A DNA stretch of 64,000 bases from Bacteroidota bacterium (GTDB taxonomy: Bacteria; Bacteroidota; Bacteroidia; Bacteroidales; FEN-979). Positions within the stretch are counted from its first letter, which is position 1. Each line of letters begins with the position of its first letter. Below are positions 1 to 64,000 of the stretch, in pieces. A program made the position numbers and the translations under genes. A model generated the notes under the pieces. It was not told the origin of the DNA. It saw nothing but the letters and a program-made list of their open reading frames with translations, and searched no databases. The stretch spans positions 1 to 64,000 of the forward strand of contig JAPLDF010000060.1 of assembly GCA_026391835.1 (NCBI GenBank), in the 5' to 3' direction.

Positions 1-134
1 GGTTCGGGACTTTGCCTCCAGCTTCCTTCAGATTCCGCTTCGCAGCGGACACCCTTGCTCTTGGCTAATGGTTGGTAACTACCGACCTCCATAAAGGACT
101 TGCACCTTCAAGGTTATAAGTGTGCACGGCACAC
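1..134 (-). mobile_element. 5' portion of a group IIC intron (cut by window edge)
   Basis: Read on the minus strand from base 134 downward, the sequence begins GTGTGCC, the usual GUGYG start of a group II intron, and continues with GCAAGGGTGTCCG and GGAATCTGAAGGAAGC, blocks that I recognise from domain I of group IIC introns such as the Oceanobacillus iheyensis intron. The intron continues off the left edge, so the reverse transcriptase/maturase and domains V-VI are not visible. The base before the intron is the T tract of a strong hairpin (138-175), which is the known insertion preference of the IIC class. The family call is firm from sequence resemblance; whether the copy is complete and mobile cannot be seen. 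Confidence 0.82.
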
Positions 135-137
135 AAA

Positions 138-178
138 ACAAGAGACTGACTCAAAAATTTGAGTCGGTCTCTTGTTTT
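138..178. terminator. Bidirectional rho-independent terminator, target of the adjacent intron
   Basis: Eighteen-base-pair stem (138-155 with 158-175, one G-T wobble) with a two-base loop, A-rich on the left and T-rich on the right, so it can terminate in both directions. On the minus strand its T tract is followed directly by the first base of the group II intron. Confidence 0.85.
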
Positions 179-294
179 TCTCAAATCTTTTGTAATAGGT
201 TCGCCAATCGATTCCTCTTAAATAGCAAAAGAGAATCTCAAATGAGAATTTCAGAATCATCACCCCAAACAAAAAAAATAAAAAATTGAAAACA

Positions 295-1146
295 ATGAAA
301 AAATCGGCAGTTAAAACGAAATCCGGATTATCCAGGGAAGAGTATATAAAAGTTCAGCCTAATGTTTACCTGCACGTTACCGATGCAGGCGAAGGGAAAC
401 CTGTTGTGCTTATTCATGGATGGCCGCTGAGTGACGAAATGTACGAATACCAGTACAACGATCTGATAAACAATAATTTTCGTGTTATCGGAATTACATT
501 AAGAGGATTTGGTCAATCCAATAAACCTTATGGAGACTATAATTATGATGTGCATGCAAGGGATATCAAAAAAGTGCTTGACCATCTGGAGATAAAAAAA
601 GCAGTAATGGGTGGTTTTTCTATGGGCGGTTCTATAGCCATCCGGTATGTTTCACTGTATAAGGGGGCGCATGTTTCAAAATTGGCTTTGTTCGGTGCAG
701 CCGCCCCGATCTGGACACAGCGCAAAGATTTTCCGTTCAACCTGCACAAAGCGGAGGTTGATGCTTTGATTGAGCTGAACCAAAAGGACCGGCCAAAGCT
801 TCTTTCAGAATTTGCAAAAATCTTCTCTGCAACCGAAAAATCATTAAATGAAGGAATCGGGAGTTGGCTGAACGGGATTTGCTTAAGCGCATCATCCTTT
901 GCTACAGGACAGTGCCTGGTAGCATTGCGTGATACCGACCTGCGGAAGGATTTGGAGAAAATTAAAATCCCAACACTAATTATGCATGGGAAACAGGACA
1001 AAATATGTTCTTTCGATTTGGCCGGGCAGATGAAAGCCGGTATCCCGGATGCACAACTCATTCCTTTTGAGAATAGCGGACACAGCCTGTTTCTGGAAGA
1101 AACCAAAAAATTTAATGAAACATTGATGGCCTTTGCCGGAAGCTGA
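295..1146 (+). CDS. Alpha/beta hydrolase, haloperoxidase/esterase-like
   Basis: A 283-residue cytoplasmic alpha/beta-hydrolase-fold enzyme. The oxyanion-hole region reads HGWPLS, the nucleophile elbow is GGFSMGGS (GxSxG), the acid lies in the HGKQDKICS segment and the catalytic histidine in ENSGHSLF near the C terminus, so all three triad members are present. The HGWPL signature and size resemble non-haem (cofactor-free) haloperoxidases and related esterases, but the substrate cannot be inferred. The ATG at 295 is preferred to the in-frame TTG at 286. The gene stands alone between terminators and has no signal peptide. Confidence 0.85.
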   Translation: MKKSAVKTKSGLSREEYIKVQPNVYLHVTDAGEGKPVVLIHGWPLSDEMYEYQYNDLINNNFRVIGITLRGFGQSNKPYGDYNYDVHARDIKKVLDHLEIKKAVMGGFSMGGSIAIRYVSLYKGAHVSKLALFGAAAPIWTQRKDFPFNLHKAEVDALIELNQKDRPKLLSEFAKIFSATEKSLNEGIGSWLNGICLSASSFATGQCLVALRDTDLRKDLEKIKIPTLIMHGKQDKICSFDLAGQMKAGIPDAQLIPFENSGHSLFLEETKKFNETLMAFAGS

Positions 1147-1216
1147 TCAGGTCAATTTTTGGAATTAATTGTCACTTACGTACAGCGCGGAAAGCTATTC
1201 GTTTTTATCTCAATAT

Positions 1217-1254
1217 AAAAGGCCAGGCTTCATGTCAATGAAACCTGGCCTTTT
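1217..1254. terminator. Terminator between convergent genes
   Basis: Inverted repeat AAAAGGCCAGG (1217-1227) and CCTGGCCTTTT (1244-1254) lies between the hydrolase and the convergent minus-strand outer-membrane gene and can serve both. Confidence 0.85.
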
Positions 1255-1298
1255 AATTTCAGTTACCTTTCGCTGAAGCAGGGGAGAGGGCGCTCCTT

Positions 1299-1952
1299 TC
1301 AGAATTTGCCAAACTTCAAGCCAACAGTTGCGGTGAAATTATTCATCAAATCACCGGATGTGTGGATGAGTTCCAGGCCCCCGGCATACCTGTAGCTGAT
1401 TCCGGCATTCAGCCTCATAAACTTTAAGATGTTCACTTCAGCTCTTACGCCAGGTTCAAATACGAAAAAAGCGTCTGTATCCAGTGTGTTATGACAATTG
1501 CCGTTATCTTCATTCCATTCACTATATTCCTTACCAGTCGTGTAACTTGCACTTCCTGCACCTATAAGTACCGGAAATGTTACATGTACCGTTGATTTTG
1601 GGAAGAGGGTGTATTCCAGCAATAACCCGCCATAACCTCCCTCGAGATAAGCACCTGCAGTATCAGTAACCTTCGGGTAAAACATACCGTCCCTGTTTGT
1701 CCATCCGCGTCCGGTAAGTCCAATCGTAAAAGTGTGGTTGACAATCATTCCTGCACTTAAGCCTCCAAGCCATACATCCCGGTTGTCAAATTGTGTATAC
1801 CCGGGATCGATTCCTACGAACCATCCAATTTTTGCTTTACCTGCTTTTCCAAAAACAGTGTTCATGTCATCATTGGATTTTGATGATTCCTGTTGTGCAT
1901 TCATGATGATGGTAACAAAAAGCAGTGTGAAAATTAAACCAAAGCGTTTCAT
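1299..1952 (-). CDS. Outer-membrane beta-barrel-like protein
   Basis: A 217-residue protein with a clear Sec signal peptide (basic MKRFG start, hydrophobic core, cleavage near MNAQQ). The mature part has alternating hydrophobic/polar strands, many glycines and aromatic residues, and ends KFGKF, a terminal-Phe pattern of outer-membrane barrels. Segments such as YRYAGGLELI and TATVGLKFGKF look like the last barrel strands. It is probably a small porin-like surface protein of the Bacteroidota OmpW/OMP_b-brl type, but no specific substrate or partner is visible. It stands alone; the stretch upstream (1953-2214) is AT-rich. Confidence 0.7.
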   Translation of the reverse strand: MKRFGLIFTLLFVTIIMNAQQESSKSNDDMNTVFGKAGKAKIGWFVGIDPGYTQFDNRDVWLGGLSAGMIVNHTFTIGLTGRGWTNRDGMFYPKVTDTAGAYLEGGYGGLLLEYTLFPKSTVHVTFPVLIGAGSASYTTGKEYSEWNEDNGNCHNTLDTDAFFVFEPGVRAEVNILKFMRLNAGISYRYAGGLELIHTSGDLMNNFTATVGLKFGKF

Positions 1953-2182
1953 AATAATTGTGTTTTAGTGAAAAATTTATATTGTGAATTGATTAACATT
2001 GCACGGCAAAAATAATTCAGACTATGTTGCCGGGGAAATTTTTTTCTGTGAATTGCGGATAGATGGGGGTGGGGAGGGAAATTTTATCGGTGAATTGTTT
2101 ACGGCGAACATGTCAATTGTAAAAATTCACACTTATACAATGTTGTTAACTGGATAAAAAGCAATACTTTTGATAGGATTGA

Positions 2183-2190
2183 TACTTTTG
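2183..2190 (+). promoter_or_regulatory. Candidate -7 promoter element (TACTTTTG)
   Basis: TACTTTTG fits the Bacteroidota -7 consensus TAnnTTTG and lies 25 bases upstream of the ATG of the GIY-YIG gene. A second identical octamer lies at 2165-2172. No well-spaced -33 element is evident for either, so the call is tentative. Confidence 0.45.
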
Positions 2191-2214
2191 ACTTTGCGTA
2201 TTAAACAGAACGAC

Positions 2215-3168
2215 ATGAACACGATTATTGCCAGCTTGAAAAAAGATGCTTGTCCCTACAGGAAAATCCGGAGTTTCTCCGAAAAACCTGGAATATATGC
2301 CATCTTTTTTACAGGAAAGGATTTCCCGCTTACAGATTATACTCCCCGGGAAGATGAGATCATCTACATTGGCAAAACAGAAAGCAGTCAGGCCAGCCGG
2401 GATGAAAAGACGCACTTCACTTCGGGAAAAACCGGAAGTTCAACCATCAGAAGATCACTTGGCGCCTTGCTGAAAAAAGAATTGTCACTTATCCCGGTCC
2501 TTAGGAATGACAAGGACTTTGATGCCGGAAGAAAGTCGTTCTTCAAGTTTGATGAACCATCTGAAGAGAGACTCACAAAATGGATGAAAGATAACCTGGG
2601 AATTTCCTTTTATGAAAATGAAAAACCTCCTTCAGAACTAGATGTACTTGAAACCGGATTAATTGCAGAAACAAAACCCTTGTTGAACATTGATTCCAAA
2701 AACCCGGGTAATCCATATGCCCCGGCAATCAAAGCGGCACGCAAAGCCTGTGCAGATGAAGCCAATCAAATCATTGCAAAGCAGGAGATAACCGATGAGC
2801 CTGTCAAAACGAAAGTTGTGCCGTTCAGGGTCAATTCCGTGGCACCCGGACAGAATGCCCATAAATACGAAGAAATTTTCAACAAGGCGCTCCCTCAGAT
2901 AGAGAATACAATTGACAATTCAGGCACCCGGAAACTCAGTATCCAGCTTTCGCAGGAAGATTTTAAAAAAGTCGGCAACAGGCAATCTTATTCGTTCAAC
3001 CTTGAATTCTCCGATGGTGTCGTTGCCAATGATATCGGCGGATCGGCCGTTGCCAGGGACCTGGCAAGGGTTCTCGAACAAAACCCCGGGATTGCACAGA
3101 AGATGAAAGGCCGGCACCTCAAGTTTAACATGGATAAAGGATTCACACTTTGGATATCCAACAAATAG
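2215..3168 (+). CDS. GIY-YIG nuclease-domain protein
   Basis: A 317-residue protein whose N-terminal half carries the two strands that name the GIY-YIG fold: GIYAIFF near residue 30 and, about 25 residues on, IIYIGKTES. GIY-YIG domains cut DNA in homing, repair and restriction enzymes. The expected downstream arginine and glutamate of the active site are plausible in the SSTIRRSLGALL and LDVLETGLIAETKPLLN segments, the latter ending in the common E...P-L-N pattern. The C-terminal third (from about residue 215) is an unrelated unknown domain. The ATG at 2215 is chosen because the upstream in-frame codons overlap the promoter-like sequence. Its biological role is not known. Confidence 0.7.
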   Translation: MNTIIASLKKDACPYRKIRSFSEKPGIYAIFFTGKDFPLTDYTPREDEIIYIGKTESSQASRDEKTHFTSGKTGSSTIRRSLGALLKKELSLIPVLRNDKDFDAGRKSFFKFDEPSEERLTKWMKDNLGISFYENEKPPSELDVLETGLIAETKPLLNIDSKNPGNPYAPAIKAARKACADEANQIIAKQEITDEPVKTKVVPFRVNSVAPGQNAHKYEEIFNKALPQIENTIDNSGTRKLSIQLSQEDFKKVGNRQSYSFNLEFSDGVVANDIGGSAVARDLARVLEQNPGIAQKMKGRHLKFNMDKGFTLWISNK

Positions 3169-3211
3169 TTCCCTAAAGAAACACACTACACAGTAAAGTC
3201 AATCATCCAGG

Positions 3212-4801
3212 CTAGTAAACAACCATTTTCCTCTTTAATGCAATGTCATTGCCTGTAAGTGAGAAAAAATACAGTCCGGGGGCCAGGCCGTAATTACTAC
3301 GATCGAACTGTTCGATGTGCTTTCCGGGCGAAACCGAAATATTTGACAGTATCACAGCGACCTCATTTCCGTAAATATCATATACTTTCAGGCTGACGTT
3401 TGCAGGTGCATGAACCTTATACGAAAAGTAAGTAATATCCTGTACCGGATTCGGAAAATTCTGATCAAGGGAGAATGGCAATAGCTTTTCTTTTTCCGGG
3501 CTTATCCCGTAATAGATACTATCGACAAGGGCAGTCAGGATGCATAAATTAACTCCCTGCGACCGGGAGGTCCAGACTGGCCGCACAATGTTATTGGATG
3601 CGGCAATATTGGTATAGTCACCAAAAAATAATGACGCATTGGGAGTGAAGGGGGCTTCACTAACAATAAAATTCCTGAACGATTCTCCTCCGTCCCTTGA
3701 TACTGCCATGTAAACATCGGTTTTATTATCTGTGTAATTGCGGCGATCGTAAAAAACGAAATAAATGAAACCGGTAAACTGGTCGACGGTCATCCAGGTC
3801 AAAAACTGGTGTCTTCCGGGCGGGTCATCATTTACCCTTTTTGGCATGGACCAGTTCAACCCGCCGTCTGTTGATTTTACAACCCATATGTCCGTGTCAG
3901 TTGTGCCATTGCGTTGATCGGACCAGTTGATGTAAATTGTTCCCCGATGCGGGCCGTTACTTAGATCACAGCAGGTTACAGGCAAACCATTGGCACGCGA
4001 CATTCCGGGCACCGTAAAAGCCCAGCCACCCGGGATATTGCCGATGAAGATATTGCCATCGGGCCATGTAATGCCTCCATCGGTCGATTTTGTGAATACA
4101 AGACCTGCAGGGCCTGCCCATGACACATAAACCTCCCCAACAGGCCCCACGGCAGGAACTGCACCCTCCACAGTGTTGTCCGTATCAAGACAATCTCCAT
4201 CAACACGGTTGATTCTTTTTGCATTGGTCCATGTTATACCTCCATCAGCAGAACTGCTGAACAGGATGCAGGTACTGTCGAGGATTGCCGCACTGCCATA
4301 CTTGTCAAACTGGGTCCAGCAGGTATATATCTCATTGTTCAATGTATTCACTACCGCCCATTCTTTGTCCTGGTCTTTTGTCCCATTTAATCCCATAAAT
4401 GAACCGTCATTCCAGGTCTGGCCACCATTGACCGATTTTTGGCAAACAACCCGGTCAAGCCATTCAGGTCCTGTGGGATCAGAAAGATGGAAGTAATAGA
4501 AATTCCCTGCCGTATCGGCAATTACTACAGGATCGCCGTACACGCCCATACTTGATGTCAGGATCCCCGAATTCCAGGTAATTCCGCCATCGGTTGAATA
4601 ATAATAGTTATCGGAGTTGGCTCCGCAAACCATCTGTAATGGATTCTTCGGATTTATGCAAATCGATGGTTCATTGGGCTCGTATTGATTTCCGATCTGG
4701 ATATTCGGATACTGGGCCAAAAGATTGGTGGCTAAGGAGAAGATAAAGAGGAACAGTGCCAACAGAAAATTAATCCTGATCAGGTAAATTTTCGTTTTCA
4801 T
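3212..4801 (-). CDS. Secreted BNR-repeat (sialidase-like fold) protein with T9SS sorting domain
   Basis: A 529-residue exported protein. The start MKTKIYLIRINF at 4801 gives a normal signal peptide; the longer upstream reading frame would bury it. The body holds at least six Asp-box/BNR repeats (STDGGITW, SVNGGQTW, SADGGITW, STDGGITW, STDGGLNW, SRDGGESF), expected to form a six-bladed beta-propeller as in sialidases and related glycan-binding or hydrolysing proteins. The last 80 residues are a T9SS C-terminal domain (NFPNPV..., PGLYFFS, KRKMVVY). The arginine triad of true sialidases is not evident, so enzymatic activity is uncertain. It is probably anchored on or released from the cell surface. 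Confidence 0.8.
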   Translation of the reverse strand: MKTKIYLIRINFLLALFLFIFSLATNLLAQYPNIQIGNQYEPNEPSICINPKNPLQMVCGANSDNYYYSTDGGITWNSGILTSSMGVYGDPVVIADTAGNFYYFHLSDPTGPEWLDRVVCQKSVNGGQTWNDGSFMGLNGTKDQDKEWAVVNTLNNEIYTCWTQFDKYGSAAILDSTCILFSSSADGGITWTNAKRINRVDGDCLDTDNTVEGAVPAVGPVGEVYVSWAGPAGLVFTKSTDGGITWPDGNIFIGNIPGGWAFTVPGMSRANGLPVTCCDLSNGPHRGTIYINWSDQRNGTTDTDIWVVKSTDGGLNWSMPKRVNDDPPGRHQFLTWMTVDQFTGFIYFVFYDRRNYTDNKTDVYMAVSRDGGESFRNFIVSEAPFTPNASLFFGDYTNIAASNNIVRPVWTSRSQGVNLCILTALVDSIYYGISPEKEKLLPFSLDQNFPNPVQDITYFSYKVHAPANVSLKVYDIYGNEVAVILSNISVSPGKHIEQFDRSNYGLAPGLYFFSLTGNDIALKRKMVVY

Positions 4802-4921
4802 AATACAAAAATATGCAATTACTACAAATGTATTCCCACTTTTAAGACCACAAGGTGTCGACCGGGAAGTTGATTTTTGCAGTACAAGGGTACTGCTTAC
4901 TTTCAAATAAAAATACCATGA

Positions 4922-5515
4922 TTCCAGTGTGTTAGTGCTGATACAGGGTATATGGTGGGTGATTCGGGAATCATTTTAAAAACCGTCAACAGTGGCACAA
5001 ACTGGACTGCTTTATCAAGCGGAACCACAAATAAATTGTATTCAGTCTTCTTTACCAATGCCAATAACGGGTATGCAGTGGGTGATGGTAACACCATCCT
5101 GAAAACAATCGATGGCGGCATAAGCTGGGCTATTCAACATAGCGGAGGATCTTATAATAACTTTTTTTCAGTATACTTTCCCGATGCCAATACAGGTTAT
5201 GTGGTGGGTGAAGGTGAAACTATTTTAAAAACCACAAATGGCGGTACTTTTGTTGAAGAAGCCGTTTCACCAGAGCATACATTTATCCTTTATCCTAATC
5301 CTGCAAATGGTAAAGTCACAATTCTGGATAATAAAAAATTGCAAGGGGTGACAACAATATGCATCTATGATATTACAGAAACTTTGGTAATGCAGGTTGA
5401 GATCGGAGATCGAAACCAAGTTGAATTATATATCAGCACACTGGCCAAAGGTATTTACCTGGTGAAAATTCAATCAAGGACGATTAATGAGTGTAGAAAA
5501 CTTGTTGTTAATTGA
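4922..5515 (+). pseudogene. 5'-truncated BNR-repeat T9SS protein remnant
   Basis: The frame contains three Asp-box style repeats of the form (A)DTGYMVGDSG-ILKT, NNGYAVGDGN, NTGYVVGEGE and a T9SS C-terminal domain (YPNPANGK ... KGIYLVKI). Homologous repeat sequence runs upstream of the first ATG at 4952 to a TGA at 4919-4921 in the same frame, and no signal peptide precedes it, so the protein begins in the middle of a repeat. A T9SS cargo without a Sec signal cannot be exported. I read it as the surviving 3' end of a longer YCF48/photosystem-II-stability-factor-like surface protein. It is the last host gene before the prophage. Confidence 0.7.
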
Positions 5516-5600
5516 TATGACTTCATCCAGGAGATATTCCGGAGTACTCGTGCTTTTGAAGAAAATATCTTGTTTATTATCAATATAATAACAAAATATT

Positions 5601-5618
5601 ATTGTCTTATAATTAATA
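5601..5618 (+). other. attL: attL core: host XerC arm plus central region
   Basis: Exact 18-bp copy of the sequence at 54745-54762 (ATTGTCTTATAATTAATA). Within it, TTGTCTTATAA corresponds to an 11-bp XerC-type arm and TTAATA to the 6-bp central region. The following 11 bases (GACGGGTAATG) are unlike a canonical XerD arm and would be the phage-derived half. Confidence 0.8.
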
Positions 5619-5781
5619 GACGGGTAATGGTTAATTGTGTCTAAACTAAGTATATTTAGTTTTTCAATGCACTGGGAACGTGCTTCTTAATGGCCTTGGG
5701 GGAGGAATTCAAAAAATAAGTTACAGTTAATTTATAAATGTATGCGCATGGTTTTAAAGTATCAATTGCGCCTTATCCTAG

Positions 5782-6078
5782 TTAATTGTTTCTTTCGTCA
5801 AACAGTATTTCTTCTACATCAGTTAAGCGAAAGTGAATGTGCTGATCGTAAAACATATTGGTCAATGAAACAGGATATGTTCTACAGTGACCAGTGTATT
5901 GATCAAACCTTTCTATCCGGGTCACTTCAAACCAAAGATGTTCAACAATCTTTTCATCCCTAATCGCAAGCTTCACCATTTCACCTATACACAAAGTTCT
6001 GCCCGGGTGACTATCATGGAAAATCTGCTTTCTTATTGCAGCATAATCCAGGCAATTTATTAAATTGTATTTAATCAT
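5782..6078 (-). CDS. Unknown phage early protein
   Basis: A 98-residue protein that I do not recognise. It is rich in charged and aromatic residues (HLWFEVTRIERFDQYTGHCRTYP), has no membrane segment or signal, and looks like a small cytoplasmic beta-rich domain. It overlaps the upstream repressor-like gene by ATGA, so the two are cotranscribed away from the early promoter region and are translationally coupled. Position between attL and the repressor suggests a role in lysogeny or superinfection control, which is inference only. Confidence 0.6.
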   Translation of the reverse strand: MIKYNLINCLDYAAIRKQIFHDSHPGRTLCIGEMVKLAIRDEKIVEHLWFEVTRIERFDQYTGHCRTYPVSLTNMFYDQHIHFRLTDVEEILFDERNN

Positions 6079-6437
6079 TTACGCCCCTTGTCCTTCTCCT
6101 TTAATATTGCGATAAGGTCTTGCAAATTTTCTTTGTCTTTTTCCAACTCTACAACCCTTGCTTGAAGCTTTTCAATGGTTTCAAGGTATTGAGTAACTTC
6201 CAGAGGTTTATTATCTCCAAACCAATGATCAATTGTTAAGTCCAGTTGATTGGAAACCTTTGCCAGCATACTGACTTTCATTGTCCCGTTTTTCAGGGAA
6301 TAGCGGAACCCGTTTTCAGTCAGACCACGTTCGTCCGGATACTTAACTTTTAACTCTTTTAGGAAGTCTCGAATGTGAATTTGTCTTTCCAGAAGGACGG
6401 TCTGTATCTTGACCCCAAAGTCTGCTATATCATTCAT
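6075..6437 (-). CDS. Probable phage repressor with N-terminal helix-turn-helix and coiled coil
   Basis: A 120-residue protein. The middle segment (about residues 35-72), GLTENGFRYSLKNGTMKVSML followed by KVSNQLDLTIDHWFG, has the spacing and hydrophobic pattern of an XRE/Cro-type helix-turn-helix in Bacteroidota phages. Residues about 78-115 form a heptad-patterned coiled coil (YLETIEKLQARVVELEKDKENLQ), suiting dimerisation. It is divergent from the early gene at 6564, and the 126-bp intergenic space holds two exact 15-bp direct repeats, the expected arrangement for an autoregulating lysogeny switch. The identity as repressor rests on fold pattern and position. Confidence 0.62.
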   Translation of the reverse strand: MNDIADFGVKIQTVLLERQIHIRDFLKELKVKYPDERGLTENGFRYSLKNGTMKVSMLAKVSNQLDLTIDHWFGDNKPLEVTQYLETIEKLQARVVELEKDKENLQDLIAILKEKDKGRK

Positions 6438-6490
6438 ACCAGGTCTTTACTTGAGTTATTCAGTTTGGTTTCATTATAAACTATATGGGA

Positions 6491-6526
6491 AAAGCAAAAT
6501 ATATTTGCAGCAAAGCAAAATATATT
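6491..6526. promoter_or_regulatory. Two direct-repeat operators in the divergent early region
   Basis: The 15-mer AAAGCAAAATATATT occurs at 6491-6505 and 6512-6526, a 21-bp period that puts both on the same face of the helix. The first copy overlaps TATATTTG (6500-6507), which fits the Bacteroidota -7 consensus on the plus strand, so binding would block rightward transcription. The divergent coiled-coil HTH protein is the likely ligand. A 12-bp match recurs in reverse at 52904-52915. Confidence 0.6.
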
Positions 6527-6547
6527 ATTAATTTGCGGCTCATATAT

Positions 6548-6561
6548 CTAACTAAAAACAT
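6548..6561 (+). promoter_or_regulatory. Shared A-rich translation leader
   Basis: CTAACTAAAAACAT lies two bases before the ATG at 6564 and is repeated exactly before the minus-strand gene starting at 54533. It is A-rich and lacks a Shine-Dalgarno sequence, as is common for Bacteroidota starts. Confidence 0.5.
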
Positions 6562-6563
6562 AC

Positions 6564-6908
6564 ATGGAACCCCCTAAGAGCGAACAAAACTACAACATAA
6601 AACGAACAAAGTCAAACAAGAAACTGAACTTTTTTGAGAAAAATAAAGATTTCATTTCGTTTTTCCGCAATATTCCACATGGGACATCAAGAATACTGCG
6701 CGACCGGTTAATCAAAAAATTTGGTAAAACCGAAACGTATTCACTCAACTATATAAATATGGTCCTTAATCCTGACATTAACAGGTTCAACAAAAGGATC
6801 ATGAATGAAGCCCTGGCTCATTTTGCTGAAGCAAAAATCGACCAGTTAAAGACTCGTGAATTAATGCAGTCATTTATCCCCATCAAGACAAAAGCCATCG
6901 CCAAATGA
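6564..6908 (+). CDS. Unknown phage early protein, basic N terminus
   Basis: A 114-residue lysine-rich protein of unknown family, first gene of the rightward early operon. The N-terminal 25 residues are very basic and probably disordered; the rest is predicted helical (FRNIPHGTSRILRDRLIKKFGKTETYSLNYINMVLNP). The segment NIPHGTSRILRDRLI...YSLNYINMVLNP resembles the small DNA-binding regulators found in the same position in Bacteroidota phages, where a helix-turn-helix reads a target and the Y-x-x-M-V motif packs behind it, but this is a weak resemblance. It overlaps the next gene by ATGA. Confidence 0.6.
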   Translation: MEPPKSEQNYNIKRTKSNKKLNFFEKNKDFISFFRNIPHGTSRILRDRLIKKFGKTETYSLNYINMVLNPDINRFNKRIMNEALAHFAEAKIDQLKTRELMQSFIPIKTKAIAK

Positions 6909-7147
6909 AAGCGTTCGAAAACTTTTCAGATTCAGATCTTGCAGTAATGGATATTGCAATAACCCAATTCGCTGAATTGTTAATTGTTACAGATATATTC
7001 CGGTTTCCCAATACCCAACCGCCTGACAAGGACGGAAATCCTGCTGAAGTTAAAATCTCCTTGAAACAAAGCCTGGGAACCATTGTCCGATGTAAGCAAT
7101 TGACCGATGCCATCCATGATGTTCAGATACTAAGACAAAGGAATTGA
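6905..7147 (+). CDS. Unknown small phage early protein
   Basis: An 80-residue acidic-to-neutral protein without recognisable family. It starts inside the stop of the previous gene (ATGA overlap), which supports it being translated. The sequence (NFSDSDLAVMDIAITQFAELLIVTDIFRFPNTQPPDKDGNPAEVKI) suggests a helical N terminus and a short loop, with no membrane segment. Function unknown. Confidence 0.55.
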   Translation: MKAFENFSDSDLAVMDIAITQFAELLIVTDIFRFPNTQPPDKDGNPAEVKISLKQSLGTIVRCKQLTDAIHDVQILRQRN

Positions 7148-7208
7148 TTCGGACCGCCATATCCTCCTTTAATTAGTATCCCCCCCTTCATCTCAAAAAT
7201 CGAGTTGT

Positions 7209-7610
7209 ATGTCATACGTTGATATTGATGGCCACACCATTTATACCGGTGCGGCAAAAATGCTCATTGACCGTATTCATGAGGTGAACAACCTTCTTGG
7301 GAAGTCAGAATTAAAGTCGGGTCAGACTGAATCCTGGAAGTTCTGGAAGAAGACCGCTGATATCATGAAGTACGCATGGGATTTCATGCGAAGTGTTGAC
7401 TGGATCCTTCAACAAAACGTACAGCTTCGCCAGGAGAATCAATACCTCAGGGCACGCAATCAGCACCTGGAACAGATCAATCTTTCAATCACCATCCTTC
7501 GACGTGCAAAGCTTCAAGGCAACTTTGAGGAAACGGTTGCTTTTGTTGATGATCTCATGGAATGGGGTGTTGAGAAATTAGAAAAAGCCTTAGAAAATGT
7601 ACACAAATGA
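7209..7610 (+). CDS. Unknown phage early protein with coiled coil
   Basis: A 133-residue protein, tryptophan-rich in its middle (ESWKFWKKTADIMKYAWDFMRSVDW) with a coiled-coil stretch near residues 65-90 (VQLRQENQYLRARNQHLEQ). It overlaps the replication helicase gene by ATGA. The position directly before the helicase and the oligomerising segment would fit a replication accessory or loader-type partner, but no family is recognised. Confidence 0.58.
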   Translation: MSYVDIDGHTIYTGAAKMLIDRIHEVNNLLGKSELKSGQTESWKFWKKTADIMKYAWDFMRSVDWILQQNVQLRQENQYLRARNQHLEQINLSITILRRAKLQGNFEETVAFVDDLMEWGVEKLEKALENVHK

Positions 7611-9787
7611 CTGAATTACCCGAAGATCTCGAATTACTCCCAACAGATGCAGGTGCGAAAGAATCAGTCATTACCTCGGCAGAGGTAAAGCTTGAAACAG
7701 CCGGTGACAATATCATCCTGAAAGGGGATGCCATCAACGAAATCTGCGTTGAGCTGAATGAGCTGAACAATGGGCCTCAATCCGATCTGATCATTTCTTA
7801 CCTGTCAAAGAAATACAAGGTTTCCAAAAAGACCTTTAATGACAATTGCAAGAAATTACTTGATGCCTCCAGGCGGCCAAAATTTGACCGGGGGCCTAAA
7901 CTCATGACAGATTATGACGAGGATGAAGAAACCGACCCGACCAAAAAGCAGGGTTGGTTCATCCGCAATAACTGTTACTGGTTTCACTCCAAAGAGGGGA
8001 TGCCTGTAAAAGGCTCCAATTTCATCATAACCCCTCTTTTTCACATATACTCGAAAACGGATAACAAGCGCCTGGTGCGCATCACCAATGATGAAGGCTT
8101 TTCTAAAATCATTGATATCCCTTCACAAAAGTTCATAAGCGTTGAGATGTTCCAGGCTTACGTTTATGGCGAAGGAAATTTTATCTGGTCAGGTGGTAAA
8201 CCCCACTTCATGAAAATCCTTCAACATATTTCCAAATCCTTTCCAGTGTGTAATGAATTAAAAACTTTAGGCTGGCAGCGGGAAGGCTTTTACGCTTTCG
8301 CTAATGGCATCTATAACGGCACATGGCAACCTGTCGATGATTTCGGCATCACTACCCATAAGGGCGAAAACTATTTCTCTCCTGCCTTCTCAAGCGTTTA
8401 CAAGGGGGTTCGCGAGGATGACGACGAGTATGAGAATGACCGCTATTTCGTTTATAACCTCTCACCGGTCACATTCAAAGAATGGTCCACCCTGATGACA
8501 GATGTTTATGGGAAGAATGCCGTCATTGCTGTTTCTTATGCCATCGCCAGTATTTTCCGCGACCTGATTTACGAGAAGTATAAAATCTTTCCTCACCTTT
8601 TTCTTTTTGGTGAAAAGCAATCTGGCAAAAGTCAGTTAGCCTGGTCATTGTCAAACCTGTTTTTCCATAATCTCCCTGCTTTTAACCTCAACTCAGGCAC
8701 TCATGTCGGCCTTTCCCGGAAAGGCTCCCGGGTGAAAAACTGCATCGTCTGGACCGATGAATATTCAAATGACATCGACCCGCGCCGGTTCCAGTTGCTG
8801 AAAGCTGCTTATGATGGGGTAGGGCATGAGAAGGGAAAAATGACGCAGGATAGCAGGACATCCGTCACCAAGATAAATGCTGCCTTTTGCATTTCCGGCC
8901 AGTACCTGCCAACCATTGATGATAACTCACTGCTGACTCGTTCATGCCTGCTTTCCTTTATCAAAAAACAATATTCAGATTGGGAGATGCAGCGCTATGA
9001 TGAACTGAAAAAGATTGAGGTAGAAGGGATCAGCTCCCTGGTCTGTAAAATTCTTGACTACCGGCCAAGAATGGAAGCCCATTTCGCCGTGACCTTTTCG
9101 GAAATACAGGAGAAATTGAAATCAGAAATGATCCATGAGAAACTTCAATTCGATGAAAGGTTGGTTCGTAATTATAGCTGCCTGCTTGCGCCAATTAAAA
9201 TTCTGACAACCGGGGATGACCCTTTGGAACTAAGCTTCACCTATGAAACAATGTGGGCGCAGGTCAAACATGACATCGCCCAATTGTCAAAACAGATCGC
9301 CAGTTCGGAATCCATCTCTGGCTTCTGGAAAATGGTTGAATTTTTACTGGACGAAGGGAAAATTCAAAACAATGTCGATTTTCTGATCAAATCGGTGCCC
9401 TCATTATCTGTCACAAACAAAGACGGGGATGATGAACACAAAAAATTCAACCCTCCGGAAAAATGTCTCTTCATCCGGTTTTCCCGGGTGCATCCGCTTT
9501 ACATGGAGAAGCATCGCCAGCAAACCGGCAAGAATGGGGTAGACCTGGTTTCAATCCTCCATTACCTGAAAAATCATAAATCCTATGTTGGGAATGCTTC
9601 GGCGGTCCGTTTTGATACCAGCAATACTTCTGCATTTGTTTTCAAGTATGGGCCTAATGAGCTGAATATTAATTTGGAACGAACCATAAGAGATGTGTTT
9701 TCAAATGCTAAAAGCGGCTCTGAACCACCGGTTCCGGAAGGACCGCCCCCCGATCTTTTTGATGACGGCAGTGGCATCCCATTATGA
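7607..9787 (+). CDS. Phage replicative helicase/primase-like ATPase
   Basis: A 726-residue protein. The N-terminal third (about 1-230) is an unknown domain, with the DYDEDEETDPTKKQGWFIRNNCYW segment and a following beta-rich region. The ATPase core has Walker A GEKQSGKS (residues 335-342), Walker B-like hydrophobic run ending WTDEYSN (382-388) and a later polar sensor stretch CISGQYLPT; NSLLTRSCLLSF resembles the arginine-finger region. This layout is that of the DUF927-like/SF3-like helicases and primase-helicases of phages and mobile elements. It should unwind DNA at the phage origin. A perfect inverted repeat and AT-rich tract lie directly after its stop codon. Confidence 0.75.
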   Translation: MTELPEDLELLPTDAGAKESVITSAEVKLETAGDNIILKGDAINEICVELNELNNGPQSDLIISYLSKKYKVSKKTFNDNCKKLLDASRRPKFDRGPKLMTDYDEDEETDPTKKQGWFIRNNCYWFHSKEGMPVKGSNFIITPLFHIYSKTDNKRLVRITNDEGFSKIIDIPSQKFISVEMFQAYVYGEGNFIWSGGKPHFMKILQHISKSFPVCNELKTLGWQREGFYAFANGIYNGTWQPVDDFGITTHKGENYFSPAFSSVYKGVREDDDEYENDRYFVYNLSPVTFKEWSTLMTDVYGKNAVIAVSYAIASIFRDLIYEKYKIFPHLFLFGEKQSGKSQLAWSLSNLFFHNLPAFNLNSGTHVGLSRKGSRVKNCIVWTDEYSNDIDPRRFQLLKAAYDGVGHEKGKMTQDSRTSVTKINAAFCISGQYLPTIDDNSLLTRSCLLSFIKKQYSDWEMQRYDELKKIEVEGISSLVCKILDYRPRMEAHFAVTFSEIQEKLKSEMIHEKLQFDERLVRNYSCLLAPIKILTTGDDPLELSFTYETMWAQVKHDIAQLSKQIASSESISGFWKMVEFLLDEGKIQNNVDFLIKSVPSLSVTNKDGDDEHKKFNPPEKCLFIRFSRVHPLYMEKHRQQTGKNGVDLVSILHYLKNHKSYVGNASAVRFDTSNTSAFVFKYGPNELNINLERTIRDVFSNAKSGSEPPVPEGPPPDLFDDGSGIPL

Positions 9788-9844
9788 TAATCTCAAAATA
9801 AAAATTTATAGGATGAAAAATCTTGTTTTTTCTTCTCATTTGTG

Positions 9845-9959
9845 TTCCTACACTCCTACATTATTTTATTTTATTGATTATTATATTATTAAGAGAGAAA
9901 AAGCCGTAGGAATGCGTGGGTTTATGTAGGTTAACGTAGGTGCTGTTGGAGTGTAGGAA
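9845..9959. repeat. Origin-like region: inverted repeat, GTAGG iterons and AT-rich tract
   Basis: TTCCTACACTCC (9845-9856) and its exact complement GGAGTGTAGGAA (9948-9959) flank 91 bp that include a nearly pure A/T stretch (9861-9895) and three further GTAGG motifs (9906, 9926, 9936). Iterated short motifs plus an AT-rich unwinding element immediately downstream of the helicase gene fit a phage replication origin; a long-range regulatory hairpin is the alternative. Confidence 0.45.
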
Positions 9960-10016
9960 TGGGTTTGAAACCCTGGTCAAAGTGCATATTTTTTTTTATT
10001 TCAAAAATCGGTCAAA

Positions 10017-10268
10017 ATGGATAAAGATAAGATCAGACGAAGCGCAAGCGGTTTTCTATATTACAGCGAACTGCCTCCGGGATTCCGGGTTGCCACCATC
10101 GAGGATTTTATCTCCAACGGATATCGAAAAATTGACATGAAGTTTTTGATTCAATGGGTTGATGATGCTTCATTCTACCAAATCTGTTTTGTTTCAAAAA
10201 ACCTCACCAGGGCCATCTTGAATCCCCATCTAAAGGATAAACGTGTTTTTGTATGCGACGAATCATGA
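10017..10268 (+). CDS. Unknown small phage protein
   Basis: An 83-residue protein (MDKDKIRRSASGFLYYSELPPG start) of unknown family with no membrane segment. The pattern of short hydrophobic strands (FLIQWVDDASFYQICFVS) suggests a small alpha/beta domain. It lies after the origin-like repeats and overlaps the next gene by ATGA, which supports the start chosen here. Confidence 0.55.
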   Translation: MDKDKIRRSASGFLYYSELPPGFRVATIEDFISNGYRKIDMKFLIQWVDDASFYQICFVSKNLTRAILNPHLKDKRVFVCDES

Positions 10269-10543
10269 GCACGCCTCAGCATCCGGTTAATTTCCAACTG
10301 AATATCATTAAAGGTGTTGTGGCAAATGCGCTGCTTTTAGAGCAGTTCTCGCACTGGCAGGCAACAACAGGGGATGCAGTCGAGATTGCCCAGATCATTT
10401 TCAATGCCTTTGCCAATGAAGGCATTGAGGTAATATTTCACAAATCAAGAATAACTGGCTCAGACCGGAACCGGAGACACTGTAATAAAAACTCCCTTTG
10501 TGCTTCGGTTCCGTTACCTGAGTCTGTTTGTGACACAGGATAA
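10265..10543 (+). CDS. Unknown small phage protein
   Basis: A 92-residue protein beginning MSTPQHPVNFQLN. The start at 10265 is chosen over an in-frame ATT/CGA-side extension because it forms an ATGA overlap with the preceding stop. Residues 1-65 look like a compact helical domain (VVANALLLEQFSHWQATTGDAVEIAQIIFNAFANEGIEVIF); the last 25 residues are polar and may be unstructured. No family recognised. Confidence 0.5.
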   Translation: MSTPQHPVNFQLNIIKGVVANALLLEQFSHWQATTGDAVEIAQIIFNAFANEGIEVIFHKSRITGSDRNRRHCNKNSLCASVPLPESVCDTG

Positions 10544-10651
10544 AATGCAAAGCATGGCAAAAAATAGATCCTTCATATCGCTGGACTGATTTAATTAATA
10601 TCCTAATAACTGACCTTTACCGAGCCGACCGGCTTACATACTTTTGATTGC

Positions 10652-11215
10652 ATGAAACGACCTGAAATCAGACCAACCCTTACCATCATCATGCGAAAGC
10701 CCTTGCAGGACTATATCCGCTTTTCAATGAGCCTTGATTCCGGATACTTGATGGATAGTGATTTGATCGCTACAAAGAATTCATACCTGGGAAGGCTTGT
10801 TCAACCATTCCTTGAATATTGTCCAGGCAATGAAGTGCCATTGCTCCCGGGCAAAGGTCCTGATCATTTCACGTTCGGCCTGCCTCAGTTCCGCGGTATT
10901 GAGACAAGGTGCAACACCGTATGGATCTCCCAGAAGAACCAACTCAATATTCAGAACATTGTTTATCACCATTTCAGGCTCCACTTTCAAATGTACGCCG
11001 ATGATAAAATCCGGTACAGACGCGAAATCCATACAGCTAAGGGAGCTATAAAAGACACCATCCTTGATTTTTGTGCTTCGGTTAATATAAAATTCGATGC
11101 GATCACCTTAGAGATGCTTTCAAAGGCTTATTACCGCAGTCGGATTAAACGTGAAAAAAATGGATTTTCTCCCTGCAAACCGGTGATGATCGGTCGTTTG
11201 TTCTACTTGGTTTAA
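10652..11215 (+). CDS. Unknown phage protein
   Basis: A 187-residue basic protein of unknown family, apparently the first gene of the head module. It contains an N-terminal strand-rich part (RPTLTIIMRKPLQDYIRFSM) and a histidine- and arginine-rich helical middle (NIVYHHFRLHFQMYADDKIRYRREIHTAKGAIKDTILDFC). No catalytic motif is clear. It lies 12 bases before the next gene and upstream of the prohead protease. Confidence 0.55.
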   Translation: MKRPEIRPTLTIIMRKPLQDYIRFSMSLDSGYLMDSDLIATKNSYLGRLVQPFLEYCPGNEVPLLPGKGPDHFTFGLPQFRGIETRCNTVWISQKNQLNIQNIVYHHFRLHFQMYADDKIRYRREIHTAKGAIKDTILDFCASVNIKFDAITLEMLSKAYYRSRIKREKNGFSPCKPVMIGRLFYLV

Positions 11216-11227
11216 ATTTTTACAGCT

Positions 11228-11737
11228 ATGACAGTTTTAAGACATGAAAATGGAAATGTTGGCGGGATCAATCCCATTCAATATACTTTCAAGGAAGATG
11301 TCGAATCGTTCGTGATTAATCCGGATACCTTGTCAGGGACCATCGTGCTGAAACATGGTTGCAACTGGAACTATCTATACGGATCGCCTGAATCCATTCA
11401 GCTTGAAGGTAAGGAAGAAGACCTGCCAGCCGGAATGAGATACACCTACAACTTTAAAATGCTGATCCCAAAAGACCGAAACCAAGTTGAAATAATCCTG
11501 ACACAGCTCAATCAAAGGCATCTCATTCTGAATGCCATTGATAAAAATGGAGTTTCAAGGTACTTTGGTACGCTTGACAGCCCCATGAAAAAAGTAGGAA
11601 AGCTTCTCAAACCTGCGACAATTGAGAGTTATCAAGGTTGGGAGGTTCTTTTTAATGGTGAATTTTCATCACCGGCTGCTTACGCTCCGGTAACTGCCGG
11701 GGTGCCTTTCGATCCCCCGCCCGTTTCTGAAGAGTAA
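11228..11737 (+). CDS. Unknown phage structural-type protein
   Basis: A 169-residue protein, mainly beta (VINPDTLSGTIVLKHGCNWNYLYGSPESIQLEG; TYNFKMLIPKDRNQVEIILTQL). No signal or membrane segment. The predicted beta sandwich and the position immediately before the prohead protease fit a virion component such as a decoration or head-completion protein, but no family is recognised. Confidence 0.55.
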   Translation: MTVLRHENGNVGGINPIQYTFKEDVESFVINPDTLSGTIVLKHGCNWNYLYGSPESIQLEGKEEDLPAGMRYTYNFKMLIPKDRNQVEIILTQLNQRHLILNAIDKNGVSRYFGTLDSPMKKVGKLLKPATIESYQGWEVLFNGEFSSPAAYAPVTAGVPFDPPPVSEE

Positions 11738-11816
11738 ATTCATAGTCCTTTACCAGAAGCCGCACCCGTTCTAATATTGTATCCTCATTAATGGCGTAAT
11801 CATTAAGGCTGATACA

Positions 11817-13073
11817 ATGAATCCTTTTCTTTTAGATATCCTCACTTCGACCTGGCTTCTTCATGCTTCAAATCCGGATGCATATGGAGCGATGCTCGTT
11901 TCCCTGCTTCGGGGTGATCGTATCAGCGCAGAAGACTTTTCTGCTGCCAGGGAAAAGAACCGGCCTTTCGTCGTTCTGCCTTCCAATGGTCCCCAGGGTG
12001 CAACCCAACCTCTGAACGCTGCCAATCTTTCCAAAGGATCTGTGGCAGTGATCCCCATTCGTGGCATCATCATGAAGGATGATGTTGAATGCGGTCCCAG
12101 GGGAAGTGTTTCCATTACACAGGATATTCAGTCTGCCGATGCCAACCCGAATATTAAATCAATCCTGTTGGTTATCAGTTCTCCCGGGGGGACAACTTCC
12201 TATACCGATCTGCTTTCCGATGCGGTTACCAATTGTTCCAAGCCGGTAGTGGCCTATGTTGAAGGAATGGCGGCCAGCGCCGCTTACTGGATCATCTCCG
12301 GGGCAGATAAAATCATCTGCTCCTCCGACCTGGATATTGTCGGTTCCATCGGAACCATGCTTGAGTACATGGATATGAAACCGTACTTCGAAAAGGCCGG
12401 TGTGGTCATCCATGAAGTGTACGCTACGCTCAGCACTGAGAAAAATCAGATGCTGGCAGACCTCAGGGCAGGTAATTATGAACCGCTGCGCAAAGAGCTG
12501 CTTGATCGCATCAACTCAAAATTCCATACAACCGTGATGGCAAACAGGCCTTCACTCTCTGTTACCACCCTGACCGGTAAAACTTATTTTGCATCCGATG
12601 CCATCGCCCTTGGCCTTATTGATGAAATCGGTTCATACGAATATGCCCTTCAACAGGCTGATTCTATTGTTTCAGCCAATGCAAACCTCCAAATAAACAA
12701 TGAAATGAAAAGTATCAAAATGCTGGCGGTCTGGACCGCACTCGCTTCCTTCTTTGGTTTCACCGAAAGTATTGAGAGCAAAGATCTGACAGAAGAAATG
12801 GTCGGGCAGGTCAACGACAAGCTTGCAGACCTGACAGCCGAGAACACGAACTTCAAAACTGAGATTGCGACTGCGACGGAAAAGCTTGAGAAGATGACTG
12901 CTGATCATACCGCTTTGCAGTCTGTTCATGCAGAAACTGTCCGCCAGTTTGACGCCTTCAAAGCCCTGGACGCCGCAACGGAAACCACCACCGGTAAGCC
13001 GGGTGACAAATCAGCCGAAGAAATCCTTTCTGATTCATACAGCTACAACAGGATCGCTGACCAAAATTCCTGA
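11817..13073 (+). CDS. S49-family prohead maturation protease with scaffold-like C terminus
   Basis: A 418-residue protein of the SppA/ClpP-like S49 serine peptidase family. The nucleophile is Ser154 in EGMAASAAYW and the general-base lysine is probably Lys209 in STEKNQ; the 55-residue spacing matches small SppA enzymes. VISSPGG (near 120) is the oxyanion/strand motif. After about residue 297 the sequence becomes hydrophilic and coiled-coil-like (VNDKLADLTAENTNFKTEIATATEKLEKM), the pattern of a capsid scaffold fused to a prohead protease, as in lambda C/Nu3. Directly upstream of the major capsid gene, it would process scaffold and capsid during head maturation. Confidence 0.85.
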   Translation: MNPFLLDILTSTWLLHASNPDAYGAMLVSLLRGDRISAEDFSAAREKNRPFVVLPSNGPQGATQPLNAANLSKGSVAVIPIRGIIMKDDVECGPRGSVSITQDIQSADANPNIKSILLVISSPGGTTSYTDLLSDAVTNCSKPVVAYVEGMAASAAYWIISGADKIICSSDLDIVGSIGTMLEYMDMKPYFEKAGVVIHEVYATLSTEKNQMLADLRAGNYEPLRKELLDRINSKFHTTVMANRPSLSVTTLTGKTYFASDAIALGLIDEIGSYEYALQQADSIVSANANLQINNEMKSIKMLAVWTALASFFGFTESIESKDLTEEMVGQVNDKLADLTAENTNFKTEIATATEKLEKMTADHTALQSVHAETVRQFDAFKALDAATETTTGKPGDKSAEEILSDSYSYNRIADQNS

Positions 13074-13112
13074 TAAGACATTAATTTATTCACTCTCTAA
13101 TTATTAACCAGT

Positions 13113-14081
13113 ATGGCAAACACCATCGACATTGCCCAATTAAAAACCGACTTCGGTACCTGGTTGGGCACCAATGAAAATGACATCCTCAAGGTGCTTA
13201 TGCAACCTACGGAGTCAATGGCCTTCATGACCACCGTCAAACAAAATGAAGATTTCCGAGCTGCCCAGGCTACCATCGCCTCCCTTGTTCAGGGATTTCA
13301 GAAAGGCTGGACGCCCAAAGGCACCCCGAAATTCACTCCCCTCACCATCGGTCACAAACGTCACAAGTTTGACGTTGAATTTTACCCCGATGAAATTTAT
13401 GGTTCATGGCTTGGTTTTCTGGCCGACGAATCAAAGAATCGTACCGAATGGCCACTGGTGAAGTATATCCTTTACAAACTGGTACTTGACCAGGTTGCTC
13501 AGGACCGGGAACTTTCCCTGATTGCCAATGGTGTCTATGCCGACCCTGTTGACGGCACCGCCCAGGTGGTTGGTAAATCCATGAATGGATTTCTCACCCT
13601 GCTCAAAGCTGCTCATGCGAGCGGTACCTCGAAAATGAACTTTGCTCAGCAAAACGTTGCAATCACATCAGCGAATGTTTTCACGCAGGTGGAGAAGTTT
13701 GCCGACTCGATCAACGGCCTGTATAAGAAAATCCCCATGCCTGTTTTCTGCTCACCCGAAAACTTCACCTTCTATGTTCGCAAGAAGAGGGATTTGTACG
13801 GAACTACCCAGGATTACGGGAAGTTCGGCAATGCCATGATTGATGGAACATCTCTTTCCCTGCAACCGCTGCCCTCAATGATCGGTTCTGACATCCTGTT
13901 CTGCACGCCAAAAGCGAATTTCATCCGCCTGATCAAGCTTAATGACGGTGCCTCGGTGCCATTCATTGAAACTTCAAAAAGACAGGTTTCCATCTTCGCC
14001 GACTGGTACGAGAATATTGGCTTTGCCATTGAAGAAGCTGTCTTCGCTTTTGTTCCTGATGCCGGCAGCGCCTCGAACTAA
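13113..14081 (+). CDS. Major capsid protein
   Basis: A 322-residue protein placed 39 bp after the prohead protease, the usual place of the major capsid protein. The sequence has capsid-like features of Bacteroidota phages: an N-terminal helical arm, a long central helix region with NGFLTLLKAAHAS, then FCSPENFTFYVRKKRDLYGT and SDILFCTPKANFIRLI strands and a final E-loop-like SKRQVSIFADWYENIGFAI. An HK97-type fold is expected from the gene neighbourhood. No N-terminal prodomain is obvious, so the scaffold is probably supplied by the protease gene. Confidence 0.8.
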   Translation: MANTIDIAQLKTDFGTWLGTNENDILKVLMQPTESMAFMTTVKQNEDFRAAQATIASLVQGFQKGWTPKGTPKFTPLTIGHKRHKFDVEFYPDEIYGSWLGFLADESKNRTEWPLVKYILYKLVLDQVAQDRELSLIANGVYADPVDGTAQVVGKSMNGFLTLLKAAHASGTSKMNFAQQNVAITSANVFTQVEKFADSINGLYKKIPMPVFCSPENFTFYVRKKRDLYGTTQDYGKFGNAMIDGTSLSLQPLPSMIGSDILFCTPKANFIRLIKLNDGASVPFIETSKRQVSIFADWYENIGFAIEEAVFAFVPDAGSASN

Positions 14082-14118
14082 TCAATTCTCACAGTCATAA
14101 CTCGATAAATCAAATATC

Positions 14119-14817
14119 ATGAAATACAGTTTGAAAATTATGGTGATGCTTTTCATGGTGGTCCTCTCAGGGGCCACCATTGGAACGTATATCGGCGTTA
14201 ATCCCATGTGGGTTATCGGTATCCTGCTGGTCACAGCCCTGGCTCCCCGTCAGCTTGGAATTGCGACCGTCACGCTCGTTGATCTCGCCCGCCCCGCCGG
14301 TAACAACCCGGGGGCCGGTGGTGGTATCAAGAGTGAAATCCTCTTAATCCCGGAAGACAGCATCAACTGGGCTGCTTTTCCCGACAGGACCCTGAATGAT
14401 TCTACCATTGCATCTCTTCCGTTAAAGGTCGGCAAATTCATGAAACGGTTTTACATGACCGATGATGTAATTGAACCCGGCCAGAAGAAGATCAAAGGTG
14501 GGAATGTTGATTCCGGTGGCTGGGAAATCTCCCTCAAAGGCTTTCATCCCGGTTGGGGTGATGCTGTAATGGCATGGATCGCATCCTATGGCTATGCCTT
14601 TAAGGGATGTGTGATCATCCGAAACTGCGCTGACGGGAAAAAATACCTGATCGGCGAACCCTGCAACGTGGTGCATATTGACGATATCCAGTCCAAATGG
14701 GGATCATCGGTTGAAAAGGAAAAGGGGCATGAGATTACCTTTGTTTCAAAGCAGAGTAAACCCATCGCCATCTTTACCGGGCCAATCGTTTACGATCCTA
14801 CTTCGGCCTCCTGGTAG
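14119..14817 (+). CDS. Unknown phage protein with N-terminal membrane-like helices
   Basis: A 232-residue protein starting 37 bp after the capsid gene. The first 50 residues contain two hydrophobic segments (LKIMVMLFMVVLSGATIGTY and WVIGILLVTALAP), unusual for a virion protein; an internal start after them would give a soluble protein of about 180 residues. The remainder (VTLVDLARPAGNNPGAGGGIK onward) is beta-rich and hydrophilic. It might be a decoration or head-vertex protein, or a membrane protein of the infected cell. A terminator follows the gene. Confidence 0.55.
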   Translation: MKYSLKIMVMLFMVVLSGATIGTYIGVNPMWVIGILLVTALAPRQLGIATVTLVDLARPAGNNPGAGGGIKSEILLIPEDSINWAAFPDRTLNDSTIASLPLKVGKFMKRFYMTDDVIEPGQKKIKGGNVDSGGWEISLKGFHPGWGDAVMAWIASYGYAFKGCVIIRNCADGKKYLIGEPCNVVHIDDIQSKWGSSVEKEKGHEITFVSKQSKPIAIFTGPIVYDPTSASW

Positions 14818-14846
14818 AAGATTGTTTTCGGTAAGTGTGAGTGTGA

Positions 14847-14876
14847 AACCCTGTCAACGATGGCAGGGTTTTTTAT
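14847..14876 (+). terminator. Terminator after the capsid operon
   Basis: AACCCTG (14847-14853) pairs with CAGGGTT (14864-14870), followed by a T-rich tract. It closes the head operon before the cassette-like genes. Confidence 0.7.
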
Positions 14877-14981
14877 TTTCATGCAAAATATTGGATATTT
14901 TCACTGTGAAGGAAATAACTAATCACATTTTGAACTACATTTACACTTTAAGACGCATTGAATTACGTCTAAAGTTAAAAA

Positions 14982-15001
14982 TAACCGCCATATGGCGGTT
15001 A
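14982..15001. repeat. Perfect 20-bp palindrome before the first cassette-like gene
   Basis: TAACCGCCAT followed by its reverse complement ATGGCGGTTA, 32 bp before the ATG at 15034. It ends in GTTAGC, resembling the cut side of an attC/attI core, and may mark the left edge of the inserted T9SS gene array, or be a regulator site. Confidence 0.4.
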
Positions 15002-15033
15002 GCGAGAAGTGTTGAACTTAAAAACCAATACCG

Positions 15034-15897
15034 ATGAAAAAGCTATTATTCTTGATTTCTGCACTCATTACTCTTTCGTCATTGGCACAACAACCAGTTT
15101 ACTTTCCATTTCCCGAAAGTAATGCTCAATGGAATACGCACATGTTGCAAATGGGTTGGCCTCCATTGGAAAAAAATTATTCAATTATCATATCAGGAGA
15201 TACGCTCATTAACGGGTTGCTTTATCAAAAGTTAACGATTGTGAACCCTGCATGGTATAAAGGAGCAATCCGGCAGGACACCGCCAACAGGAAAGTTTTC
15301 ATTATTCCTCCTGCTGCTGCAACGGAGGAACTGTTATATGATTTCACAATGCAAGTGGGAGATACAGTAAAAGGTTATATTGAAAACTATCTTAACACTA
15401 AAGATATAGTTGAGAATATTGATACGGTTTTAGTGGGTAATAATTATCGTAAAAGGTGGAAAATAAATTCAGGTTATAACATTTATTTTATAGAAGGAAT
15501 AGGTTCAACATATGGGTTAGTTGAATATTCTCCAGGTACAATAGTAGATGGGCCAGATTTTTCAATTTCCTGCTTTCGACAGAACAGCCTTACAATTTAT
15601 CCGGATACAATAACCAATTGCGGACTAATTACATCAGTTAAACCTATTGAAATACAAAATGATCAATTAAGAATTTACCCAAATCCTTCCAATGGTTCAT
15701 TCACGATTGAATTTGACGAATCACTTGCTATTAAAGAAATACGACTAACTGACTTGCTTGGGAAAATTTTTTTTCAACAGCAAACCGACAACCGAACAAA
15801 AATAGAAATCACAAATTTGCGGAACGAAATATACATTTTGACAATTATTGACAAAAACAACTTGTTGATCAATAAAAAAATTATAAGCTGCCCATAA
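15034..15897 (+). CDS. Secreted T9SS-sorted protein, cassette 1
   Basis: A 287-residue exported protein. Signal peptide MKKLLFLISALITLSSLAQQ, then an unrecognised mature domain of about 180 residues (VYFPFPESNAQWN; DTANRKVFIIPPAAATEELLYDF), then a T9SS C-terminal domain (RIYPNPSNGSF ... NEIYILTI ... LLINKK). Function of the mature domain unknown; the layout resembles small secreted Bacteroidota proteins measuring about 200 residues before the sorting domain. Its stop codon lies inside the left core of an attC-like palindromic repeat. The gene is clearly more AT-rich than the flanking phage genes, indicating separate acquisition. Confidence 0.75.
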   Translation: MKKLLFLISALITLSSLAQQPVYFPFPESNAQWNTHMLQMGWPPLEKNYSIIISGDTLINGLLYQKLTIVNPAWYKGAIRQDTANRKVFIIPPAAATEELLYDFTMQVGDTVKGYIENYLNTKDIVENIDTVLVGNNYRKRWKINSGYNIYFIEGIGSTYGLVEYSPGTIVDGPDFSISCFRQNSLTIYPDTITNCGLITSVKPIEIQNDQLRIYPNPSNGSFTIEFDESLAIKEIRLTDLLGKIFFQQQTDNRTKIEITNLRNEIYILTIIDKNNLLINKKIISCP

Positions 15898-15988
15898 CAC
15901 AGCAACTAATCCCCATGCTGCATACTGCCGGGATCGCCGGCGCAATCCCGAAACCACCGCAAAAGGGCTTACCTGCATTGTTAGTGCC
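15890..15988 (+). repeat. attC-like imperfect palindromic repeat, copy 1
   Basis: Ninety-nine bases with outer cores GCCCATAAC and GTTAGTGCC, offset inner arms CTAATCCCC / GGGCTTAC, and a central hairpin CGGGAT...ATCCCG. Eighty-four bases (15899-15982) match 17342-17425 with five differences. The nested outer-core, inner-arm and loop layout is that of integron attC recombination sites; the GTTRRRY core is imperfect. Confidence 0.55.
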
Positions 15989-16004
15989 AATAAAGTAAAC
16001 AAAC

Positions 16005-17261
16005 ATGAAAACCAAAAACTCTCTTCTGCTTATAATCCTCCTTATAATTTTAAGTTGTCCTACATATGCACAATGGGTTATACTTGATTCAATAAATTAT
16101 CCGATATCAAACATTAGCACATCAGGAGGGAAATTATTTATCTGCACAACTACAAATGGTGTGTATATATCAACTGACAGCGGATATACGATGCATTCAT
16201 CAAATAATGGTCTAACCAATCTAAATACCAGAATTATTCAGACAAAAGATTCATTATCGGTGCTTGGGACTAATAATGCAATTTATAAATCTACAGATTA
16301 TGGGACAACATGGATTTTAGCCAACAACGGACTTCCTCTCAACCTTAATAGCAATGTCGAAGATATAATTTTTAAAGGGGATTCCATACTTATTGCCACC
16401 TTTGGAAATGGAATATATTGCTCACTTAATTATTGTGAGACTTGGTTCCCTCTAAACAATGGGTTTTCTGATCTTCAAAGAAGTTGTCTTTTTTATAATG
16501 GAAATCGGCTTTTTACTGGTACAACTAACAGTGGAAGTGGAATTTATGTATCAGATGATAATGGTTCAAACTGGGTGCCAAAAAACAATGGAGTTCCAAT
16601 GATGTGGGCAGACCCAACAAAATACGTTGATATAACCTCATTTACGATGGTTGGTCAGACAATCTTCGCATCCACCTTAGGGGGAGATATTTTAAGTACT
16701 GAAAACAATGGAGAATCATGGGACATTTTAAATTGCCCGAATACTTATTCCTGGCTCATGATTAGTTCAAATAATAGTCTGCTTACTGGTCATGATGGAG
16801 CAGGGGTCTGTCGATCAGATGATTTAGGAATTACATGGAATTACAAGAATGAGGGCTTAGACGCATATTGGTACAAAGATATTCGTACTTTTTGCACCTT
16901 TGGTTCATATATTTATGCAGGTGGCTATTTAGGTGTATATCCAGGAGATTATTCAGGAAAAATTTTCAGGCGTCCAATTTCCGAGCTCATAACCGGAATG
17001 CCGACGGAAAAAGCGCGGATTAGTACTTTGGTTTATCCAAATCCTATTTCTAATCAATCTAGAATCATTGTTCCTACATTGCATTGCGATAATTATACCC
17101 TCGAAATATTTAATGAACTAGGGCATTGCGTAAAGAAATTAAATGGATTTGATGTTAATAAACTTGAATTGCGAAGCAAGGAATTTATTCCGGGGCTATA
17201 TTTTCTTAGAATTACAACAATAGGAAATGAATCATTTTGGGGGAAATTCATTGTTGATTAA
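16005..17261 (+). CDS. Secreted BNR-repeat T9SS protein, cassette 2
   Basis: A 418-residue exported protein: signal peptide (MKTKNSLLLIILLIILSCPTYAQ), a beta-propeller of BNR/Asp-box repeats (STDSGYTM, STDYGTTW, SDDNGSNW, STENNGESW-like, SDDLGITW), and a T9SS C-terminal domain (YPNPISNQSRI ... PGLYFLRI ... FIVD). It probably binds or processes surface polymers outside the cell, as related propeller proteins do, but no catalytic residues can be named. It starts 17 bp after the right core of the first attC-like repeat and is followed by the second. AT-rich composition sets it apart from neighbouring phage genes. Confidence 0.78.
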   Translation: MKTKNSLLLIILLIILSCPTYAQWVILDSINYPISNISTSGGKLFICTTTNGVYISTDSGYTMHSSNNGLTNLNTRIIQTKDSLSVLGTNNAIYKSTDYGTTWILANNGLPLNLNSNVEDIIFKGDSILIATFGNGIYCSLNYCETWFPLNNGFSDLQRSCLFYNGNRLFTGTTNSGSGIYVSDDNGSNWVPKNNGVPMMWADPTKYVDITSFTMVGQTIFASTLGGDILSTENNGESWDILNCPNTYSWLMISSNNSLLTGHDGAGVCRSDDLGITWNYKNEGLDAYWYKDIRTFCTFGSYIYAGGYLGVYPGDYSGKIFRRPISELITGMPTEKARISTLVYPNPISNQSRIIVPTLHCDNYTLEIFNELGHCVKKLNGFDVNKLELRSKEFIPGLYFLRITTIGNESFWGKFIVD

Positions 17262-17332
17262 GTTGATTGGATTACTTTAAGATTTTAATATTATTTCCAA
17301 TCTGTTCGGATGAAATGATAAAATTTTCAACT

Positions 17333-17429
17333 GGCTATAATACAGCAACTAAGCCCCATGCTGCATACTGCCGGGATAGCCGGCGCAATCCCGAAACCAC
17401 CGCAAATGGGCTTAGCTGCAATGTTCGCC
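17333..17429 (+). repeat. attC-like imperfect palindromic repeat, copy 2
   Basis: Direct repeat of the element at 15890-15988. Here the inner arms CTAAGCCC and GGGCTTAG are perfectly complementary, the central hairpin CGGGAT/ATCCCG is retained, and the outer GGC...GCC cores are GGCTATAAT and TGTTCGCC. It lies between two unrelated T9SS genes, as expected of a cassette junction. Confidence 0.55.
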
Positions 17430-17444
17430 TACATAATAAAACAA

Positions 17445-18911
17445 ATGAAACACATACTTCAGGTAATAATTACTGTCATATTTTTAGGAATTTTTGGGAT
17501 TGTAGATGTTTCTGCTCAATCAACTTTTAATGTGGTTATTAAAGATACCATTTATGATCACCAGGTATATGATGCATTGGAACTTTCTTCTGGTAACTTC
17601 ATAATTCTAGATGTGACAGGGTTGTCCCCAACGACTTCTTGTTCAAGGGTTTCAAAATTAAATTCCACAGGCGAGGTTATACTGCAAAAGAATTTCAGTT
17701 ATGAAGGGTTCTCATCAACCCTAAATTCGGTGAGTCGAATCGGCGACAATGAGATTGTGTTTTGTGGAACAGTTTATACTCCAGGATTAGACCAACTTTG
17801 GTTTTGCATTACTGACACTTCTTTAAATATTATCAAGGAAACAGTATTTTCTCTTTCAGGCAACAACTTGTTCATAGCCAAGGTCAAAACGGGTAGCAAT
17901 AATGATCTTATCTGTTTTGGTACCGTTGAAGATACTACCTTGTATAGGAGCAATCATTTTTTTATGTATAAACTCTCCACTAATCTTGATAGTTTGCAAT
18001 TTAAAATATTCATGAATCAGTGGGGGTATGGGTTAGATTTAATTGAACGCAATGATCATATGGGTTACTATGCCGTTGTCTTAGGCGTTAATCCTGTTGG
18101 TGGCGCAGGCAATCTGCTCAGCATTGACAATTTCCTGAATATTCGAAAAATGGTAAATATTTCACATGATGTGTCAAATCTGGGATCAGTTGCCTACACG
18201 GACCCGACACATATTCTGGTAACAGGCGAATACATTCAACCGCCTGATTGGCATGAACGGGATATAGGCACCGCTCGTTATGACACAGCATTAAATTTTA
18301 TAAACTTTGCAGCTCTTGGGAAAACAGACACAGTAGATTGTCCAGGCTTGTTAAAAAACATTGTATTATCGACTGTAAATTCAATAGGCATCGTAGGAAC
18401 AACTAATTTTGATTTTTCCAGTATGTTGGCTATGCAGGATTCATGGTATTCTTTGTATAATGTTGATACTACTTTAGGGCTGAATTGGCAAAAGTTTTAT
18501 GGTGGTGATGGATATTACACCCTCTATGGCGTTATAGCCACAAAGGATCAGGGTTATCTGATGTATGGAACGTTTTGGGATTATCACCATACACAGAATT
18601 ATATCAGGTATCTTTCTCTTATCAAAGTCAACAAAGATGGTATGATTTTATCTATCAATAATGATCAGAATTCCCTTCCTCATGATGTTGTTGTTTATCC
18701 GAATCCGGGAAGTGATCTAATCTACGTTGAAACGCAATTAAGGAATTCAATTTTTATCTTATATGATTTAACTGGTACTGAGGTATTAAATAAAGAACTT
18801 TTTCCAGGACGTAATCATTTTACTGTTCAAAATGTGAAACCTGGCCTATATTTATACAAAGTAGTGCTAAATATGGATGTAAGAGAATACGGTAAATGGA
18901 TTAAAAAATAA
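17445..18911 (+). CDS. Secreted T9SS-sorted protein, cassette 3
   Basis: A 488-residue exported protein. The ATG at 17445 gives a typical signal peptide (MKHILQVIITVIFLGIFG...SAQ) and lies 16 bp after the second attC-like repeat; the longer frame would translate the repeat. The body is a series of beta-rich modules (ILVTGEY, EIVFCGTVY, DLICFGTVED) resembling a propeller of the kind often placed before T9SS domains; the C terminus is a sorting domain (VYPNPGSDLIYV ... KPGLYLYKVV ... KWIKK). No enzymatic motif. After the stop only a partial core-like GGCCCTACAAC remains before the phage sequence resumes. Confidence 0.75.
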   Translation: MKHILQVIITVIFLGIFGIVDVSAQSTFNVVIKDTIYDHQVYDALELSSGNFIILDVTGLSPTTSCSRVSKLNSTGEVILQKNFSYEGFSSTLNSVSRIGDNEIVFCGTVYTPGLDQLWFCITDTSLNIIKETVFSLSGNNLFIAKVKTGSNNDLICFGTVEDTTLYRSNHFFMYKLSTNLDSLQFKIFMNQWGYGLDLIERNDHMGYYAVVLGVNPVGGAGNLLSIDNFLNIRKMVNISHDVSNLGSVAYTDPTHILVTGEYIQPPDWHERDIGTARYDTALNFINFAALGKTDTVDCPGLLKNIVLSTVNSIGIVGTTNFDFSSMLAMQDSWYSLYNVDTTLGLNWQKFYGGDGYYTLYGVIATKDQGYLMYGTFWDYHHTQNYIRYLSLIKVNKDGMILSINNDQNSLPHDVVVYPNPGSDLIYVETQLRNSIFILYDLTGTEVLNKELFPGRNHFTVQNVKPGLYLYKVVLNMDVREYGKWIKK

Positions 18912-19018
18912 TTTTGGAGCTGGCCCTACAACATTTCATTGGTATCGGTCCCTGAAATTTCCTGAACATTAATTTTCCTGTCCTTTATCCCTCACAATTG
19001 TGACACTATTTTCGTGTC

Positions 19019-19771
19019 ATGATTGATGTCTATTATCCTTACTTCGAACGAGAAGCCGCCTGGGAAGAACTTCGCTATTCGCTTCGTTCCATTGAAAAGC
19101 ATTTCCAATTTGAGTTTCGTGTTGTGATCGTTGGTGATCTGCCCCGATGGGTTGATCCCCGGTCAATCCTTCATGTTCTACATGACAGGGTAGAAGGTAT
19201 CCAGGAGAATACACTGTATGATGCCATCACGAAACAACTTCTTTTCAATGCCCATCCGGACACCTCGCTTCACTTCATCCGGATGTACGATGACATCTAC
19301 CTGCTGAAGGATGTTTCGCTCACCGACTTTGGGTTCAAGGCCATGTACCGCTTTGAGGATGTACCTCAGCGACAGGGTACCTGGTGGGATCAGCTTTACC
19401 ATACCCTTTCCTTGCTTCGCAGCAAGGGGTATAAAGGCTGGAACACGGAGACCCACCTGCCGGAACTGTTTAACAAGGAGAAAATGCACTGGATTATCTC
19501 TGCTTATGGCGCCCTTGAAAACAGGCTGCTGACTTCTTCGTTGTACTTTAACACCTTCTATCCCTTTTCAAAGCCTGAGTTTTTTAGTAAGGATTTCGCC
19601 ATCCAGTTTTATGACAACACCGATGGGCCTTATTATGAAAGTTCCGAGGGTGATCTGTTTGCCAAATGTGACGGTAAAACCTACCTCAACCACAATAATG
19701 CAGGGTTGAACGCCAACCTTAAATCATTTATCAGCGCCTGTTTTCCTGACAAATCCCGGTTTGAATTATGA
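19019..19771 (+). CDS. Stealth-like glycosyl/phosphosugar transferase
   Basis: A 250-residue protein without signal peptide. IDVYYPYFEREAAWEELRYSLRSIEKH followed by RVVIVGDLPRWVDP and then FIRMYDDIYLLKDV resembles the order of conserved regions in Stealth-type hexose-1-phosphate transferases, where the acidic D-D motif binds nucleotide sugar. It is first in an overlapping operon of three sugar transferases that continues into the terminase genes. A role in modifying host surface glycan or virion proteins is inferred; the donor and acceptor cannot be read. Confidence 0.55.
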   Translation: MIDVYYPYFEREAAWEELRYSLRSIEKHFQFEFRVVIVGDLPRWVDPRSILHVLHDRVEGIQENTLYDAITKQLLFNAHPDTSLHFIRMYDDIYLLKDVSLTDFGFKAMYRFEDVPQRQGTWWDQLYHTLSLLRSKGYKGWNTETHLPELFNKEKMHWIISAYGALENRLLTSSLYFNTFYPFSKPEFFSKDFAIQFYDNTDGPYYESSEGDLFAKCDGKTYLNHNNAGLNANLKSFISACFPDKSRFEL

Positions 19772-21198
19772 ACATCGCCAAACTCATCCTGCATTACAAC
19801 ACCCCTGAACTTACGCTCAGCCTGTGTTCCATGGTTCCGGATGCCATCGTCATTGACAATGGCTCGGACATTGACATGCGAACACTTTTACCTGCCGAAC
19901 GGGTCATGCGGTTTGAATCAAACAAGGGCTTTACCGCCAACTGGAACAGGGCGATCAAAAAGATTATGAAACATGATGCCGGGTATTACCAGGCTTTCTG
20001 GCTGATGAACTCTGACATTGAAATTGGCCTGATTTCCATTCAACGCATGGAACAGCTGATGCAGGAACATCCTTATTCCATGGTCACTCCTTCGTACAAC
20101 TGCTGGATGAAGCAGTGTAAGAACAATGGCTCCCCCGGGATCCGGCAGGTCAAATGCATTGAATTTACCGCCCCGGTCATTCGCCGGGATGTTTTTGACT
20201 CCATCGGGTTCTTTGATGAGCGGTTCTCCAAGGGTTACGGGGTTGAATTTGACTGGTCCCTGCGGATGCAGGCTGCCGGTCTTCTGCAGTATTGTGATGA
20301 TCAGTCCTTCTTCTACCATCTTGGGCAGCGCACCATTGGGCTTCATTCAACCCTTTTGGAATATGAATCCCTGGCCAAAGCTGAATTGCATGAAGGCATG
20401 GAAATCAAGTACGGGACCGGCTGGAAGGCCCGGATCATGGCCAGCCTGGATGTGTTCAATGAAAAGCCATCGAAGAAAAGAGTGGCGGTATACACCACCA
20501 TCTTTGGAGATTACAACCACTTGCTGCCGGTCATTCCCCAGAGCGTACATGCTGATTTCTTCTGCATCACCGACAATGTGGATATTGATCAGGGTAAAGC
20601 ACTTCACAGTTCGGAATCCGGAACCCGATGGAAGATCATCCCGGTGGATTACCCTTCCCGGGATCTGCCGTCCAGACTTCGGGCAAAGTTTTTCAAGCTG
20701 TTTCCCTGGGAGGCATACACCCTGGATCAGTATGATGTATTGATCTACATTGATGGTTCCATCGGGATCACTTCCCCCGATTTCGTCAGGCATTGCCTGG
20801 ACTCCCTGGGGGATTCAGACATGGCGCTGTATGCACACCCTGTGCGCGATTGCATCTACGAGGAAGCGCTGGCTTCCAAACCCCTGGTGAAATACCTTGA
20901 TCAGAACATCGACGGGCAGGTTTCCTATTACAATGCCATCTATCCCCGGCATGGCGGGTTGTTTGCCTGTGGGGTGATGGTGCGCAAAATCCAGTCTGCC
21001 GATCTTCGGGAACTCATGGGTAAATGGTGGTGGGAAATTCTTAAATGGACCTACCAGGATCAGTTAAGCTTCCCGGTAGTATGCAAACTTTCCAGGTTCG
21101 TTCCTGCCATCATTCCCGGCAATCAAAACAAGAATGAATTCTTTAAGATTTACTGGCATGATGATAAACCCATGCAGTTTAAATTCAGTTTGTCATGA
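19768..21198 (+). CDS. Two-domain glycosyltransferase: GT2-like plus DUF616-like
   Basis: A 476-residue protein overlapping its neighbours by 4 bp on each side. Residues 1-225 are GT2/GT-A-like (KLILHYNTPELTLSLC; AIVIDNGSD; NKGFTANWNRAIK; WLMNSDIEIGL; FDERFSKGYGVEFDWSLRMQAAG), with the metal-binding acidic residue in the NSD motif. From about 235 a second domain begins KKRVAVYTTIFGDYNHLLP and contains YDVLIYIDGSI and HPVRDCIYEEA, characteristic of the DUF616/TOD1-type glycosyltransferase family. Fusion of the two suggests two sequential sugar additions. Confidence 0.75.
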   Translation: MNIAKLILHYNTPELTLSLCSMVPDAIVIDNGSDIDMRTLLPAERVMRFESNKGFTANWNRAIKKIMKHDAGYYQAFWLMNSDIEIGLISIQRMEQLMQEHPYSMVTPSYNCWMKQCKNNGSPGIRQVKCIEFTAPVIRRDVFDSIGFFDERFSKGYGVEFDWSLRMQAAGLLQYCDDQSFFYHLGQRTIGLHSTLLEYESLAKAELHEGMEIKYGTGWKARIMASLDVFNEKPSKKRVAVYTTIFGDYNHLLPVIPQSVHADFFCITDNVDIDQGKALHSSESGTRWKIIPVDYPSRDLPSRLRAKFFKLFPWEAYTLDQYDVLIYIDGSIGITSPDFVRHCLDSLGDSDMALYAHPVRDCIYEEALASKPLVKYLDQNIDGQVSYYNAIYPRHGGLFACGVMVRKIQSADLRELMGKWWWEILKWTYQDQLSFPVVCKLSRFVPAIIPGNQNKNEFFKIYWHDDKPMQFKFSLS

Positions 21199-21902
21199 AG
21201 ATCAATGTTCTGATGCCGGTATTTGATACTCCTGTTGAGTGGCTCCGCAAGGCGGTGGAGTCCATCATCTATCAGAACCATCCCAACTTCCAGTTCATCA
21301 TCGTGGATGACAACAACCCAAGGGGAGCGCTTACCGACTATCTATATGGTCTCACCCAACGGGACTGCTGCATCAACATTGTTCGCAAACCTGTGAATGA
21401 AGGGATTGCCGCTGCCCTAAACTTCGGTTTGCATTATTGCCAGGGTGATCTGATTGTTCGCATGGATGCGGATGATGTGGCCGATCCTGAGCTTCTTAAA
21501 AGTCATGATCTTTTCTTTACCGCTCACCCTGACCGGCATATCTGCGGGGTGCAGATACACCTGTTCAATGAAAAGACACAGTGGTTCAGCGCTCATCCCG
21601 CTGAAATAACCCGGTCCCGTGCCCTGGCGATGCCCGGTCACTGGTTTGTCAACCATCCCGGCATCGCGTATCGCAATGCTGCGATCAAAGCTGTTGGCGG
21701 GTATGACAACACGCCTTCAACGCTGGCCGAGGATTACGCTTTATGGATTAAATTTCTGCTGGCAGGGTACACCATATATAATAGGAAAGAAGTACTGATT
21801 GATTACCGGGTCCATCCAAAATCATTCTCCTTTGCCCCGGACCGCAAATCTCCACTGTGGCACCAATTTTTAACCGATCAAAAAAACCTTCTATATGAAT
21901 AG
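21195..21902 (+). CDS. GT2 family glycosyltransferase
   Basis: A 235-residue GT-A glycosyltransferase. It opens INVLMPVFDTPVEWLRKAVESIIYQ with the nucleotide-binding FIIVDDNNP, has the diagnostic DADD (VRMDADDVADPELL) metal site and the acceptor-side region GGYDNTPSTLAEDYALWIK with the ED catalytic-base motif. Soluble, no membrane anchor. It overlaps the preceding gene by ATGA and the next by 8 bp. With the two genes before it, it forms a phage-borne glycan-modification set. Confidence 0.85.
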   Translation: MKINVLMPVFDTPVEWLRKAVESIIYQNHPNFQFIIVDDNNPRGALTDYLYGLTQRDCCINIVRKPVNEGIAAALNFGLHYCQGDLIVRMDADDVADPELLKSHDLFFTAHPDRHICGVQIHLFNEKTQWFSAHPAEITRSRALAMPGHWFVNHPGIAYRNAAIKAVGGYDNTPSTLAEDYALWIKFLLAGYTIYNRKEVLIDYRVHPKSFSFAPDRKSPLWHQFLTDQKNLLYE

Positions 21903-22569
21903 CGAAATTAACGCATGGCTTCAATCAGGTCAAGATTATGAATCCGGACTGCGCCTGCTGTCTACGTTTGGCCAAAGCCAGCATCTTAACAGGATACTGC
22001 AGCGCAGTGAACCAAGCCCTGAACACCTGGACACCATTGTCTATGAACTGACCCTGCTGCTTGATGCTCCGGTGGAACCTTCCTCAAAAACTTTTCATCG
22101 TATCAAAAGAGAAACGATCCCGGCCGAGCGTAAAGCCCTTGTTGTGGAAGACTACCACTCGGGTGAAGCCGACCGGATTCTTTTTGAACAGATCAAGGAA
22201 AAGCTCAAATACCGGGATATCCTGCATGCCGGCCTGGAAGATCTCGATGAACAGACCCGCAAAAAGAATGCGTTGCTGATCCTTGACATCTCCGATCAGA
22301 TCACCGAAGACTACGAGCGCCATGACCATTTCAAAAAGCATGGGGTTCTTCCTGCTGCCAAATCCTTTGAGGTAAAACTGGCCGGTAAACCCATTGATCA
22401 GCTCTCGGAAGCTGAACTGGTCAGGCGCAAGACCAACATCCGCTCTAAAATATCCTACTACAAAAAACAGGTCAATGATCCGCTTTTGGTAGCAAAGCAA
22501 AAGCACAACGCAGCCGTGCTCAAGGCCTGGGAAAAGGAACTTTCAGACACCTTAACCCTTCTCTGCTGA
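21895..22569 (+). CDS. Unknown phage protein, helical
   Basis: A 224-residue, strongly charged and predicted all-helical protein (ADRILFEQIKEKLKYRDILHAGLEDLDEQTRKKNALLILDISDQITEDYERH) of no recognised family. It overlaps the glycosyltransferase before it and abuts the PLD-like gene after it (shared A). The C-terminal part (LSEAELVRRKTNIRSKISYYKKQV) looks coiled-coil. Placement between sugar transferases and terminase suggests a DNA-packaging or virion role, unproven. Confidence 0.58.
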   Translation: MNSEINAWLQSGQDYESGLRLLSTFGQSQHLNRILQRSEPSPEHLDTIVYELTLLLDAPVEPSSKTFHRIKRETIPAERKALVVEDYHSGEADRILFEQIKEKLKYRDILHAGLEDLDEQTRKKNALLILDISDQITEDYERHDHFKKHGVLPAAKSFEVKLAGKPIDQLSEAELVRRKTNIRSKISYYKKQVNDPLLVAKQKHNAAVLKAWEKELSDTLTLLC

Positions 22570-23159
22570 TGGCCCTGTTCACCCTGACCGATCTCAAGGC
22601 AAAGAAAGAGATTCATAAATCCCTTTCCGTTTCTCTTGTAACCCAAAACCGGTTTGCCATTGGCAAGGTCGGATCGAAAATTAAAGATACCATCGGGGTT
22701 GTTTCCCCTGGTCAAAGCATCCATTACGTGTCCATGGGAGATTGGTCCACGCATGACCTGCTGTTTCATTTTCTCTCGCAAACCGGCCCTGCCGATGTGT
22801 ACTTCACCACCTGGGCCATTTCGGAATTTGCCATTCGTCAGCTTTATGCTTTTGTATCTTCAGGACTTATCACCAAACTGTCGGGAATCTTTGATTACCG
22901 AAATGGCATCCATAAGCCTGCCGAACTCCAATTCCTCAAACAGATAACCACGAACATCAAGGCTGCCAAGTGTCACGCCAAGGTCACGGTGATTCAAAAT
23001 GAATCATGGGGGATCAGCATCGTCACCTCGGCAAACTTCACGCGCAACCCCCGCATTGAAGCCGGTGTGATCTGCACCGATGGGCCAACCGCAGAATTCC
23101 ATAAGGCATGGATCATGTCAGAACTTAATAATACCTCAGACTTTGAAAGAGATGAATGA
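22569..23159 (+). CDS. Phospholipase D-like protein with a single HKD-type motif
   Basis: A 196-residue protein. The C-terminal half carries CHAKVTVIQNESW (His136, Lys138) followed by VTSANFTRNPRIEAG, which matches the HxK...(G/T)SANFT pattern of PLD-superfamily proteins including single-motif nucleases that act as dimers. The final acidic residue of HKD is not clear. The N-terminal half has the strand-helix arrangement of the same fold (DVYFTTWAISEFAIRQLYAFV). It lies just before the terminase genes and might be a packaging-linked nuclease. Confidence 0.68.
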   Translation: MALFTLTDLKAKKEIHKSLSVSLVTQNRFAIGKVGSKIKDTIGVVSPGQSIHYVSMGDWSTHDLLFHFLSQTGPADVYFTTWAISEFAIRQLYAFVSSGLITKLSGIFDYRNGIHKPAELQFLKQITTNIKAAKCHAKVTVIQNESWGISIVTSANFTRNPRIEAGVICTDGPTAEFHKAWIMSELNNTSDFERDE

Positions 23160-23424
23160 AGTGCTGCTCGCACAGCTGGAAGAAATGTCTTCGCTGATGC
23201 TTGCCAGAAAAGATATTGCAACCATTCTTGAAATTGACCAGGAGGACTTTAATGACTTCCTTTCGGATAAACTGGCTGATCCGTGGAAACGGTTTCAGGC
23301 CGGCAGAATGAAAACGATTGCACAGGTTAGAAAATCAATATTCGAACTCGCATCAAACGGTTCGTCCCCGGCCCAGATGGAAGCCATGAGACTTATCCGC
23401 GATGCTCAAATGGATGACTTATGA
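23152..23424 (+). CDS. Small helix-turn-helix protein, possible terminase accessory
   Basis: A 90-residue protein beginning inside the previous gene. MLARKDIATILEIDQEDFNDFL looks like a small helix-turn-helix, and FQAGRMKTIAQVRKSIFELASNGSSPAQMEAMRLI is similar to the helical segment following the DNA-binding domain of many phage small terminases. The next gene also looks like a small terminase subunit, so this may be a split or auxiliary DNA-recognition component. Confidence 0.6.
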   Translation: MNEVLLAQLEEMSSLMLARKDIATILEIDQEDFNDFLSDKLADPWKRFQAGRMKTIAQVRKSIFELASNGSSPAQMEAMRLIRDAQMDDL

Positions 23425-24035
23425 AAGCACAACAACTGCCCACTTCAACTGCTGAAGAGCGTATCCGGTTGCATTACATCAGTGACCTGGAACTAGGGGA
23501 GGAAGATCTTCGCATCAAGGATCGCCTGGAAACGGCTCATTCCATGATGCTGGATGAATTTGAAACCGAGCGCCACATCGCCGTTACCCTGATGCGCCGG
23601 TTTGACATCTCAAAGACTACCGCCTACAAGGATATCATGACCACCAGGTACATCTTTGGCGACCTTCGACGCGCCCACAAGGAGCACACCCGTTACATGA
23701 TGACCCAATGGGCCACCGAGGTGTTCAAGATGGCGCACAAATCAAAGGACCTTAGAGCCATGGAGAAGGCCATCGAGAGGATCACCCGGGCAAACAACCT
23801 GGACAAGGAAGACCAGGATGTTCCGGATGCTTCCAAGATACAGCCCCCGGTGCAGCTGTTGCAGGTCAACTTCAACTTCATCAACTCTCCCATGTTCAAG
23901 CTCATCGACGATGCCACCCAGAAGGCGATGCTTGAGCAGTATGATCTGTTCATGGAGCAGGTGCTACTGTCTCCGATGGCAGAATACACCGATATGTGGA
24001 AGATTGATGAATCTGTCCGACCCAAAAAAGATTGA
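23421..24035 (+). CDS. Terminase small subunit-like protein
   Basis: A 204-residue, mostly helical protein directly preceding and overlapping the large terminase gene. MLDEFETERHIAVTLMRRFDISKTTAYKDIMTTRYIFG contains a helix-turn-helix of the type that recognises phage DNA, followed by a long helical oligomerisation region and a C-terminal tail likely to contact the large subunit. Identification rests on domain pattern and position. Confidence 0.7.
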   Translation: MKAQQLPTSTAEERIRLHYISDLELGEEDLRIKDRLETAHSMMLDEFETERHIAVTLMRRFDISKTTAYKDIMTTRYIFGDLRRAHKEHTRYMMTQWATEVFKMAHKSKDLRAMEKAIERITRANNLDKEDQDVPDASKIQPPVQLLQVNFNFINSPMFKLIDDATQKAMLEQYDLFMEQVLLSPMAEYTDMWKIDESVRPKKD

Positions 24036-25557
24036 TATGGATGTCAGGGATATAAAGGATTCACCGTATTACAATGATCCGCAGTTTGTGATCCGCACGT
24101 GCACCAAACCGCATAAGATGTTCATTGGCGGCAGGGGAGTAGGCAAGACCACCATCATTGCCGATCAGTTGATTGACTGTCTGATCACCATGCCCCGGGG
24201 CAAAGTGTCGCTCAACGGGCTGACCTATTTCCATATCCGCACCAAATCACTTCCCCCGATCATTGATCACTGGGAACGCCGGGGGCTGTATCGCGGGATT
24301 CATTATTATATTGGTATGAGAGCGCCTAAGAAGTATGGCTGGCTTGAACCGTATCAACCCCCGCTGGATTATACGAACTGCATTCATTTCTTCAACGGCT
24401 TTGTGGTTGAATTCAACTCATTTGACCGGCCTGAAATGGCCCGCAGCGGTTCCTATGACTACATGATCTTTGATGAATCCACCAAGCTTAAGAAATCTGC
24501 CATTGACAGCGATGTGCTGCCTGCAAACCGGGGAAACAATGACCGTTTTGGCAAGGTGCGGTTTCATCATGGCACCCTCTTCCTGGGTTCGCAGCCGCTC
24601 ACCCCTGCAGGTGACTGGGTTTTTGATTATGAATCCCTGATGAAGGAATTCCCTGACGAATTCATGTTCCTGGAGGCAAGCGCCCGGTTCAATGAGTTTA
24701 TCCTGGGTCCCCGGTATTTTCGGGATCTCAAGCGGGTGCTTCCTCAAATGATCTATGATATTGAAGTGGATAATATCCGCAGGATCAGAAATATCAATGG
24801 GTTCTATCCTTCGCTCAGTGCTTCGGCGCATTGCTATTATGATTCATACAACTACTCATTCTATGATTCGATCATGCATGATGTAGGGGAGCAGGGCACT
24901 GTTGACAGCAGGGGAGATGCAGATTGTCACAGCAATGAGCCGTTATACCTTTCATTTGATTTCGGTTCAACACAGAACTGCATGGTGGTGGCTCAGTGGC
25001 ACAGGGCAGAGGGTGAATTCCCGATCATCAAGAACTTCTATGTTGAGAATGAAACATTAACTGTATTGGTATCCAACTTCATTGACTATTACAGGCATCA
25101 TCGCAACAAGCACATCTTTTTATATGGTGGCAGTGATGGCACCAGGCGCAATGATGCATCCTCCAGGCAAAGTTACTTTGATGATGTCACTGATCAGCTC
25201 AGCAAGGCTGGCTGGTCTGTCAATCTGTGCGCTGAACTGCATGAGATATCTCATATGGATAAGTTCCTGTTCTGGCACAGGTTCCTGTCCGTTGACAACA
25301 ATGCACCCTTGTTTAAAATCAATATGAATAATGCCATGGAAACGTTTGTATCCATGGATGCAGCGCCTGTATTGCCTCAGGAGTTTAAAAAAGATAAGTC
25401 TTCTGAACGCAAGACGGATCAGCCCCGCTGGAAGGCAACAGATCTGAGTGATGCTGTTGACAACCTTTACTATTGGATGTTCTTTCAAAGCATGGACAAC
25501 ACCCTGCAGTCGTATGACATGTTGTTTCTTGGCAAAGATTCATCATCCCTTCAGTAG
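24007..25557 (+). CDS. Terminase large subunit
   Basis: A 516-residue packaging motor. The ATPase has Walker A GGRGVGKT (residues 41-48) and Walker B YMIFDE (152-157); the C-terminal nuclease starts with LSFDFGSTQN (Asp318), the first metal-binding acid of the RNase-H-like fold, with further acids in YGGSDGTRRND. It cuts concatemeric DNA and drives it into proheads. The ATG at 24007, with GGAAG eight bases upstream, is preferred; ATG 24037 is an alternative. It ends the operon that begins with the glycosyltransferases. Confidence 0.85.
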   Translation: MNLSDPKKIDMDVRDIKDSPYYNDPQFVIRTCTKPHKMFIGGRGVGKTTIIADQLIDCLITMPRGKVSLNGLTYFHIRTKSLPPIIDHWERRGLYRGIHYYIGMRAPKKYGWLEPYQPPLDYTNCIHFFNGFVVEFNSFDRPEMARSGSYDYMIFDESTKLKKSAIDSDVLPANRGNNDRFGKVRFHHGTLFLGSQPLTPAGDWVFDYESLMKEFPDEFMFLEASARFNEFILGPRYFRDLKRVLPQMIYDIEVDNIRRIRNINGFYPSLSASAHCYYDSYNYSFYDSIMHDVGEQGTVDSRGDADCHSNEPLYLSFDFGSTQNCMVVAQWHRAEGEFPIIKNFYVENETLTVLVSNFIDYYRHHRNKHIFLYGGSDGTRRNDASSRQSYFDDVTDQLSKAGWSVNLCAELHEISHMDKFLFWHRFLSVDNNAPLFKINMNNAMETFVSMDAAPVLPQEFKKDKSSERKTDQPRWKATDLSDAVDNLYYWMFFQSMDNTLQSYDMLFLGKDSSSLQ

Positions 25558-26084
25558 TTACTTCTCTTCCTTTAATTTGTACAATCACAATTGTTATTGT
25601 AATCTTTCATGATCCTTCATGGATATCCTTATATAATAGTATAAGGTATACTGTCTCCTATAGTGAGATAGGGGAGCAGTATATAGGGTAGGGGAGCAGC
25701 CATAACATGCTGACATGCCTGTCGTTGGGTGTGCATACAAGCCCTCTCAATGCCCTTTTCTGCCTATGTATTGCATGATCTGTTCTAAGTGATGGAATTG
25801 TGCGTTTTTTGGTGCCCTCCTCAGAAAGCCTTATTCATATATCCCGGCTTTTTTGCCTTTTCGCAATTGTAAAAGCCATAGGGCGGGGCGTGCTCTACCG
25901 AGGGTTAAAAAGGTCACACGGCGAAATCGCCGCGTCCAATGCCCTAAAACAGTGTTAAATAGCTTTATTTTGACGGGAAGCCTCTTTTTTTAGGGCAGGG
26001 AACTACTTTTCTCTTTGAAAGTAAGAGCAAAGTAGCAAAAGAGAAGCGCTCACAGGTCCTTCACCTATGCTTACCTGCGGCCCC
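25558..26084. other. Non-coding stretch after the terminase
   Basis: No convincing gene. It holds an imperfect hairpin built on TATACTG (25649-) and CAGTATA, a twice-repeated AGGGGAGCAG (about 25671 and 25691), a CGGCGAAATCGCCG hairpin near 25920, and at 25995-26050 a diverged copy of the CTTTTTCTTTG/CAAAGAAAAAG hairpin that begins the leaders described below. A packaging site or a regulatory transcript are possible. Confidence 0.5.
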
Positions 26085-26366
26085 GCTTTTTCTTTGACGG
26101 GGGAATGGCCAAATAAAAAGCTTGGCAAAAAGAAAGCCATTGTAGGAGATGAACTTTTCCCGGCTTCTGCATGATGGCATCGCCCGGGTCCTGTTCATAT
26201 GGTAGGGTCGTACTACTTGAAATCTTTTTGAAGGTACCTATATCGGTAAAGCCGGGCGGAATTGTTATGCCCCAGGCTTGGAACTGTCAAGGGCTGAGTT
26301 TCATGTATTCAGATTCAAAGGAGAATCTGACCTACACCCTTGAACATTGTTCCAACCGATCCGGTG
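26085..26366 (+). ncRNA. Structured leader, copy 1 (lacks the 3' module)
   Basis: First hairpin GCTTTTTCTTTG (26085-26096) with CAAATAAAAAGC (26110-26121), then GGC-AAAAAGAAA-GCC, then a nested hairpin near 26283-26345 with AAGGG...CCCTT outside and CAGATTC...GAATCTG inside, ending GATCCGGT. The terminal module with hidden ribosome-binding site, present in the other leaders, is missing before the 56-residue gene at 26425. Confidence 0.6.
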
Positions 26367-26424
26367 GTACGCTTCGCGGGTAGAAAATTTCAAGTTTCAC
26401 ACACTTATCTAAATCTACCGCCTT

Positions 26425-26595
26425 ATGACAGCAATCGCCAGAGCAACCAGGGATCAGAACATTGAAGAAATCTCCATTGAGCTTCTTGATCAGATTTATT
26501 ATTCAGGTTATGTTCAGGAAATGTCCATCACAGATCCTTCTAAAATTGAATGGGAACTGGCTCAGATGAGCGCTCAGTTTTCAAAAAAGAATTAA
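26425..26595 (+). CDS. Small unknown protein (56 residues)
   Basis: Open frame beginning MTAIARATRDQNIEEISIEL and ending FSKKN, 56 residues, acidic and helical, no membrane segment. It is preceded by a structured leader and followed after five bases by a strong terminator, forming a complete single-gene transcription unit, which is the main support for its reality. Function unknown; its company (RadC, ArdC) suggests DNA-handling or anti-defence. Confidence 0.6.
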   Translation: MTAIARATRDQNIEEISIELLDQIYYSGYVQEMSITDPSKIEWELAQMSAQFSKKN

Positions 26596-26600
26596 TGACC

Positions 26601-26638
26601 GGCAGACAGTCCTTAACGGGCTGTCTGCCTTTTTTTTA
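26601..26638 (+). terminator. Strong rho-independent terminator
   Basis: GGCAGACAG (26601-26609) pairs with CTGTCTGCC (26621-26629), followed by eight Ts. Confidence 0.92.
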
Positions 26639-26661
26639 TGGTCGCAACGGGATGGGGTTCC

Positions 26662-26952
26662 GCTTTTTCTTTGAGGGCGCAGGGCAAAGAAAAAGCTTGG
26701 CCAAAAGAAAGCCCACGAGAGTTGGTCCGGTTGTAGAAACCTCTCCGCTAAGAATTTATAAAGTTACCTGTATCGTGTCAGACCTGGTTCACGACACATC
26801 CCCTACCGAAACTGTCAAGAGCATGTGAATGTATTCAGATTCAAAAGGAGAATCTGACCTACACTCTTGACATTATTCTCACCGATCCGGTATTGAAATC
26901 ACAAATTCTTACCGGCGAGCCAGATGCCATAATAAGTCCCCGGGGCAGGGGC
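26662..26952 (+). ncRNA. Structured leader, copy 2, upstream of radC (radC RNA motif at 3' end)
   Basis: Stem GCTTTTTCTTTG/CAAAGAAAAAGC (26662-26673 with 26685-26696), the conserved middle CTAAGAATTTATAAAGTTACCT, the nested hairpin TGTCAAGAG...CTCTTGACA enclosing CAGATTC/GAATCTG, and the terminal module GGCGAGCCAGATGCC with hairpin CCCC (26938-26941), loop GGGGCA, GGGG (26948-26951). The 3' GGGG sits 8 bases before the TTG start. The terminal module fits the radC RNA motif, known from 5' leaders of DNA-interacting protein genes. Confidence 0.72.
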
Positions 26953-26959
26953 CAAACTA

Positions 26960-27700
26960 TTGAAAAAGTCTTTTTTAAACACTCCAACCGTTCTTGATCC
27001 GCTGACCTATTACAAGCATGGACTTCCCATGAAGCTCTGGGCCGAGGATGATCTGCCAAGTTACAAGCTACTGATGAAGGGCACCTCCGGCATGTCTGAT
27101 GCAGAACTGCTGAGCCTGGTCATCGGCACCGGGATTGCAGGGGAGAACGCACTGGATATCGCAAAGACCCTGCTGATGGCCAGTGGGAACAACCTGGCAG
27201 ACCTGTGGAAGTTCGGCTACCCAGAATTAATGAAGATCAAAGGGATCGGGGAAGGCAGGGCACTGGCCATCGTTGCCATGTTCTGCCTTGCACGACGGAG
27301 GAATGAATCCCAGGCTGTCAGCCGGACAAAGATCAGCTCATCCCGGGATGCCTTCGAAATCCTTCAGTCTCAGATCGGGGATCTACCGTATGAGGAATTC
27401 TGGATTCTGACGCTTAACCGGGCAAACAAGGTTATCAAGAAGATCAGGATTTCAGAGGGCGGGATCTCCGGAACGGTGGTTGATCCGAAGAAGATCTGGA
27501 AGCTTGCACTGGATAACCAGGCATGTAACATCATCCTGGGGCATAACCACCCTTCCGGAACTCCTTCGCCATCGGAAGCTGACAGCAAGATCACCAAAAA
27601 GATCGTAGATGGTGGGAAGCTGCTTGAAATAGCGGTGCTGGATCACATCATTGTCGGCAACGATACCTACTATTCATTCGCTGATGAAGGGTGTTTATGA
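26960..27700 (+). CDS. radC: RadC-family JAB/MPN-domain protein
   Basis: A 246-residue RadC protein. The N-terminal half has the helix-hairpin-helix type segment LMKIKGIGEGRALAIVAMF; the C-terminal half is the JAB/MPN metalloprotein domain with LGHNHPSGTPSPSEAD (His195, His197, Ser199-type, Asp208), a complete JAMM-like site. RadC homologues are frequent on mobile elements and are linked to DNA processing, though the biochemical reaction is not settled. The TTG start at 26960 is chosen because the leader module-to-start spacing (7 bases) then matches the other three genes with the same leader; ATG 27029 is the alternative. A terminator follows. Confidence 0.85.
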   Translation: MKKSFLNTPTVLDPLTYYKHGLPMKLWAEDDLPSYKLLMKGTSGMSDAELLSLVIGTGIAGENALDIAKTLLMASGNNLADLWKFGYPELMKIKGIGEGRALAIVAMFCLARRRNESQAVSRTKISSSRDAFEILQSQIGDLPYEEFWILTLNRANKVIKKIRISEGGISGTVVDPKKIWKLALDNQACNIILGHNHPSGTPSPSEADSKITKKIVDGGKLLEIAVLDHIIVGNDTYYSFADEGCL

Positions 27701-27706
27701 GGGTTG

Positions 27707-27732
27707 GCCCCGGGAAACCGGGGCTTTTTTTT
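27707..27732 (+). terminator. Terminator after radC
   Basis: GCCCCGG (27707-27713) pairs with CCGGGGC (27718-27724) around GAAA, followed by eight Ts. Confidence 0.93.
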
Positions 27733-27827
27733 GGTCGTTGGTTCAACTTCATTAGAAAAGTCCTTTCAAATTAAGGATTTCATGACAATTTTACTGTGAT
27801 AAAATTCAGATTTTTGGTTTTTATGCA

Positions 27828-27835
27828 TAACTTTG
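27828..27835 (+). promoter_or_regulatory. Candidate -7 promoter element (TAACTTTG)
   Basis: TAACTTTG matches the Bacteroidota TAnnTTTG element in the AT-rich 230-bp gap between the radC terminator and the secreted peptidase gene. No properly spaced -33 element is clear. Confidence 0.45.
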
Positions 27836-27931
27836 GAATATATTTAAATAATTTTCAGAAAATTAACAATTCTGCAAAAAGACGCGGGTAATTACCATAA
27901 CTGAATCATATTATACTAAACCCATCTTCAT

Positions 27932-29086
27932 GTGAAAAAGACAATTCTATTTATATCCATTCTGTTTTTCCTAAAGATAGCTACTGCCCAAAATCCACAG
28001 ATCCAACAGATGGTCAATCAGGTCAATTCCGACAGCATGTGGAGTTACATAACCACACTGTCGTCGTATCAGCGCTACAGCTATGAAAAGAACGACACGG
28101 TTTGCCGGTACTGGCTGTACAGCTTTTTTAAACGGCTCGGGTTTGACACGGTCTATTACCAGACCTCCGCGATCACCCGCATGCCGAACGTCATCGCAGA
28201 ACTCCGTGGCGATTCAATTCCCGATTCCATCTGTGTCCTGGGTGCTCACTACGATGTTTACGCGAATCATGCTCCCGGGGCCGACGACAACGCTTCCGGA
28301 ACGGCTGGCGTGTTGGAAATTGCCCGTTCAATTGCTTCCCACCATTTCAGAAAGACCATCCGTTTCATCTGTTTTTCAGCCGAAGAAATAGACGGTGGTG
28401 GAAGTCATTATTATGTACAGCACTCCGTGAAACTGGGCGAAAAGAATTTCGCCATGGTCAACCTCGATATGATCAGCCATTCCGCCACGGGAAGCGAGCC
28501 ACCGGTATTTTATGTGGCGTACAATACACTATCCCAGACTCTTTTTGAAAGGATGAAGCAGGTCATGGAAAACTATGTCGCCGGAGCTAGCTGGATCGAT
28601 GGATCTTCCTTTCAATATGCCTCTGCGAGTGATCATGCTTCATTCTGGGAGGCCGGAATTCCTGCAATTTTCCTCAATGATTGCCTCGACAACAATTCAC
28701 CCAATTTCAACCATTTCTTCCATACCGCTTCGGATGTCATGGGAACATCGGTCAATAACAAGCCTCTTGCTGAAGCCATTCTCCGAACCGCAGCCGCCCT
28801 GATTGCAGAACTGGCGGTTGTTGCACCATACCCGGCATTTACATCCGAAAATGAGATGACATTCAGCGTTTATCCCAACCCGGTTCGGGATTGTTTGATT
28901 CTGTCCTTTAGGCCGGGACTTTCCGACATTAGGATCCTTGACCTATTCGGCAGGACCCTTCTACAGATTGATCCCCAAAACAGTTCTAATATCACCATTT
29001 CTGCTAAACATCTGCGTCCTGGTATGTATTTTTTGCATGCTTTGGCGGATGGGAGGACATTGAAGAGGGTCATTGTTAAACAGTAG
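27932..29086 (+). CDS. Secreted M28-family aminopeptidase with T9SS sorting domain
   Basis: A 384-residue exported zinc peptidase. After a signal peptide (KKTILFISILFFLKIATAQ) it shows the M28 metal-ligand order: GAHYDVY (His), ADDNASGTAG (bridging Asp), FSAEEIDGGG (catalytic Glu and ligand Glu), VNLDMISH (Asp) and SDHASFWEAGIPAIFL (His). All five ligands are present, so it is likely active, releasing N-terminal amino acids outside the cell. Residues 310-384 are a T9SS C-terminal domain (VYPNPVRDC ... PGMYFLHA ... KRVIVKQ). The start codon is GTG. It is unusual cargo for a prophage and its closest relatives would be host genes. Confidence 0.85.
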   Translation: MKKTILFISILFFLKIATAQNPQIQQMVNQVNSDSMWSYITTLSSYQRYSYEKNDTVCRYWLYSFFKRLGFDTVYYQTSAITRMPNVIAELRGDSIPDSICVLGAHYDVYANHAPGADDNASGTAGVLEIARSIASHHFRKTIRFICFSAEEIDGGGSHYYVQHSVKLGEKNFAMVNLDMISHSATGSEPPVFYVAYNTLSQTLFERMKQVMENYVAGASWIDGSSFQYASASDHASFWEAGIPAIFLNDCLDNNSPNFNHFFHTASDVMGTSVNNKPLAEAILRTAAALIAELAVVAPYPAFTSENEMTFSVYPNPVRDCLILSFRPGLSDIRILDLFGRTLLQIDPQNSSNITISAKHLRPGMYFLHALADGRTLKRVIVKQ

Positions 29087-29130
29087 TAACAAATTTTACA
29101 ATTCCCAATAAGGGTACAATAACCTGTTGA

Positions 29131-32100
29131 ATGAAGTCTTTGTGGACTTTCTCTTTTATTATCTGCCTTTTCTTCTTCCCATCTACGATTACTTTTGGTG
29201 AAGGGACCAAGCAATTAAGACCAGATACTGCTTATCAGTGTTTTCTTCAAATAGCTGATGGAAGTATCGGGGGAATGTGTTTTGCATCACCGGCATGTGA
29301 TGATGATCATAAGTTATTTGTAAGAGTGGCAAGTGCATCTGAGAAGATTTATTTAGGTTTTAACCCCACATTTCTTACTTTCAGAATAAAGAAAAATGGT
29401 ATTGTGGTTTTTGGACCTAAAACAATTACAATCAATGCACAAGGTTATATTAAGTATAACAGTCAGGCAATTGCTGGACCTAACGTTCTTAACGCCCAGG
29501 GTTATAATGCGATTCAATTTGCACCTGGTAGTCCTGGCGATTATAGTATAGAATTCGATGGGCAACAACCTGTTATTGGAAAGTTTGATATTACTTTAAT
29601 TGATACCACAATCTTTCCATTGGCTGCAATTGATGGTAGGCTATGGTCAAAAGACTGGTTTTTTACCAATGGGAGTATTTCAGTTCCTACTAATGCATTT
29701 CTTGGAACACAGTATATTTATTCTGACGACTCAATTGTTACATCAATATATTTTAACCACATGTTCCCTGATAACTTTGATGTTACTGCCAATATCAACG
29801 GATGTTTTCCCCCGCCAGTCCCTTTTGATATCAGTCGGAAGTCTCGACCTGGTTACTTTAATTACCCACAATATAAAATATTCTTGTGCAATCCTGATGT
29901 GAATCAATTCCCAACTGGAACTCCTGGTGCCATTCAGAATGGGGTTACAGTTGCCCCTCAATGTGATGGATCGGTCATTCTTTCTTTTTCGGTAAATAAA
30001 CCAGGAGTAGTTAAAATCGAAATCGAAGTGAATCCATCTCCTGGGCACCAACCTGAGGATGTTACACTGATCGATACAGTTACAACTGGTGTGAACTCTA
30101 TAACTTGGAATGGTTTTAATGGTATAGGAAATCCTGTTCCATCAGGAACCATTGTAGGTATAAATATTTCATATATTAATGGTCTTACAAATGTTGCATT
30201 ATATGATGTAGAGAAAAATGTTGATGGAATTATCATCCAACTCGTCCGACCAACCGGACCTCCTCTGGCTATGTATTGGGATGATATACTATTGGCGAAT
30301 AAAGGAGGATTCACACAATTGGCAGGATGTTTTAGTTACTTGCCATCCAGTGGTTGCCATTCCTGGGACGGGAATTATCTTGGAGTTGGTCTCGGTTCAG
30401 AAAACACTGTAAATAGCTGGTGGTATACCTCCAGTAGTTATTCCTATCTTGGGAATTTCACAGTAATACGGGTTCCAGAGCAAGCCTTGAATATCCTCGG
30501 TTCTCTTGAACCGTGTTTAAACAGCACAGAACTTTATACAGTTCAACCTGACCCACTGCCGGGAGCAGATCCAAACAGATACAATTGGGTACTTGTCGAT
30601 GCAAGTACCGGTACAATCCTGTTTGACGTGACGAACATGGGAACAACCATAAATATAGATTTTTCAAATTATCCTCCAGGTCAAAAATGGTTAAAAGTAC
30701 GAGGTAACTCAACTGCTTGTGGCTTCGGTTCATTCGGACCTGCCCCCAACGGTATATTGATCAACAGTATTCAGCCAACACAGATTACCAATACGGCCAA
30801 TACCTTCAATATCTGCAGTGGTGATCAAACTGATATATTGCTTCAAGCTTCCAATCCGTCAACATCATTCAATTATACTACTACTGCTACCTCTCCCCTG
30901 ATTACCGGGTATTTTCCGGACAATATCAATCCGGTCCATCAAACGCTTTTTAACCCAGGAACGGAACCGGATACGGTAATTTATCGCGTTGTGCCATTTG
31001 CAACGCCTTGCTATGGAGATGCAGTTGACTTTTATGTTATCGTTAACCCTTACCTGCCTGCCAGTGTTTCCATCGTTGTCTCCTCCAACCCTGTTTGCAG
31101 CGGCACTTCTGTTACTTATTCAGCCACACAATCAAACGGAGGAACAACCCCTCATTATCAATGGGAAGTAAATGGGAGTAATTCTGGCACAGACAGTCCA
31201 ACGTTTACATTAATACCCAATAACAATGATGTTATCTCCTGCACACTTACATCTTCACAGTCCTGTGTTACAGGAAATCCAGCCGTAAGCAACCTGATAA
31301 CCATGTCTGTCAATCAAGCCTTGCCTGCAGGCATTTCAGTTTCCACCTTATCAAATACAGTTTGCAGTGGTACATCCGTGTCATTTTCGGCTTCACCTTC
31401 GAATGAAGGTACAGCCCCCGGTTACCAATGGAAAGTCAATGGAAGCAATGCCGGGACAAACAGTCCAAATTTCACGTATATTCCAACTGATAATGATGTT
31501 GTGAGTTGCGTTCTCACCTCTTCAGAAACTTGTGCTACCGGTAATCCTGCGACCAGCAATACAATCATAATGAATGTAAATCCTAACTTGCCGGTAGCCG
31601 TTTCGGTTGCTGCATCCTCGAATCCCGTTTGCTCAGGCACTTCTGTAACATACACTGCTACACCTACAAATGGAGGTTTAACCCCGGCCTATTTATGGAA
31701 AGTGAATGGGATTATTTCCGGAACCAACAGTCCAACTTTTATTTACATCCCCAATAACAATGATGTTGTAATCTGCCTACTCCATTCTTCAGAGGCATGT
31801 GCTTTAGGTAGTCCTGCTATCAGTAACCAGGCAGTGATGACTGTTACTCCAAATCTTCCGGTCAGCATTTCGATCTCAACACCCTCAACTTCTTTCTGTA
31901 TCGGGAGCCCTGTTACAATTACGGCAACTACTGTCAATGGTGGAATTGCCCCTGCTTTGCAATGGAAAAAGAATGGATTAAATTTCGCAACCAATAGTTA
32001 TGTCTTAACCTACATCCCCCTTTCTGGCGACATTATAACATGTGTGTTGTCATCATCCGAATTTTGTGTGACTGGAAATCCTGCAACATCGAATACCCTT

Positions 32101-33195
32101 ATATTTACAGGGACTACGACACTTCCTGCCGGTGCAACAATAATAGCCAGCCCAAATCCCTTCTGCCAGGGATCTCAGGTTGCATTCACAGCAACACCTG
32201 TCAACGGCGGAACAAATCCAACATATCAGTGGAAAGTGAATGGGGCTAATGCAGGAACAGGCCTCCCGGATTTCAGCTATAATCCGGCAAATAATGATCT
32301 CGTTCATTGTGAAATAATATCAAATTTAAATTGTGTTACTGGTAACCCTGCAATTTCTCCCAATGTTATCATGGTGGAGAAATTGTCCCCCATTGTTTCT
32401 TTCGCCTCTTGCTTTGATACTATCACAACGGTGAATGCCAAGCCTTATAAACTAAAAGGGGGAATACCGTATGGTGGATCTTATTCCGGTCCTGGAGTCG
32501 ACCCAATAACAGGAATTTTTACACCAACTCTAGCTGGCACAGGATTGAAAACCATAATCTATAGCTATACCAACGTTTCGTTATGCAGTGCTTTTAAAAC
32601 AAGGACGATAGTTGTCCAACCTTCGCCAACATTTGTGTGTGGAAATTCATTTACTGATATCCGTGATAACAAAATATATCCGACAGTTTTAATCGGATCC
32701 CAATGTTGGATGGCTTCCAATTTGAACTACGGCACATATGTTCCATCATCGCAGGTTCAGTCTGATAACTGCATTTCAGAAAAGCACTGTTATAACGACC
32801 TGGATGGAAATTGTACCAACTATGGAGGGCTTTATCAATGGGAGGAAATGATGAAGTACGATGATACCCCTGCCGGTCAGGGTTTGTGCCCCCCAGGATG
32901 GCATGTTCCAACCGAAGGTGAATGGACCACGGTAATAAATTATTACCAGGGTAATGCTCTAGCGGGAAAGCCATTACAGGATTCTGTTTTCAATGGATTT
33001 CATGCAATGCGAAGTGGGGTTTATTATGTGAATTCAAGCATGAGTTTTATGGGATTCGCCACTCTTTTCTGGACATCCACACCTGGCAGCCAGTTCAAGG
33101 GCATCTCGCATGGGGTCAATACCTACAATTATTCCGTATCCCTGTATGAGGCATCAAGAGCAAATTCTTTTTCTATCAGATGTTTGAAAGATTAG
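29131..33195 (+). CDS. Large secreted Ig-repeat protein with C-terminal FISUMP domain
   Basis: A 1354-residue exported protein. Signal peptide (MKSLWTFSFIICLFFFPSTITFG), an unassigned N-terminal half with beta-rich modules, then five tandem Ig/PKD-like repeats with an exact 267-bp (89-residue) period from 31057 to about 32391; each opens with (L)P(A/V)...S, then VCSGTSV and YQWKVNG and ends CVTGNPA. The last 190 residues, starting IYPTVLIGSQCWMASNLNY and including GLCPPGWHVPTEGEW and FSIRCLKD, are a Fibrobacter succinogenes major paralogous (FISUMP) domain. There is no T9SS domain, so FISUMP may take its place in surface attachment. Probably an adhesin or surface-layer protein acquired by the phage; it follows the M28 gene by 44 bp. 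Confidence 0.78.
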   Translation: MKSLWTFSFIICLFFFPSTITFGEGTKQLRPDTAYQCFLQIADGSIGGMCFASPACDDDHKLFVRVASASEKIYLGFNPTFLTFRIKKNGIVVFGPKTITINAQGYIKYNSQAIAGPNVLNAQGYNAIQFAPGSPGDYSIEFDGQQPVIGKFDITLIDTTIFPLAAIDGRLWSKDWFFTNGSISVPTNAFLGTQYIYSDDSIVTSIYFNHMFPDNFDVTANINGCFPPPVPFDISRKSRPGYFNYPQYKIFLCNPDVNQFPTGTPGAIQNGVTVAPQCDGSVILSFSVNKPGVVKIEIEVNPSPGHQPEDVTLIDTVTTGVNSITWNGFNGIGNPVPSGTIVGINISYINGLTNVALYDVEKNVDGIIIQLVRPTGPPLAMYWDDILLANKGGFTQLAGCFSYLPSSGCHSWDGNYLGVGLGSENTVNSWWYTSSSYSYLGNFTVIRVPEQALNILGSLEPCLNSTELYTVQPDPLPGADPNRYNWVLVDASTGTILFDVTNMGTTINIDFSNYPPGQKWLKVRGNSTACGFGSFGPAPNGILINSIQPTQITNTANTFNICSGDQTDILLQASNPSTSFNYTTTATSPLITGYFPDNINPVHQTLFNPGTEPDTVIYRVVPFATPCYGDAVDFYVIVNPYLPASVSIVVSSNPVCSGTSVTYSATQSNGGTTPHYQWEVNGSNSGTDSPTFTLIPNNNDVISCTLTSSQSCVTGNPAVSNLITMSVNQALPAGISVSTLSNTVCSGTSVSFSASPSNEGTAPGYQWKVNGSNAGTNSPNFTYIPTDNDVVSCVLTSSETCATGNPATSNTIIMNVNPNLPVAVSVAASSNPVCSGTSVTYTATPTNGGLTPAYLWKVNGIISGTNSPTFIYIPNNNDVVICLLHSSEACALGSPAISNQAVMTVTPNLPVSISISTPSTSFCIGSPVTITATTVNGGIAPALQWKKNGLNFATNSYVLTYIPLSGDIITCVLSSSEFCVTGNPATSNTLIFTGTTTLPAGATIIASPNPFCQGSQVAFTATPVNGGTNPTYQWKVNGANAGTGLPDFSYNPANNDLVHCEIISNLNCVTGNPAISPNVIMVEKLSPIVSFASCFDTITTVNAKPYKLKGGIPYGGSYSGPGVDPITGIFTPTLAGTGLKTIIYSYTNVSLCSAFKTRTIVVQPSPTFVCGNSFTDIRDNKIYPTVLIGSQCWMASNLNYGTYVPSSQVQSDNCISEKHCYNDLDGNCTNYGGLYQWEEMMKYDDTPAGQGLCPPGWHVPTEGEWTTVINYYQGNALAGKPLQDSVFNGFHAMRSGVYYVNSSMSFMGFATLFWTSTPGSQFKGISHGVNTYNYSVSLYEASRANSFSIRCLKD

Positions 33196-33492
33196 TAACT
33201 GCCTGCCTTTCTTACGTTCGAGTTTCCGATCTATTACCTGTTGTTTACCACTTACTTTCTTGACATATCCGCCAATATTTCATTTCCAGTGTATTTCCGA
33301 TTTGTTTGTCTGACAGAGTTCCGGTATTAATTATTTGCTAAGTTATTATCTCATTCCGGGGTATAGTTCCACTCATTCAAGGATTTTCCCGGCATATCCT
33401 CGGGTAAGTCTCCGGTATTCCAGTTCCTCCTTGAGTGCCCCTCCATGAGCTTAATGACACTTGCACATAATTTAACCCTAAAAAACTCAGTC
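33196..33492. other. Pyrimidine-rich non-coding stretch
   Basis: Between the Ig-repeat protein and the SSB-tail gene. No gene is supported. A motif around TTCCG, often extended as TCCGGTATT or TTCCGAT, recurs at least five times, giving the plus strand a pyrimidine bias. It may be a regulatory or decayed region. Confidence 0.4.
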
Positions 33493-33810
33493 ATGAAAAC
33501 TTACACGAAAATCTACATTGGAAAAGGTAAAAAAGTTGCGAATCTGGACATCATCAAAGTGAGCTTCAACCTGGCAGCAATTACAGAACTCACCCACGAA
33601 TTCAAAGGAGAACAGTACTTATCTTTTGAAGTAGCCAAAATGAAAGAACCGGATCAGTTTGAAAACACTCATACAGTTTATGTAAACAAGCTTGTGGAAG
33701 AAGCATCCACGGTAGCTGAACCACCGGCACCCTCAAAAAAGTCTCTCAAACCGAAGAAAACTGCTTCCCTTGCACCGAAGCCGGATCCGACAGACGAAAT
33801 TCCCTTCTAA
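33493..33810 (+). CDS. Small phage protein with SSB-like C-terminal tail
   Basis: A 105-residue protein; ATG 33493 is used because the upstream frame runs through non-coding repeats. The N-terminal 65 residues are a compact alpha/beta domain of unknown family (KTYTKIYIGKGKKVANLDIIKVSF). A proline/lysine-rich linker (PPAPSKKSLKPKKTASLAPKP) leads to the end DPTDEIPF, very like the DDDIPF tip by which bacterial SSB recruits repair and replication proteins. I see no OB-fold pattern. It may bind SSB partner proteins. Terminator follows directly. Confidence 0.65.
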   Translation: MKTYTKIYIGKGKKVANLDIIKVSFNLAAITELTHEFKGEQYLSFEVAKMKEPDQFENTHTVYVNKLVEEASTVAEPPAPSKKSLKPKKTASLAPKPDPTDEIPF

Positions 33811-33830
33811 TCCACTCTCCCTTCCAAGAA

Positions 33831-33860
33831 AGAGTCCTGAAACCAGGGCTCTTTTTTTTT
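33831..33860 (+). terminator. Terminator after the SSB-tail gene
   Basis: AGAGTCCTG (33831-33839) pairs with CAGGGCTCT (33844-33852), then nine Ts. Confidence 0.9.
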
Positions 33861-33879
33861 GTCACAACTTCTCTGTTCC

Positions 33880-34166
33880 GCTTTTTCTTTGATGATGAAG
33901 GGCAAAGAAAAAGCTTGGCAAAAAGAAAGCCCACTTGAGTTGGTCTGGTTGTAGGAGTCTCTAACTAAGAATTTATAAAGTTACCTACATCGAAACAGAA
34001 CTGGTTCCCGATACATCTGCCCGAAACTGTCAAGGGCTAAGTTTCATGTTTTCAGATTCAAAATAGAATCTGACCAACACCCTTGACATTATTCGCTCGA
34101 TCCGGTAAAAGATTACAAATTCTTACTGGCGAGCCAGATGCCAAAACAAGTCCCCGGGGCAGGGGC
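33880..34166 (+). ncRNA. Structured leader, copy 3, upstream of ardC
   Basis: Same architecture as the radC leader: GCTTTTTCTTTG/CAAAGAAAAAGC at 33880-33914, the conserved CTAAGAATTTATAAAGTTACCT, nested hairpin TGTCAAGGG...CCCTTGACA with inner CAGATTC/GAATCTG-like stem, and the terminal module with CCCC/GGGG and loop GGGGCA. In the outer stem of the nested hairpin GGG/CCC replaces GAG/CTC of copy 2, a compensatory change. It ends 9 bases before the ATG of ardC. Confidence 0.75.
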
Positions 34167-34175
34167 CATTCACAG

Positions 34176-35078
34176 ATGAATACCGCAGAGATTTACGCAG
34201 CTATTACAGAAAAGATCATCGCTAACCTTGAAACATCGGGAAGCTGGACAAAGCTTTGGCAGGTCCCTTCTCCGGTGAGCATGATGGGTTACTACTACAA
34301 GGGCATAAATCGCCTTATTCTCTCCACCGATCCATTCAAAAGCCGTGTTTATGGCACATTTGCACAGATCAGATCCAATGGCGGCATGGTTCGCAAAGGC
34401 GAAAAGGCCACGATCATTGTCTTCTGGAAGAAAAGCATCGGTGAGGACAAGGACACGAAGGAGAAGAAAAACCTTTTCCTGCTGAAGTATTATCACATCT
34501 TCAATTCAGAACAGGCTGACTTTGACGAAATAGGCGTTGAGAAGGTCGCCAAGATGAACAACCTGGTCCAGGAAAAGGTTAATTCAGAGTACCTGGAAGC
34601 TGATGCCATCGTGCAGGGTTATCCCAATCCACCATACATCCACTATTCCGACAAGGAAGACCGGGCCTGTTATTCTCCGATGGCCGATCAGATCACCATC
34701 CCTCAGATGCGCTTCTTCATTTCCTCTGATGCTTACTACCGCGTGCTTTTCCATGAAATGTCGCATGCAACTGGACATCCGAAAAGGCTGGACCGGTACG
34801 ATGGTATGTCAAACAGCTTCGGAGATATTCAATATTCCAAAGAGGAACTTGTAGCTGAGCTTGGTTCTGCCTTTCTAGGTGGCATTGCTAACCTGGACCC
34901 CGATATCCGTAATTCAGCAGCCTACATCCGGGGATGGGCGTCTGCCCTGAGAGATAACCAGAAGTGGATCATGTGGGCCGCTGCCCGGGCAGAGAAGGCA
35001 GCCAACTACATACTTGGGACAGAACAGAAGATCGTCGATGAAGAAGGAGTCCAGGTTCCCGAAGAAGTCGAAGCTTAA
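34176..35078 (+). CDS. ardC: ArdC-like antirestriction protein
   Basis: A 300-residue protein with the two-domain layout of ArdC: an N-terminal single-stranded-DNA-binding DUF1738-type domain (LETSGSWTKLWQVP, NGGMVRKGEKATIIVFWKK) and a C-terminal zincin metallopeptidase domain with HEMSHATGHPKRLDR (His193, Glu194, His197) and YSKEELVAELGSAFL supplying the third ligand. ArdC proteins protect incoming DNA from host restriction. The ATG at 34176 follows the structured leader by 9 bases. It is the clearest anti-defence gene in the prophage. Confidence 0.88.
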   Translation: MNTAEIYAAITEKIIANLETSGSWTKLWQVPSPVSMMGYYYKGINRLILSTDPFKSRVYGTFAQIRSNGGMVRKGEKATIIVFWKKSIGEDKDTKEKKNLFLLKYYHIFNSEQADFDEIGVEKVAKMNNLVQEKVNSEYLEADAIVQGYPNPPYIHYSDKEDRACYSPMADQITIPQMRFFISSDAYYRVLFHEMSHATGHPKRLDRYDGMSNSFGDIQYSKEELVAELGSAFLGGIANLDPDIRNSAAYIRGWASALRDNQKWIMWAAARAEKAANYILGTEQKIVDEEGVQVPEEVEA

Positions 35079-35094
35079 CAATCATTTTTATTTA

Positions 35095-35136
35095 ACCGGC
35101 GTGCCAGATGCCAACATAAGTCCTCAGGGCAGAGGC
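35095..35136 (+). ncRNA. radC-motif RNA module, copy 4 (3' module only)
   Basis: ACCGGCGTGCCAGATGCC, a short linker, then hairpin CCTC, loop AGGGCA, GAGG. Compared with CCCC/GGGG in copies 2 and 3, both strands have changed together (C to T with G to A), preserving pairing. GAGG lies 8-11 bases before the ATG at 35144. The long upstream part of the leader is missing because ardC ends 17 bases earlier. Confidence 0.78.
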
Positions 35137-35143
35137 ATTTTTT

Positions 35144-35386
35144 ATGAGTTATACCAAATATGCAGGAGATCCCAGGCCGATGACATCACGATTTGCCGGC
35201 AAATGTCACACGTGTGGCAAACCAATCAAAATAGGTGAAGAGATCATCTATTGGCCTAATGGTAAGAAGGCTGGCCACCTGGCTTGTGATCTGGCTGAAT
35301 TCGGCAGATCTGTTGAGTCGTTTCAGGACGAAGAAGCCTATCAACGTGAATATTCACAAGACCGGGGTGATCCTCGTCAGTTTTAA
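35144..35386 (+). CDS. Small zinc-ribbon-like protein
   Basis: An 80-residue protein whose KCHTCGKPIKIGEEIIYWPNGKKAGHLACD segment has CxxC and, 24 residues on, HxxC, the ligands of a small PARP/LIM-like zinc finger. The rest is polar. It is controlled by a radC-type RNA module, which links it to the DNA-handling genes, and follows ardC closely. Function unknown; nucleic-acid binding is plausible. Confidence 0.65.
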   Translation: MSYTKYAGDPRPMTSRFAGKCHTCGKPIKIGEEIIYWPNGKKAGHLACDLAEFGRSVESFQDEEAYQREYSQDRGDPRQF

Positions 35387-35406
35387 CCTTTAAATTCTAT
35401 CGCTCT

Positions 35407-35814
35407 ATGAAAGATTATGTCTATATCGACGAAGTTCCTGTAGAAGAACCATGTGCACAGGTCAGTTCTATAAATTATTACTACCTTGCTATGATAGAAA
35501 TTTCTACCCACAAAAACCAATTAATTCGACAGTGGGGTATGCCCCCCGCTGGTTCTTTCTTCAGAACGCATCCGAATCCACATGATGCGGGGACTTTCTA
35601 TACTTTGAATTATATTTTTGATGATGAAAATGAATCTCACATAGCCTATGCTTATCTAATGGAAAACTGTGCAACAAAGTGGGATTCAATAGCATTGGCC
35701 GAGATCATCGAGGCTGATCCACACTATTTCGAGCTTGTTGAAGAATCAAATGTGATTAAATCTCCAAGACTAAATGCATTTATTCAACAAGTCATGAAAA
35801 TTATTAATTCATAG
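35407..35814 (+). CDS. Unknown accessory protein
   Basis: A 135-residue acidic protein without recognisable family, signal or membrane segment. It starts 21 bp after the zinc-ribbon-like gene, so it is probably in the same transcript as ardC. The sequence (GTFYTLNYIFDDENESHIAYAYLMENCATKW) suggests a small alpha/beta fold. More AT-rich than ardC. Confidence 0.55.
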   Translation: MKDYVYIDEVPVEEPCAQVSSINYYYLAMIEISTHKNQLIRQWGMPPAGSFFRTHPNPHDAGTFYTLNYIFDDENESHIAYAYLMENCATKWDSIALAEIIEADPHYFELVEESNVIKSPRLNAFIQQVMKIINS

Positions 35815-35837
35815 AGTACGTTTAGGGTTTAATACGG

Positions 35838-35863
35838 GTTGAATATAGAACCCGTATAGACCC
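35838..35863 (+). promoter_or_regulatory. Hairpin between two small accessory genes
   Basis: ATACGGGTT and AACCCGTAT form a 9-bp stem around an 8-base AT-rich loop, 30 bp before the next ATG, with no T tract. An RNA-processing or translational-control hairpin is possible. Confidence 0.4.
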
Positions 35864-35893
35864 TTGCGTTTAAATTTTAAAGCCCCGCGTAAT

Positions 35894-36148
35894 ATGGAAG
35901 CAATTGAGAATATTTTGACAAACAGATCATTTGATAGTCTAACTGCCGAACGAAGATTCATTTTTAAAGAGTTCAGAAAGATAGATTGTAGTAGTAAATG
36001 GCTAATAAATGCGAAATTCAATGTAACTGAAAGAGCCATTCAAAGATTTCGTCGCTATGAACAACAACACGGTTTGATAGACGGTGTTGATGTAATAAGT
36101 TGGTTGAATGCAGAGATATTAAGAATTATTAAAGAGGCCCAGGCTTAA
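35894..36148 (+). CDS. Unknown small accessory protein
   Basis: An 84-residue protein (MEAIENILTNRSFDSLTAERRFIFKE start). ATG 35894 is chosen over the in-frame TTG at 35864. It is mainly helical and basic in the middle (FNVTERAIQRFRRYEQQHG), which could be a small DNA-binding domain. Followed by a strong terminator. Family unknown. Confidence 0.55.
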   Translation: MEAIENILTNRSFDSLTAERRFIFKEFRKIDCSSKWLINAKFNVTERAIQRFRRYEQQHGLIDGVDVISWLNAEILRIIKEAQA

Positions 36149-36171
36149 CTCTGTTAAGAAAGATTGAAAAA

Positions 36172-36200
36172 GGTCGTGAGAAAACTCACGGCCTTTTTTT
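36172..36200 (+). terminator. Terminator of the ardC transcript
   Basis: GGTCGTGAG (36172-36180), AAAA loop, CTCACGGCC (36185-36193), then seven Ts; one G-T wobble in the stem. Confidence 0.9.
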
Positions 36201-36270
36201 ATGGTCGTACCTCCCTTGATTGTAAAACCAACCTGCTAAAGGACTTTCTGAATCCTGGTTGGTAGCAGCA

Positions 36271-36556
36271 AACTTTTTCTTTGTATGACTAACGGTAAAG
36301 AAAAAGTTTGACCAAAAAGAAAGCCGTTAAAATCAGATGGGCTGTTACTCAAAATTTGATGCGAAGGTAAACTCATGGAAATCTCTCTCTCTAAATGGAA
36401 CTGACTGGCTGTTCCAAGTTCGTCTCTTTCAGATTTTTGAAAGTAAAAATCTGACCCTACCATTTGTTCCAGAATTTCCATTCCGTTTTTTTATGAGCAT
36501 AAATTTTATTTAACCAGGCTGAGCCAGATGCCTAAATAAGTCTCCAGGGCAGGAGC
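36271..36556 (+). ncRNA. Structured leader, copy 5, diverged but compensated
   Basis: Stem AACTTTTTCTTT / AAAGAAAAAGTT replaces GCTTTTTCTTTG / CAAAGAAAAAGC with matched changes on both strands. The inner stem CAGATTTTT/AAAAATCTG replaces CAGATTC/GAATCTG, and a different outer stem ATGGAAAT/ATTTCCAT encloses it. Terminal module: GAGCCAGATGCC then CTCC, loop AGGGCA, GGAG; again a paired change. It ends 8 bases before the ATG at 36565. Structure is kept although much sequence is not. Confidence 0.72.
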
Positions 36557-36564
36557 GAAACACA

Positions 36565-37026
36565 ATGTCAAAGAATTCAACGATTGTCAAGCCGACCAAC
36601 GGAAAAGCAAAGAACGCTGACGTAAGTGATGCAACGGTGGTTGCTGCCGAGCAGATCATTGCCGAAGTTGTCGCTGAATCAGTTAAACCAATGCTGAACA
36701 TCTTACCGGAACCTGTCGCGGAAGTTATCCCGGAAATCAAACCTGAACCTGCTCCCAGGAAGGAGATGACCATGATGGAGAAGATCCTCAAGGTTGAAAA
36801 TCTCCAACTGGTTGTCGAAAAGAGGGCCAAACTGGTTCAGACCCGCAGCGAACTTGACCGTTTTCAGACTTCCTCCAATGACTTCAACTGCTCCATGAGG
36901 CTGAACGATTCAGACGGGAACGTTTTTACCACAAGCTTTACCCCTGGGGTTAAGAAAGTGGTTGAATTTCTCAGAGAAGCTTTCGACCAGAGCATCGAAG
37001 ATGTTGAAAAGAAGATCACCTTCTAG
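36565..37026 (+). CDS. Unknown accessory protein, alanine/proline-rich N terminus
   Basis: A 153-residue protein: an N-terminal low-complexity half (NGKAKNADVSDATVVAAEQ; PEPVAEVIPEIKPEPAPRKE) and a C-terminal folded-looking part (EKRAKLVQTRSELDRFQTSSNDFNCSMRLNDSDGNVFTTSF). It has its own structured leader and its own terminator, so it is an autonomous unit. No family recognised; co-regulation with radC and ardC is the only clue to its role. Confidence 0.62.
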   Translation: MSKNSTIVKPTNGKAKNADVSDATVVAAEQIIAEVVAESVKPMLNILPEPVAEVIPEIKPEPAPRKEMTMMEKILKVENLQLVVEKRAKLVQTRSELDRFQTSSNDFNCSMRLNDSDGNVFTTSFTPGVKKVVEFLREAFDQSIEDVEKKITF

Positions 37027-37045
37027 AAGCTTTGACAGGTGATCA

Positions 37046-37079
37046 AGCGTTCTGCCTGACGGCAGAACGCTTTTTTTTT
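37046..37079 (+). terminator. Terminator before the portal operon
   Basis: AGCGTTCTGCC (37046-37056), TGAC loop, GGCAGAACGCT (37061-37071), then a T tract: an 11-bp perfect stem. Confidence 0.94.
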
Positions 37080-37142
37080 GTTTCGTACCGGGTCATATTT
37101 TGTGTCCTTTATCTGCGTGCCCACTTGTTTTATCATTGCTGC

Positions 37143-37490
37143 ATGATAAATGGTTATATCCAACTTTCGAAAGCGCTTGAGATCATGGACCAGGTTGATG
37201 ACATTGGCCATCCCATTCATTTTCAGATTCGATTTGTCACTGCTGATCGGGCAAATAAAACAGGTGGGCAGATCATTGAGGTTAAGGATGCAAGGAAGTG
37301 CGCGGTGGGCAATCGCAAGGGTAAACCGGTTTTTGACACCCGCATTAAAAAAGAGGCCACTCCGAAGATCTCCCGTAATCCTGGGCATTGGTCAAATTCT
37401 ACCCGAAATATCCTCCTTGCCAATGGCGGGGTGAGGAAAGTTCATATCCGCCTGATCATTGAACTCAACAATCAAAAAGTATTTTTCTGA
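37143..37490 (+). CDS. Unknown phage protein preceding the portal
   Basis: A 115-residue basic protein beginning MINGYIQLSKALEIMDQVDD. The start at 37143 is used because the upstream frame is read through the terminator hairpin. The middle (HFQIRFVTADRANKTGGQIIEVKDARK) looks beta-rich; no family is clear. It overlaps the portal gene by TGATG, so it belongs to the head-assembly operon. Confidence 0.65.
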   Translation: MINGYIQLSKALEIMDQVDDIGHPIHFQIRFVTADRANKTGGQIIEVKDARKCAVGNRKGKPVFDTRIKKEATPKISRNPGHWSNSTRNILLANGGVRKVHIRLIIELNNQKVFF

Positions 37491-38821
37491 TGAACAAGAT
37501 TATCATTGAAGGTAATTACGCCATCCTTCCCGGTGCCAAAGCGATAGTGTCAGAAACAAAGGTGATTGCTGATGCTGCCAAACCCATTTCTTCGCCTGCC
37601 TATGATCTGTCGCCTTCAGAATGGTCACGCTGGGGAGATTCAAACCTGTTTCCCCAGGAGGTTCTGCTTGACATTAACAAGAACTCGGTGGCGCTTCGGG
37701 CACTCGACAAACGCAAACGTGTTCATTTTGGCCGGGGTATTGTCGCTTACCGCGAATCCCCTGCAACAGATGGTACTTCAACGCCTGTTCGCACACCGGT
37801 AACAGATCCCGAAATTCTGGAATTCATGCGCCTGAACCAGGTCAACCTGATCTGGCCCGACCTGATCATGGGCCTTGAAACCTTTGCTAACGGCTGGATT
37901 GAGTTTATCATGAACAAAGGCCGCAACAGGATTAACCGGGTTTTTGTCAAGGACCCTGCCTATTGCAGGCTTGGTAAAATGGATGCCTCCAATAAAATAC
38001 CATCCGTCTATTACTCGGCGCAATGGGAAATGAGTCCATCGTTCGACCGGGTGAAGGTCGCCATGCTGCCGATGTATGATGCTGCCAAGAACACTGGCAC
38101 CATCTATCCTGATCCCCAGTTTGCCATGCATGTTTACTATCGCAGCTTCAACAAGTCATTTTACCATCTCCCGCTCTGGAACGCCGTGAGGCTGAACAAA
38201 TGGATGTATATCGCCAACAGTGTACCCACGCTGAAAGCTGCGATCATGAAGAACCAAATGATCATCAAGTACCACATCACCATTCCGGATGATTACTTTA
38301 CCAAACGCTATCCTTCACCCGACTATACAAAAGAACAATGCGAAGCCAAGCGCCTTGAAGTTCTGGCTGATATGGATGCATTTTTGGCTGATGTTGAGAA
38401 TAGCGGCAAGGCTTTCATCTCCTGGTCGTTTCTGAACAAGGTAAAACAGGATTACCTCACTGGCTGGAAGATCGAAGTCATTCAGAATAAGCTTGATAAT
38501 ACTGCCTATCTGCCGGATAGCCAGGCTGCCAATTCTGAAATCCTTTTCGCAATAGGAGTGGACCCCTGCTTGATCGGGGCCGGGAACCCGGGGGAGGCCA
38601 TCGGTGCCGGCAGCGGATCAGACAAGCGTGAAGCTTACTGGATGCTGAACAGCGATATGGGAACAGATCGTGCCGTTTCCCTGGCACCCCTTTATTTCAT
38701 CCGAGATTTCAATAAGTGGGACCCGACGATTCAGTTTGATTATGTCACGGTTGACACTTCACAAACCCAGGATCAACACCCGACCAAGACAACAAAAAGA
38801 ATTGATCAAAACCAACCGTAA
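37490..38821 (+). CDS. Portal protein
   Basis: A 443-residue protein with portal-like organisation in Bacteroidota phages: an N-terminal region with SPSEWSRWGDSNLFPQEVL, a central RLNQVNLIWPDLIMGLETFANGWIEFI clip/stem region and a helical C-terminal part with EILFAIGVDPCLIGAGNPG and GSGSDKREAYWML. The FAIGVDPxLIG...SG(S)xxR pattern is typical of phage portals. It forms the dodecameric ring on which head, packaging motor and tail assemble. The gene is separated from the terminase by the 11-kb accessory island, an unusual split of the packaging module. Confidence 0.78.
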   Translation: MNKIIIEGNYAILPGAKAIVSETKVIADAAKPISSPAYDLSPSEWSRWGDSNLFPQEVLLDINKNSVALRALDKRKRVHFGRGIVAYRESPATDGTSTPVRTPVTDPEILEFMRLNQVNLIWPDLIMGLETFANGWIEFIMNKGRNRINRVFVKDPAYCRLGKMDASNKIPSVYYSAQWEMSPSFDRVKVAMLPMYDAAKNTGTIYPDPQFAMHVYYRSFNKSFYHLPLWNAVRLNKWMYIANSVPTLKAAIMKNQMIIKYHITIPDDYFTKRYPSPDYTKEQCEAKRLEVLADMDAFLADVENSGKAFISWSFLNKVKQDYLTGWKIEVIQNKLDNTAYLPDSQAANSEILFAIGVDPCLIGAGNPGEAIGAGSGSDKREAYWMLNSDMGTDRAVSLAPLYFIRDFNKWDPTIQFDYVTVDTSQTQDQHPTKTTKRIDQNQP

Positions 38822-38823
38822 CC

Positions 38824-39876
38824 ATGCTGATAACCACGATTGCTCAACTTCGGGCCGCCTCTTCCGTCAATGTTTCCAATAGCGTTGAAAACTGGCTTCC
38901 ATACCTTGCCGATGCTGAAGACATGTTTATCATCCCTGCAATTGGTCAGAGTCTGTATGACGCCATCCTGGATAGTTTGGAATCAGTGCCTGTTGATGTT
39001 ATCGAGAGTGCGGATCCTATATCAGACCCGGGAGTGGGTGGTCACAGGCTTCCTCCCACCAATGCCGAGATATTGGAAGCGCTTATTTTAAAGGTTCGTA
39101 AAGCTCTGGCGCTTTACGCCCTGTACCTTGGCATTGATGAAATGTCGGTAAGTGTTTCTTCTGCCGGGATTCAGGTTCTTCAAAGTGACACCCATAAACC
39201 GGCGCCACAGTACCAGATAATGAACCTCAAGGAAACATACCTCACCAGGGCACACCGTCAGGTTGACCTCATCCTTTCCTTCATTTCAAAGAATGTTGAT
39301 CAGCTTCCCGATTGTCTGCCCCCGGTTGCCCCTTATTTCTTACGCAATGCCGAAGAATTCCAGCTTCAATGCGACATTCACAGCTCCCGCAGGGTATTCC
39401 TTTCACTCATGCCAATCATTGGCAGCATTGAGAAGAAATATATCAAACCGACCCTTTCCGCTGGTCTTTTCGATTCGCTCAAAACCGACTTTCAAACCCC
39501 AGAAGCGCTTACCGATGATGAACAGGTGCTGATTGATATGATTCTACCGGCGCTGGCGCACCTGACATTGGCCAGGGCTTTGCTTGAAATCTCCATTGAT
39601 GTGCTTGACTGGGGTATTTTCAATAATTCCACAAACACATTCAACAGCATGGCCACCAAGAACCAGGCTAATATGGAAAGGATTTCAATCATGCGCGAGG
39701 AAAATCAGCGGGATGGGGAAGCTGAACTCAAAATGCTGCAGGAATTCCTGGACAACAATGCAAATGCATCCAGATATGCTGCTTATTTCGAGTCAAGCCG
39801 CTTTGCAGGAACGGAAAGCGCCGTAAAAAGGGGTCAGTTTGTCAATGAATCCTCCAAATCAATCTTTGTAGTCTAA
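38824..39876 (+). CDS. Phage head-tail connector-type protein, unknown family
   Basis: A 350-residue, mainly helical protein directly after the portal. ITTIAQLRAASSVNVSNSVENWLPYLADAEDMFIIPAIG is an opening seen in an uncharacterised Bacteroidota phage family (DUF6712-like, from memory). The position after the portal and the helical make-up suggest a head-completion or connector protein; no motif proves it. Confidence 0.6.
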   Translation: MLITTIAQLRAASSVNVSNSVENWLPYLADAEDMFIIPAIGQSLYDAILDSLESVPVDVIESADPISDPGVGGHRLPPTNAEILEALILKVRKALALYALYLGIDEMSVSVSSAGIQVLQSDTHKPAPQYQIMNLKETYLTRAHRQVDLILSFISKNVDQLPDCLPPVAPYFLRNAEEFQLQCDIHSSRRVFLSLMPIIGSIEKKYIKPTLSAGLFDSLKTDFQTPEALTDDEQVLIDMILPALAHLTLARALLEISIDVLDWGIFNNSTNTFNSMATKNQANMERISIMREENQRDGEAELKMLQEFLDNNANASRYAAYFESSRFAGTESAVKRGQFVNESSKSIFVV

Positions 39877-39887
39877 AAACCACCGTA

Positions 39888-40208
39888 ATGTTACATGATT
39901 TGAATCTTTCAGTGCCAGAGGTATTCGCAATGTTGCTGGCCATCGCAGGGATTGTCGGAGTGTGGGTTTCAGTCAATGTTCGCATTGCCAAAATTGAAAC
40001 GACTGTGACGCTCAAAATTGCTGCCATTGAAATGTCCATTGCCACTTACATCAAGTCAAATTCTGACAACCTTAGAATCAACGCCGAAAGTGTTCATTGC
40101 TCCTTTGCGGATAATAAGGAAGAACACCGGGCAATCGCAAATGATGTCAAAGAAATGCGAAGGACTCTGGGTGGGATCAGTGTAGAAATTGCAAAACTCA
40201 CAAAATGA
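39888..40208 (+). CDS. Small membrane protein with coiled-coil tail
   Basis: A 106-residue protein with one N-terminal membrane segment (EVFAMLLAIAGIVGVWVSVNV) followed by a long helical region (NKEEHRAIANDVKEMRRTLGGISVEIAKLTK). It overlaps the lipoprotein gene by ATGA. The topology, short N terminus, one helix and periplasmic or cytoplasmic coiled coil, is compatible with an inner-membrane lysis accessory or pinholin-like protein working with the next gene. Confidence 0.6.
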   Translation: MLHDLNLSVPEVFAMLLAIAGIVGVWVSVNVRIAKIETTVTLKIAAIEMSIATYIKSNSDNLRINAESVHCSFADNKEEHRAIANDVKEMRRTLGGISVEIAKLTK

Positions 40209-40804
40209 AAAAAGTAATATTGCCCGTGGCCCTGGTGATCATGCTCACCGGCTGCAACGTTCAAAAACATGTAACCCGGCAACAGTCATCTGCTTCAACG
40301 CAAAGTGAATCCAGCGAAGCAATAGCTTCCAGGCTTAAAAAGCAGGTGAAGACTGATGCCACTACCACAAAAGACATTCACACTGTTGAGTCTGTCGACA
40401 CAACCATGTTCATTCCCGGCTCTGTGCTCCAGGGGAAGAAGTCGCTCGCTGATCTGGTATCTGAGGGATGCTTCGAGATTGAATCAAATTCAGTGAAAGG
40501 ATCCATCGTGCTTGATTCAACCAGCGGAACGCTCAGCTTTTCAGTAATTGAAAAGCCCCGAAGCATCCCTCATTCGTTCATCCGGGTTACTGATACCCGG
40601 GAAATGGAAAACAAGGTTATCGCAGAAAATGAGGATGTTCAGTCGGCAGAAACGAAAAAGATCGCTGCTTCATCTGATTCATCCTCCGATGTGCTTTCCC
40701 GGGATGTCAATCGAACTGTGCCCTGGTGGATCATCCCACTTGTCATATCCTTTGCCATCCTGCTCTTTTTTGTTTACCGCTTTGTACGCAAACGCCTGTT
40801 ATAA
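40205..40804 (+). CDS. Lipoprotein with C-terminal membrane helix, candidate unimolecular spanin
   Basis: A 199-residue protein. MKKVILPVALVIMLTGC is a lipoprotein signal with lipobox LTGC (Cys17); the last 25 residues are a membrane helix flanked by basic residues (WWIIPLVISFAILLFFVYRF). The middle is polar and serine/threonine-rich. An outer-membrane lipid anchor plus a C-terminal inner-membrane helix is exactly the unimolecular spanin layout known from phage T1, which fuses the two membranes at lysis. No sequence family is recognised, so the call is topological. Confidence 0.6.
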   Translation: MKKVILPVALVIMLTGCNVQKHVTRQQSSASTQSESSEAIASRLKKQVKTDATTTKDIHTVESVDTTMFIPGSVLQGKKSLADLVSEGCFEIESNSVKGSIVLDSTSGTLSFSVIEKPRSIPHSFIRVTDTREMENKVIAENEDVQSAETKKIAASSDSSSDVLSRDVNRTVPWWIIPLVISFAILLFFVYRFVRKRLL

Positions 40805-40814
40805 TCAAAACCTC

Positions 40815-41627
40815 ATGAACGAAGTACGAATCGACAGACTGACCAGAACTTTACCTTCCTCCTGGAACGAACTTACCTTTCCGCAGCTTTACCAGGTCTG
40901 CTCCCTGTTCAACCATAACCTCACAACCCCACACTTCAAATTGGGTATCCTGTTCAAGTATTTGGGCATCAAAATCAAGCTCTGGAATACCATTGATCCC
41001 GAGGATGCCTACTTTCTTTGTGAGTCCCTTAACTTCCTTCTTGAAGATGTGACACTTACTAAATCCCTGGTTAAATCAATCCGCAGCCCTCATTTCCCTT
41101 TCAGGCGCTACTTCGGTCCGGTGGATGAGATGAGCAGCAGCACTTTCGGTGAATTCACCAAAGCGCAGGTCCGTTACGAGGAGTATAACAGGACGCTGAA
41201 TACGGATACCCTTGATGAAATGATTGCTGTATTGTTTCGCCCCAAAAAGCACCTTTGGTGGATTCAGCGGTATTTCGTTGAATCTCCCGATGTGAGGATG
41301 AGATTCATGGATCGCACCCTGCTTAAAAGAGCCAAGGCTATCAGGTCGCTTGATCCCATCCTCAAGAAAGCAATCCTGCTCTATTTTTCCGGTATTCAAG
41401 CGTCGTTGCCAACCCGATTTCCGAATGTGTACAAATCCAAATCATCCTCGAAAAATGATAAATCGTCTGGCTGGTCCAACCTGATCATATCTCTTGCTGA
41501 TGGCAAGACAGATGATCAAAGCCTTGACCGGGTGATGAATTCAAATTTGTACAACGTGCTGCTTGGCCTTGAACAGAAATCCATTGAGTATTTTGAATTC
41601 ATTAAAAAACACCCCCAAAATGACTGA
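40815..41627 (+). CDS. Unknown phage protein of the tail-assembly region
   Basis: A 270-residue protein; the ATG at 40815 is chosen because the longer frame overlaps the whole membrane anchor of the previous gene. Helical and basic, with LTRTLPSSWNELTFPQLYQVCSLF at the N terminus, a phrase pattern common in Bacteroidota phage proteins before the tape measure. No motif gives a function. It overlaps the next gene by 8 bp. Confidence 0.6.
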   Translation: MNEVRIDRLTRTLPSSWNELTFPQLYQVCSLFNHNLTTPHFKLGILFKYLGIKIKLWNTIDPEDAYFLCESLNFLLEDVTLTKSLVKSIRSPHFPFRRYFGPVDEMSSSTFGEFTKAQVRYEEYNRTLNTDTLDEMIAVLFRPKKHLWWIQRYFVESPDVRMRFMDRTLLKRAKAIRSLDPILKKAILLYFSGIQASLPTRFPNVYKSKSSSKNDKSSGWSNLIISLADGKTDDQSLDRVMNSNLYNVLLGLEQKSIEYFEFIKKHPQND

Positions 41628-42138
41628 TGTAAGAGCGTATCTCCATTACTTTCAGGTATTGGCCCAGCAGAACAAAGAGATAAAGGATTTCTATGTCATG
41701 GATATCAACGAGCCTTTGCAGGCCCTTCGTGATAAAATACAATATCCTGCCCTGATCATGACCAGTTTATCCGGCAGTTTCACAGCTTCCAATCTGGATA
41801 ATATCCTCGATGAAACAAAAGGTGGTTTCATGGTCATTGGCCGGCTTGATCAGGTCGATGATTTTAGCGGAGAAATGCTTCTGCTTCAGCAAATGAAACA
41901 AATAGGTCAGCAGGTTATTTCCCGGATGCAACACGACATGATCAAGTGTGAACCCCGGGCTACGAAAGCAATTCTTGGCTTCCAAATCCATTCTGTATCG
42001 TATCAGATGCTTGATGGGATTTTTGACAACTGCTTTGGATTCCTGTATTCCTTCCGCATCTATTCCGCACTGGACCTTTCGTATAATCCGCTTCAATGGG
42101 ATGCCGGACAGCCGTTTGATCAAGGTTTCACCTATTAA
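41620..42138 (+). CDS. Unknown phage protein, possible tail terminator or completion protein
   Basis: A 172-residue protein starting MTDVRAYLHYFQVLAQQNKEIK within the end of the preceding gene. Alpha/beta pattern (IQYPALIMTSLSGSFT; GFMVIGRLDQVDDFSGEMLLLQQMKQI), ending with a beta-rich region. Its size and position two genes before the tape measure resemble tail completion proteins, an inference from order only. Confidence 0.55.
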   Translation: MTDVRAYLHYFQVLAQQNKEIKDFYVMDINEPLQALRDKIQYPALIMTSLSGSFTASNLDNILDETKGGFMVIGRLDQVDDFSGEMLLLQQMKQIGQQVISRMQHDMIKCEPRATKAILGFQIHSVSYQMLDGIFDNCFGFLYSFRIYSALDLSYNPLQWDAGQPFDQGFTY

Positions 42139-42193
42139 ATCTGTCCTTTACTGATTGCCTGTTCAGCGCTTTATTTGCCAATAAATCATTGAT

Positions 42194-42697
42194 ATGGCAA
42201 CACAGCGGTCAAGGGCAGAAACATTAGCGTACGCAAAGACTCTTTCCAATTACCCTGGAAACAGGGTTCGCCCTCAAAAGAACATTTTAGAGTGCGTACA
42301 TGAGTGGGCTTTCTATACCGTAAGGATATGGCAGGAAAAAATAAGAACTCCCTACCACATCGGTGTATCAGGTCATCTTGAAAACTCATTTTCCTATAAA
42401 CTCTCAGGGCATGGCGAGGATGAGAACATCAGAGTGATGTTCCAATTCCTTTATTACGGAAAATTCGTGGATATGGGTGTCGGTAGAGGTACCGACATTT
42501 CCCAGGTTAAGGAAAACCGCACATCGCGGATGCTTCAGGGCAAGATGTTAGGCAACCGCAGAGTAGCAAAAAAATGGTATAGCAAAACATTATTCGCGGA
42601 AACGGCAACCCTCAAAGAGATCCTTGCCCGGGAATATGCTCATAATGGAGTAATAAGAGTAGTAGAAGCTTTTCACGATGTTTCAATAACACTATAA
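42194..42697 (+). CDS. Unknown phage tail-region protein
   Basis: A 167-residue basic protein (MATQRSRAETLAYAKTLSNYPG) that shares its final base with the tape-measure start (TAATG). KFVDMGVGRGTDISQVKENRTSRMLQGKMLGNRRVAKKWYSKTLF resembles a segment I have seen in small proteins before the tape measure in this phage type, with a conserved GVGRG turn. It might be a tail-chaperone or neck protein. Confidence 0.55.
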   Translation: MATQRSRAETLAYAKTLSNYPGNRVRPQKNILECVHEWAFYTVRIWQEKIRTPYHIGVSGHLENSFSYKLSGHGEDENIRVMFQFLYYGKFVDMGVGRGTDISQVKENRTSRMLQGKMLGNRRVAKKWYSKTLFAETATLKEILAREYAHNGVIRVVEAFHDVSITL

Positions 42698-45600
42698 TGG
42701 CAGCACAGACAGAAGCAGCAAGGGCAGAAATCATCCTGAATGGTTCAAAGGCCAACGCAACATTGAAGGAACTGGAAAATGCAGCGAAAGCTTTGAACGC
42801 TGAATGGCGCAAGATGGCTCAAGGCAGTAAAGAGTTTTCAGATACCGCTACGCAACTTCAGGGGGTAAACCAGAAGATATACGATATCCGAAAGCAGACC
42901 CAAGCCTTGAAAGAGGATATGAAGAAAACAGAAGGTGGGCTTGATGGCATGATGAATTCTCTGAAAACGGCAGCTATCGGGGCCGGTGCCGCTTTAGCAG
43001 CAGCCTTTTCCCTCCATGCCATCAAAGACTATTTTCAGGAAGCGGTAAAAGGTGCCGTAGAGTTAAAGTCTGTCGAAAAGAACCTTCTTGATGTTTTGGG
43101 CGGGAATAAAGCCGTTCAAAGAGAACTTGTGAATCTCGCCAAAGAACGCGAAGGTTCTACGAAGTCAACAAGAATGGAGATCGAAGCTGCTGAAAAATTC
43201 CTTGCCATACAGGAACGCAGCCCCGAACAGATCAAGAAAACCATTTTGGCAGCCGAGGACCTCTCCGCAATGACCGGGAAAACACTTCAGCAATCAGTCG
43301 AGGACCTCGATGCCACAATGGAAGGCCGGTTAGGGAAAACCTTACCGAAACTTTCTAAGGACCTCAAAGACCTTACCAAAGAGCAATTGTATCATGGTGC
43401 CGCCATTGATATGATTGCTGAAAAATACCGGGGCCTTGCAGAAGAGGAAATGAAAACCCAGGAGGGTGAGCTCATCCTTTTAGGGAAAAGCTGGACCATC
43501 CTTCAGCGCACAATAGGGGAGGCCCTGCTTGGAACTGGTGGCTTTTTTGAAGGGATGATCTCATCCACCCGGGAAGCCATCGGCACCATGACCAAGTTCT
43601 TTGAAATCCCAATGGATCAGAAAATAAGAAAAGAGCAAGAAAGTCTGAACGGCTTGGTATTTCAAATTCAAGCTACCAACACCAACCAAAAAGAACGGAA
43701 CCGGTTGATCGCTGAGCTTCGTGCAAAGTATCCCGAATTCCTTGAGAACGTCAAGACAGAGGATGTTACCAACCAATTCCTTGCAAAACATCTGGAAGAG
43801 GTCAACATTCAGTACATGGAGAAGATCAGGCTGGCGCAGTCAGAAGAAGCTTTAACCGAAATAGCTGAAAAAGAGATTAAAGCTTCAAAGAAACTTTCCG
43901 ATGCGGAAGCCGAGCGCAACAATATCCTGGCTAAATCCATGAGCCTTCTGTATGCATCGAAACCGGCGTATGCCGCCCTGGTTGAACAGGCCACTTCACT
44001 TGAAGAAAAAATAAAGCTTGTCAAGAAATATTGGGGTGATGGAACAAACGCATCAACCGGCACCGGCGCTGATTTCTTAATCGCTGCACAAAAGGCCAAA
44101 GAAGCTGCCGATAAGATGCGGGTTTATTCCGTAGAATTTAAAGCGGAACAGCTTAAAATAGCCGAGTCCGCAGTAAGCAGTTCCCTTGCGTTGGTCAATA
44201 ACCTGGATTCTGTATCGAATCAGCTTCTTGTGATCGCAATGGGAACAACTGATAAGACAACAAGGATGATCATTCAGGCTGAAATGGAGGACCGTGAGCG
44301 TAAAGGCAAACTTGCAAAGGCAGAAATAAAACAATATACGGAGGACCTTGACTTCAAAAAGATGTCTGCCGACCAGCTAAATGAATATATCTCCCGGGGC
44401 CGGGAAGCGGATGCAACAAATTCTGACCGCACGAACATGCGTAAAGCCCAGACAGAACTTGACCACAGGTTGAAGCTTGATGATAAACTCAAAGAGTCCT
44501 ATAAGAATCTGATGGATGAACTCAAGCTGATCGAAGGCAAAAATTATGCAGATAAGTTTACCCAAACTCAACAGGAAATCCGCAACGTAACAGAGAAGTA
44601 TGACACGCTTATTGTCAAAGCAAGAAAGTTTGCTGCCGAGAACGAAAAAGCTTTGTCACCCGCTCAGAAAAAAGAGGTTGCCGAGCAGATCACAAACCTT
44701 CAGGGTGCGAAGGATGCCCAAATTCACCAGGTCATGCTTCAAGCCGAGCAAGTCTTCGCCGATAATGTCAAAAAGATCGACGAAAATTTGCGGGTAGCGA
44801 GGCTTGATGTTATCTCCCGTCAGGTTTATGAAGTCAACAAAAAGTATGATGATCAACGCAAAGAGATCATGGGCGCAATTTTCTTCGCTTACGCTGAAGA
44901 AATCAAAGCTGCTGAAGGTCAAAATGACAAGTTGATCCTTGCCGAGAAACACAAGAAAGAGGCCATCGCTGCGGTTGACGGGGATATGAAATACCTTGCT
45001 AAAGCCCAGAAAGCGGATGTTGCCAAGGTAAGGGAAGAGGGGAATCAGAAATTTGATGAAACCCTTAACAACCTGAAGTTGAAAGGTGAAAAGGATCTCG
45101 CTATTGGCAAAGAAAAGATTCAACTTTCCGTCAATGCCAAGTATAAAAAGATACTTGAAGATAGTGTAGGTGATCAGGCCAAAACAGATGCCATCAAGCT
45201 TCAAATGACAGAAGAGGTATCGGCAAGCCAGTTAAAACTTACCCAGGAGAACGCACAAAAGATCATGCAGGAGTCTATCGCTATCGCGCAGACTGCCGTT
45301 AACGCTCTTGGATCAGTTTTCCAAATGCAGGACCAGGCCGCAGCCGATGGATTAAAGAAGGATGATGATATTGCAAATAAGAAAAAGGCCGCGCTTGATG
45401 CACAATTGAAAAGTAAACGCATCTCCCAAAAAACACATGATCTGGAAGTTGCCAAGGTCGATGCTGAAATGGCGAAAAAGAGGCAGAAGCTTGATCATGA
45501 TGCTGCTGTTCACGCAAAAGAAATGGCGCTCTTTAACGCTCTCATCAGTGTTGCCGTTGCTATTGCAGGCGCTTTGGCAACGCCTCCTGGGCCTGGTGGG

Positions 45601-46095
45601 ATCGTCATGAGCATAATCGCTGCTGCCCTTGGTGCAATTCAAATCGGTTTCATCCTCAGTCAAAAGGTGCCTGCCGCTGCAACCGGAAGGTTCAATGTCA
45701 TTGGAGAGCAGGACGGCAGGGCATATAATGATGTGCCCTACCAGGAATCCTTTACAGGCATCCCGGGCCGCCCGATGCTCGTCAATGAAACAGGAAATGA
45801 AATTGTAATTGACCCGAAAACAACACGAAACTTGATGGTCAATTACCCTGGGGTGATCAATGCAATCAACTTCGCCAGGGTACCACAACGATCAGGGGGG
45901 AGTTACCTTCCGGAAAATGCAACTCCCACGCCCCAACAAGCAGCAAATGCCGCTTCATCGGAAAGCTTTACCAATGCGCTTCTTGAATTCAACGCTCATG
46001 CCCGCAATGGCATCAGGACATTTGTGGTCTATGATGATGTCCGTGACTCAGCCGCTACGATCAATGATATTGAAACCAGTGTAAAATCCTCTTAA
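42697..46095 (+). CDS. Tail tape measure protein
   Basis: A 1132-residue, almost entirely helical protein. The N terminus (ARAEIILNGSKANATLKELENAAKALNAEW) is a TMP-type start; TDKTTRMIIQAEMEDRERKG and other long charged helices follow; a hydrophobic stretch near residues 945-990 (LFNALISVAVAIAGALATPPGPGGIVMSIIAAALGAIQIGFILSQ) is the membrane-active segment common in tape measures; the C-terminal region (GRPMLVNETGNEIVIDPKTTRNLM) is the usual phage tail fragment. It sets tail length and helps DNA enter the cell. Length suggests a tail of roughly 150-170 nm by the usual residue-to-length relation. Confidence 0.85.
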   Translation: MAAQTEAARAEIILNGSKANATLKELENAAKALNAEWRKMAQGSKEFSDTATQLQGVNQKIYDIRKQTQALKEDMKKTEGGLDGMMNSLKTAAIGAGAALAAAFSLHAIKDYFQEAVKGAVELKSVEKNLLDVLGGNKAVQRELVNLAKEREGSTKSTRMEIEAAEKFLAIQERSPEQIKKTILAAEDLSAMTGKTLQQSVEDLDATMEGRLGKTLPKLSKDLKDLTKEQLYHGAAIDMIAEKYRGLAEEEMKTQEGELILLGKSWTILQRTIGEALLGTGGFFEGMISSTREAIGTMTKFFEIPMDQKIRKEQESLNGLVFQIQATNTNQKERNRLIAELRAKYPEFLENVKTEDVTNQFLAKHLEEVNIQYMEKIRLAQSEEALTEIAEKEIKASKKLSDAEAERNNILAKSMSLLYASKPAYAALVEQATSLEEKIKLVKKYWGDGTNASTGTGADFLIAAQKAKEAADKMRVYSVEFKAEQLKIAESAVSSSLALVNNLDSVSNQLLVIAMGTTDKTTRMIIQAEMEDRERKGKLAKAEIKQYTEDLDFKKMSADQLNEYISRGREADATNSDRTNMRKAQTELDHRLKLDDKLKESYKNLMDELKLIEGKNYADKFTQTQQEIRNVTEKYDTLIVKARKFAAENEKALSPAQKKEVAEQITNLQGAKDAQIHQVMLQAEQVFADNVKKIDENLRVARLDVISRQVYEVNKKYDDQRKEIMGAIFFAYAEEIKAAEGQNDKLILAEKHKKEAIAAVDGDMKYLAKAQKADVAKVREEGNQKFDETLNNLKLKGEKDLAIGKEKIQLSVNAKYKKILEDSVGDQAKTDAIKLQMTEEVSASQLKLTQENAQKIMQESIAIAQTAVNALGSVFQMQDQAAADGLKKDDDIANKKKAALDAQLKSKRISQKTHDLEVAKVDAEMAKKRQKLDHDAAVHAKEMALFNALISVAVAIAGALATPPGPGGIVMSIIAAALGAIQIGFILSQKVPAAATGRFNVIGEQDGRAYNDVPYQESFTGIPGRPMLVNETGNEIVIDPKTTRNLMVNYPGVINAINFARVPQRSGGSYLPENATPTPQQAANAASSESFTNALLEFNAHARNGIRTFVVYDDVRDSAATINDIETSVKSS

Positions 46096-46096
46096 C

Positions 46097-47737
46097 ATGC
46101 TCGCTCTTTTCGTAAACGACAAGTCCCTCGATCTCAGCAATGACATTTCAATAACCTTGAAATTCTCATCGCCGGTTTTCAATTCAATCGGTGACTATAC
46201 GTATCCTTTTAAACTCCCGGCCACGCCATTGAACGTCTCCGTTCTGGGGTTCAAGCATCGGATTGAAAACTCGCTTGATCCCTTCCAGGTGTTTGATGCA
46301 AACCTGCAATGGAATGGAGTGATCCTGCTCAAAGGAACGCTGCGCATTTTAAATGCTCAGTCAGACCTCTATGAAGCAACGCTTTTCATGGATAAGGGAG
46401 ATTTCGTTTACCGCCGCAAGTATATGACCCTTCAGGATGTTGATTTTGGCTCCTTGTCCTGGAACAGTGAAGCTGAACGGCTGGATTACTTCAACTCAAT
46501 CCGCAACCAGTATTACCCTCAGAAACCATTCTGTTTTCCGATGATAAAAAACATGACCTATTTCGAGGAATTGCCGGAAAACCCGATGCTTTACTACCTG
46601 AATTACTATCACTGGAATAATCTGCAAATCCTGTTCGAAGGTATTGACAGGGCTGTATTTGTGCCCATGCTTTACCTGAAGTATGTGCTTGATTTTGTCT
46701 TTAAAAAGCTGGATTATGCCCTGGATGATTCCTTCTTTGCACCGGATCCAGAGTTTGACTCCCTGACCCTTTACAATCATGTTGATGCGAACAGTACGCT
46801 GGCGGGATTGTTTAATTATGACTCGACCAAGCTGTTCATGAATTACCATGCTCCACGCATGACCATGAACGATTTTCTTACCGGTCTGGAGAACTTCTTC
46901 AACATTCGCTTTTTCGTCAACAACATCACCCGGATAGTCAAGCTTGTATCTGTAGATCAGATCGTAAAGTCAAGTGAAGCCATCCCGTTTTCAAACAATG
47001 TCTCGCTGATCTATACCCAGATTGGCGATCCGATCAAGGGGTACCATCTGAAAATGAACATGGAGACAGACGATGAGTTCTGGACCGCCATGCAGCCAAG
47101 TCAGGCGATTATACTGGATAATATCAAAGAAGCTGTTGAAGCCTATAAGGATCTTCCGATCTGGCCAGCTTCCCCCAATGGGGAGATCAGATATGTTCGC
47201 TCTGAAGGGGTGTATTATATCCTGTGGGATCGTGCCTGGACAATCATCTATCTCAATGAAGCTACCTACTCCCTTCATTCTGAATTCATTCATCATGAAA
47301 GCGATAAATCAATTGAAACAAAGTTTTCTACGCTGATGAACAACTCGGTTGCCCCGTATGATTGTGCGGTAGGCAGCGCACAGTCTGGATGGCAGGAAAC
47401 CGCACCGAAACTTTTCTTCGCCAAATTCCACCCCCGAACCGGAGGCGGGATTGATGATGAAAGAATGTACGCATCCAACTTTTCAACCTCCCATTCACTT
47501 TTCTATTACGGTGCAAATGGCTTGTATGTGAAACATTTCAAGACATTTTTTGAATACATGATGGCCGCCAAGCAAGTGAAATTTGTCAAGCAAATGTCCT
47601 TGCTGGAACTCAACCAACTGGACTTCTCCAAAAAGGTTGAAATCAACGGGAATAAATATCTGCTATCGGAAGTCCAGGTTGCCATTACCCACAAAGGGAT
47701 CAAGCCTGCCACAATCATTGCCTATACCAGCCTGTAG
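46097..47737 (+). CDS. Tail protein (distal tail/baseplate-like)
   Basis: A 546-residue protein immediately after the tape measure. LALFVNDKSLDLSNDISITLKFSSPVFNSIGDYTYPFKLPATP is a beta-rich opening typical of the distal tail or baseplate hub of Bacteroidota siphophages. The body is a long chain of beta-rich modules with many aromatic residues. It probably links tail tip and host-binding proteins. No enzyme motif is visible. Confidence 0.68.
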   Translation: MLALFVNDKSLDLSNDISITLKFSSPVFNSIGDYTYPFKLPATPLNVSVLGFKHRIENSLDPFQVFDANLQWNGVILLKGTLRILNAQSDLYEATLFMDKGDFVYRRKYMTLQDVDFGSLSWNSEAERLDYFNSIRNQYYPQKPFCFPMIKNMTYFEELPENPMLYYLNYYHWNNLQILFEGIDRAVFVPMLYLKYVLDFVFKKLDYALDDSFFAPDPEFDSLTLYNHVDANSTLAGLFNYDSTKLFMNYHAPRMTMNDFLTGLENFFNIRFFVNNITRIVKLVSVDQIVKSSEAIPFSNNVSLIYTQIGDPIKGYHLKMNMETDDEFWTAMQPSQAIILDNIKEAVEAYKDLPIWPASPNGEIRYVRSEGVYYILWDRAWTIIYLNEATYSLHSEFIHHESDKSIETKFSTLMNNSVAPYDCAVGSAQSGWQETAPKLFFAKFHPRTGGGIDDERMYASNFSTSHSLFYYGANGLYVKHFKTFFEYMMAAKQVKFVKQMSLLELNQLDFSKKVEINGNKYLLSEVQVAITHKGIKPATIIAYTSL

Positions 47738-47779
47738 CTGTCCTTTATTCTTTTTCAACCATGCTTTATTATTGCTGCC

Positions 47780-49342
47780 ATGATAACCATCAACACCACT
47801 CCACCCGATACTTTCTTTGCAGGCAATCCAGCACGGTTCGCCATCAGCACGGATAACATGCTTTCCTATATTGGCCGGCATTGCTCGTTCAAACTGGTTG
47901 TTTCTGCTGCCGATACTGTGGCAGGTCATACCTTGATTTTTGGCTTTCCCGGTAAAACTGTAACCTTTACCACCGCACCGGTACCCGATGACTCCGGACT
48001 GCAGATCCCCCTGGCTCTGAGTTCGGCGAACTGGTCTACCTGGTCCCAGACCCTGTATGATTGCCTGCTATCAAACTATGAAATCTCCTCCCGGTACATC
48101 ATTACAATAGGGGAGACCGGCCCGACAAACCGGGTTATTGACTTCATGGCCTATAACCGTGGTGCTGCCGATTCTGCCGATGTAACCTCTCACCTGGCAA
48201 CCGTCACCAAATACATGTATTTCAGTGGCCTGGATTCCATTAACCGCCCCACCTTTTCAATCGTAGGTGGCATTTGGGATAAAGGCATGAAACAACTGGC
48301 ACAGGATATCAAACCGGTTGATTCAAACGGTCAGGTGACATTCAACTTTTCGGAATACCTCAGTGTCCTGCTTGAAAACAACGCTCAACCACGCTTCACC
48401 TGGCCTTTCAGCCCAACAGAGCTGTACCATGTTTACAATAATTACATTCTTGAATTCTATGCCGGTTTTGCTGAACGCTATGAAAATCAGATACACAAAA
48501 TTCATTTTGATACCATGCGCAATGCTTTCCCGGGTGGCCTGAACCGCGAAACCATCGTAGCCTACAATGCATCTGGTCAGCAGTTTTTCAGTGTTGCTGA
48601 GAATTTGCTAAGCTTCATGACCTGGGCACCCACCACCAAGATGACAAGCAAGACTTGCCCGGAGCTGCTGTTCTACTATGTCATTGCAAAAGCGCCGTTC
48701 GATCAGCTGAATTTTGTGGTTGTCGTCACCTTCACGGATGGAACTGTTGATCAGATATTAACGGATATCAGAGGCATTGAATCCAATACGGTTATTGAAT
48801 TGAGTGTCGGATATGAAAAGCTTTCTTTTGAAACCCGCTTCCCGACAAAAAAGGTTGCAAAATGGCAAGTGTTTCTGAACAACCAGGATCTCCATCTTAC
48901 TTCAGAAAGCCGGTATTACATTCTCGACAACGCTTTTTATGAGCATGAGCGCATCTTTCTGTTCCAGAACTCCTACGGCAGGGCATATGACGTGGTTCGC
49001 TTTACGGGCAAGGGATCGCTGGATATTGAGGTAGATTTCTCAACCGCTTCTTCGGATACGGTAGGGGATTACACCTCGTTCAATGCGCCATCCTCCAAGT
49101 TCGCTGCATCCGAGCTTCAAAAAATGAAGGTCAATTCCGGCTGGATATCCCACGAAACAAAGGATTACCTGCGGGAATTGTTGCTATCCAAACAGGTTTT
49201 CGAATACAAAGACAGGTGCCTGTACCCGGTCATCATCACAAATGACAAGATGAAGTTGTACTTCAAGGATGATGAGTATCTCTATGATATTGAGATTGAT
49301 TACGACCGCTGTTACAGAGATTTTTTTTTTCAAAGTTCATAA
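47780..49342 (+). CDS. Tail tip protein ending in a ten-T run
   Basis: A 520-residue beta-rich tail protein (ITINTTPPDTFFAGNPARFAIST start) of a family seen after the previous tail protein in this phage group. The last codons contain ten consecutive Ts (49321-49330) encoding D-FFF, eleven bases before the stop. A one-base slip (minus-one ribosomal or plus-one-base transcriptional) would run the frame into the 20-codon open frame that follows. The stop overlaps that frame by TAATG. Function beyond tail-tip structure is unknown. Confidence 0.68.
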   Translation: MITINTTPPDTFFAGNPARFAISTDNMLSYIGRHCSFKLVVSAADTVAGHTLIFGFPGKTVTFTTAPVPDDSGLQIPLALSSANWSTWSQTLYDCLLSNYEISSRYIITIGETGPTNRVIDFMAYNRGAADSADVTSHLATVTKYMYFSGLDSINRPTFSIVGGIWDKGMKQLAQDIKPVDSNGQVTFNFSEYLSVLLENNAQPRFTWPFSPTELYHVYNNYILEFYAGFAERYENQIHKIHFDTMRNAFPGGLNRETIVAYNASGQQFFSVAENLLSFMTWAPTTKMTSKTCPELLFYYVIAKAPFDQLNFVVVVTFTDGTVDQILTDIRGIESNTVIELSVGYEKLSFETRFPTKKVAKWQVFLNNQDLHLTSESRYYILDNAFYEHERIFLFQNSYGRAYDVVRFTGKGSLDIEVDFSTASSDTVGDYTSFNAPSSKFAASELQKMKVNSGWISHETKDYLRELLLSKQVFEYKDRCLYPVIITNDKMKLYFKDDEYLYDIEIDYDRCYRDFFFQSS

Positions 49343-49404
49343 TGAGATTGGTTGAAATAAACGACCGTCAATATTCAGATCAATACAGTGAGGACTACGA
49401 ATAA
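49342..49404 (+). CDS. Twenty-residue micro-gene or frameshift extension
   Basis: An ATG at 49342 opens a frame of 20 codons (MRLVEIND... SEDYE) that shares a TAATG with both the preceding and the following gene. Perfect overlap on both sides suggests it is translated, either as a coupled micro-protein or as the tail of the preceding protein after slippage on the T10 run. Composition is acidic and tyrosine-rich. Confidence 0.5.
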   Translation: MRLVEINDRQYSDQYSEDYE

Positions 49405-49772
49405 TGATAACATACCAACAGGTTTTAGCATCCATTGTTGAAGCACTCTCAGGCCGGCCAGCCGGTCAAAAAGTGCTTGTCGTCAATCATGAAGCTGCTG
49501 AAAAAAAGCTTCTGGATTACATTCAACAATTTGTTGGCGCTATCGCTGTAGCGCCCCCCAGGGAAATCCATGATAATTTACCAGAGAATCAGGAAGTCCA
49601 GATTTTCTGGAATCCACCGTTCCCGGATAGCAGTTATGCCTTCACCATCAATGCCTTTTCGGAAGAAGGTACCCCGGCAGAACTGTTCCTTATTGAGAAA
49701 AATGCCGAATTCCTGACCGTGAAATCACTGGTCAACGCCACAGTAAACGCAATTGCAATACCCTATTCCTAA
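49404..49772 (+). CDS. Unknown small tail-region protein
   Basis: A 122-residue protein starting within the preceding stop (TAATG). The N-terminal half is helical (TYQQVLASIVEALSGRPAGQKVLVVNHEAAEKKLLDYIQQFVGA), the C-terminal half looks like a small beta domain (QEVQIFWNPPFPDSSYAFTINAFSEEG) reminiscent of a fibronectin-type strand set. Possibly a tail-tip accessory or fibre-attachment protein. Confidence 0.58.
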   Translation: MITYQQVLASIVEALSGRPAGQKVLVVNHEAAEKKLLDYIQQFVGAIAVAPPREIHDNLPENQEVQIFWNPPFPDSSYAFTINAFSEEGTPAELFLIEKNAEFLTVKSLVNATVNAIAIPYS

Positions 49773-49794
49773 CTCAATCACTAAATAACCGACC

Positions 49795-51912
49795 ATGAAA
49801 AAGATCCTGTTTGCCTTCCTTTTAGCCCTTACCGTTTTCACCTGTTCAGGGCAGTTCCACATGTTCAATGGCATTTCATTTTCCCAGGGAGGTGAATTGT
49901 ACCAGTGTGCTTTTGCACCTTCAACCATTACTTTTAATAACACTCCCTATTTAGCTTTCCCAGGCTTCGGTACAACTCATTCTGTTGCTGCCTATGGCGA
50001 TCACTCGCATCCATCAACGTATGTCACTCCGGCTGACCAAATTCTTCACTGGGATGGGTCAAAATATCTTCCATATGCTGCCAAATATGTGGTTGCGCCT
50101 GCTTACGCCTATTTCTACTCAGGGATAGAAAATCCGACTTCTTTTTTCACAGCACCCGTTATAAAGCTTGATGGTTCATTAACTGTTCCCAGAGCAATGG
50201 TTGTAAGTAATGATGGTCACACAGTAATTGACTTTACCCCTGGACAGCTTGCGTGGGCTTATACCCCAACAGGCCATTCGTATGAAATGCTTACCTATAG
50301 CAACAATGGGAAATATTACACCAATACCTTTGATAGGACCGTAGCAAGAGGAATTGAATACCTGATTGGTTCAAATGCTTCATTAGGTGACTATCATGGT
50401 GAGTATATCTCTATTGATGATTACAATCGAAAGTTTACCATCAACATGACTAAAATCCTTTTGAATAAAGGCACAGCAGGTAAATACCTTCACACAGATG
50501 CGAACAAGGAGATTGAGTATGTCGATCTTACACCGGGTTCAGTTGGCCTTAGTAACGTGACCAATAACGCGCAGGTCACTGCCGTAAGTGCAGCCGCCCC
50601 GATTGTTTCGTCCGGCGGAACAACCCCGGTGATCTCCATTACTAAATCAGGCGGGGCATCAGCTGGCTACCTTTCTTCGGAGGATTGGAACGATTTTAAT
50701 GGTAAGGTAAGCAGCCAATGGACAAACAATGCCTGGGACCTCTATTACATGAAAGGTAAGGTTGGTATTGGCCTGACAAACCCTGCTTTTACTTCGGATG
50801 TCTACGGTAGTGCTAATATTTATGATTATAAATCCTCGCTGAATTACATTTCCAAATTGAAAATCAGTCAGGGCAATTCCACTATGTCCGGTATCTGGTC
50901 CAGTGCTACAGATTCAGTGCCCTACCAGCTTCATGTGAAAGATATTTCTGAAGAGAAATCCAGCGGATATGTCTATAATACTTCGTTTGTTGCTGATCCC
51001 TTCATGGGAGCGTACATGTATTTTTACAGTCGTGATTACAATTACCAGGTTGGTTTATTTGACAGAATGGGCCATAAAAAAGCCTTTTGCGGTATTATGG
51101 GGGGCGGTATGCCAACTCAACCTTATCCGAATCTTGGTGATGCTTCGTATCCCTGGGGCAAAAGCTATTTTGCAGATTCCTTATTTTCTAAAAACATCAA
51201 GGCCGTCGGGAATGTAGTAGCTTCCGGTAACCTGATGCCATCGTCTGGCAATGCTCAGTTTAACATGTCCAACATCGTAACCTGGTCTGATGACTTTGGA
51301 ATTTATTGCAATGGCGGCTCAACTTCCAAATTGAAATTCTTTACAAATAGTGTGGAAGCCATGAGAATAACCCCAGAGCAGAATATTGGCATGGGTACCG
51401 AAACGCCGCATGAGAAATTGGATGTTCACGGTAGTATAAAGTCTGATTCTGCTGTTAAATCGGATGGTTTATACACCTCAATAAGACAGTTAAGCTGCCG
51501 AAAAATAGATTACGATGCCTATATTAATCATGTTGATTTTCATCAAGATAGCCCTTTTGAATATCAACATACAATTATTATTTCTGATTTGATGGACAAA
51601 CAAACTCTGACCATATTCCTTCCGGATCCTGCAACGTGTGTGGGCCAGGAATTTGTCATATGCAATCAATCACGCGAACAAGACGGACAAAATATCCTGA
51701 TCAGATGTCCGGTGGCTTCGGTTGTATTTGGGGTAAATTCAATGGGACAAGATTTAGGCGAACGTGGAATATATTTCGACTACGGCCAATGTGCTGATAT
51801 CTATAATTTCAACTCACCTGACCGTTGTGGCAATGGCTGCATGACATTCCAGGCGATATCAAATACTGAATACATGATGATTCATCGCGATATCAGAGCA
51901 TACAGAGAATAG
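49795..51912 (+). CDS. Tail fibre/receptor-binding-type protein with N-terminal signal sequence
   Basis: A 705-residue protein. VGLSNVTNNAQVT and GYLSSEDWNDFNGKV are phrases typical of phage tail fibres, and GIGLTNPAFTSDVYGS and MGTETPHEKLDVHGSI are repeats of the G(I/M)G-T-x-P-x-x-K-L-D-V-x-G type found in fibre and host-recognition proteins. Oddly, it begins MKKILFAFLLALTVFTCSGQ, a normal Sec signal peptide or lipoprotein-like sequence that a virion protein should not need. It could be a fibre recruited from a secreted host protein, or a surface protein displayed by lysogens. Confidence 0.68.
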   Translation: MKKILFAFLLALTVFTCSGQFHMFNGISFSQGGELYQCAFAPSTITFNNTPYLAFPGFGTTHSVAAYGDHSHPSTYVTPADQILHWDGSKYLPYAAKYVVAPAYAYFYSGIENPTSFFTAPVIKLDGSLTVPRAMVVSNDGHTVIDFTPGQLAWAYTPTGHSYEMLTYSNNGKYYTNTFDRTVARGIEYLIGSNASLGDYHGEYISIDDYNRKFTINMTKILLNKGTAGKYLHTDANKEIEYVDLTPGSVGLSNVTNNAQVTAVSAAAPIVSSGGTTPVISITKSGGASAGYLSSEDWNDFNGKVSSQWTNNAWDLYYMKGKVGIGLTNPAFTSDVYGSANIYDYKSSLNYISKLKISQGNSTMSGIWSSATDSVPYQLHVKDISEEKSSGYVYNTSFVADPFMGAYMYFYSRDYNYQVGLFDRMGHKKAFCGIMGGGMPTQPYPNLGDASYPWGKSYFADSLFSKNIKAVGNVVASGNLMPSSGNAQFNMSNIVTWSDDFGIYCNGGSTSKLKFFTNSVEAMRITPEQNIGMGTETPHEKLDVHGSIKSDSAVKSDGLYTSIRQLSCRKIDYDAYINHVDFHQDSPFEYQHTIIISDLMDKQTLTIFLPDPATCVGQEFVICNQSREQDGQNILIRCPVASVVFGVNSMGQDLGERGIYFDYGQCADIYNFNSPDRCGNGCMTFQAISNTEYMMIHRDIRAYRE

Positions 51913-51926
51913 TAAATAGAAATAAA

Positions 51927-52193
51927 ATGACAAGAATAGAAAAATTTGCAAGATGGTTTGGCGGGTTCTTTGAGGATCAGCAGGGCGCGGCAAGCAGAAA
52001 AGCTGCCGCCGGGTACTGGGGCCTGCTCATGCTCACCTATATGATTTACAAAAGTGTCAATGGAACTGCTGTGGATATGGAAATGTTTGTGATGGTACTT
52101 TCCTTTACCGGTGGGCTTTATGGGATGATGCTTTTGGAAAGGTTTGTCAAAAAGACCCCGGTTGATGATGACAAACAGAAAAATGCTGAATAG
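51927..52193 (+). CDS. Candidate holin
   Basis: An 88-residue protein with two hydrophobic segments (YWGLLMLTYMIYKSV and MFVMVLSFTGGLYGMMLLERFV) and a charged C-terminal tail (KKTPVDDDKQKNAE). Two helices, small size and position at the end of the late operon fit a class II holin. No endolysin gene is recognisable next to it, so the role is inferred from topology and place. A terminator follows. Confidence 0.6.
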   Translation: MTRIEKFARWFGGFFEDQQGAASRKAAAGYWGLLMLTYMIYKSVNGTAVDMEMFVMVLSFTGGLYGMMLLERFVKKTPVDDDKQKNAE

Positions 52194-52204
52194 TACTTTA
52201 CGCA

Positions 52205-52234
52205 AAACAGGCCGGTAAAACTACCGGCCTGTTT
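52205..52234. terminator. Bidirectional terminator at the end of the late operon
   Basis: AAACAGGCCGGTA (52205-52217) pairs perfectly with TACCGGCCTGTTT (52222-52234) over 13 bp, between convergent genes. Confidence 0.93.
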
Positions 52235-52245
52235 GCCTTTGGTTA

Positions 52246-52818
52246 TCACTTCAGACGCCAACATCGAACTTTCTTGTTGTTGTCAGCCGCGATCAGAAAT
52301 TCCTTCTTTAAATCCTCAGGCCGGTCTTCCAGGTATCTTTTCAATTGCGTTTTCAACGTGTTAATGTGCCTTTGTTCATATCCTTGATTTGTTGAAAATG
52401 AATCACCTGTGTTTAATTTCCCAAAGGGAAAAGTCACCAGAACTCTTCTGTTGGATTGTGCTGATAAGGGTAGAGGTATATCTGTGTCGATTTCCATTTT
52501 TGATTGTTCCTTGCCTACATCTTTCAACGCATCCTTAACGCTTACTGTAAATATTGTAGGCACCTTTCTTTTGGGCTTACCTTCACCTGCTGGAAGATCT
52601 GTCTTAACTGTCTTAATGTAAGGCCTTTTTACTGGCAAGGTCATTACATCAAATTCTAGCTGCATTTTCTTCAAGGTGTCTTCAGCTCTTTGAATGGCCA
52701 TTGAATTAATTGGTGTCATTCTTCTTTGTCTTTCTACAGCATTTTTTGCTTTCTGCAATCTTGCTTTCATAGCGATGTACTTAGTCCTGTAAGCTTTTTC
52801 TTCTTCCAATGTTTCCAT
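52246..52818 (-). CDS. Unknown phage protein, basic with N-terminal coiled coil
   Basis: A 190-residue protein: a charged helical N terminus (METLEEEKAYRTKYIAMKARLQ), a linker rich in lysine and proline (AGEGKPKRKVPT), and a C-terminal part (GDSFSTNQGYEQRHINTLKTQLKRYLEDRPE; KKVRCWRLK) suggestive of nucleic-acid binding. It is transcribed from its own promoter-like region, which contains a copy of the repressor operator motif. Family unknown; a lysogeny or late-regulatory role is possible. Confidence 0.6.
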   Translation of the reverse strand: METLEEEKAYRTKYIAMKARLQKAKNAVERQRRMTPINSMAIQRAEDTLKKMQLEFDVMTLPVKRPYIKTVKTDLPAGEGKPKRKVPTIFTVSVKDALKDVGKEQSKMEIDTDIPLPLSAQSNRRVLVTFPFGKLNTGDSFSTNQGYEQRHINTLKTQLKRYLEDRPEDLKKEFLIAADNNKKVRCWRLK

Positions 52819-52858
52819 GTAGTTTAATTTTAGATTGATACTTGTTCGTGTATTGTTA

Positions 52859-52866
52859 CAAATATA
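52859..52866 (-). promoter_or_regulatory. Candidate minus-strand -7 element
   Basis: On the minus strand this reads TATATTTG, matching TAnnTTTG, about 40 bases before the ATG at 52818. Confidence 0.45.
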
Positions 52867-52903
52867 ATTAATAACATAGATATATAAAGGAAATATTTTA
52901 AGT

Positions 52904-52915
52904 TATATTTTGCTT
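52904..52915 (-). promoter_or_regulatory. Third copy of the repressor operator half
   Basis: On the minus strand AAGCAAAATATA repeats 12 bases of the two early operators at 6491-6526. It lies upstream of the candidate promoter for the 190-residue gene and just past the end of the recombinase gene. Confidence 0.45.
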
Positions 52916-53009
52916 ATATTAACCAAACAAGGTTAATGGACTAAATCTATCGTGTTTTACAGGATATTAGGTAATTTTAAAAGGTATCAGAGTATCAACT
53001 ACCTTGAGA

Positions 53010-53954
53010 TCATTCGTCATAGGTCATATAATGAAGCCGATTTTTAGCCGTGGCGCACCGTGGATGATACATATTGATTGTATCCTTCAAATGCTGTATT
53101 TGAATGTGGGTGTATATTTCTGTGGTAATTACAGATGCATGACCCAACATTTCCTGAATGGAGATCAAATCAGCGCCACCTTCCAGAAGATGGGAGGCAA
53201 AAGAGTGCCTCAGAGAATGAGGACCGATGGGCTTTCTGATGCCGGCCAGCTTTGCCAAATTCTGGACAATGAGGAAAGCCATTGTCCGTGTTAGTTTTGA
53301 GCCGCGACGATTCAGGAACACATAATTCTGCATCCCTTTTTGAATGGTTGCCATTTTTCGCTCATGTTTGATGTACCTGGTGATTTCCCTTATGGCCACC
53401 TGACCAATAGGAATGATCCTTTCTTTATCGCCCTTGCCGACAACCCGAATATACTGCTCCTTGAAATACAGATCAGTAAGTTTGAGGTTAACCAGCTCAG
53501 ATACACGGATTCCGCAACCGTAAAGGATTTCCACCATGGCTTTATTCCTTTGACCTTCGGGAGAAGTCAAATCAATATTCTTGATCATTCGCTCGATTTC
53601 AACCATGCAAAGTGTCACCGGCAACCTAAATCCGACGACAGGTAAATCAATCAGGGTCATCACATTGGAGGATACAATATTCTCCATCCACAGGTAATGA
53701 TAAAATGCCCTGATTCCATGCAAAATCTTTACCTGCGTTGTTGCAGCGATTCCTTCATGGTTAACCCATACCAGGAATCCGCGGACATTTGCCACATTGA
53801 CCTGTTCAGCAGGGATGATGGTATTTTGAATATCAAGGTAGTTTCTTAGTTTCCAGACACTATGCAGGTAGGATTCAACAGTTCTCGGGGATAAGGACCG
53901 CTCGATCATCATGTATGATTTGAACCCAAGTAAGGATGATTTCCAGTCATTCAT
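53010..53954 (-). CDS. XerD-like tyrosine recombinase (phage integrase)
   Basis: A 314-residue tyrosine recombinase. The N-terminal SAM-like core-binding domain (FKSYMMIERSLSPRTVESYLHSVWKL) and catalytic domain are both complete: Arg150 (GCGIRVSELV), Lys174 (VVGKGDKERIIPIG), His246 and Arg249 (HSLRH), His272 (LGHASVITT) and nucleophile Tyr281 (EIYTHI). Size, motif spacing and the C-terminal ending (YTHIQ...DTI..HPR) are those of chromosomal XerD rather than of a typical long phage integrase. It lies 0.8 kb from a dif-like attR. It should join phage and chromosome, perhaps with host XerC. Confidence 0.85.
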   Translation of the reverse strand: MNDWKSSLLGFKSYMMIERSLSPRTVESYLHSVWKLRNYLDIQNTIIPAEQVNVANVRGFLVWVNHEGIAATTQVKILHGIRAFYHYLWMENIVSSNVMTLIDLPVVGFRLPVTLCMVEIERMIKNIDLTSPEGQRNKAMVEILYGCGIRVSELVNLKLTDLYFKEQYIRVVGKGDKERIIPIGQVAIREITRYIKHERKMATIQKGMQNYVFLNRRGSKLTRTMAFLIVQNLAKLAGIRKPIGPHSLRHSFASHLLEGGADLISIQEMLGHASVITTEIYTHIQIQHLKDTINMYHPRCATAKNRLHYMTYDE

Positions 53955-53957
53955 CGC

Positions 53958-54533
53958 TTAGCTTTTTTCGGGTGAGTGTTCCTTCAGCGGTGTTGAACGC
54001 ATTTCAACATTTCCTTCACCGTCGCCAAGATCCCGCAAATCAAGACGTACATATTCAACTCGATCCCGGAATACCTGCAGCATTCGCACTTCAACGTAGT
54101 GTTTGCAGTATTTCTCAACCTTTTGCAGACTGGTTAAAATGTCCTCAAGGCTGTCCAGGGCGCAGAATAGCTGGCGAAAAACCATGTGATTCCCATTTTC
54201 ATAATGTCCCCGGGTGGTTGCAAATTCCAGGGAGTGATCAATGCTGGCAAAGGCAGATTTGATTTCCCTTTCAATTGCGGCATGGTTGGGGTGATTGGTA
54301 ATATAAAACCAAACCTTGCGGTAGTGGGTGATGGTCTCAATAAGGATCTGATTCAGGGTTACAAGTTTGTAGTTCAGCTCCAGGTTGATTTTAACCATGT
54401 ACTTTGCCGCATACTGGTCATTTGACCAGCCAGCGATTACACCATTTCCCAAACTGATTCTAAAACAGTTTCTTTCTTTGAAAGGACTATTTCCTTCCGG
54501 GTCTTCAATGTGCGTTAAAGTGATTTTTCTCAT
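53958..54533 (-). CDS. Unknown phage protein upstream of the recombinase
   Basis: A 191-residue, helix-rich protein (HYRKVWFYITNHPNHAAIEREIKSAFASIDHSLEF; CKHYVEVRMLQVF) of unknown family. It is three bases from the recombinase gene and probably cotranscribed, so it may be an excisionase-type or directional partner. It is preceded by the leader CTAACTAAAAACAT also found before the early gene at 6564, and by a palindrome and three TGTTCG boxes. Confidence 0.6.
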   Translation of the reverse strand: MRKITLTHIEDPEGNSPFKERNCFRISLGNGVIAGWSNDQYAAKYMVKINLELNYKLVTLNQILIETITHYRKVWFYITNHPNHAAIEREIKSAFASIDHSLEFATTRGHYENGNHMVFRQLFCALDSLEDILTSLQKVEKYCKHYVEVRMLQVFRDRVEYVRLDLRDLGDGEGNVEMRSTPLKEHSPEKS

Positions 54534-54538
54534 GTTAC

Positions 54539-54552
54539 ATGTTTTTAGTTAG
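54539..54552 (-). promoter_or_regulatory. Shared A-rich translation leader, second copy
   Basis: On the minus strand, CTAACTAAAAACAT, identical to 6548-6561, five bases before the ATG at 54533. Confidence 0.5.
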
Positions 54553-54585
54553 TTGTTTGTAATTCTGCATTTTAGAACGAATTCT

Positions 54586-54607
54586 TATAATCTCGCGCGA
54601 GATTATA
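54586..54607. repeat. Perfect 22-bp palindrome
   Basis: Eleven-base half TATAATCTCGC repeated in reverse complement with no spacer, centred on CGCG, about 55 bp upstream of the unknown gene beside the recombinase. Suits a dimeric regulator. Confidence 0.6.
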
Positions 54608-54635
54608 TGTTCGCAATGTGTTCGCTTTCTGTTCG
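54608..54635. repeat. Three TGTTCG boxes with 11-bp period
   Basis: TGTTCG at 54608, 54619 and 54630, immediately after the palindrome. One helical turn apart, these are likely sites for a cooperative DNA-binding protein, such as an excision or integration directionality factor or an operator. Confidence 0.55.
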
Positions 54636-54744
54636 TTCCGTCTAAAAACATGCGATTCGAGTGCTTTGGTCAAGAAAAAACAGGCCTTTTGGCGTGTTTT
54701 TCAAAATTGTAAAGGTCTGATTCTTAAACATATGCACTTTTCAA

Positions 54745-54773
54745 ATTGTCTTATAATTAATATTATGTTAAGT
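54745..54773 (+). other. attR: attR: dif-like site
   Basis: The 18-bp repeat shared with attL (54745-54762) is followed by TTATGTTAAGT (54763-54773). The layout, XerC-type arm TTGTCTTATAA, 6-bp centre TTAATA and XerD-type arm, equals a 28-bp dif site; the right arm differs from the E. coli XerD arm (TTATGTTAAAT) at one base. The right arm belongs to the chromosome. Confidence 0.8.
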
Positions 54774-54782
54774 AGTAAATAT

Positions 54783-54826
54783 AAAAATATCAGGAGACCT
54801 TCCATCATGGGAAGAATCTCCCGATA
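54783..54826 (-). terminator. Terminator of the TPR gene
   Basis: On the minus strand an interrupted stem (TATC, GGAGA, TTCC pairing with GGAA, TCTCC, GATA) is followed by TTTTTAT. It lies between the host gene and the dif-like site. Confidence 0.65.
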
Positions 54827-54838
54827 GTCAGTTCTGCC

Positions 54839-56026
54839 CTACTTCTTCTGAATGGCGTTAATTTTCTCCTGTACAGCTTTTACCTTATCCGGTTTGCTTG
54901 TACGGGAATAAATTTGTTTCAGGGTGAAAAGGGTGTTTATGTCGGCCGGTTGAAGTTCAGTAGCTTTTTCAAGAAATGGCAATGCCTTTTCCAGGTAACT
55001 GTCAGCTTCTTTTTTCAGTTTGTCAAATTTGGCTGTCTCTTCCAAAGGCAGTTTCGTCGCCTCATCGTTGATTGAAGCAGCTTTGTTAACATACAAAGCT
55101 CCCAGGTTGTAATTCCCTTCAAAATATTCAGCATTGAGCCGGATGGATTTAGAATATGCACCAATAGCATTTTGAAAAGCTTCATTGCGCTCAACAGGCG
55201 TTCTGGTCGTATCATTGGAAATATTATCATAGATCGTACCAAGGGCAAAGGCAACAGAATAGTTGGTCGAATCTTTCGCCATCGCAACCTGGAGGTTCTT
55301 CAACGCCTTGGGTGTATTGTTAAAAGTCAGGTAGATATTTGTTTCTGCCAGGAACAGGCGAAGATCGTTTGGATAAAGTTGTTGCCCCATCCGTACATAT
55401 TTAAGTGAATTGGTAGAATCCTTGTCCTGGCGATATATATCTGATAATGTAATAAATACGACAGGTGATTTGTAGTTGGCCTTTAATAACTTAATGTAGT
55501 ATTTTTTTGAGGCCTCTTTTTCATTTGCCAGGGAGGCACAAGTGGCTGCATTCAGGATGGAGATGGTATCAGATACATTCGCCAATTCCAGTACTTCTGC
55601 CCCTCTGCCGAAATTAAGCATGGCATCCTTGTATAATTTATTGTTATAATTTTCGACAGCTGTATTGTAATAATTATTTCGCTGCCAGTTCAATTTTGCC
55701 AGGATATCATCGTAATATTCCTTTTTGGTGTCAAACTCAATGGACTTACGGTATGATTCCAACGCTTTGGGAAGTGGATCAGGATCGAGTGACTTGAATT
55801 TTTCATCTTTGGTATTGGACAACTCAAGGTATACATTTCCCCTGATAAACCATGCTTTTGCATCCTGGGCTGTACTCGCATCCAGCACACAAAGGTTAAT
55901 GGCTTCCATAGCTTTATCTAATTTTCCGTCTTTCAGATAATTAGATGCTGTTTGTCGAACATTTTTCTGTCCGAATGCGATGGTAATGGAGGTTACCAAT
56001 ACCAAAAGTAAGGCAAATTTTTTCAT
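54839..56026 (-). CDS. Exported tetratricopeptide-repeat protein
   Basis: A 395-residue protein starting MKKFALLLVLVTSITIAFGQ, a clear signal peptide (the longer upstream frame is not used). The rest is a series of TPR helices (e.g. KAMEAINLCVLDASTAQDAKAW; AIGAYSKSIRLNAEYFEGNYNLGALY; LPFLEKATELQPADINTLF), about eight repeats, a periplasmic scaffold for protein interactions. It is common in Bacteroidota; the partner is unknown. It is the first chromosomal gene after the prophage and is followed by gyrA in the same direction. Confidence 0.8.
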   Translation of the reverse strand: MKKFALLLVLVTSITIAFGQKNVRQTASNYLKDGKLDKAMEAINLCVLDASTAQDAKAWFIRGNVYLELSNTKDEKFKSLDPDPLPKALESYRKSIEFDTKKEYYDDILAKLNWQRNNYYNTAVENYNNKLYKDAMLNFGRGAEVLELANVSDTISILNAATCASLANEKEASKKYYIKLLKANYKSPVVFITLSDIYRQDKDSTNSLKYVRMGQQLYPNDLRLFLAETNIYLTFNNTPKALKNLQVAMAKDSTNYSVAFALGTIYDNISNDTTRTPVERNEAFQNAIGAYSKSIRLNAEYFEGNYNLGALYVNKAASINDEATKLPLEETAKFDKLKKEADSYLEKALPFLEKATELQPADINTLFTLKQIYSRTSKPDKVKAVQEKINAIQKK

Positions 56027-56114
56027 CGATTTGATTATTAGCATGATACTTTTGAGTTGATTTAGCCGGCAAAGATAAAAAATACCGGTTGATTTTATGT
56101 TGCTTACGTACAAA

Positions 56115-58697
56115 TTAATTTTCGGTTTCAGCATCATCTGTTTTATCATTCACAGCAGGTACGTCGGATTCATCACCGATGGTTTCGTTGGTACCGTCGA
56201 TGTTTTCAAAAGCCTCATCATCAGCAATATCCGGTTCAACTTCAACATCAACTTTCGCAACAGCAGCAATGGAATCGCCTTCATCAATTTTAATAAGACG
56301 TACACCCTGGGTGGCCCTTCCCATCACCCGAAGGTTTACAACTGCCATCCGGATGATAACTCCTGAACGGTTGATAATCATAAGGTCATCGCTGTCTGTT
56401 ACATCTTTCACGGCAATCACTGCTCCTGTTTTATCAGTAATATTCAGGGTTTTTACCCCTTTGCCCCCACGGTTCGTGATTCGGTAATCATCGAGGTCTG
56501 ATCTCTTGCCATAACCTTTTTCAGAAACCACCAAAACTTCACTTTTTTTATCAACCGGGATGCAGATCATGCCGATAACTTCGTCATCGGCGCCGGAGAA
56601 TGAAATACCACGGACACCAGCTGCATTCCGTCCCATCGGACGAACGGTTTTTTCGTTAAACCTGATCGCACGGCCCGATTTTAATGCCATGACAACTTCG
56701 TCGGTTCCCTGTGTCAGCTTGGCTTCAAGCAACTGGTCGCCTTCATTGATGGTAATTGCATTGATGCCATTCTGACGCGGACGTGAATAGGCTTCAAGGG
56801 AGGTTTTTTTAATCGTGCCTTTCTTGGTTGCAAGAATAATAAAGTTGGATGCGATATAGTCTTCGTCTTTCAGGTTTTTAACATTGATAAACGCCCTGAC
56901 CTTGTCGTCCGGTTCAATGTTTACCAGGTTCTGTATTGCCCTGCCCTTGGAGGTTTTTCCTCCTTCCGGGATTTCATACACCCTGAGCCAGAAACATTTA
57001 CCTTTTTCAGTAAAGAACATCAGGTAATTGTGGTTTGTCGCAACAAACAGATGTTCCAGGAAGTCCTCATCCCGGATGTCTGTCCCTTTAACGCCCCGTC
57101 CTCCCCTGTTTTGTACACGGTATTCCGTAAGGGGAGTCCTTTTGATATATCCCATGTGTGAAATGGTAATAACCACATTTTCATCGGGGATCGTATCTTC
57201 AATCCTGAAGTCAGAAGCCGCGTGCTCAATATGTGACCGTCGAATGTCGCCAAATTTTTCCTTGACTTCCCTCAGGTCATCCTTGATGATCGTCATCCTT
57301 AGCGATTCATCTGCCAGCACGCTGTTCAGATAATCGATCAGTTTCATCAATTCGGCATACTCTGCCTTGATTTTGTCACGCTCCAGCCCGGTCAAACGCT
57401 GCAAACGCATTTCCAGGATCGCTTTTGCCTGGATTTCGCTCAACCCGAAAGTTGTCATCAGGCCTGATTTTGCTTCATCCGGTGTTTGTGAAGCCCTGAT
57501 AAGGGTGATCACGGCATCAAGGTTGTCAAGCGCAATGAGCAGTCCTTCGAGGATATGGGCCCTCTTTAGTGCTTCGGCCAGATCAAATTTGGTCCTGCGG
57601 ATAATAACCTCATGTCGGTGTTCAACATAATGAACGATCATATCCTTGAGGTTCAGCATCATTGGCCGTCCTTTGACAAGGGCTATGTTATTGACATTGA
57701 ACGATGTTTGCAATGCCGTCATCTGGTAGAGCTTGTTCAGCACCACATTTGTGATGGCTTCACGTTTAAGCACATATACGATGCGAACGCCGTTGCGGTC
57801 AGACTCATCCCGAATGTCCGAAATTCCTTCAATTTTTTTATCATTGACCAGGTCGGCGGTTTTCTTGATCATCTCGGCCTTGTTGACCTGGTAAGGAACA
57901 GAATTGACAATAATTCTCTCCTTGCCGTGATCATCCTGCTCAATGACGGTCTCTCCCCGCATCACAATCCGGCCTCTGCCGGTCTCAAAGGCATCTTTGA
58001 CACCTTCATATCCATAGATAATTCCTCCTGTCGGGAAATCCGGAGCCTTGATATACTGCATCAATTCAGGGATCGTGATCTCCCTGTTATCTATATAGGC
58101 AATAATCCCGTCAACGACTTCACTCAGGTTATGGGGAGCCATGTTGGTAGCCATTCCGACTGCAATACCCGATGCACCGTTGATCAACAAGTTAGGAATG
58201 CGCGAAGGCATCACGGTTGGTTCCTTCAGGGTATCATCAAAATTCAGCTGGAAATCAACCGTATCTTTTTCGATATCTGCAACCATTTCTTCGGCGATCT
58301 TTTGAAGGCGCGCCTCTGTATATCGCATTGCGGCAGGATTGTCACCATCCATGGACCCGAAGTTACCCTGTCCGTCAACCAGCGGGTACCGTAAACTCCA
58401 GTCCTGGGCCATTCTTACCATCGCATCATAAACGGAGGTATCACCATGGGGGTGAAATTTCCCAAGCACCTCCCCTACTATCCTGGCTGATTTTTTATAT
58501 GCCCTGTTGGAAAGCACTCCCAACTCATACATTCCAAACAATACCCGCCTGTGAACCGGCTTTAAACCATCTCTTACATCAGGCAACGCACGTTGCACAA
58601 TCACCGACATTGCATAATCAATGTAGGCGGTTTTCATCTGATTCTCAATATTGACCTGAACTATTTTTTCTCCCGATTCCATATCATCTCTCACCAT
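56115..58697 (-). CDS. gyrA: DNA gyrase subunit A
   Basis: An 860-residue type IIA topoisomerase subunit that introduces negative supercoils with GyrB. The winged-helix breakage domain has the catalytic Tyr126 in AAMRYTEAR; the quinolone-determining region reads [10 protein letters not shown], with threonine at the position of E. coli Ser83 and the acidic residue Asp91 (Ser83/Asp87 numbering in E. coli) retained. The C-terminal beta-pinwheel includes the GyrA box NRGGRGVKG, which separates GyrA from ParC. An acidic tail of about 45 residues ends the protein. Length is normal for Bacteroidota. Confidence 0.95.
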
Positions 58698-58866
58698 TAG
58701 TTATTTGATTGATATTCAGGTATATAAAATATCCCGAATTATGTTACGAAGATAGGAAAAATCCCCTTTCAACCTGCCAGACAACCCGTAAATATTTCAG
58801 CGTCTTACTAACATGGAAATGTTAATAAATAAAGACCATTGAACAATAAATAGGTGATTTCAATCG

Positions 58867-58874
58867 TACTTTTG
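58867..58874 (+). promoter_or_regulatory. Candidate -7 promoter element for clpC
   Basis: TACTTTTG fits TAnnTTTG and lies 81 bp before the ATG at 58955, in the divergent gyrA-clpC gap. A TTG at 58839 is a possible but loosely spaced -33 element. Confidence 0.45.
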
Positions 58875-58954
58875 AATGCCTTGACATTTTATCCGTTTGC
58901 AAAATTGGTTCGATTTTTGTCAGGTGAATAATCTTAACTGAAATTGAGTATTTT

Positions 58955-61504
58955 ATGGAAGCAAAATTCTCTCAACGTGTCAAAGACGTTTTAATATATA
59001 GCCGGGAAGAAGCGCAGCGACTGGGAAACGATTACATCGGCCTAGAGCATCTGCTGCTTGGAATTATCCGGGAAGGTGATGGTCTGGCGATTAAAATCAT
59101 GAGAAACCTTGGTGTTGATCTGACAGAGGTCAGGAAAAAGGTTGAACTGGCAGTCACAAGTCATAAGGAAAAACATACGGGTGGCGAAAACCTGCCGCTA
59201 ATCAAACAGGCAGAACGTGCACTGAAAATCACTTATCTCGAGGCAAAACTATTCAACAGTGAACTTATCGGTACTGAACATTTGTTACTTGCCATTCTCA
59301 AGGATGAGAACAATCTTGTTACAAAGACCTTCCTGGGTTATGGCGTGAGTTATGAAATAGTCCAGGACGAACTTAAAGCCATTCTCTCCAACGGAAGTGA
59401 GGAGCCCAGGTACACAAACCCACAGAACATCCTGCCAAAAGATGATGAGGATGAAGATCCTGATGAAGGAGGAAAAAGTTTTGCCGGCAGCCAGAAAAAG
59501 CCCCAGGATTCGAAATCAAAGACCCCTGTGCTTGATAATTTCGGAAGAGATATAACCAAGGCGGCAGAAGAGGGACGGCTTGATCCTATCGTAGGCAGGG
59601 AGAAGGAGTTACAGCGCATAGCCCAGATATTGAGCCGGCGTAAAAAAAACAACCCTATTTTGATCGGTGAGCCCGGGGTCGGAAAATCTGCCATTGCTGA
59701 AGGCCTCGCCCTGAGAATAGTTCAGCGGAAAGTTGCTAGGTCGTTGTTCAATAAACGCCTTGTATCCCTTGACCTTGCTTCGCTGGTTGCAGGCACCAAG
59801 TACCGCGGCCAGTTCGAAGAACGGATGAAAGCAGTTCTGAATGAACTTGAAAAGAATCCCAACATCATTGTTTTCATTGATGAAATACATACGATTGTTG
59901 GTGCTGGCAATGCATCCGGTTCACTTGATGCCTCGAATATGTTTAAACCGGCCCTTGCCCGTGGAGATATCCAGTGCATAGGTGCCACCACCCTGGATGA
60001 GTATCGCCAGTACATCGAAAAGGATGGAGCCCTTGAAAGAAGGTTCCAGAAAGTGCTTGTCGACCCGACCTCACCTGAAGAAACCGTAGAGATTCTCCAA
60101 AACATCAAGGAAAAATATGAAGACCATCATCTTGTAACCTATACAGATGATGCCATAAAGGCATGTGTTTCCCTTACCAACCGGTACATCACCGACAGGT
60201 ACCTTCCGGATAAGGCCATTGATGCACTTGACGAAGCCGGGGCACGCGTTCATATTTCAAACATCAATGTGCCGCAGGAAATAATCGAAGTGGAGAATCA
60301 GATTGAAGAGACCAGGAAGCAGAAGATGCAGGCCATAAACAGCCAGAAATTCGAGGAAGCTGCCGACCTGCGCGATTCTGAGCGGAAACTTCAGGATAGT
60401 CTCGAGCGCGAAAAAAAGAAGTGGGAAGAAAATGCCAAACTTAACCGGCAGACCGTTTCCGAAGAAAATGTGGCAGAAGTTGTTGCAATGATGACCGGAA
60501 TCCCGATGCAACGGATTGCGAAAAACGAAAGCGACAGGCTCATCAACATGGAAGCCGAACTGGAAAATTCAGTGATCGGCCAGAATGAAGCCATTAAAAA
60601 GGTCGTAAAAGCAATCCGGCGCAACAGGGCCGGCCTTAAGGATCCCAACAAACCAATCGGCACATTTATTTTTCTAGGACCGACCGGGGTAGGTAAAACA
60701 CACCTTGCGAAAGTATTGTCAAAATACCTGTTTGATACTGAAGACGCGCTTGTAAGGATTGACATGAGCGAATACATGGAAAAGTTTGCTGTTTCCCGCC
60801 TGATTGGTGCACCTCCTGGTTACGTGGGGTATGAAGAAGGCGGGCAGTTAACCGAAAAAATCCGCAGGCGCCCCTACTCTATTGTGTTGCTGGACGAAAT
60901 TGAAAAAGCCCACCCTGATGTTTTTCACCTGTTACTCCAGGTCCTTGATGACGGTATGCTTACCGACAGTTTCGGGCGAAAGGTTGATTTCAAGAATACC
61001 ATCGTGATCATGACCTCAAACATCGGTTCGCGTCAGTTAAAGGATTTCGGGCAGGGAGTTGGTTTTGCGACTTCAGCAAAACAGGCTGCCAGCAGCGAAC
61101 ACGCACGGGGGGTAATTGAAAGTGCCCTGAAGAAAGCTTTCGCCCCTGAATTTATCAACAGGATAGACGATATCGTTATTTTTGATTCACTGGAACGTGA
61201 GGATATTCACAAAATTATTGACATTGAACTCCAGCATTTATACAAGAGAACAATGGATCTTGGATATCATATTGTCATCACGCCTGCTGCCAAGGATTAT
61301 ATTGCAGAAAAAGGGTGGGATGCACAGTTTGGAGCACGTCCTTTGAAGCGGGCAATTCAGAAGTATGTTGAAGATACCCTGGCCGAGGAGATCATTAAAA
61401 CAAAACTTACTGAAAATGAATTAATCACGATTGACTATATTGCCGAAAAAGATGAAATTGTGGTAATTGTATCAACCCCCGAAAAATCTGAAGCGGCGCA
61501 ATAA
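58955..61504 (+). CDS. clpC: ATP-dependent Clp protease ATP-binding subunit ClpC
   Basis: An 849-residue class I Hsp100 unfoldase. Two Clp_N repeats (1-150), linker, first AAA+ module with GEPGVGKS (238-245) and VFIDEIHT, middle domain with a UVR-type segment ([14 protein letters not shown] near 460), second AAA+ module with GPTGVGKT (575-582) and [13 protein letters not shown], and sensor-2/arginine finger region GARPLKRAI near the end. The UVR motif separates ClpC from ClpB. It unfolds proteins for ClpP. Divergent from gyrA. Confidence 0.93.
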
Positions 61505-61550
61505 CAGTAAGGAACCTGTCAATTGTAAGGTTTCCTGATGTTTTAAAAGG

Positions 61551-61590
61551 AACAGGCTGTCTCACAGCAATATGAGACAGCCTGTTTTGT
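61551..61590. terminator. Terminator between clpC and the convergent dehydrogenase
   Basis: AACAGGCTGTCTCA (61551-61564) pairs perfectly with TGAGACAGCCTGTT (61573-61586), followed by T-rich sequence; works in both directions. Confidence 0.92.
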
Positions 61591-61636
61591 GTTTATTCAG
61601 CAGAATTTTGCTTCCGCAGGGAAGCCCTGTGAATTT

Positions 61637-63421
61637 TTAGAACTTATAGCAGTTATCCTCGATAAGTTTATCTGCAACTTTCCTGCGAGCCTCTTTCACA
61701 TTGATCCCGGCTACACAGGTCAGGTTTTCGGTAACGTGTTTGTAGTTCCCGTTCACTTCTGGAGAAACAAATGCGTTTATGGCATCAGCGGCAGGTTTCC
61801 TGATTTTATCCGCTGCATCATAAACAAATACATCCAGTATGGCACGATAAAGACCGGAAGGATCCTCACCCTTGATTGCTTCCATTTTCTGGACGCGCAA
61901 CGCCAGTGATTCGGCGATATATACCTCCATGATCATGTCGGCAAGATTGTTCAGAACCTCCTGTTCAAGAATCAGTTTCTTGTCAAAATATTTGGAAGCA
62001 CCCTGGATCACAATAAGAATGAGGTTTTTAAAGTTTTTTATGACTCGTTGCTTCTCCTCAAAATATGACTCATCGGTTTTTGTACAACCGGAAATCCCAT
62101 CCAGGTCAGCAGCAAGGGCATTGGCTTTGCCGAAGAGGTCAAAGTCTCCCTTCATGGCTCTTTTCATGGCAGTATCCACCAGGAGCAGCCTGTTGATTTC
62201 ATTTGTTCCTTCAAAAATCCGGTTGATACGGGAATCACGATATCCTCTTTCGACCGCCATTTCTGCAGAATAACCCATGCCACCATGGATCTGGACAGCC
62301 TCGTCAATAACAAAATCAAGAACTTCTGAACCATACACCTTTAAAATTGCAGCTTCAACAGCATAATGGCTGATTCCTTCAACTGAAGCCTTGCCTTTAT
62401 CCATGCCTGAAGCCTTGTTGAGTTCGATCTGGTCATCAATGTCTTTGCTTAGCCGGTAGATGGCACTTTCAAGGGCAAATGTCCTGATAACCTGTTCGGC
62501 AAGTTTATGCTTGATCGCACCGAATGTGGAAATCAAAACATTAAACTGTTTGCGTTCATTTGCATATTTGACTGAGTCGGAGATGGCTTTTTTTGAAGCA
62601 CCTAAAACATTTGCTCCCAGTTTAATACGCCCCATGTGCAGGATGCTGAGGGCAATTCTGAATCCTTCACCGCGGTTCCCTAGCAGGTTCTCAACCGGCA
62701 CTTTAACATCATTATAAAAAATCTGGGCAGTAGACGACCCTTTGATACCCATTTTGTGTTCATCAGGGTTGATAACTACGCCAGGATAAGTTTTTTCCAC
62801 AATAAAAGCACTAAGCACCCTGTCCTTGTCAATTTTTGCAAACACCACCTGGGTATCAGCAAAATTTGCATTGGTGATCCACATTTTCTGACCATTGAGG
62901 ATATAATGCTTTCCGTCTTCCGACAAAATGGCAGATGTTTTTCCTGAATTGGCGTCGCTTCCGGCACCAGGCTCAGTCAGGCAATAGGCACCGATCAGGT
63001 CACCGGTCGCAAGACGGGTCACATAGCGCTGGCGCTGGTCTTCGTTCCCATAATACATGATTGGAAGGGTTCCGATTCCCGTATGGGCCATAAAAGCAAC
63101 TGAGAAAGAGTGTCCTGCGCCAATTGTTTCTGCAGCAAGCATTTGGGTGACAAACGATTGTCCGAATCCGCCATATTCATCAGGAATGGAAATACCCATC
63201 AATCCCAGTTCACCTGCTTTTTTCAGAACGCTCTTCATCAGGTTGATGTTGGGGGAATCAATCTGGTCGATATTCGGATAAAGTTCGGTTTCAAGGAAAT
63301 CCTGGATGGTTTGAGCAATCATTTTCTGCTCTTCATCGAATTGTTCCGGGATGAAAATATCGTTGAATTGAATTTCATCAACGAGGAACGCTCCACTTTT
63401 TAGTACTTTTCTATTCTCCAT
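61637..63421 (-). CDS. Acyl-CoA dehydrogenase family protein
   Basis: A 594-residue FAD-dependent dehydrogenase. The N-terminal helical domain leads to the signature YCLTEPGAGSDANSGKT (FAD and substrate binding), IKGSSTAQIFYNDVKVP in the beta domain, and VQIHGGMGYSAEMAVERGYRDSRINRIFEGTNEINR in the C-terminal helical domain, which carries the catalytic-base region. The protein is about 200 residues longer than short-chain family members, as in the VLCAD-like bacterial class. It oxidises acyl-CoA to enoyl-CoA. It lies immediately downstream of an Fe-S oxidoreductase subunit that could be its electron-transfer partner. Confidence 0.9.
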   Translation of the reverse strand: MENRKVLKSGAFLVDEIQFNDIFIPEQFDEEQKMIAQTIQDFLETELYPNIDQIDSPNINLMKSVLKKAGELGLMGISIPDEYGGFGQSFVTQMLAAETIGAGHSFSVAFMAHTGIGTLPIMYYGNEDQRQRYVTRLATGDLIGAYCLTEPGAGSDANSGKTSAILSEDGKHYILNGQKMWITNANFADTQVVFAKIDKDRVLSAFIVEKTYPGVVINPDEHKMGIKGSSTAQIFYNDVKVPVENLLGNRGEGFRIALSILHMGRIKLGANVLGASKKAISDSVKYANERKQFNVLISTFGAIKHKLAEQVIRTFALESAIYRLSKDIDDQIELNKASGMDKGKASVEGISHYAVEAAILKVYGSEVLDFVIDEAVQIHGGMGYSAEMAVERGYRDSRINRIFEGTNEINRLLLVDTAMKRAMKGDFDLFGKANALAADLDGISGCTKTDESYFEEKQRVIKNFKNLILIVIQGASKYFDKKLILEQEVLNNLADMIMEVYIAESLALRVQKMEAIKGEDPSGLYRAILDVFVYDAADKIRKPAADAINAFVSPEVNGNYKHVTENLTCVAGINVKEARRKVADKLIEDNCYKF

Positions 63422-63442
63422 TTCAATTGTTTTATGAACACT

Positions 63443-64000
63443 CTATATATTTAACGATTGAACAATTAATTCAGCAATATCGAAATTCTTAATATCATCT
63501 TCCCTGTTCTTCGATTTGATTCCATCAGTAATCATGGTCATGCAGAAGGGACAAGCCGTTGCGATTACCTTTGCTGTCGTTCTCAACGCTTCTTCAGTTC
63601 TTTCGATGTAAACTTCCTTGTCACCTTTTTCAGCTTCTTTAAACATCTGGGCACCTCCCCCGCCGCAACACAATGCAAAACTCTTGTTCCGCTCCATTTC
63701 GACCAAATTGGCTGTCAGCTTTTTTAAAATAGAACGGGGCTCAAAATAGATATCATTTGCACGCCCCAAATAACAGGGATCATGATAAGTAATGCTGATA
63801 TTTGACAGTGCCTGCGGATCAAGTTCCAGTTTTCCGGATAAAACGCTCTGGTCGAGGAACTGCAGGTAGTTGATCACCGTGAAATCCGCACCAAGGTCGG
63901 GATATTCATTTTTAAAAATGTTGTAACAATGTGGGCAGATAGTAATCACCTTCCGGATTCCATATGTCTTGAAAATCTCAATGTTCTGCAGAGCCTGCAT
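63443..64000 (-). CDS. CCG-domain Fe-S oxidoreductase subunit, partial
   Basis: The C-terminal 185 residues of a cysteine-rich CCG-domain protein; the gene runs off the window. ITICPHCYNIFKNEYPDLG, then YHDPCYLGRAND, ALCCGGGGAQMF and TACPFCMTM give the CX(n)CCGX(m)CPxC arrangement of heterodisulfide-reductase HdrB/GlpC-type subunits. Proteins of this type next to acyl-CoA dehydrogenase and ETF genes pass electrons from fatty-acid oxidation to quinones. Cotranscribed with the dehydrogenase, 21 bp apart. Confidence 0.85.
   Translation of the reverse strand: MQALQNIEIFKTYGIRKVITICPHCYNIFKNEYPDLGADFTVINYLQFLDQSVLSGKLELDPQALSNISITYHDPCYLGRANDIYFEPRSILKKLTANLVEMERNKSFALCCGGGGAQMFKEAEKGDKEVYIERTEEALRTTAKVIATACPFCMTMITDGIKSKNREDDIKNFDIAELIVQSLNI

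Follow-up and report, generated by a model that had tools for sequence, protein, structure and literature searches.

A tailed temperate phage appears to have entered the dif site of its host through Xer-type recombination, probably with the help of a two-gene module that lies just inside its right end and encodes an uncharacterized 191-residue protein (here called P0001) and a captured XerD. We put the probability of this reading at roughly two in three; the parts that it gives to XerC, the phage XerD and P0001 are inferred from the sequence and the arrangement of the genes. The host is a freshwater bacterium, and the phage sits exactly at its chromosome-separation site. More broadly, the best reading of the comparative data is that a new Xer-associated factor is common to the tailed Bacteroidales phages that target dif and that XerD was captured by one lineage among them.

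Anatomy of the integration site

The window (the whole stretch of 64,000 nucleotides that was analysed) contains a prophage unit that measures 49,144 bp from copy to copy (54746 - 5602) of an exact 18-bp direct repeat, ATTGTCTTATAATTAATA. Its two copies (5601-5618 and 54745-54762, both on the + strand) are the only ones in the window. At attL, the XerC arm TTGTCTTATAA (5602-5612) and the 6-bp centre TTAATA (5613-5618) are an exact + strand copy of 54746-54762. Sequence comparison indicates that the next 11 bases, GACGGGTAATG (5619-5629, + strand), are a diverged, phage-derived right arm that replaces the XerD arm, and other left ends carry different sequences at this position. The right copy forms an intact dif of 28 bp, TTGTCTTATAA-TTAATA-TTATGTTAAGT (54746-54773, + strand), composed of the XerC arm (54746-54756), the centre (54757-54762) and an XerD arm (54763-54773) with a single base difference to that of E. 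coli; the whole site is identical to the dif of congeners. Recombination between attP and dif makes the left junction a hybrid and leaves dif complete at the right, with the crossover region within 17-18 bp. A first-pass annotation had described both the exact end repeat, with a right copy running into an XerD arm one base from that of E. coli and a diverged left arm, and the half-and-half pattern of Xer-exploiting elements (IMEX), with dif restored on the right and the phage-side arm diverged, and both descriptions are borne out.

The 18-bp repeat on its own is only moderately surprising. An 18-bp common word was reached in 1 of 300 trials under a Markov null with 2-kb stretches, so it is the comparative evidence that settles the dif reading, and a chance repeat is ruled out on those grounds. 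A tRNA as integration target was rejected because the window has none.

The same annotation likened the site to those of CTX-type phages, and this comparison does not hold. There is a single attP core with no inverted pair, and its 6-bp centre is identical to that of dif. A CTX-type site, with two inverted attP, was rejected because only two direct copies are found at ≤3 mismatches, and a VGJ-type site, in which the XerD side of the centre departs from dif, because TTAATA is the same in attL and dif. Judged by its sequence, the site is of the TLCphi/GGI type, with the XerC arm and whole centre as in dif and a diverged XerD arm.

A sub-terminal motif starts 11 bp inside the core (5630-5661, + strand; GTTAATTGTGTCTAAACTAAGTATATTTAGTT in the window, group consensus RTTAACTGTTTCTAAACAAAATATATTGTGCT). 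It was defined from aligned left ends of G013, G017, G018, G020, G021, G025 and G034 and from an independent pattern scan. In 11 of 20 distinct left ends, the consensus or a sequence close to it begins 10-11 bp inside the core, and a second class of left ends carries GTATGCTGATA followed by TTTAATCAATTACAAATAATTA. When GTDB contigs were scanned for the first-class motif, the matches were confined to uncultured Bacteroidales/Bacteroidetes MAGs, several of them named after lakes.

The target is the chromosomal dif

Three lines of evidence uphold the original proposal of a prophage at the chromosomal dif: conservation of the site, a fixed neighbour and the position of the site relative to GC skew. 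The core 21-mer TTATAATTAATATTATGTTAA occurs in 39 of 43 family genomes (≤3 mismatches), mostly as a single copy at 0-2 mismatches, and the 23-mer TTATAATTAATATTATGTTAAGT is unique in its own genome at ≤3 mismatches. On the XerD side, dif is followed by a gene for a TPR protein (54839-56149, - strand in the window) at 30 of 30 loci read, one per genome. The next conserved neighbour encodes DNA gyrase/topoisomerase IV subunit A (56115-58697, - strand; PF00521, E 9e-168); in relatives, gyrA lies beyond the TPR gene with 83-94% identity wherever enough sequence could be read.

The left flank carries a gene for a small PorSS (T9SS-sorted) protein (4952-5515, + strand), homologues of which lie left of an att in G013 (71%) and left of an intact dif in G030 (46%). 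The order in G030, i.e. PorSS-type gene, intact dif and TPR gene (54%), reproduces the empty site that had been proposed as a check. G030 is the only approximation of an empty site with both types of flank; elsewhere, other elements often lie left of dif. G017, G031 and G015 were rejected as empty sites, since each has a P0001 homologue beside dif.

The expectation that dif would lie at the GC-skew terminus was confirmed in two complete, single-contig genomes of the same order, where the motif falls at a flip from + to -, but in the draft contigs of the family the local skew is too slight for any flip to appear. In G331 the motif is at 294 kb, with + skew at 155-175 kb, - skew from 294 kb to ~1.7 Mb and + skew again from 1.86 Mb. 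In G254 it is at 17 kb, and the skew is mostly - up to 2.4 Mb (with one + sample at 500 kb) and mostly + from 2.66 Mb.

As a separate observation, at least eight family genomes (G001, G003, G005, G007, G009, G014, G019 and G026) have host xerD on the dif contig, at a distance of only ~11-15 kb. The distance is 19-35 kb in some relatives, perhaps owing to inserted elements. Kono et al. found xerD mostly near the origin (PMC3025954).

dif as an insertion hot spot

Use of dif by a 49-kb tailed phage had been called uncommon in Bacteroidota, but the insertion is no solitary case. In this Bacteroidales family dif is a hot spot that collects tandem elements and several related tailed phages. Tandem copies of the XerC arm plus centre, with foreign right arms, lie near dif in many relatives: G013 has three att copies on one contig, G018 and G033 have three each, and G032, G031, G015 and G027 have two or more. 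Some intervals between att copies are only 2.5-3.5 kb long (L139 in G018:C15; L137/L138 in G013:C87), some with a PorSS-type gene, and these resemble non-autonomous elements carried along within the dif array.

A tailed temperate phage

Judged by its genes, the element is a tailed phage (Caudoviricetes), with terminase, head protease, portal and tail genes, although the portal and tape measure are recognized by weak or indirect matches. Near the left end lies a phage gene (6075-6437, - strand) that is kept next to other class-1 left att sites (57-62%). It is followed by genes for a 726-aa primase-like replication protein (7607-9787, + strand; phrog_1139 DNA primase, E 6e-13; relatives 55-76%), a head maturation protease (11817-13073, + strand; phrog_53, E 1e-50) and the terminase large subunit (23818-25557, + strand; phrog_2, E 3e-9; relatives 65-83% in family genomes and IMG/VR). 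The portal-like protein (37490-38821, + strand) matches phrog_11226 weakly (E 1e-4) and is 76-80% identical to its counterparts in the dif prophages of G015 and G020. A probable tape-measure protein of 1132 aa (42697-46095, + strand) is proposed from its position and its homology to a tape-measure-like protein of G335/G336, and a tail fibre-like protein follows (49795-51912, + strand; phrog_9942, E 6e-6). The prophage also encodes an ArdC-type anti-restriction protein.

The structural genes (36565-49772) recur in the same order, mostly 44-83% identical, in the prophages of G020 and G015, whose right ends abut dif. Synteny with four IMG/VR contigs extends across nearly the whole prophage (terminase 65-77%).

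The phage also carries what looks like host-type secreted cargo: T9SS sorting tails occur on prophage-encoded proteins, one of them an M28 peptidase, alongside a Fib_succ_major protein (17358-18911, 27932-29086 and 29131-33195). Repeats of at least 18 bp at ~15.9/17.35 kb (15911-17400) and 26.1-26.8/33.9 kb (26115-33990) point to recent duplications of cargo DNA. Related terminase genes (62-79%) are also present on other contigs (G000:C47, G000:C54 and G025:C5), one of them deep within a contig of at least 360 kb, and sister phage lineages therefore probably integrate elsewhere.

P0001 and the captured XerD

The module just inside the right end reads away from dif. P0001 (191 aa; 53958-54533, - strand), which we propose to be an integration factor associated with Xer, is encoded 4 bp ahead of the gene for the XerD-like recombinase. 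Of the 43 family genomes, 11 encode a P0001 homologue, in every case 100-240 bp from dif, on its XerC side and reading away from it. Few matches beyond the family (nine, mostly weaker) came from a profile search across 393 genomes of the order; five of these nine have a dif-like site within ~300 bp, one of the five being weak and in opposite orientation. P0001 persists across phages with different structural genes. It has no relative in PDB, BFVD, Pfam or PHROG, no fold match below E 0.001 and no tblastn match in INPHARED. Its predicted structure (pLDDT 87) is a beta hairpin followed by four long helices that form an alpha-helical bundle. By these searches P0001 is a previously undescribed protein of no known family and, as no fold relative is recognizable, a role as ‘activator’ rests on its position and co-occurrence.

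The second gene encodes a tyrosine recombinase of 314 aa (53010-53954, - strand) with both expected domains (PF00589, E 6e-44; PF02899, E 4.5e-12) and, by reading, the R, K, HxxR, H and Y residues. Host XerD is 51% identical to it and host XerC 34%, and both host genes are still present. Being closest to XerD among the Xers, with domains and residues in place, the protein can be assigned to the XerD family. Only the window phage and two sister prophages, in G018 and G025, carry this captured XerD. The sister recombinases are 69% (G018) and 65% (G025) identical to it and belong to the same P0001-recombinase module ~0.8 kb from dif. Both sister prophages are split over contigs, and all of these genomes are draft MAGs; the G025 prophage was traced from its left end (C34:14696), with primase (71%) and terminase (80%) at matching distances. 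In a tree, the three recombinases group together (100/100), and their long stem lies beside the XerDs of the family. Capture of an XerD paralogue from an Xer-type ancestor is the best reading of these relationships. Peptide-pattern scans with the single recombinase gave no match, and a tblastn search of INPHARED with it returned distant Xers only, the best (45%) in unannotated faecal contigs.

The idea that the phage exploits the Xer system stands in so far as the host dif is used. The phage is not a pure hijacker, however, because it has its own XerD-like recombinase beside the site, a gene that the first-pass annotation had missed. If an IMEX is strictly an element that relies on host XerC/XerD only and has no recombinase of its own, the window phage falls outside the definition, and the IMG/VR contigs G334-G337 fall inside it as far as they extend.

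Half-sites in related viral contigs

These four contigs (32, 44, 57 and 46 kb) were found by scanning IMG/VR for the pattern of XerC arm plus centre. All four bear P0001 next to the attP core, and none has an Xer-like gene at HMM E ≤ 1 as far as the contigs go. G337 (46,386 bp), whose ends carry a direct repeat of 127 bp and whose attP lies internally between P0001 and left-end genes, is a complete, unintegrated phage form. The 57-kb contig, G336, has two different structural modules, ~71% identical in DNA, flanking an att, and so looks like two related phages in tandem; it also encodes a ParB-like protein of 569 aa near the terminase region (L313:17948-19657).

Right arms were compared over the five bases of the XerD arm nearest the core (TTATG). 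Where the XerD-like gene is absent, phages match at four of five (G334 and G335, GTATG; G337, TTATT; G015, ATATG; probably G020, TTATA), whereas among those with the gene the window (GACGG) and G025 (TATCT) match at one and G018 (TTCGG) probably at three. The contrast is suggestive, comparing two to three phages with five and being confounded by kinship.

Proposed mechanism and alternative explanations

In the mechanism that we favour, host XerC would bind the shared XerC arm, the phage XerD-like protein would replace host XerD on the foreign half-site, and P0001 would activate or direct the synapse without FtsK, as XafT reportedly does for a V. cholerae IMEX. The XerD-less relatives keep P0001 and part of the XerD half-site, and presumably use host XerC and XerD plus P0001. 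After integration, the degenerate attL half-site would block excision of the prophage by FtsK-driven Xer recombination, and the restored dif would still resolve chromosome dimers. A bolder form, which we hold tentatively and at somewhat less than even odds, is that P0001 founds a new phage family of Xer control, serving dif integration of Bacteroidota tailed phages without FtsK, and that in one lineage the captured XerD and host XerC form a hybrid recombinase that places the phage half-site outside host control.

The recombinase gene need not take part in integration at all. Host XerC and XerD alone could integrate the phage, with the XerD-like gene serving otherwise (e.g. in multimer resolution) and P0001 acting elsewhere. 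The host retains xerC and xerD, relatives of the phage that lack an Xer-like gene integrate or carry an attP of this kind, and many small dif elements show no recombinase in view. Yet the XerD-like gene occupies the usual integrase position beside attP in all three prophages that have one, and the same prophages have the least XerD-like half-sites, so that we regard this explanation as unlikely. Less probable still is a conventional phage integrase, with the XerD-like protein acting alone and dif as a coincidental target. Its catalytic residues are intact, and single-recombinase Xer systems exist (XerS, XerH and XerL; PMC5357621, PMC9765430), but Xer-less relatives use the same core and the attP half-sites are not inverted copies of each other. 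This asymmetry, together with an XerC half that is letter for letter that of the host, argues for host XerC as partner.

P0001 itself could serve immunity or regulation instead of recombination (as a repressor, or in superinfection exclusion at dif). Competition for the site, implied by the tandem dif elements, and a predicted helical bundle with a beta hairpin and no known domain are compatible with such a role. Its place beside attP, where an integrase would be expected, the operon that it forms with any recombinase present, and its persistence in phages with different structural genes speak against it, and we consider it improbable. Returning to the preferred reading of Xer-type integration with the P0001-XerD module, a group of tailed phages, many of which encode a novel protein where an integrase usually lies and some of which bring an XerD of their own, would broaden the concept of IMEX. 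The natural series (factor only; factor plus XerD) would show how elements escape FtsK control, and the group how a chromosome-maintenance enzyme can give rise to an integrase. The identification of dif as a site that collects tandem elements in a Bacteroidales family adds to this picture.

Comparison with known systems

Most phages known to target dif are small filamentous viruses, or non-tailed viruses of other kinds, that carry no recombinase. In the open-access literature covered we found neither a tailed phage at dif encoding XerD nor P0001. CTXphi-type IMEX likewise target dif and form arrays, but they are filamentous, with a single-stranded substrate and two inverted attP sites, none of which applies to the window phage. 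The Bacteroidales microvirus proviruses (BMV) use dif-like sites in the same bacterial order; they are, however, ~6-kb ssDNA viruses, not tailed, with no recombinase and no P0001-type gene described (PMC3091885). Legionella LME-1 is also integrated at dif with a modified dif on one side, but it uses the single host recombinase XerL and is not a tailed phage (PMC9765430).

As to the enzyme, the ‘simple’ tyrosine recombinases IntBrujita and IntKX are likewise Xer-like, lack an arm-binding domain and reside on mobile elements (PMC8138268). Such recombinases are a minority, found in 27 phages against 410 with arm-binding recombinases (PMC8138268). IntBrujita and IntKX are mycophage or gammaproteobacterial, whereas the window enzyme groups with the XerD of the host family and would target dif; that the separate P0001 gene takes the arm-binding role is speculation. 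An XerD activator, XafT, is encoded by one V. cholerae IMEX itself (PMC9765430), and P0001 is likened to it by proposed role only.

In TLCphi and the gonococcal genetic island (GGI) the XerD arm has diverged from dif but the XerC arm and centre match it, and as here dif is restored on one side with a hybrid site on the other (PMC5357621). They differ in using host XerC and XerD, while the element described here is a tailed phage with an XerD paralogue and a different, putative accessory protein.
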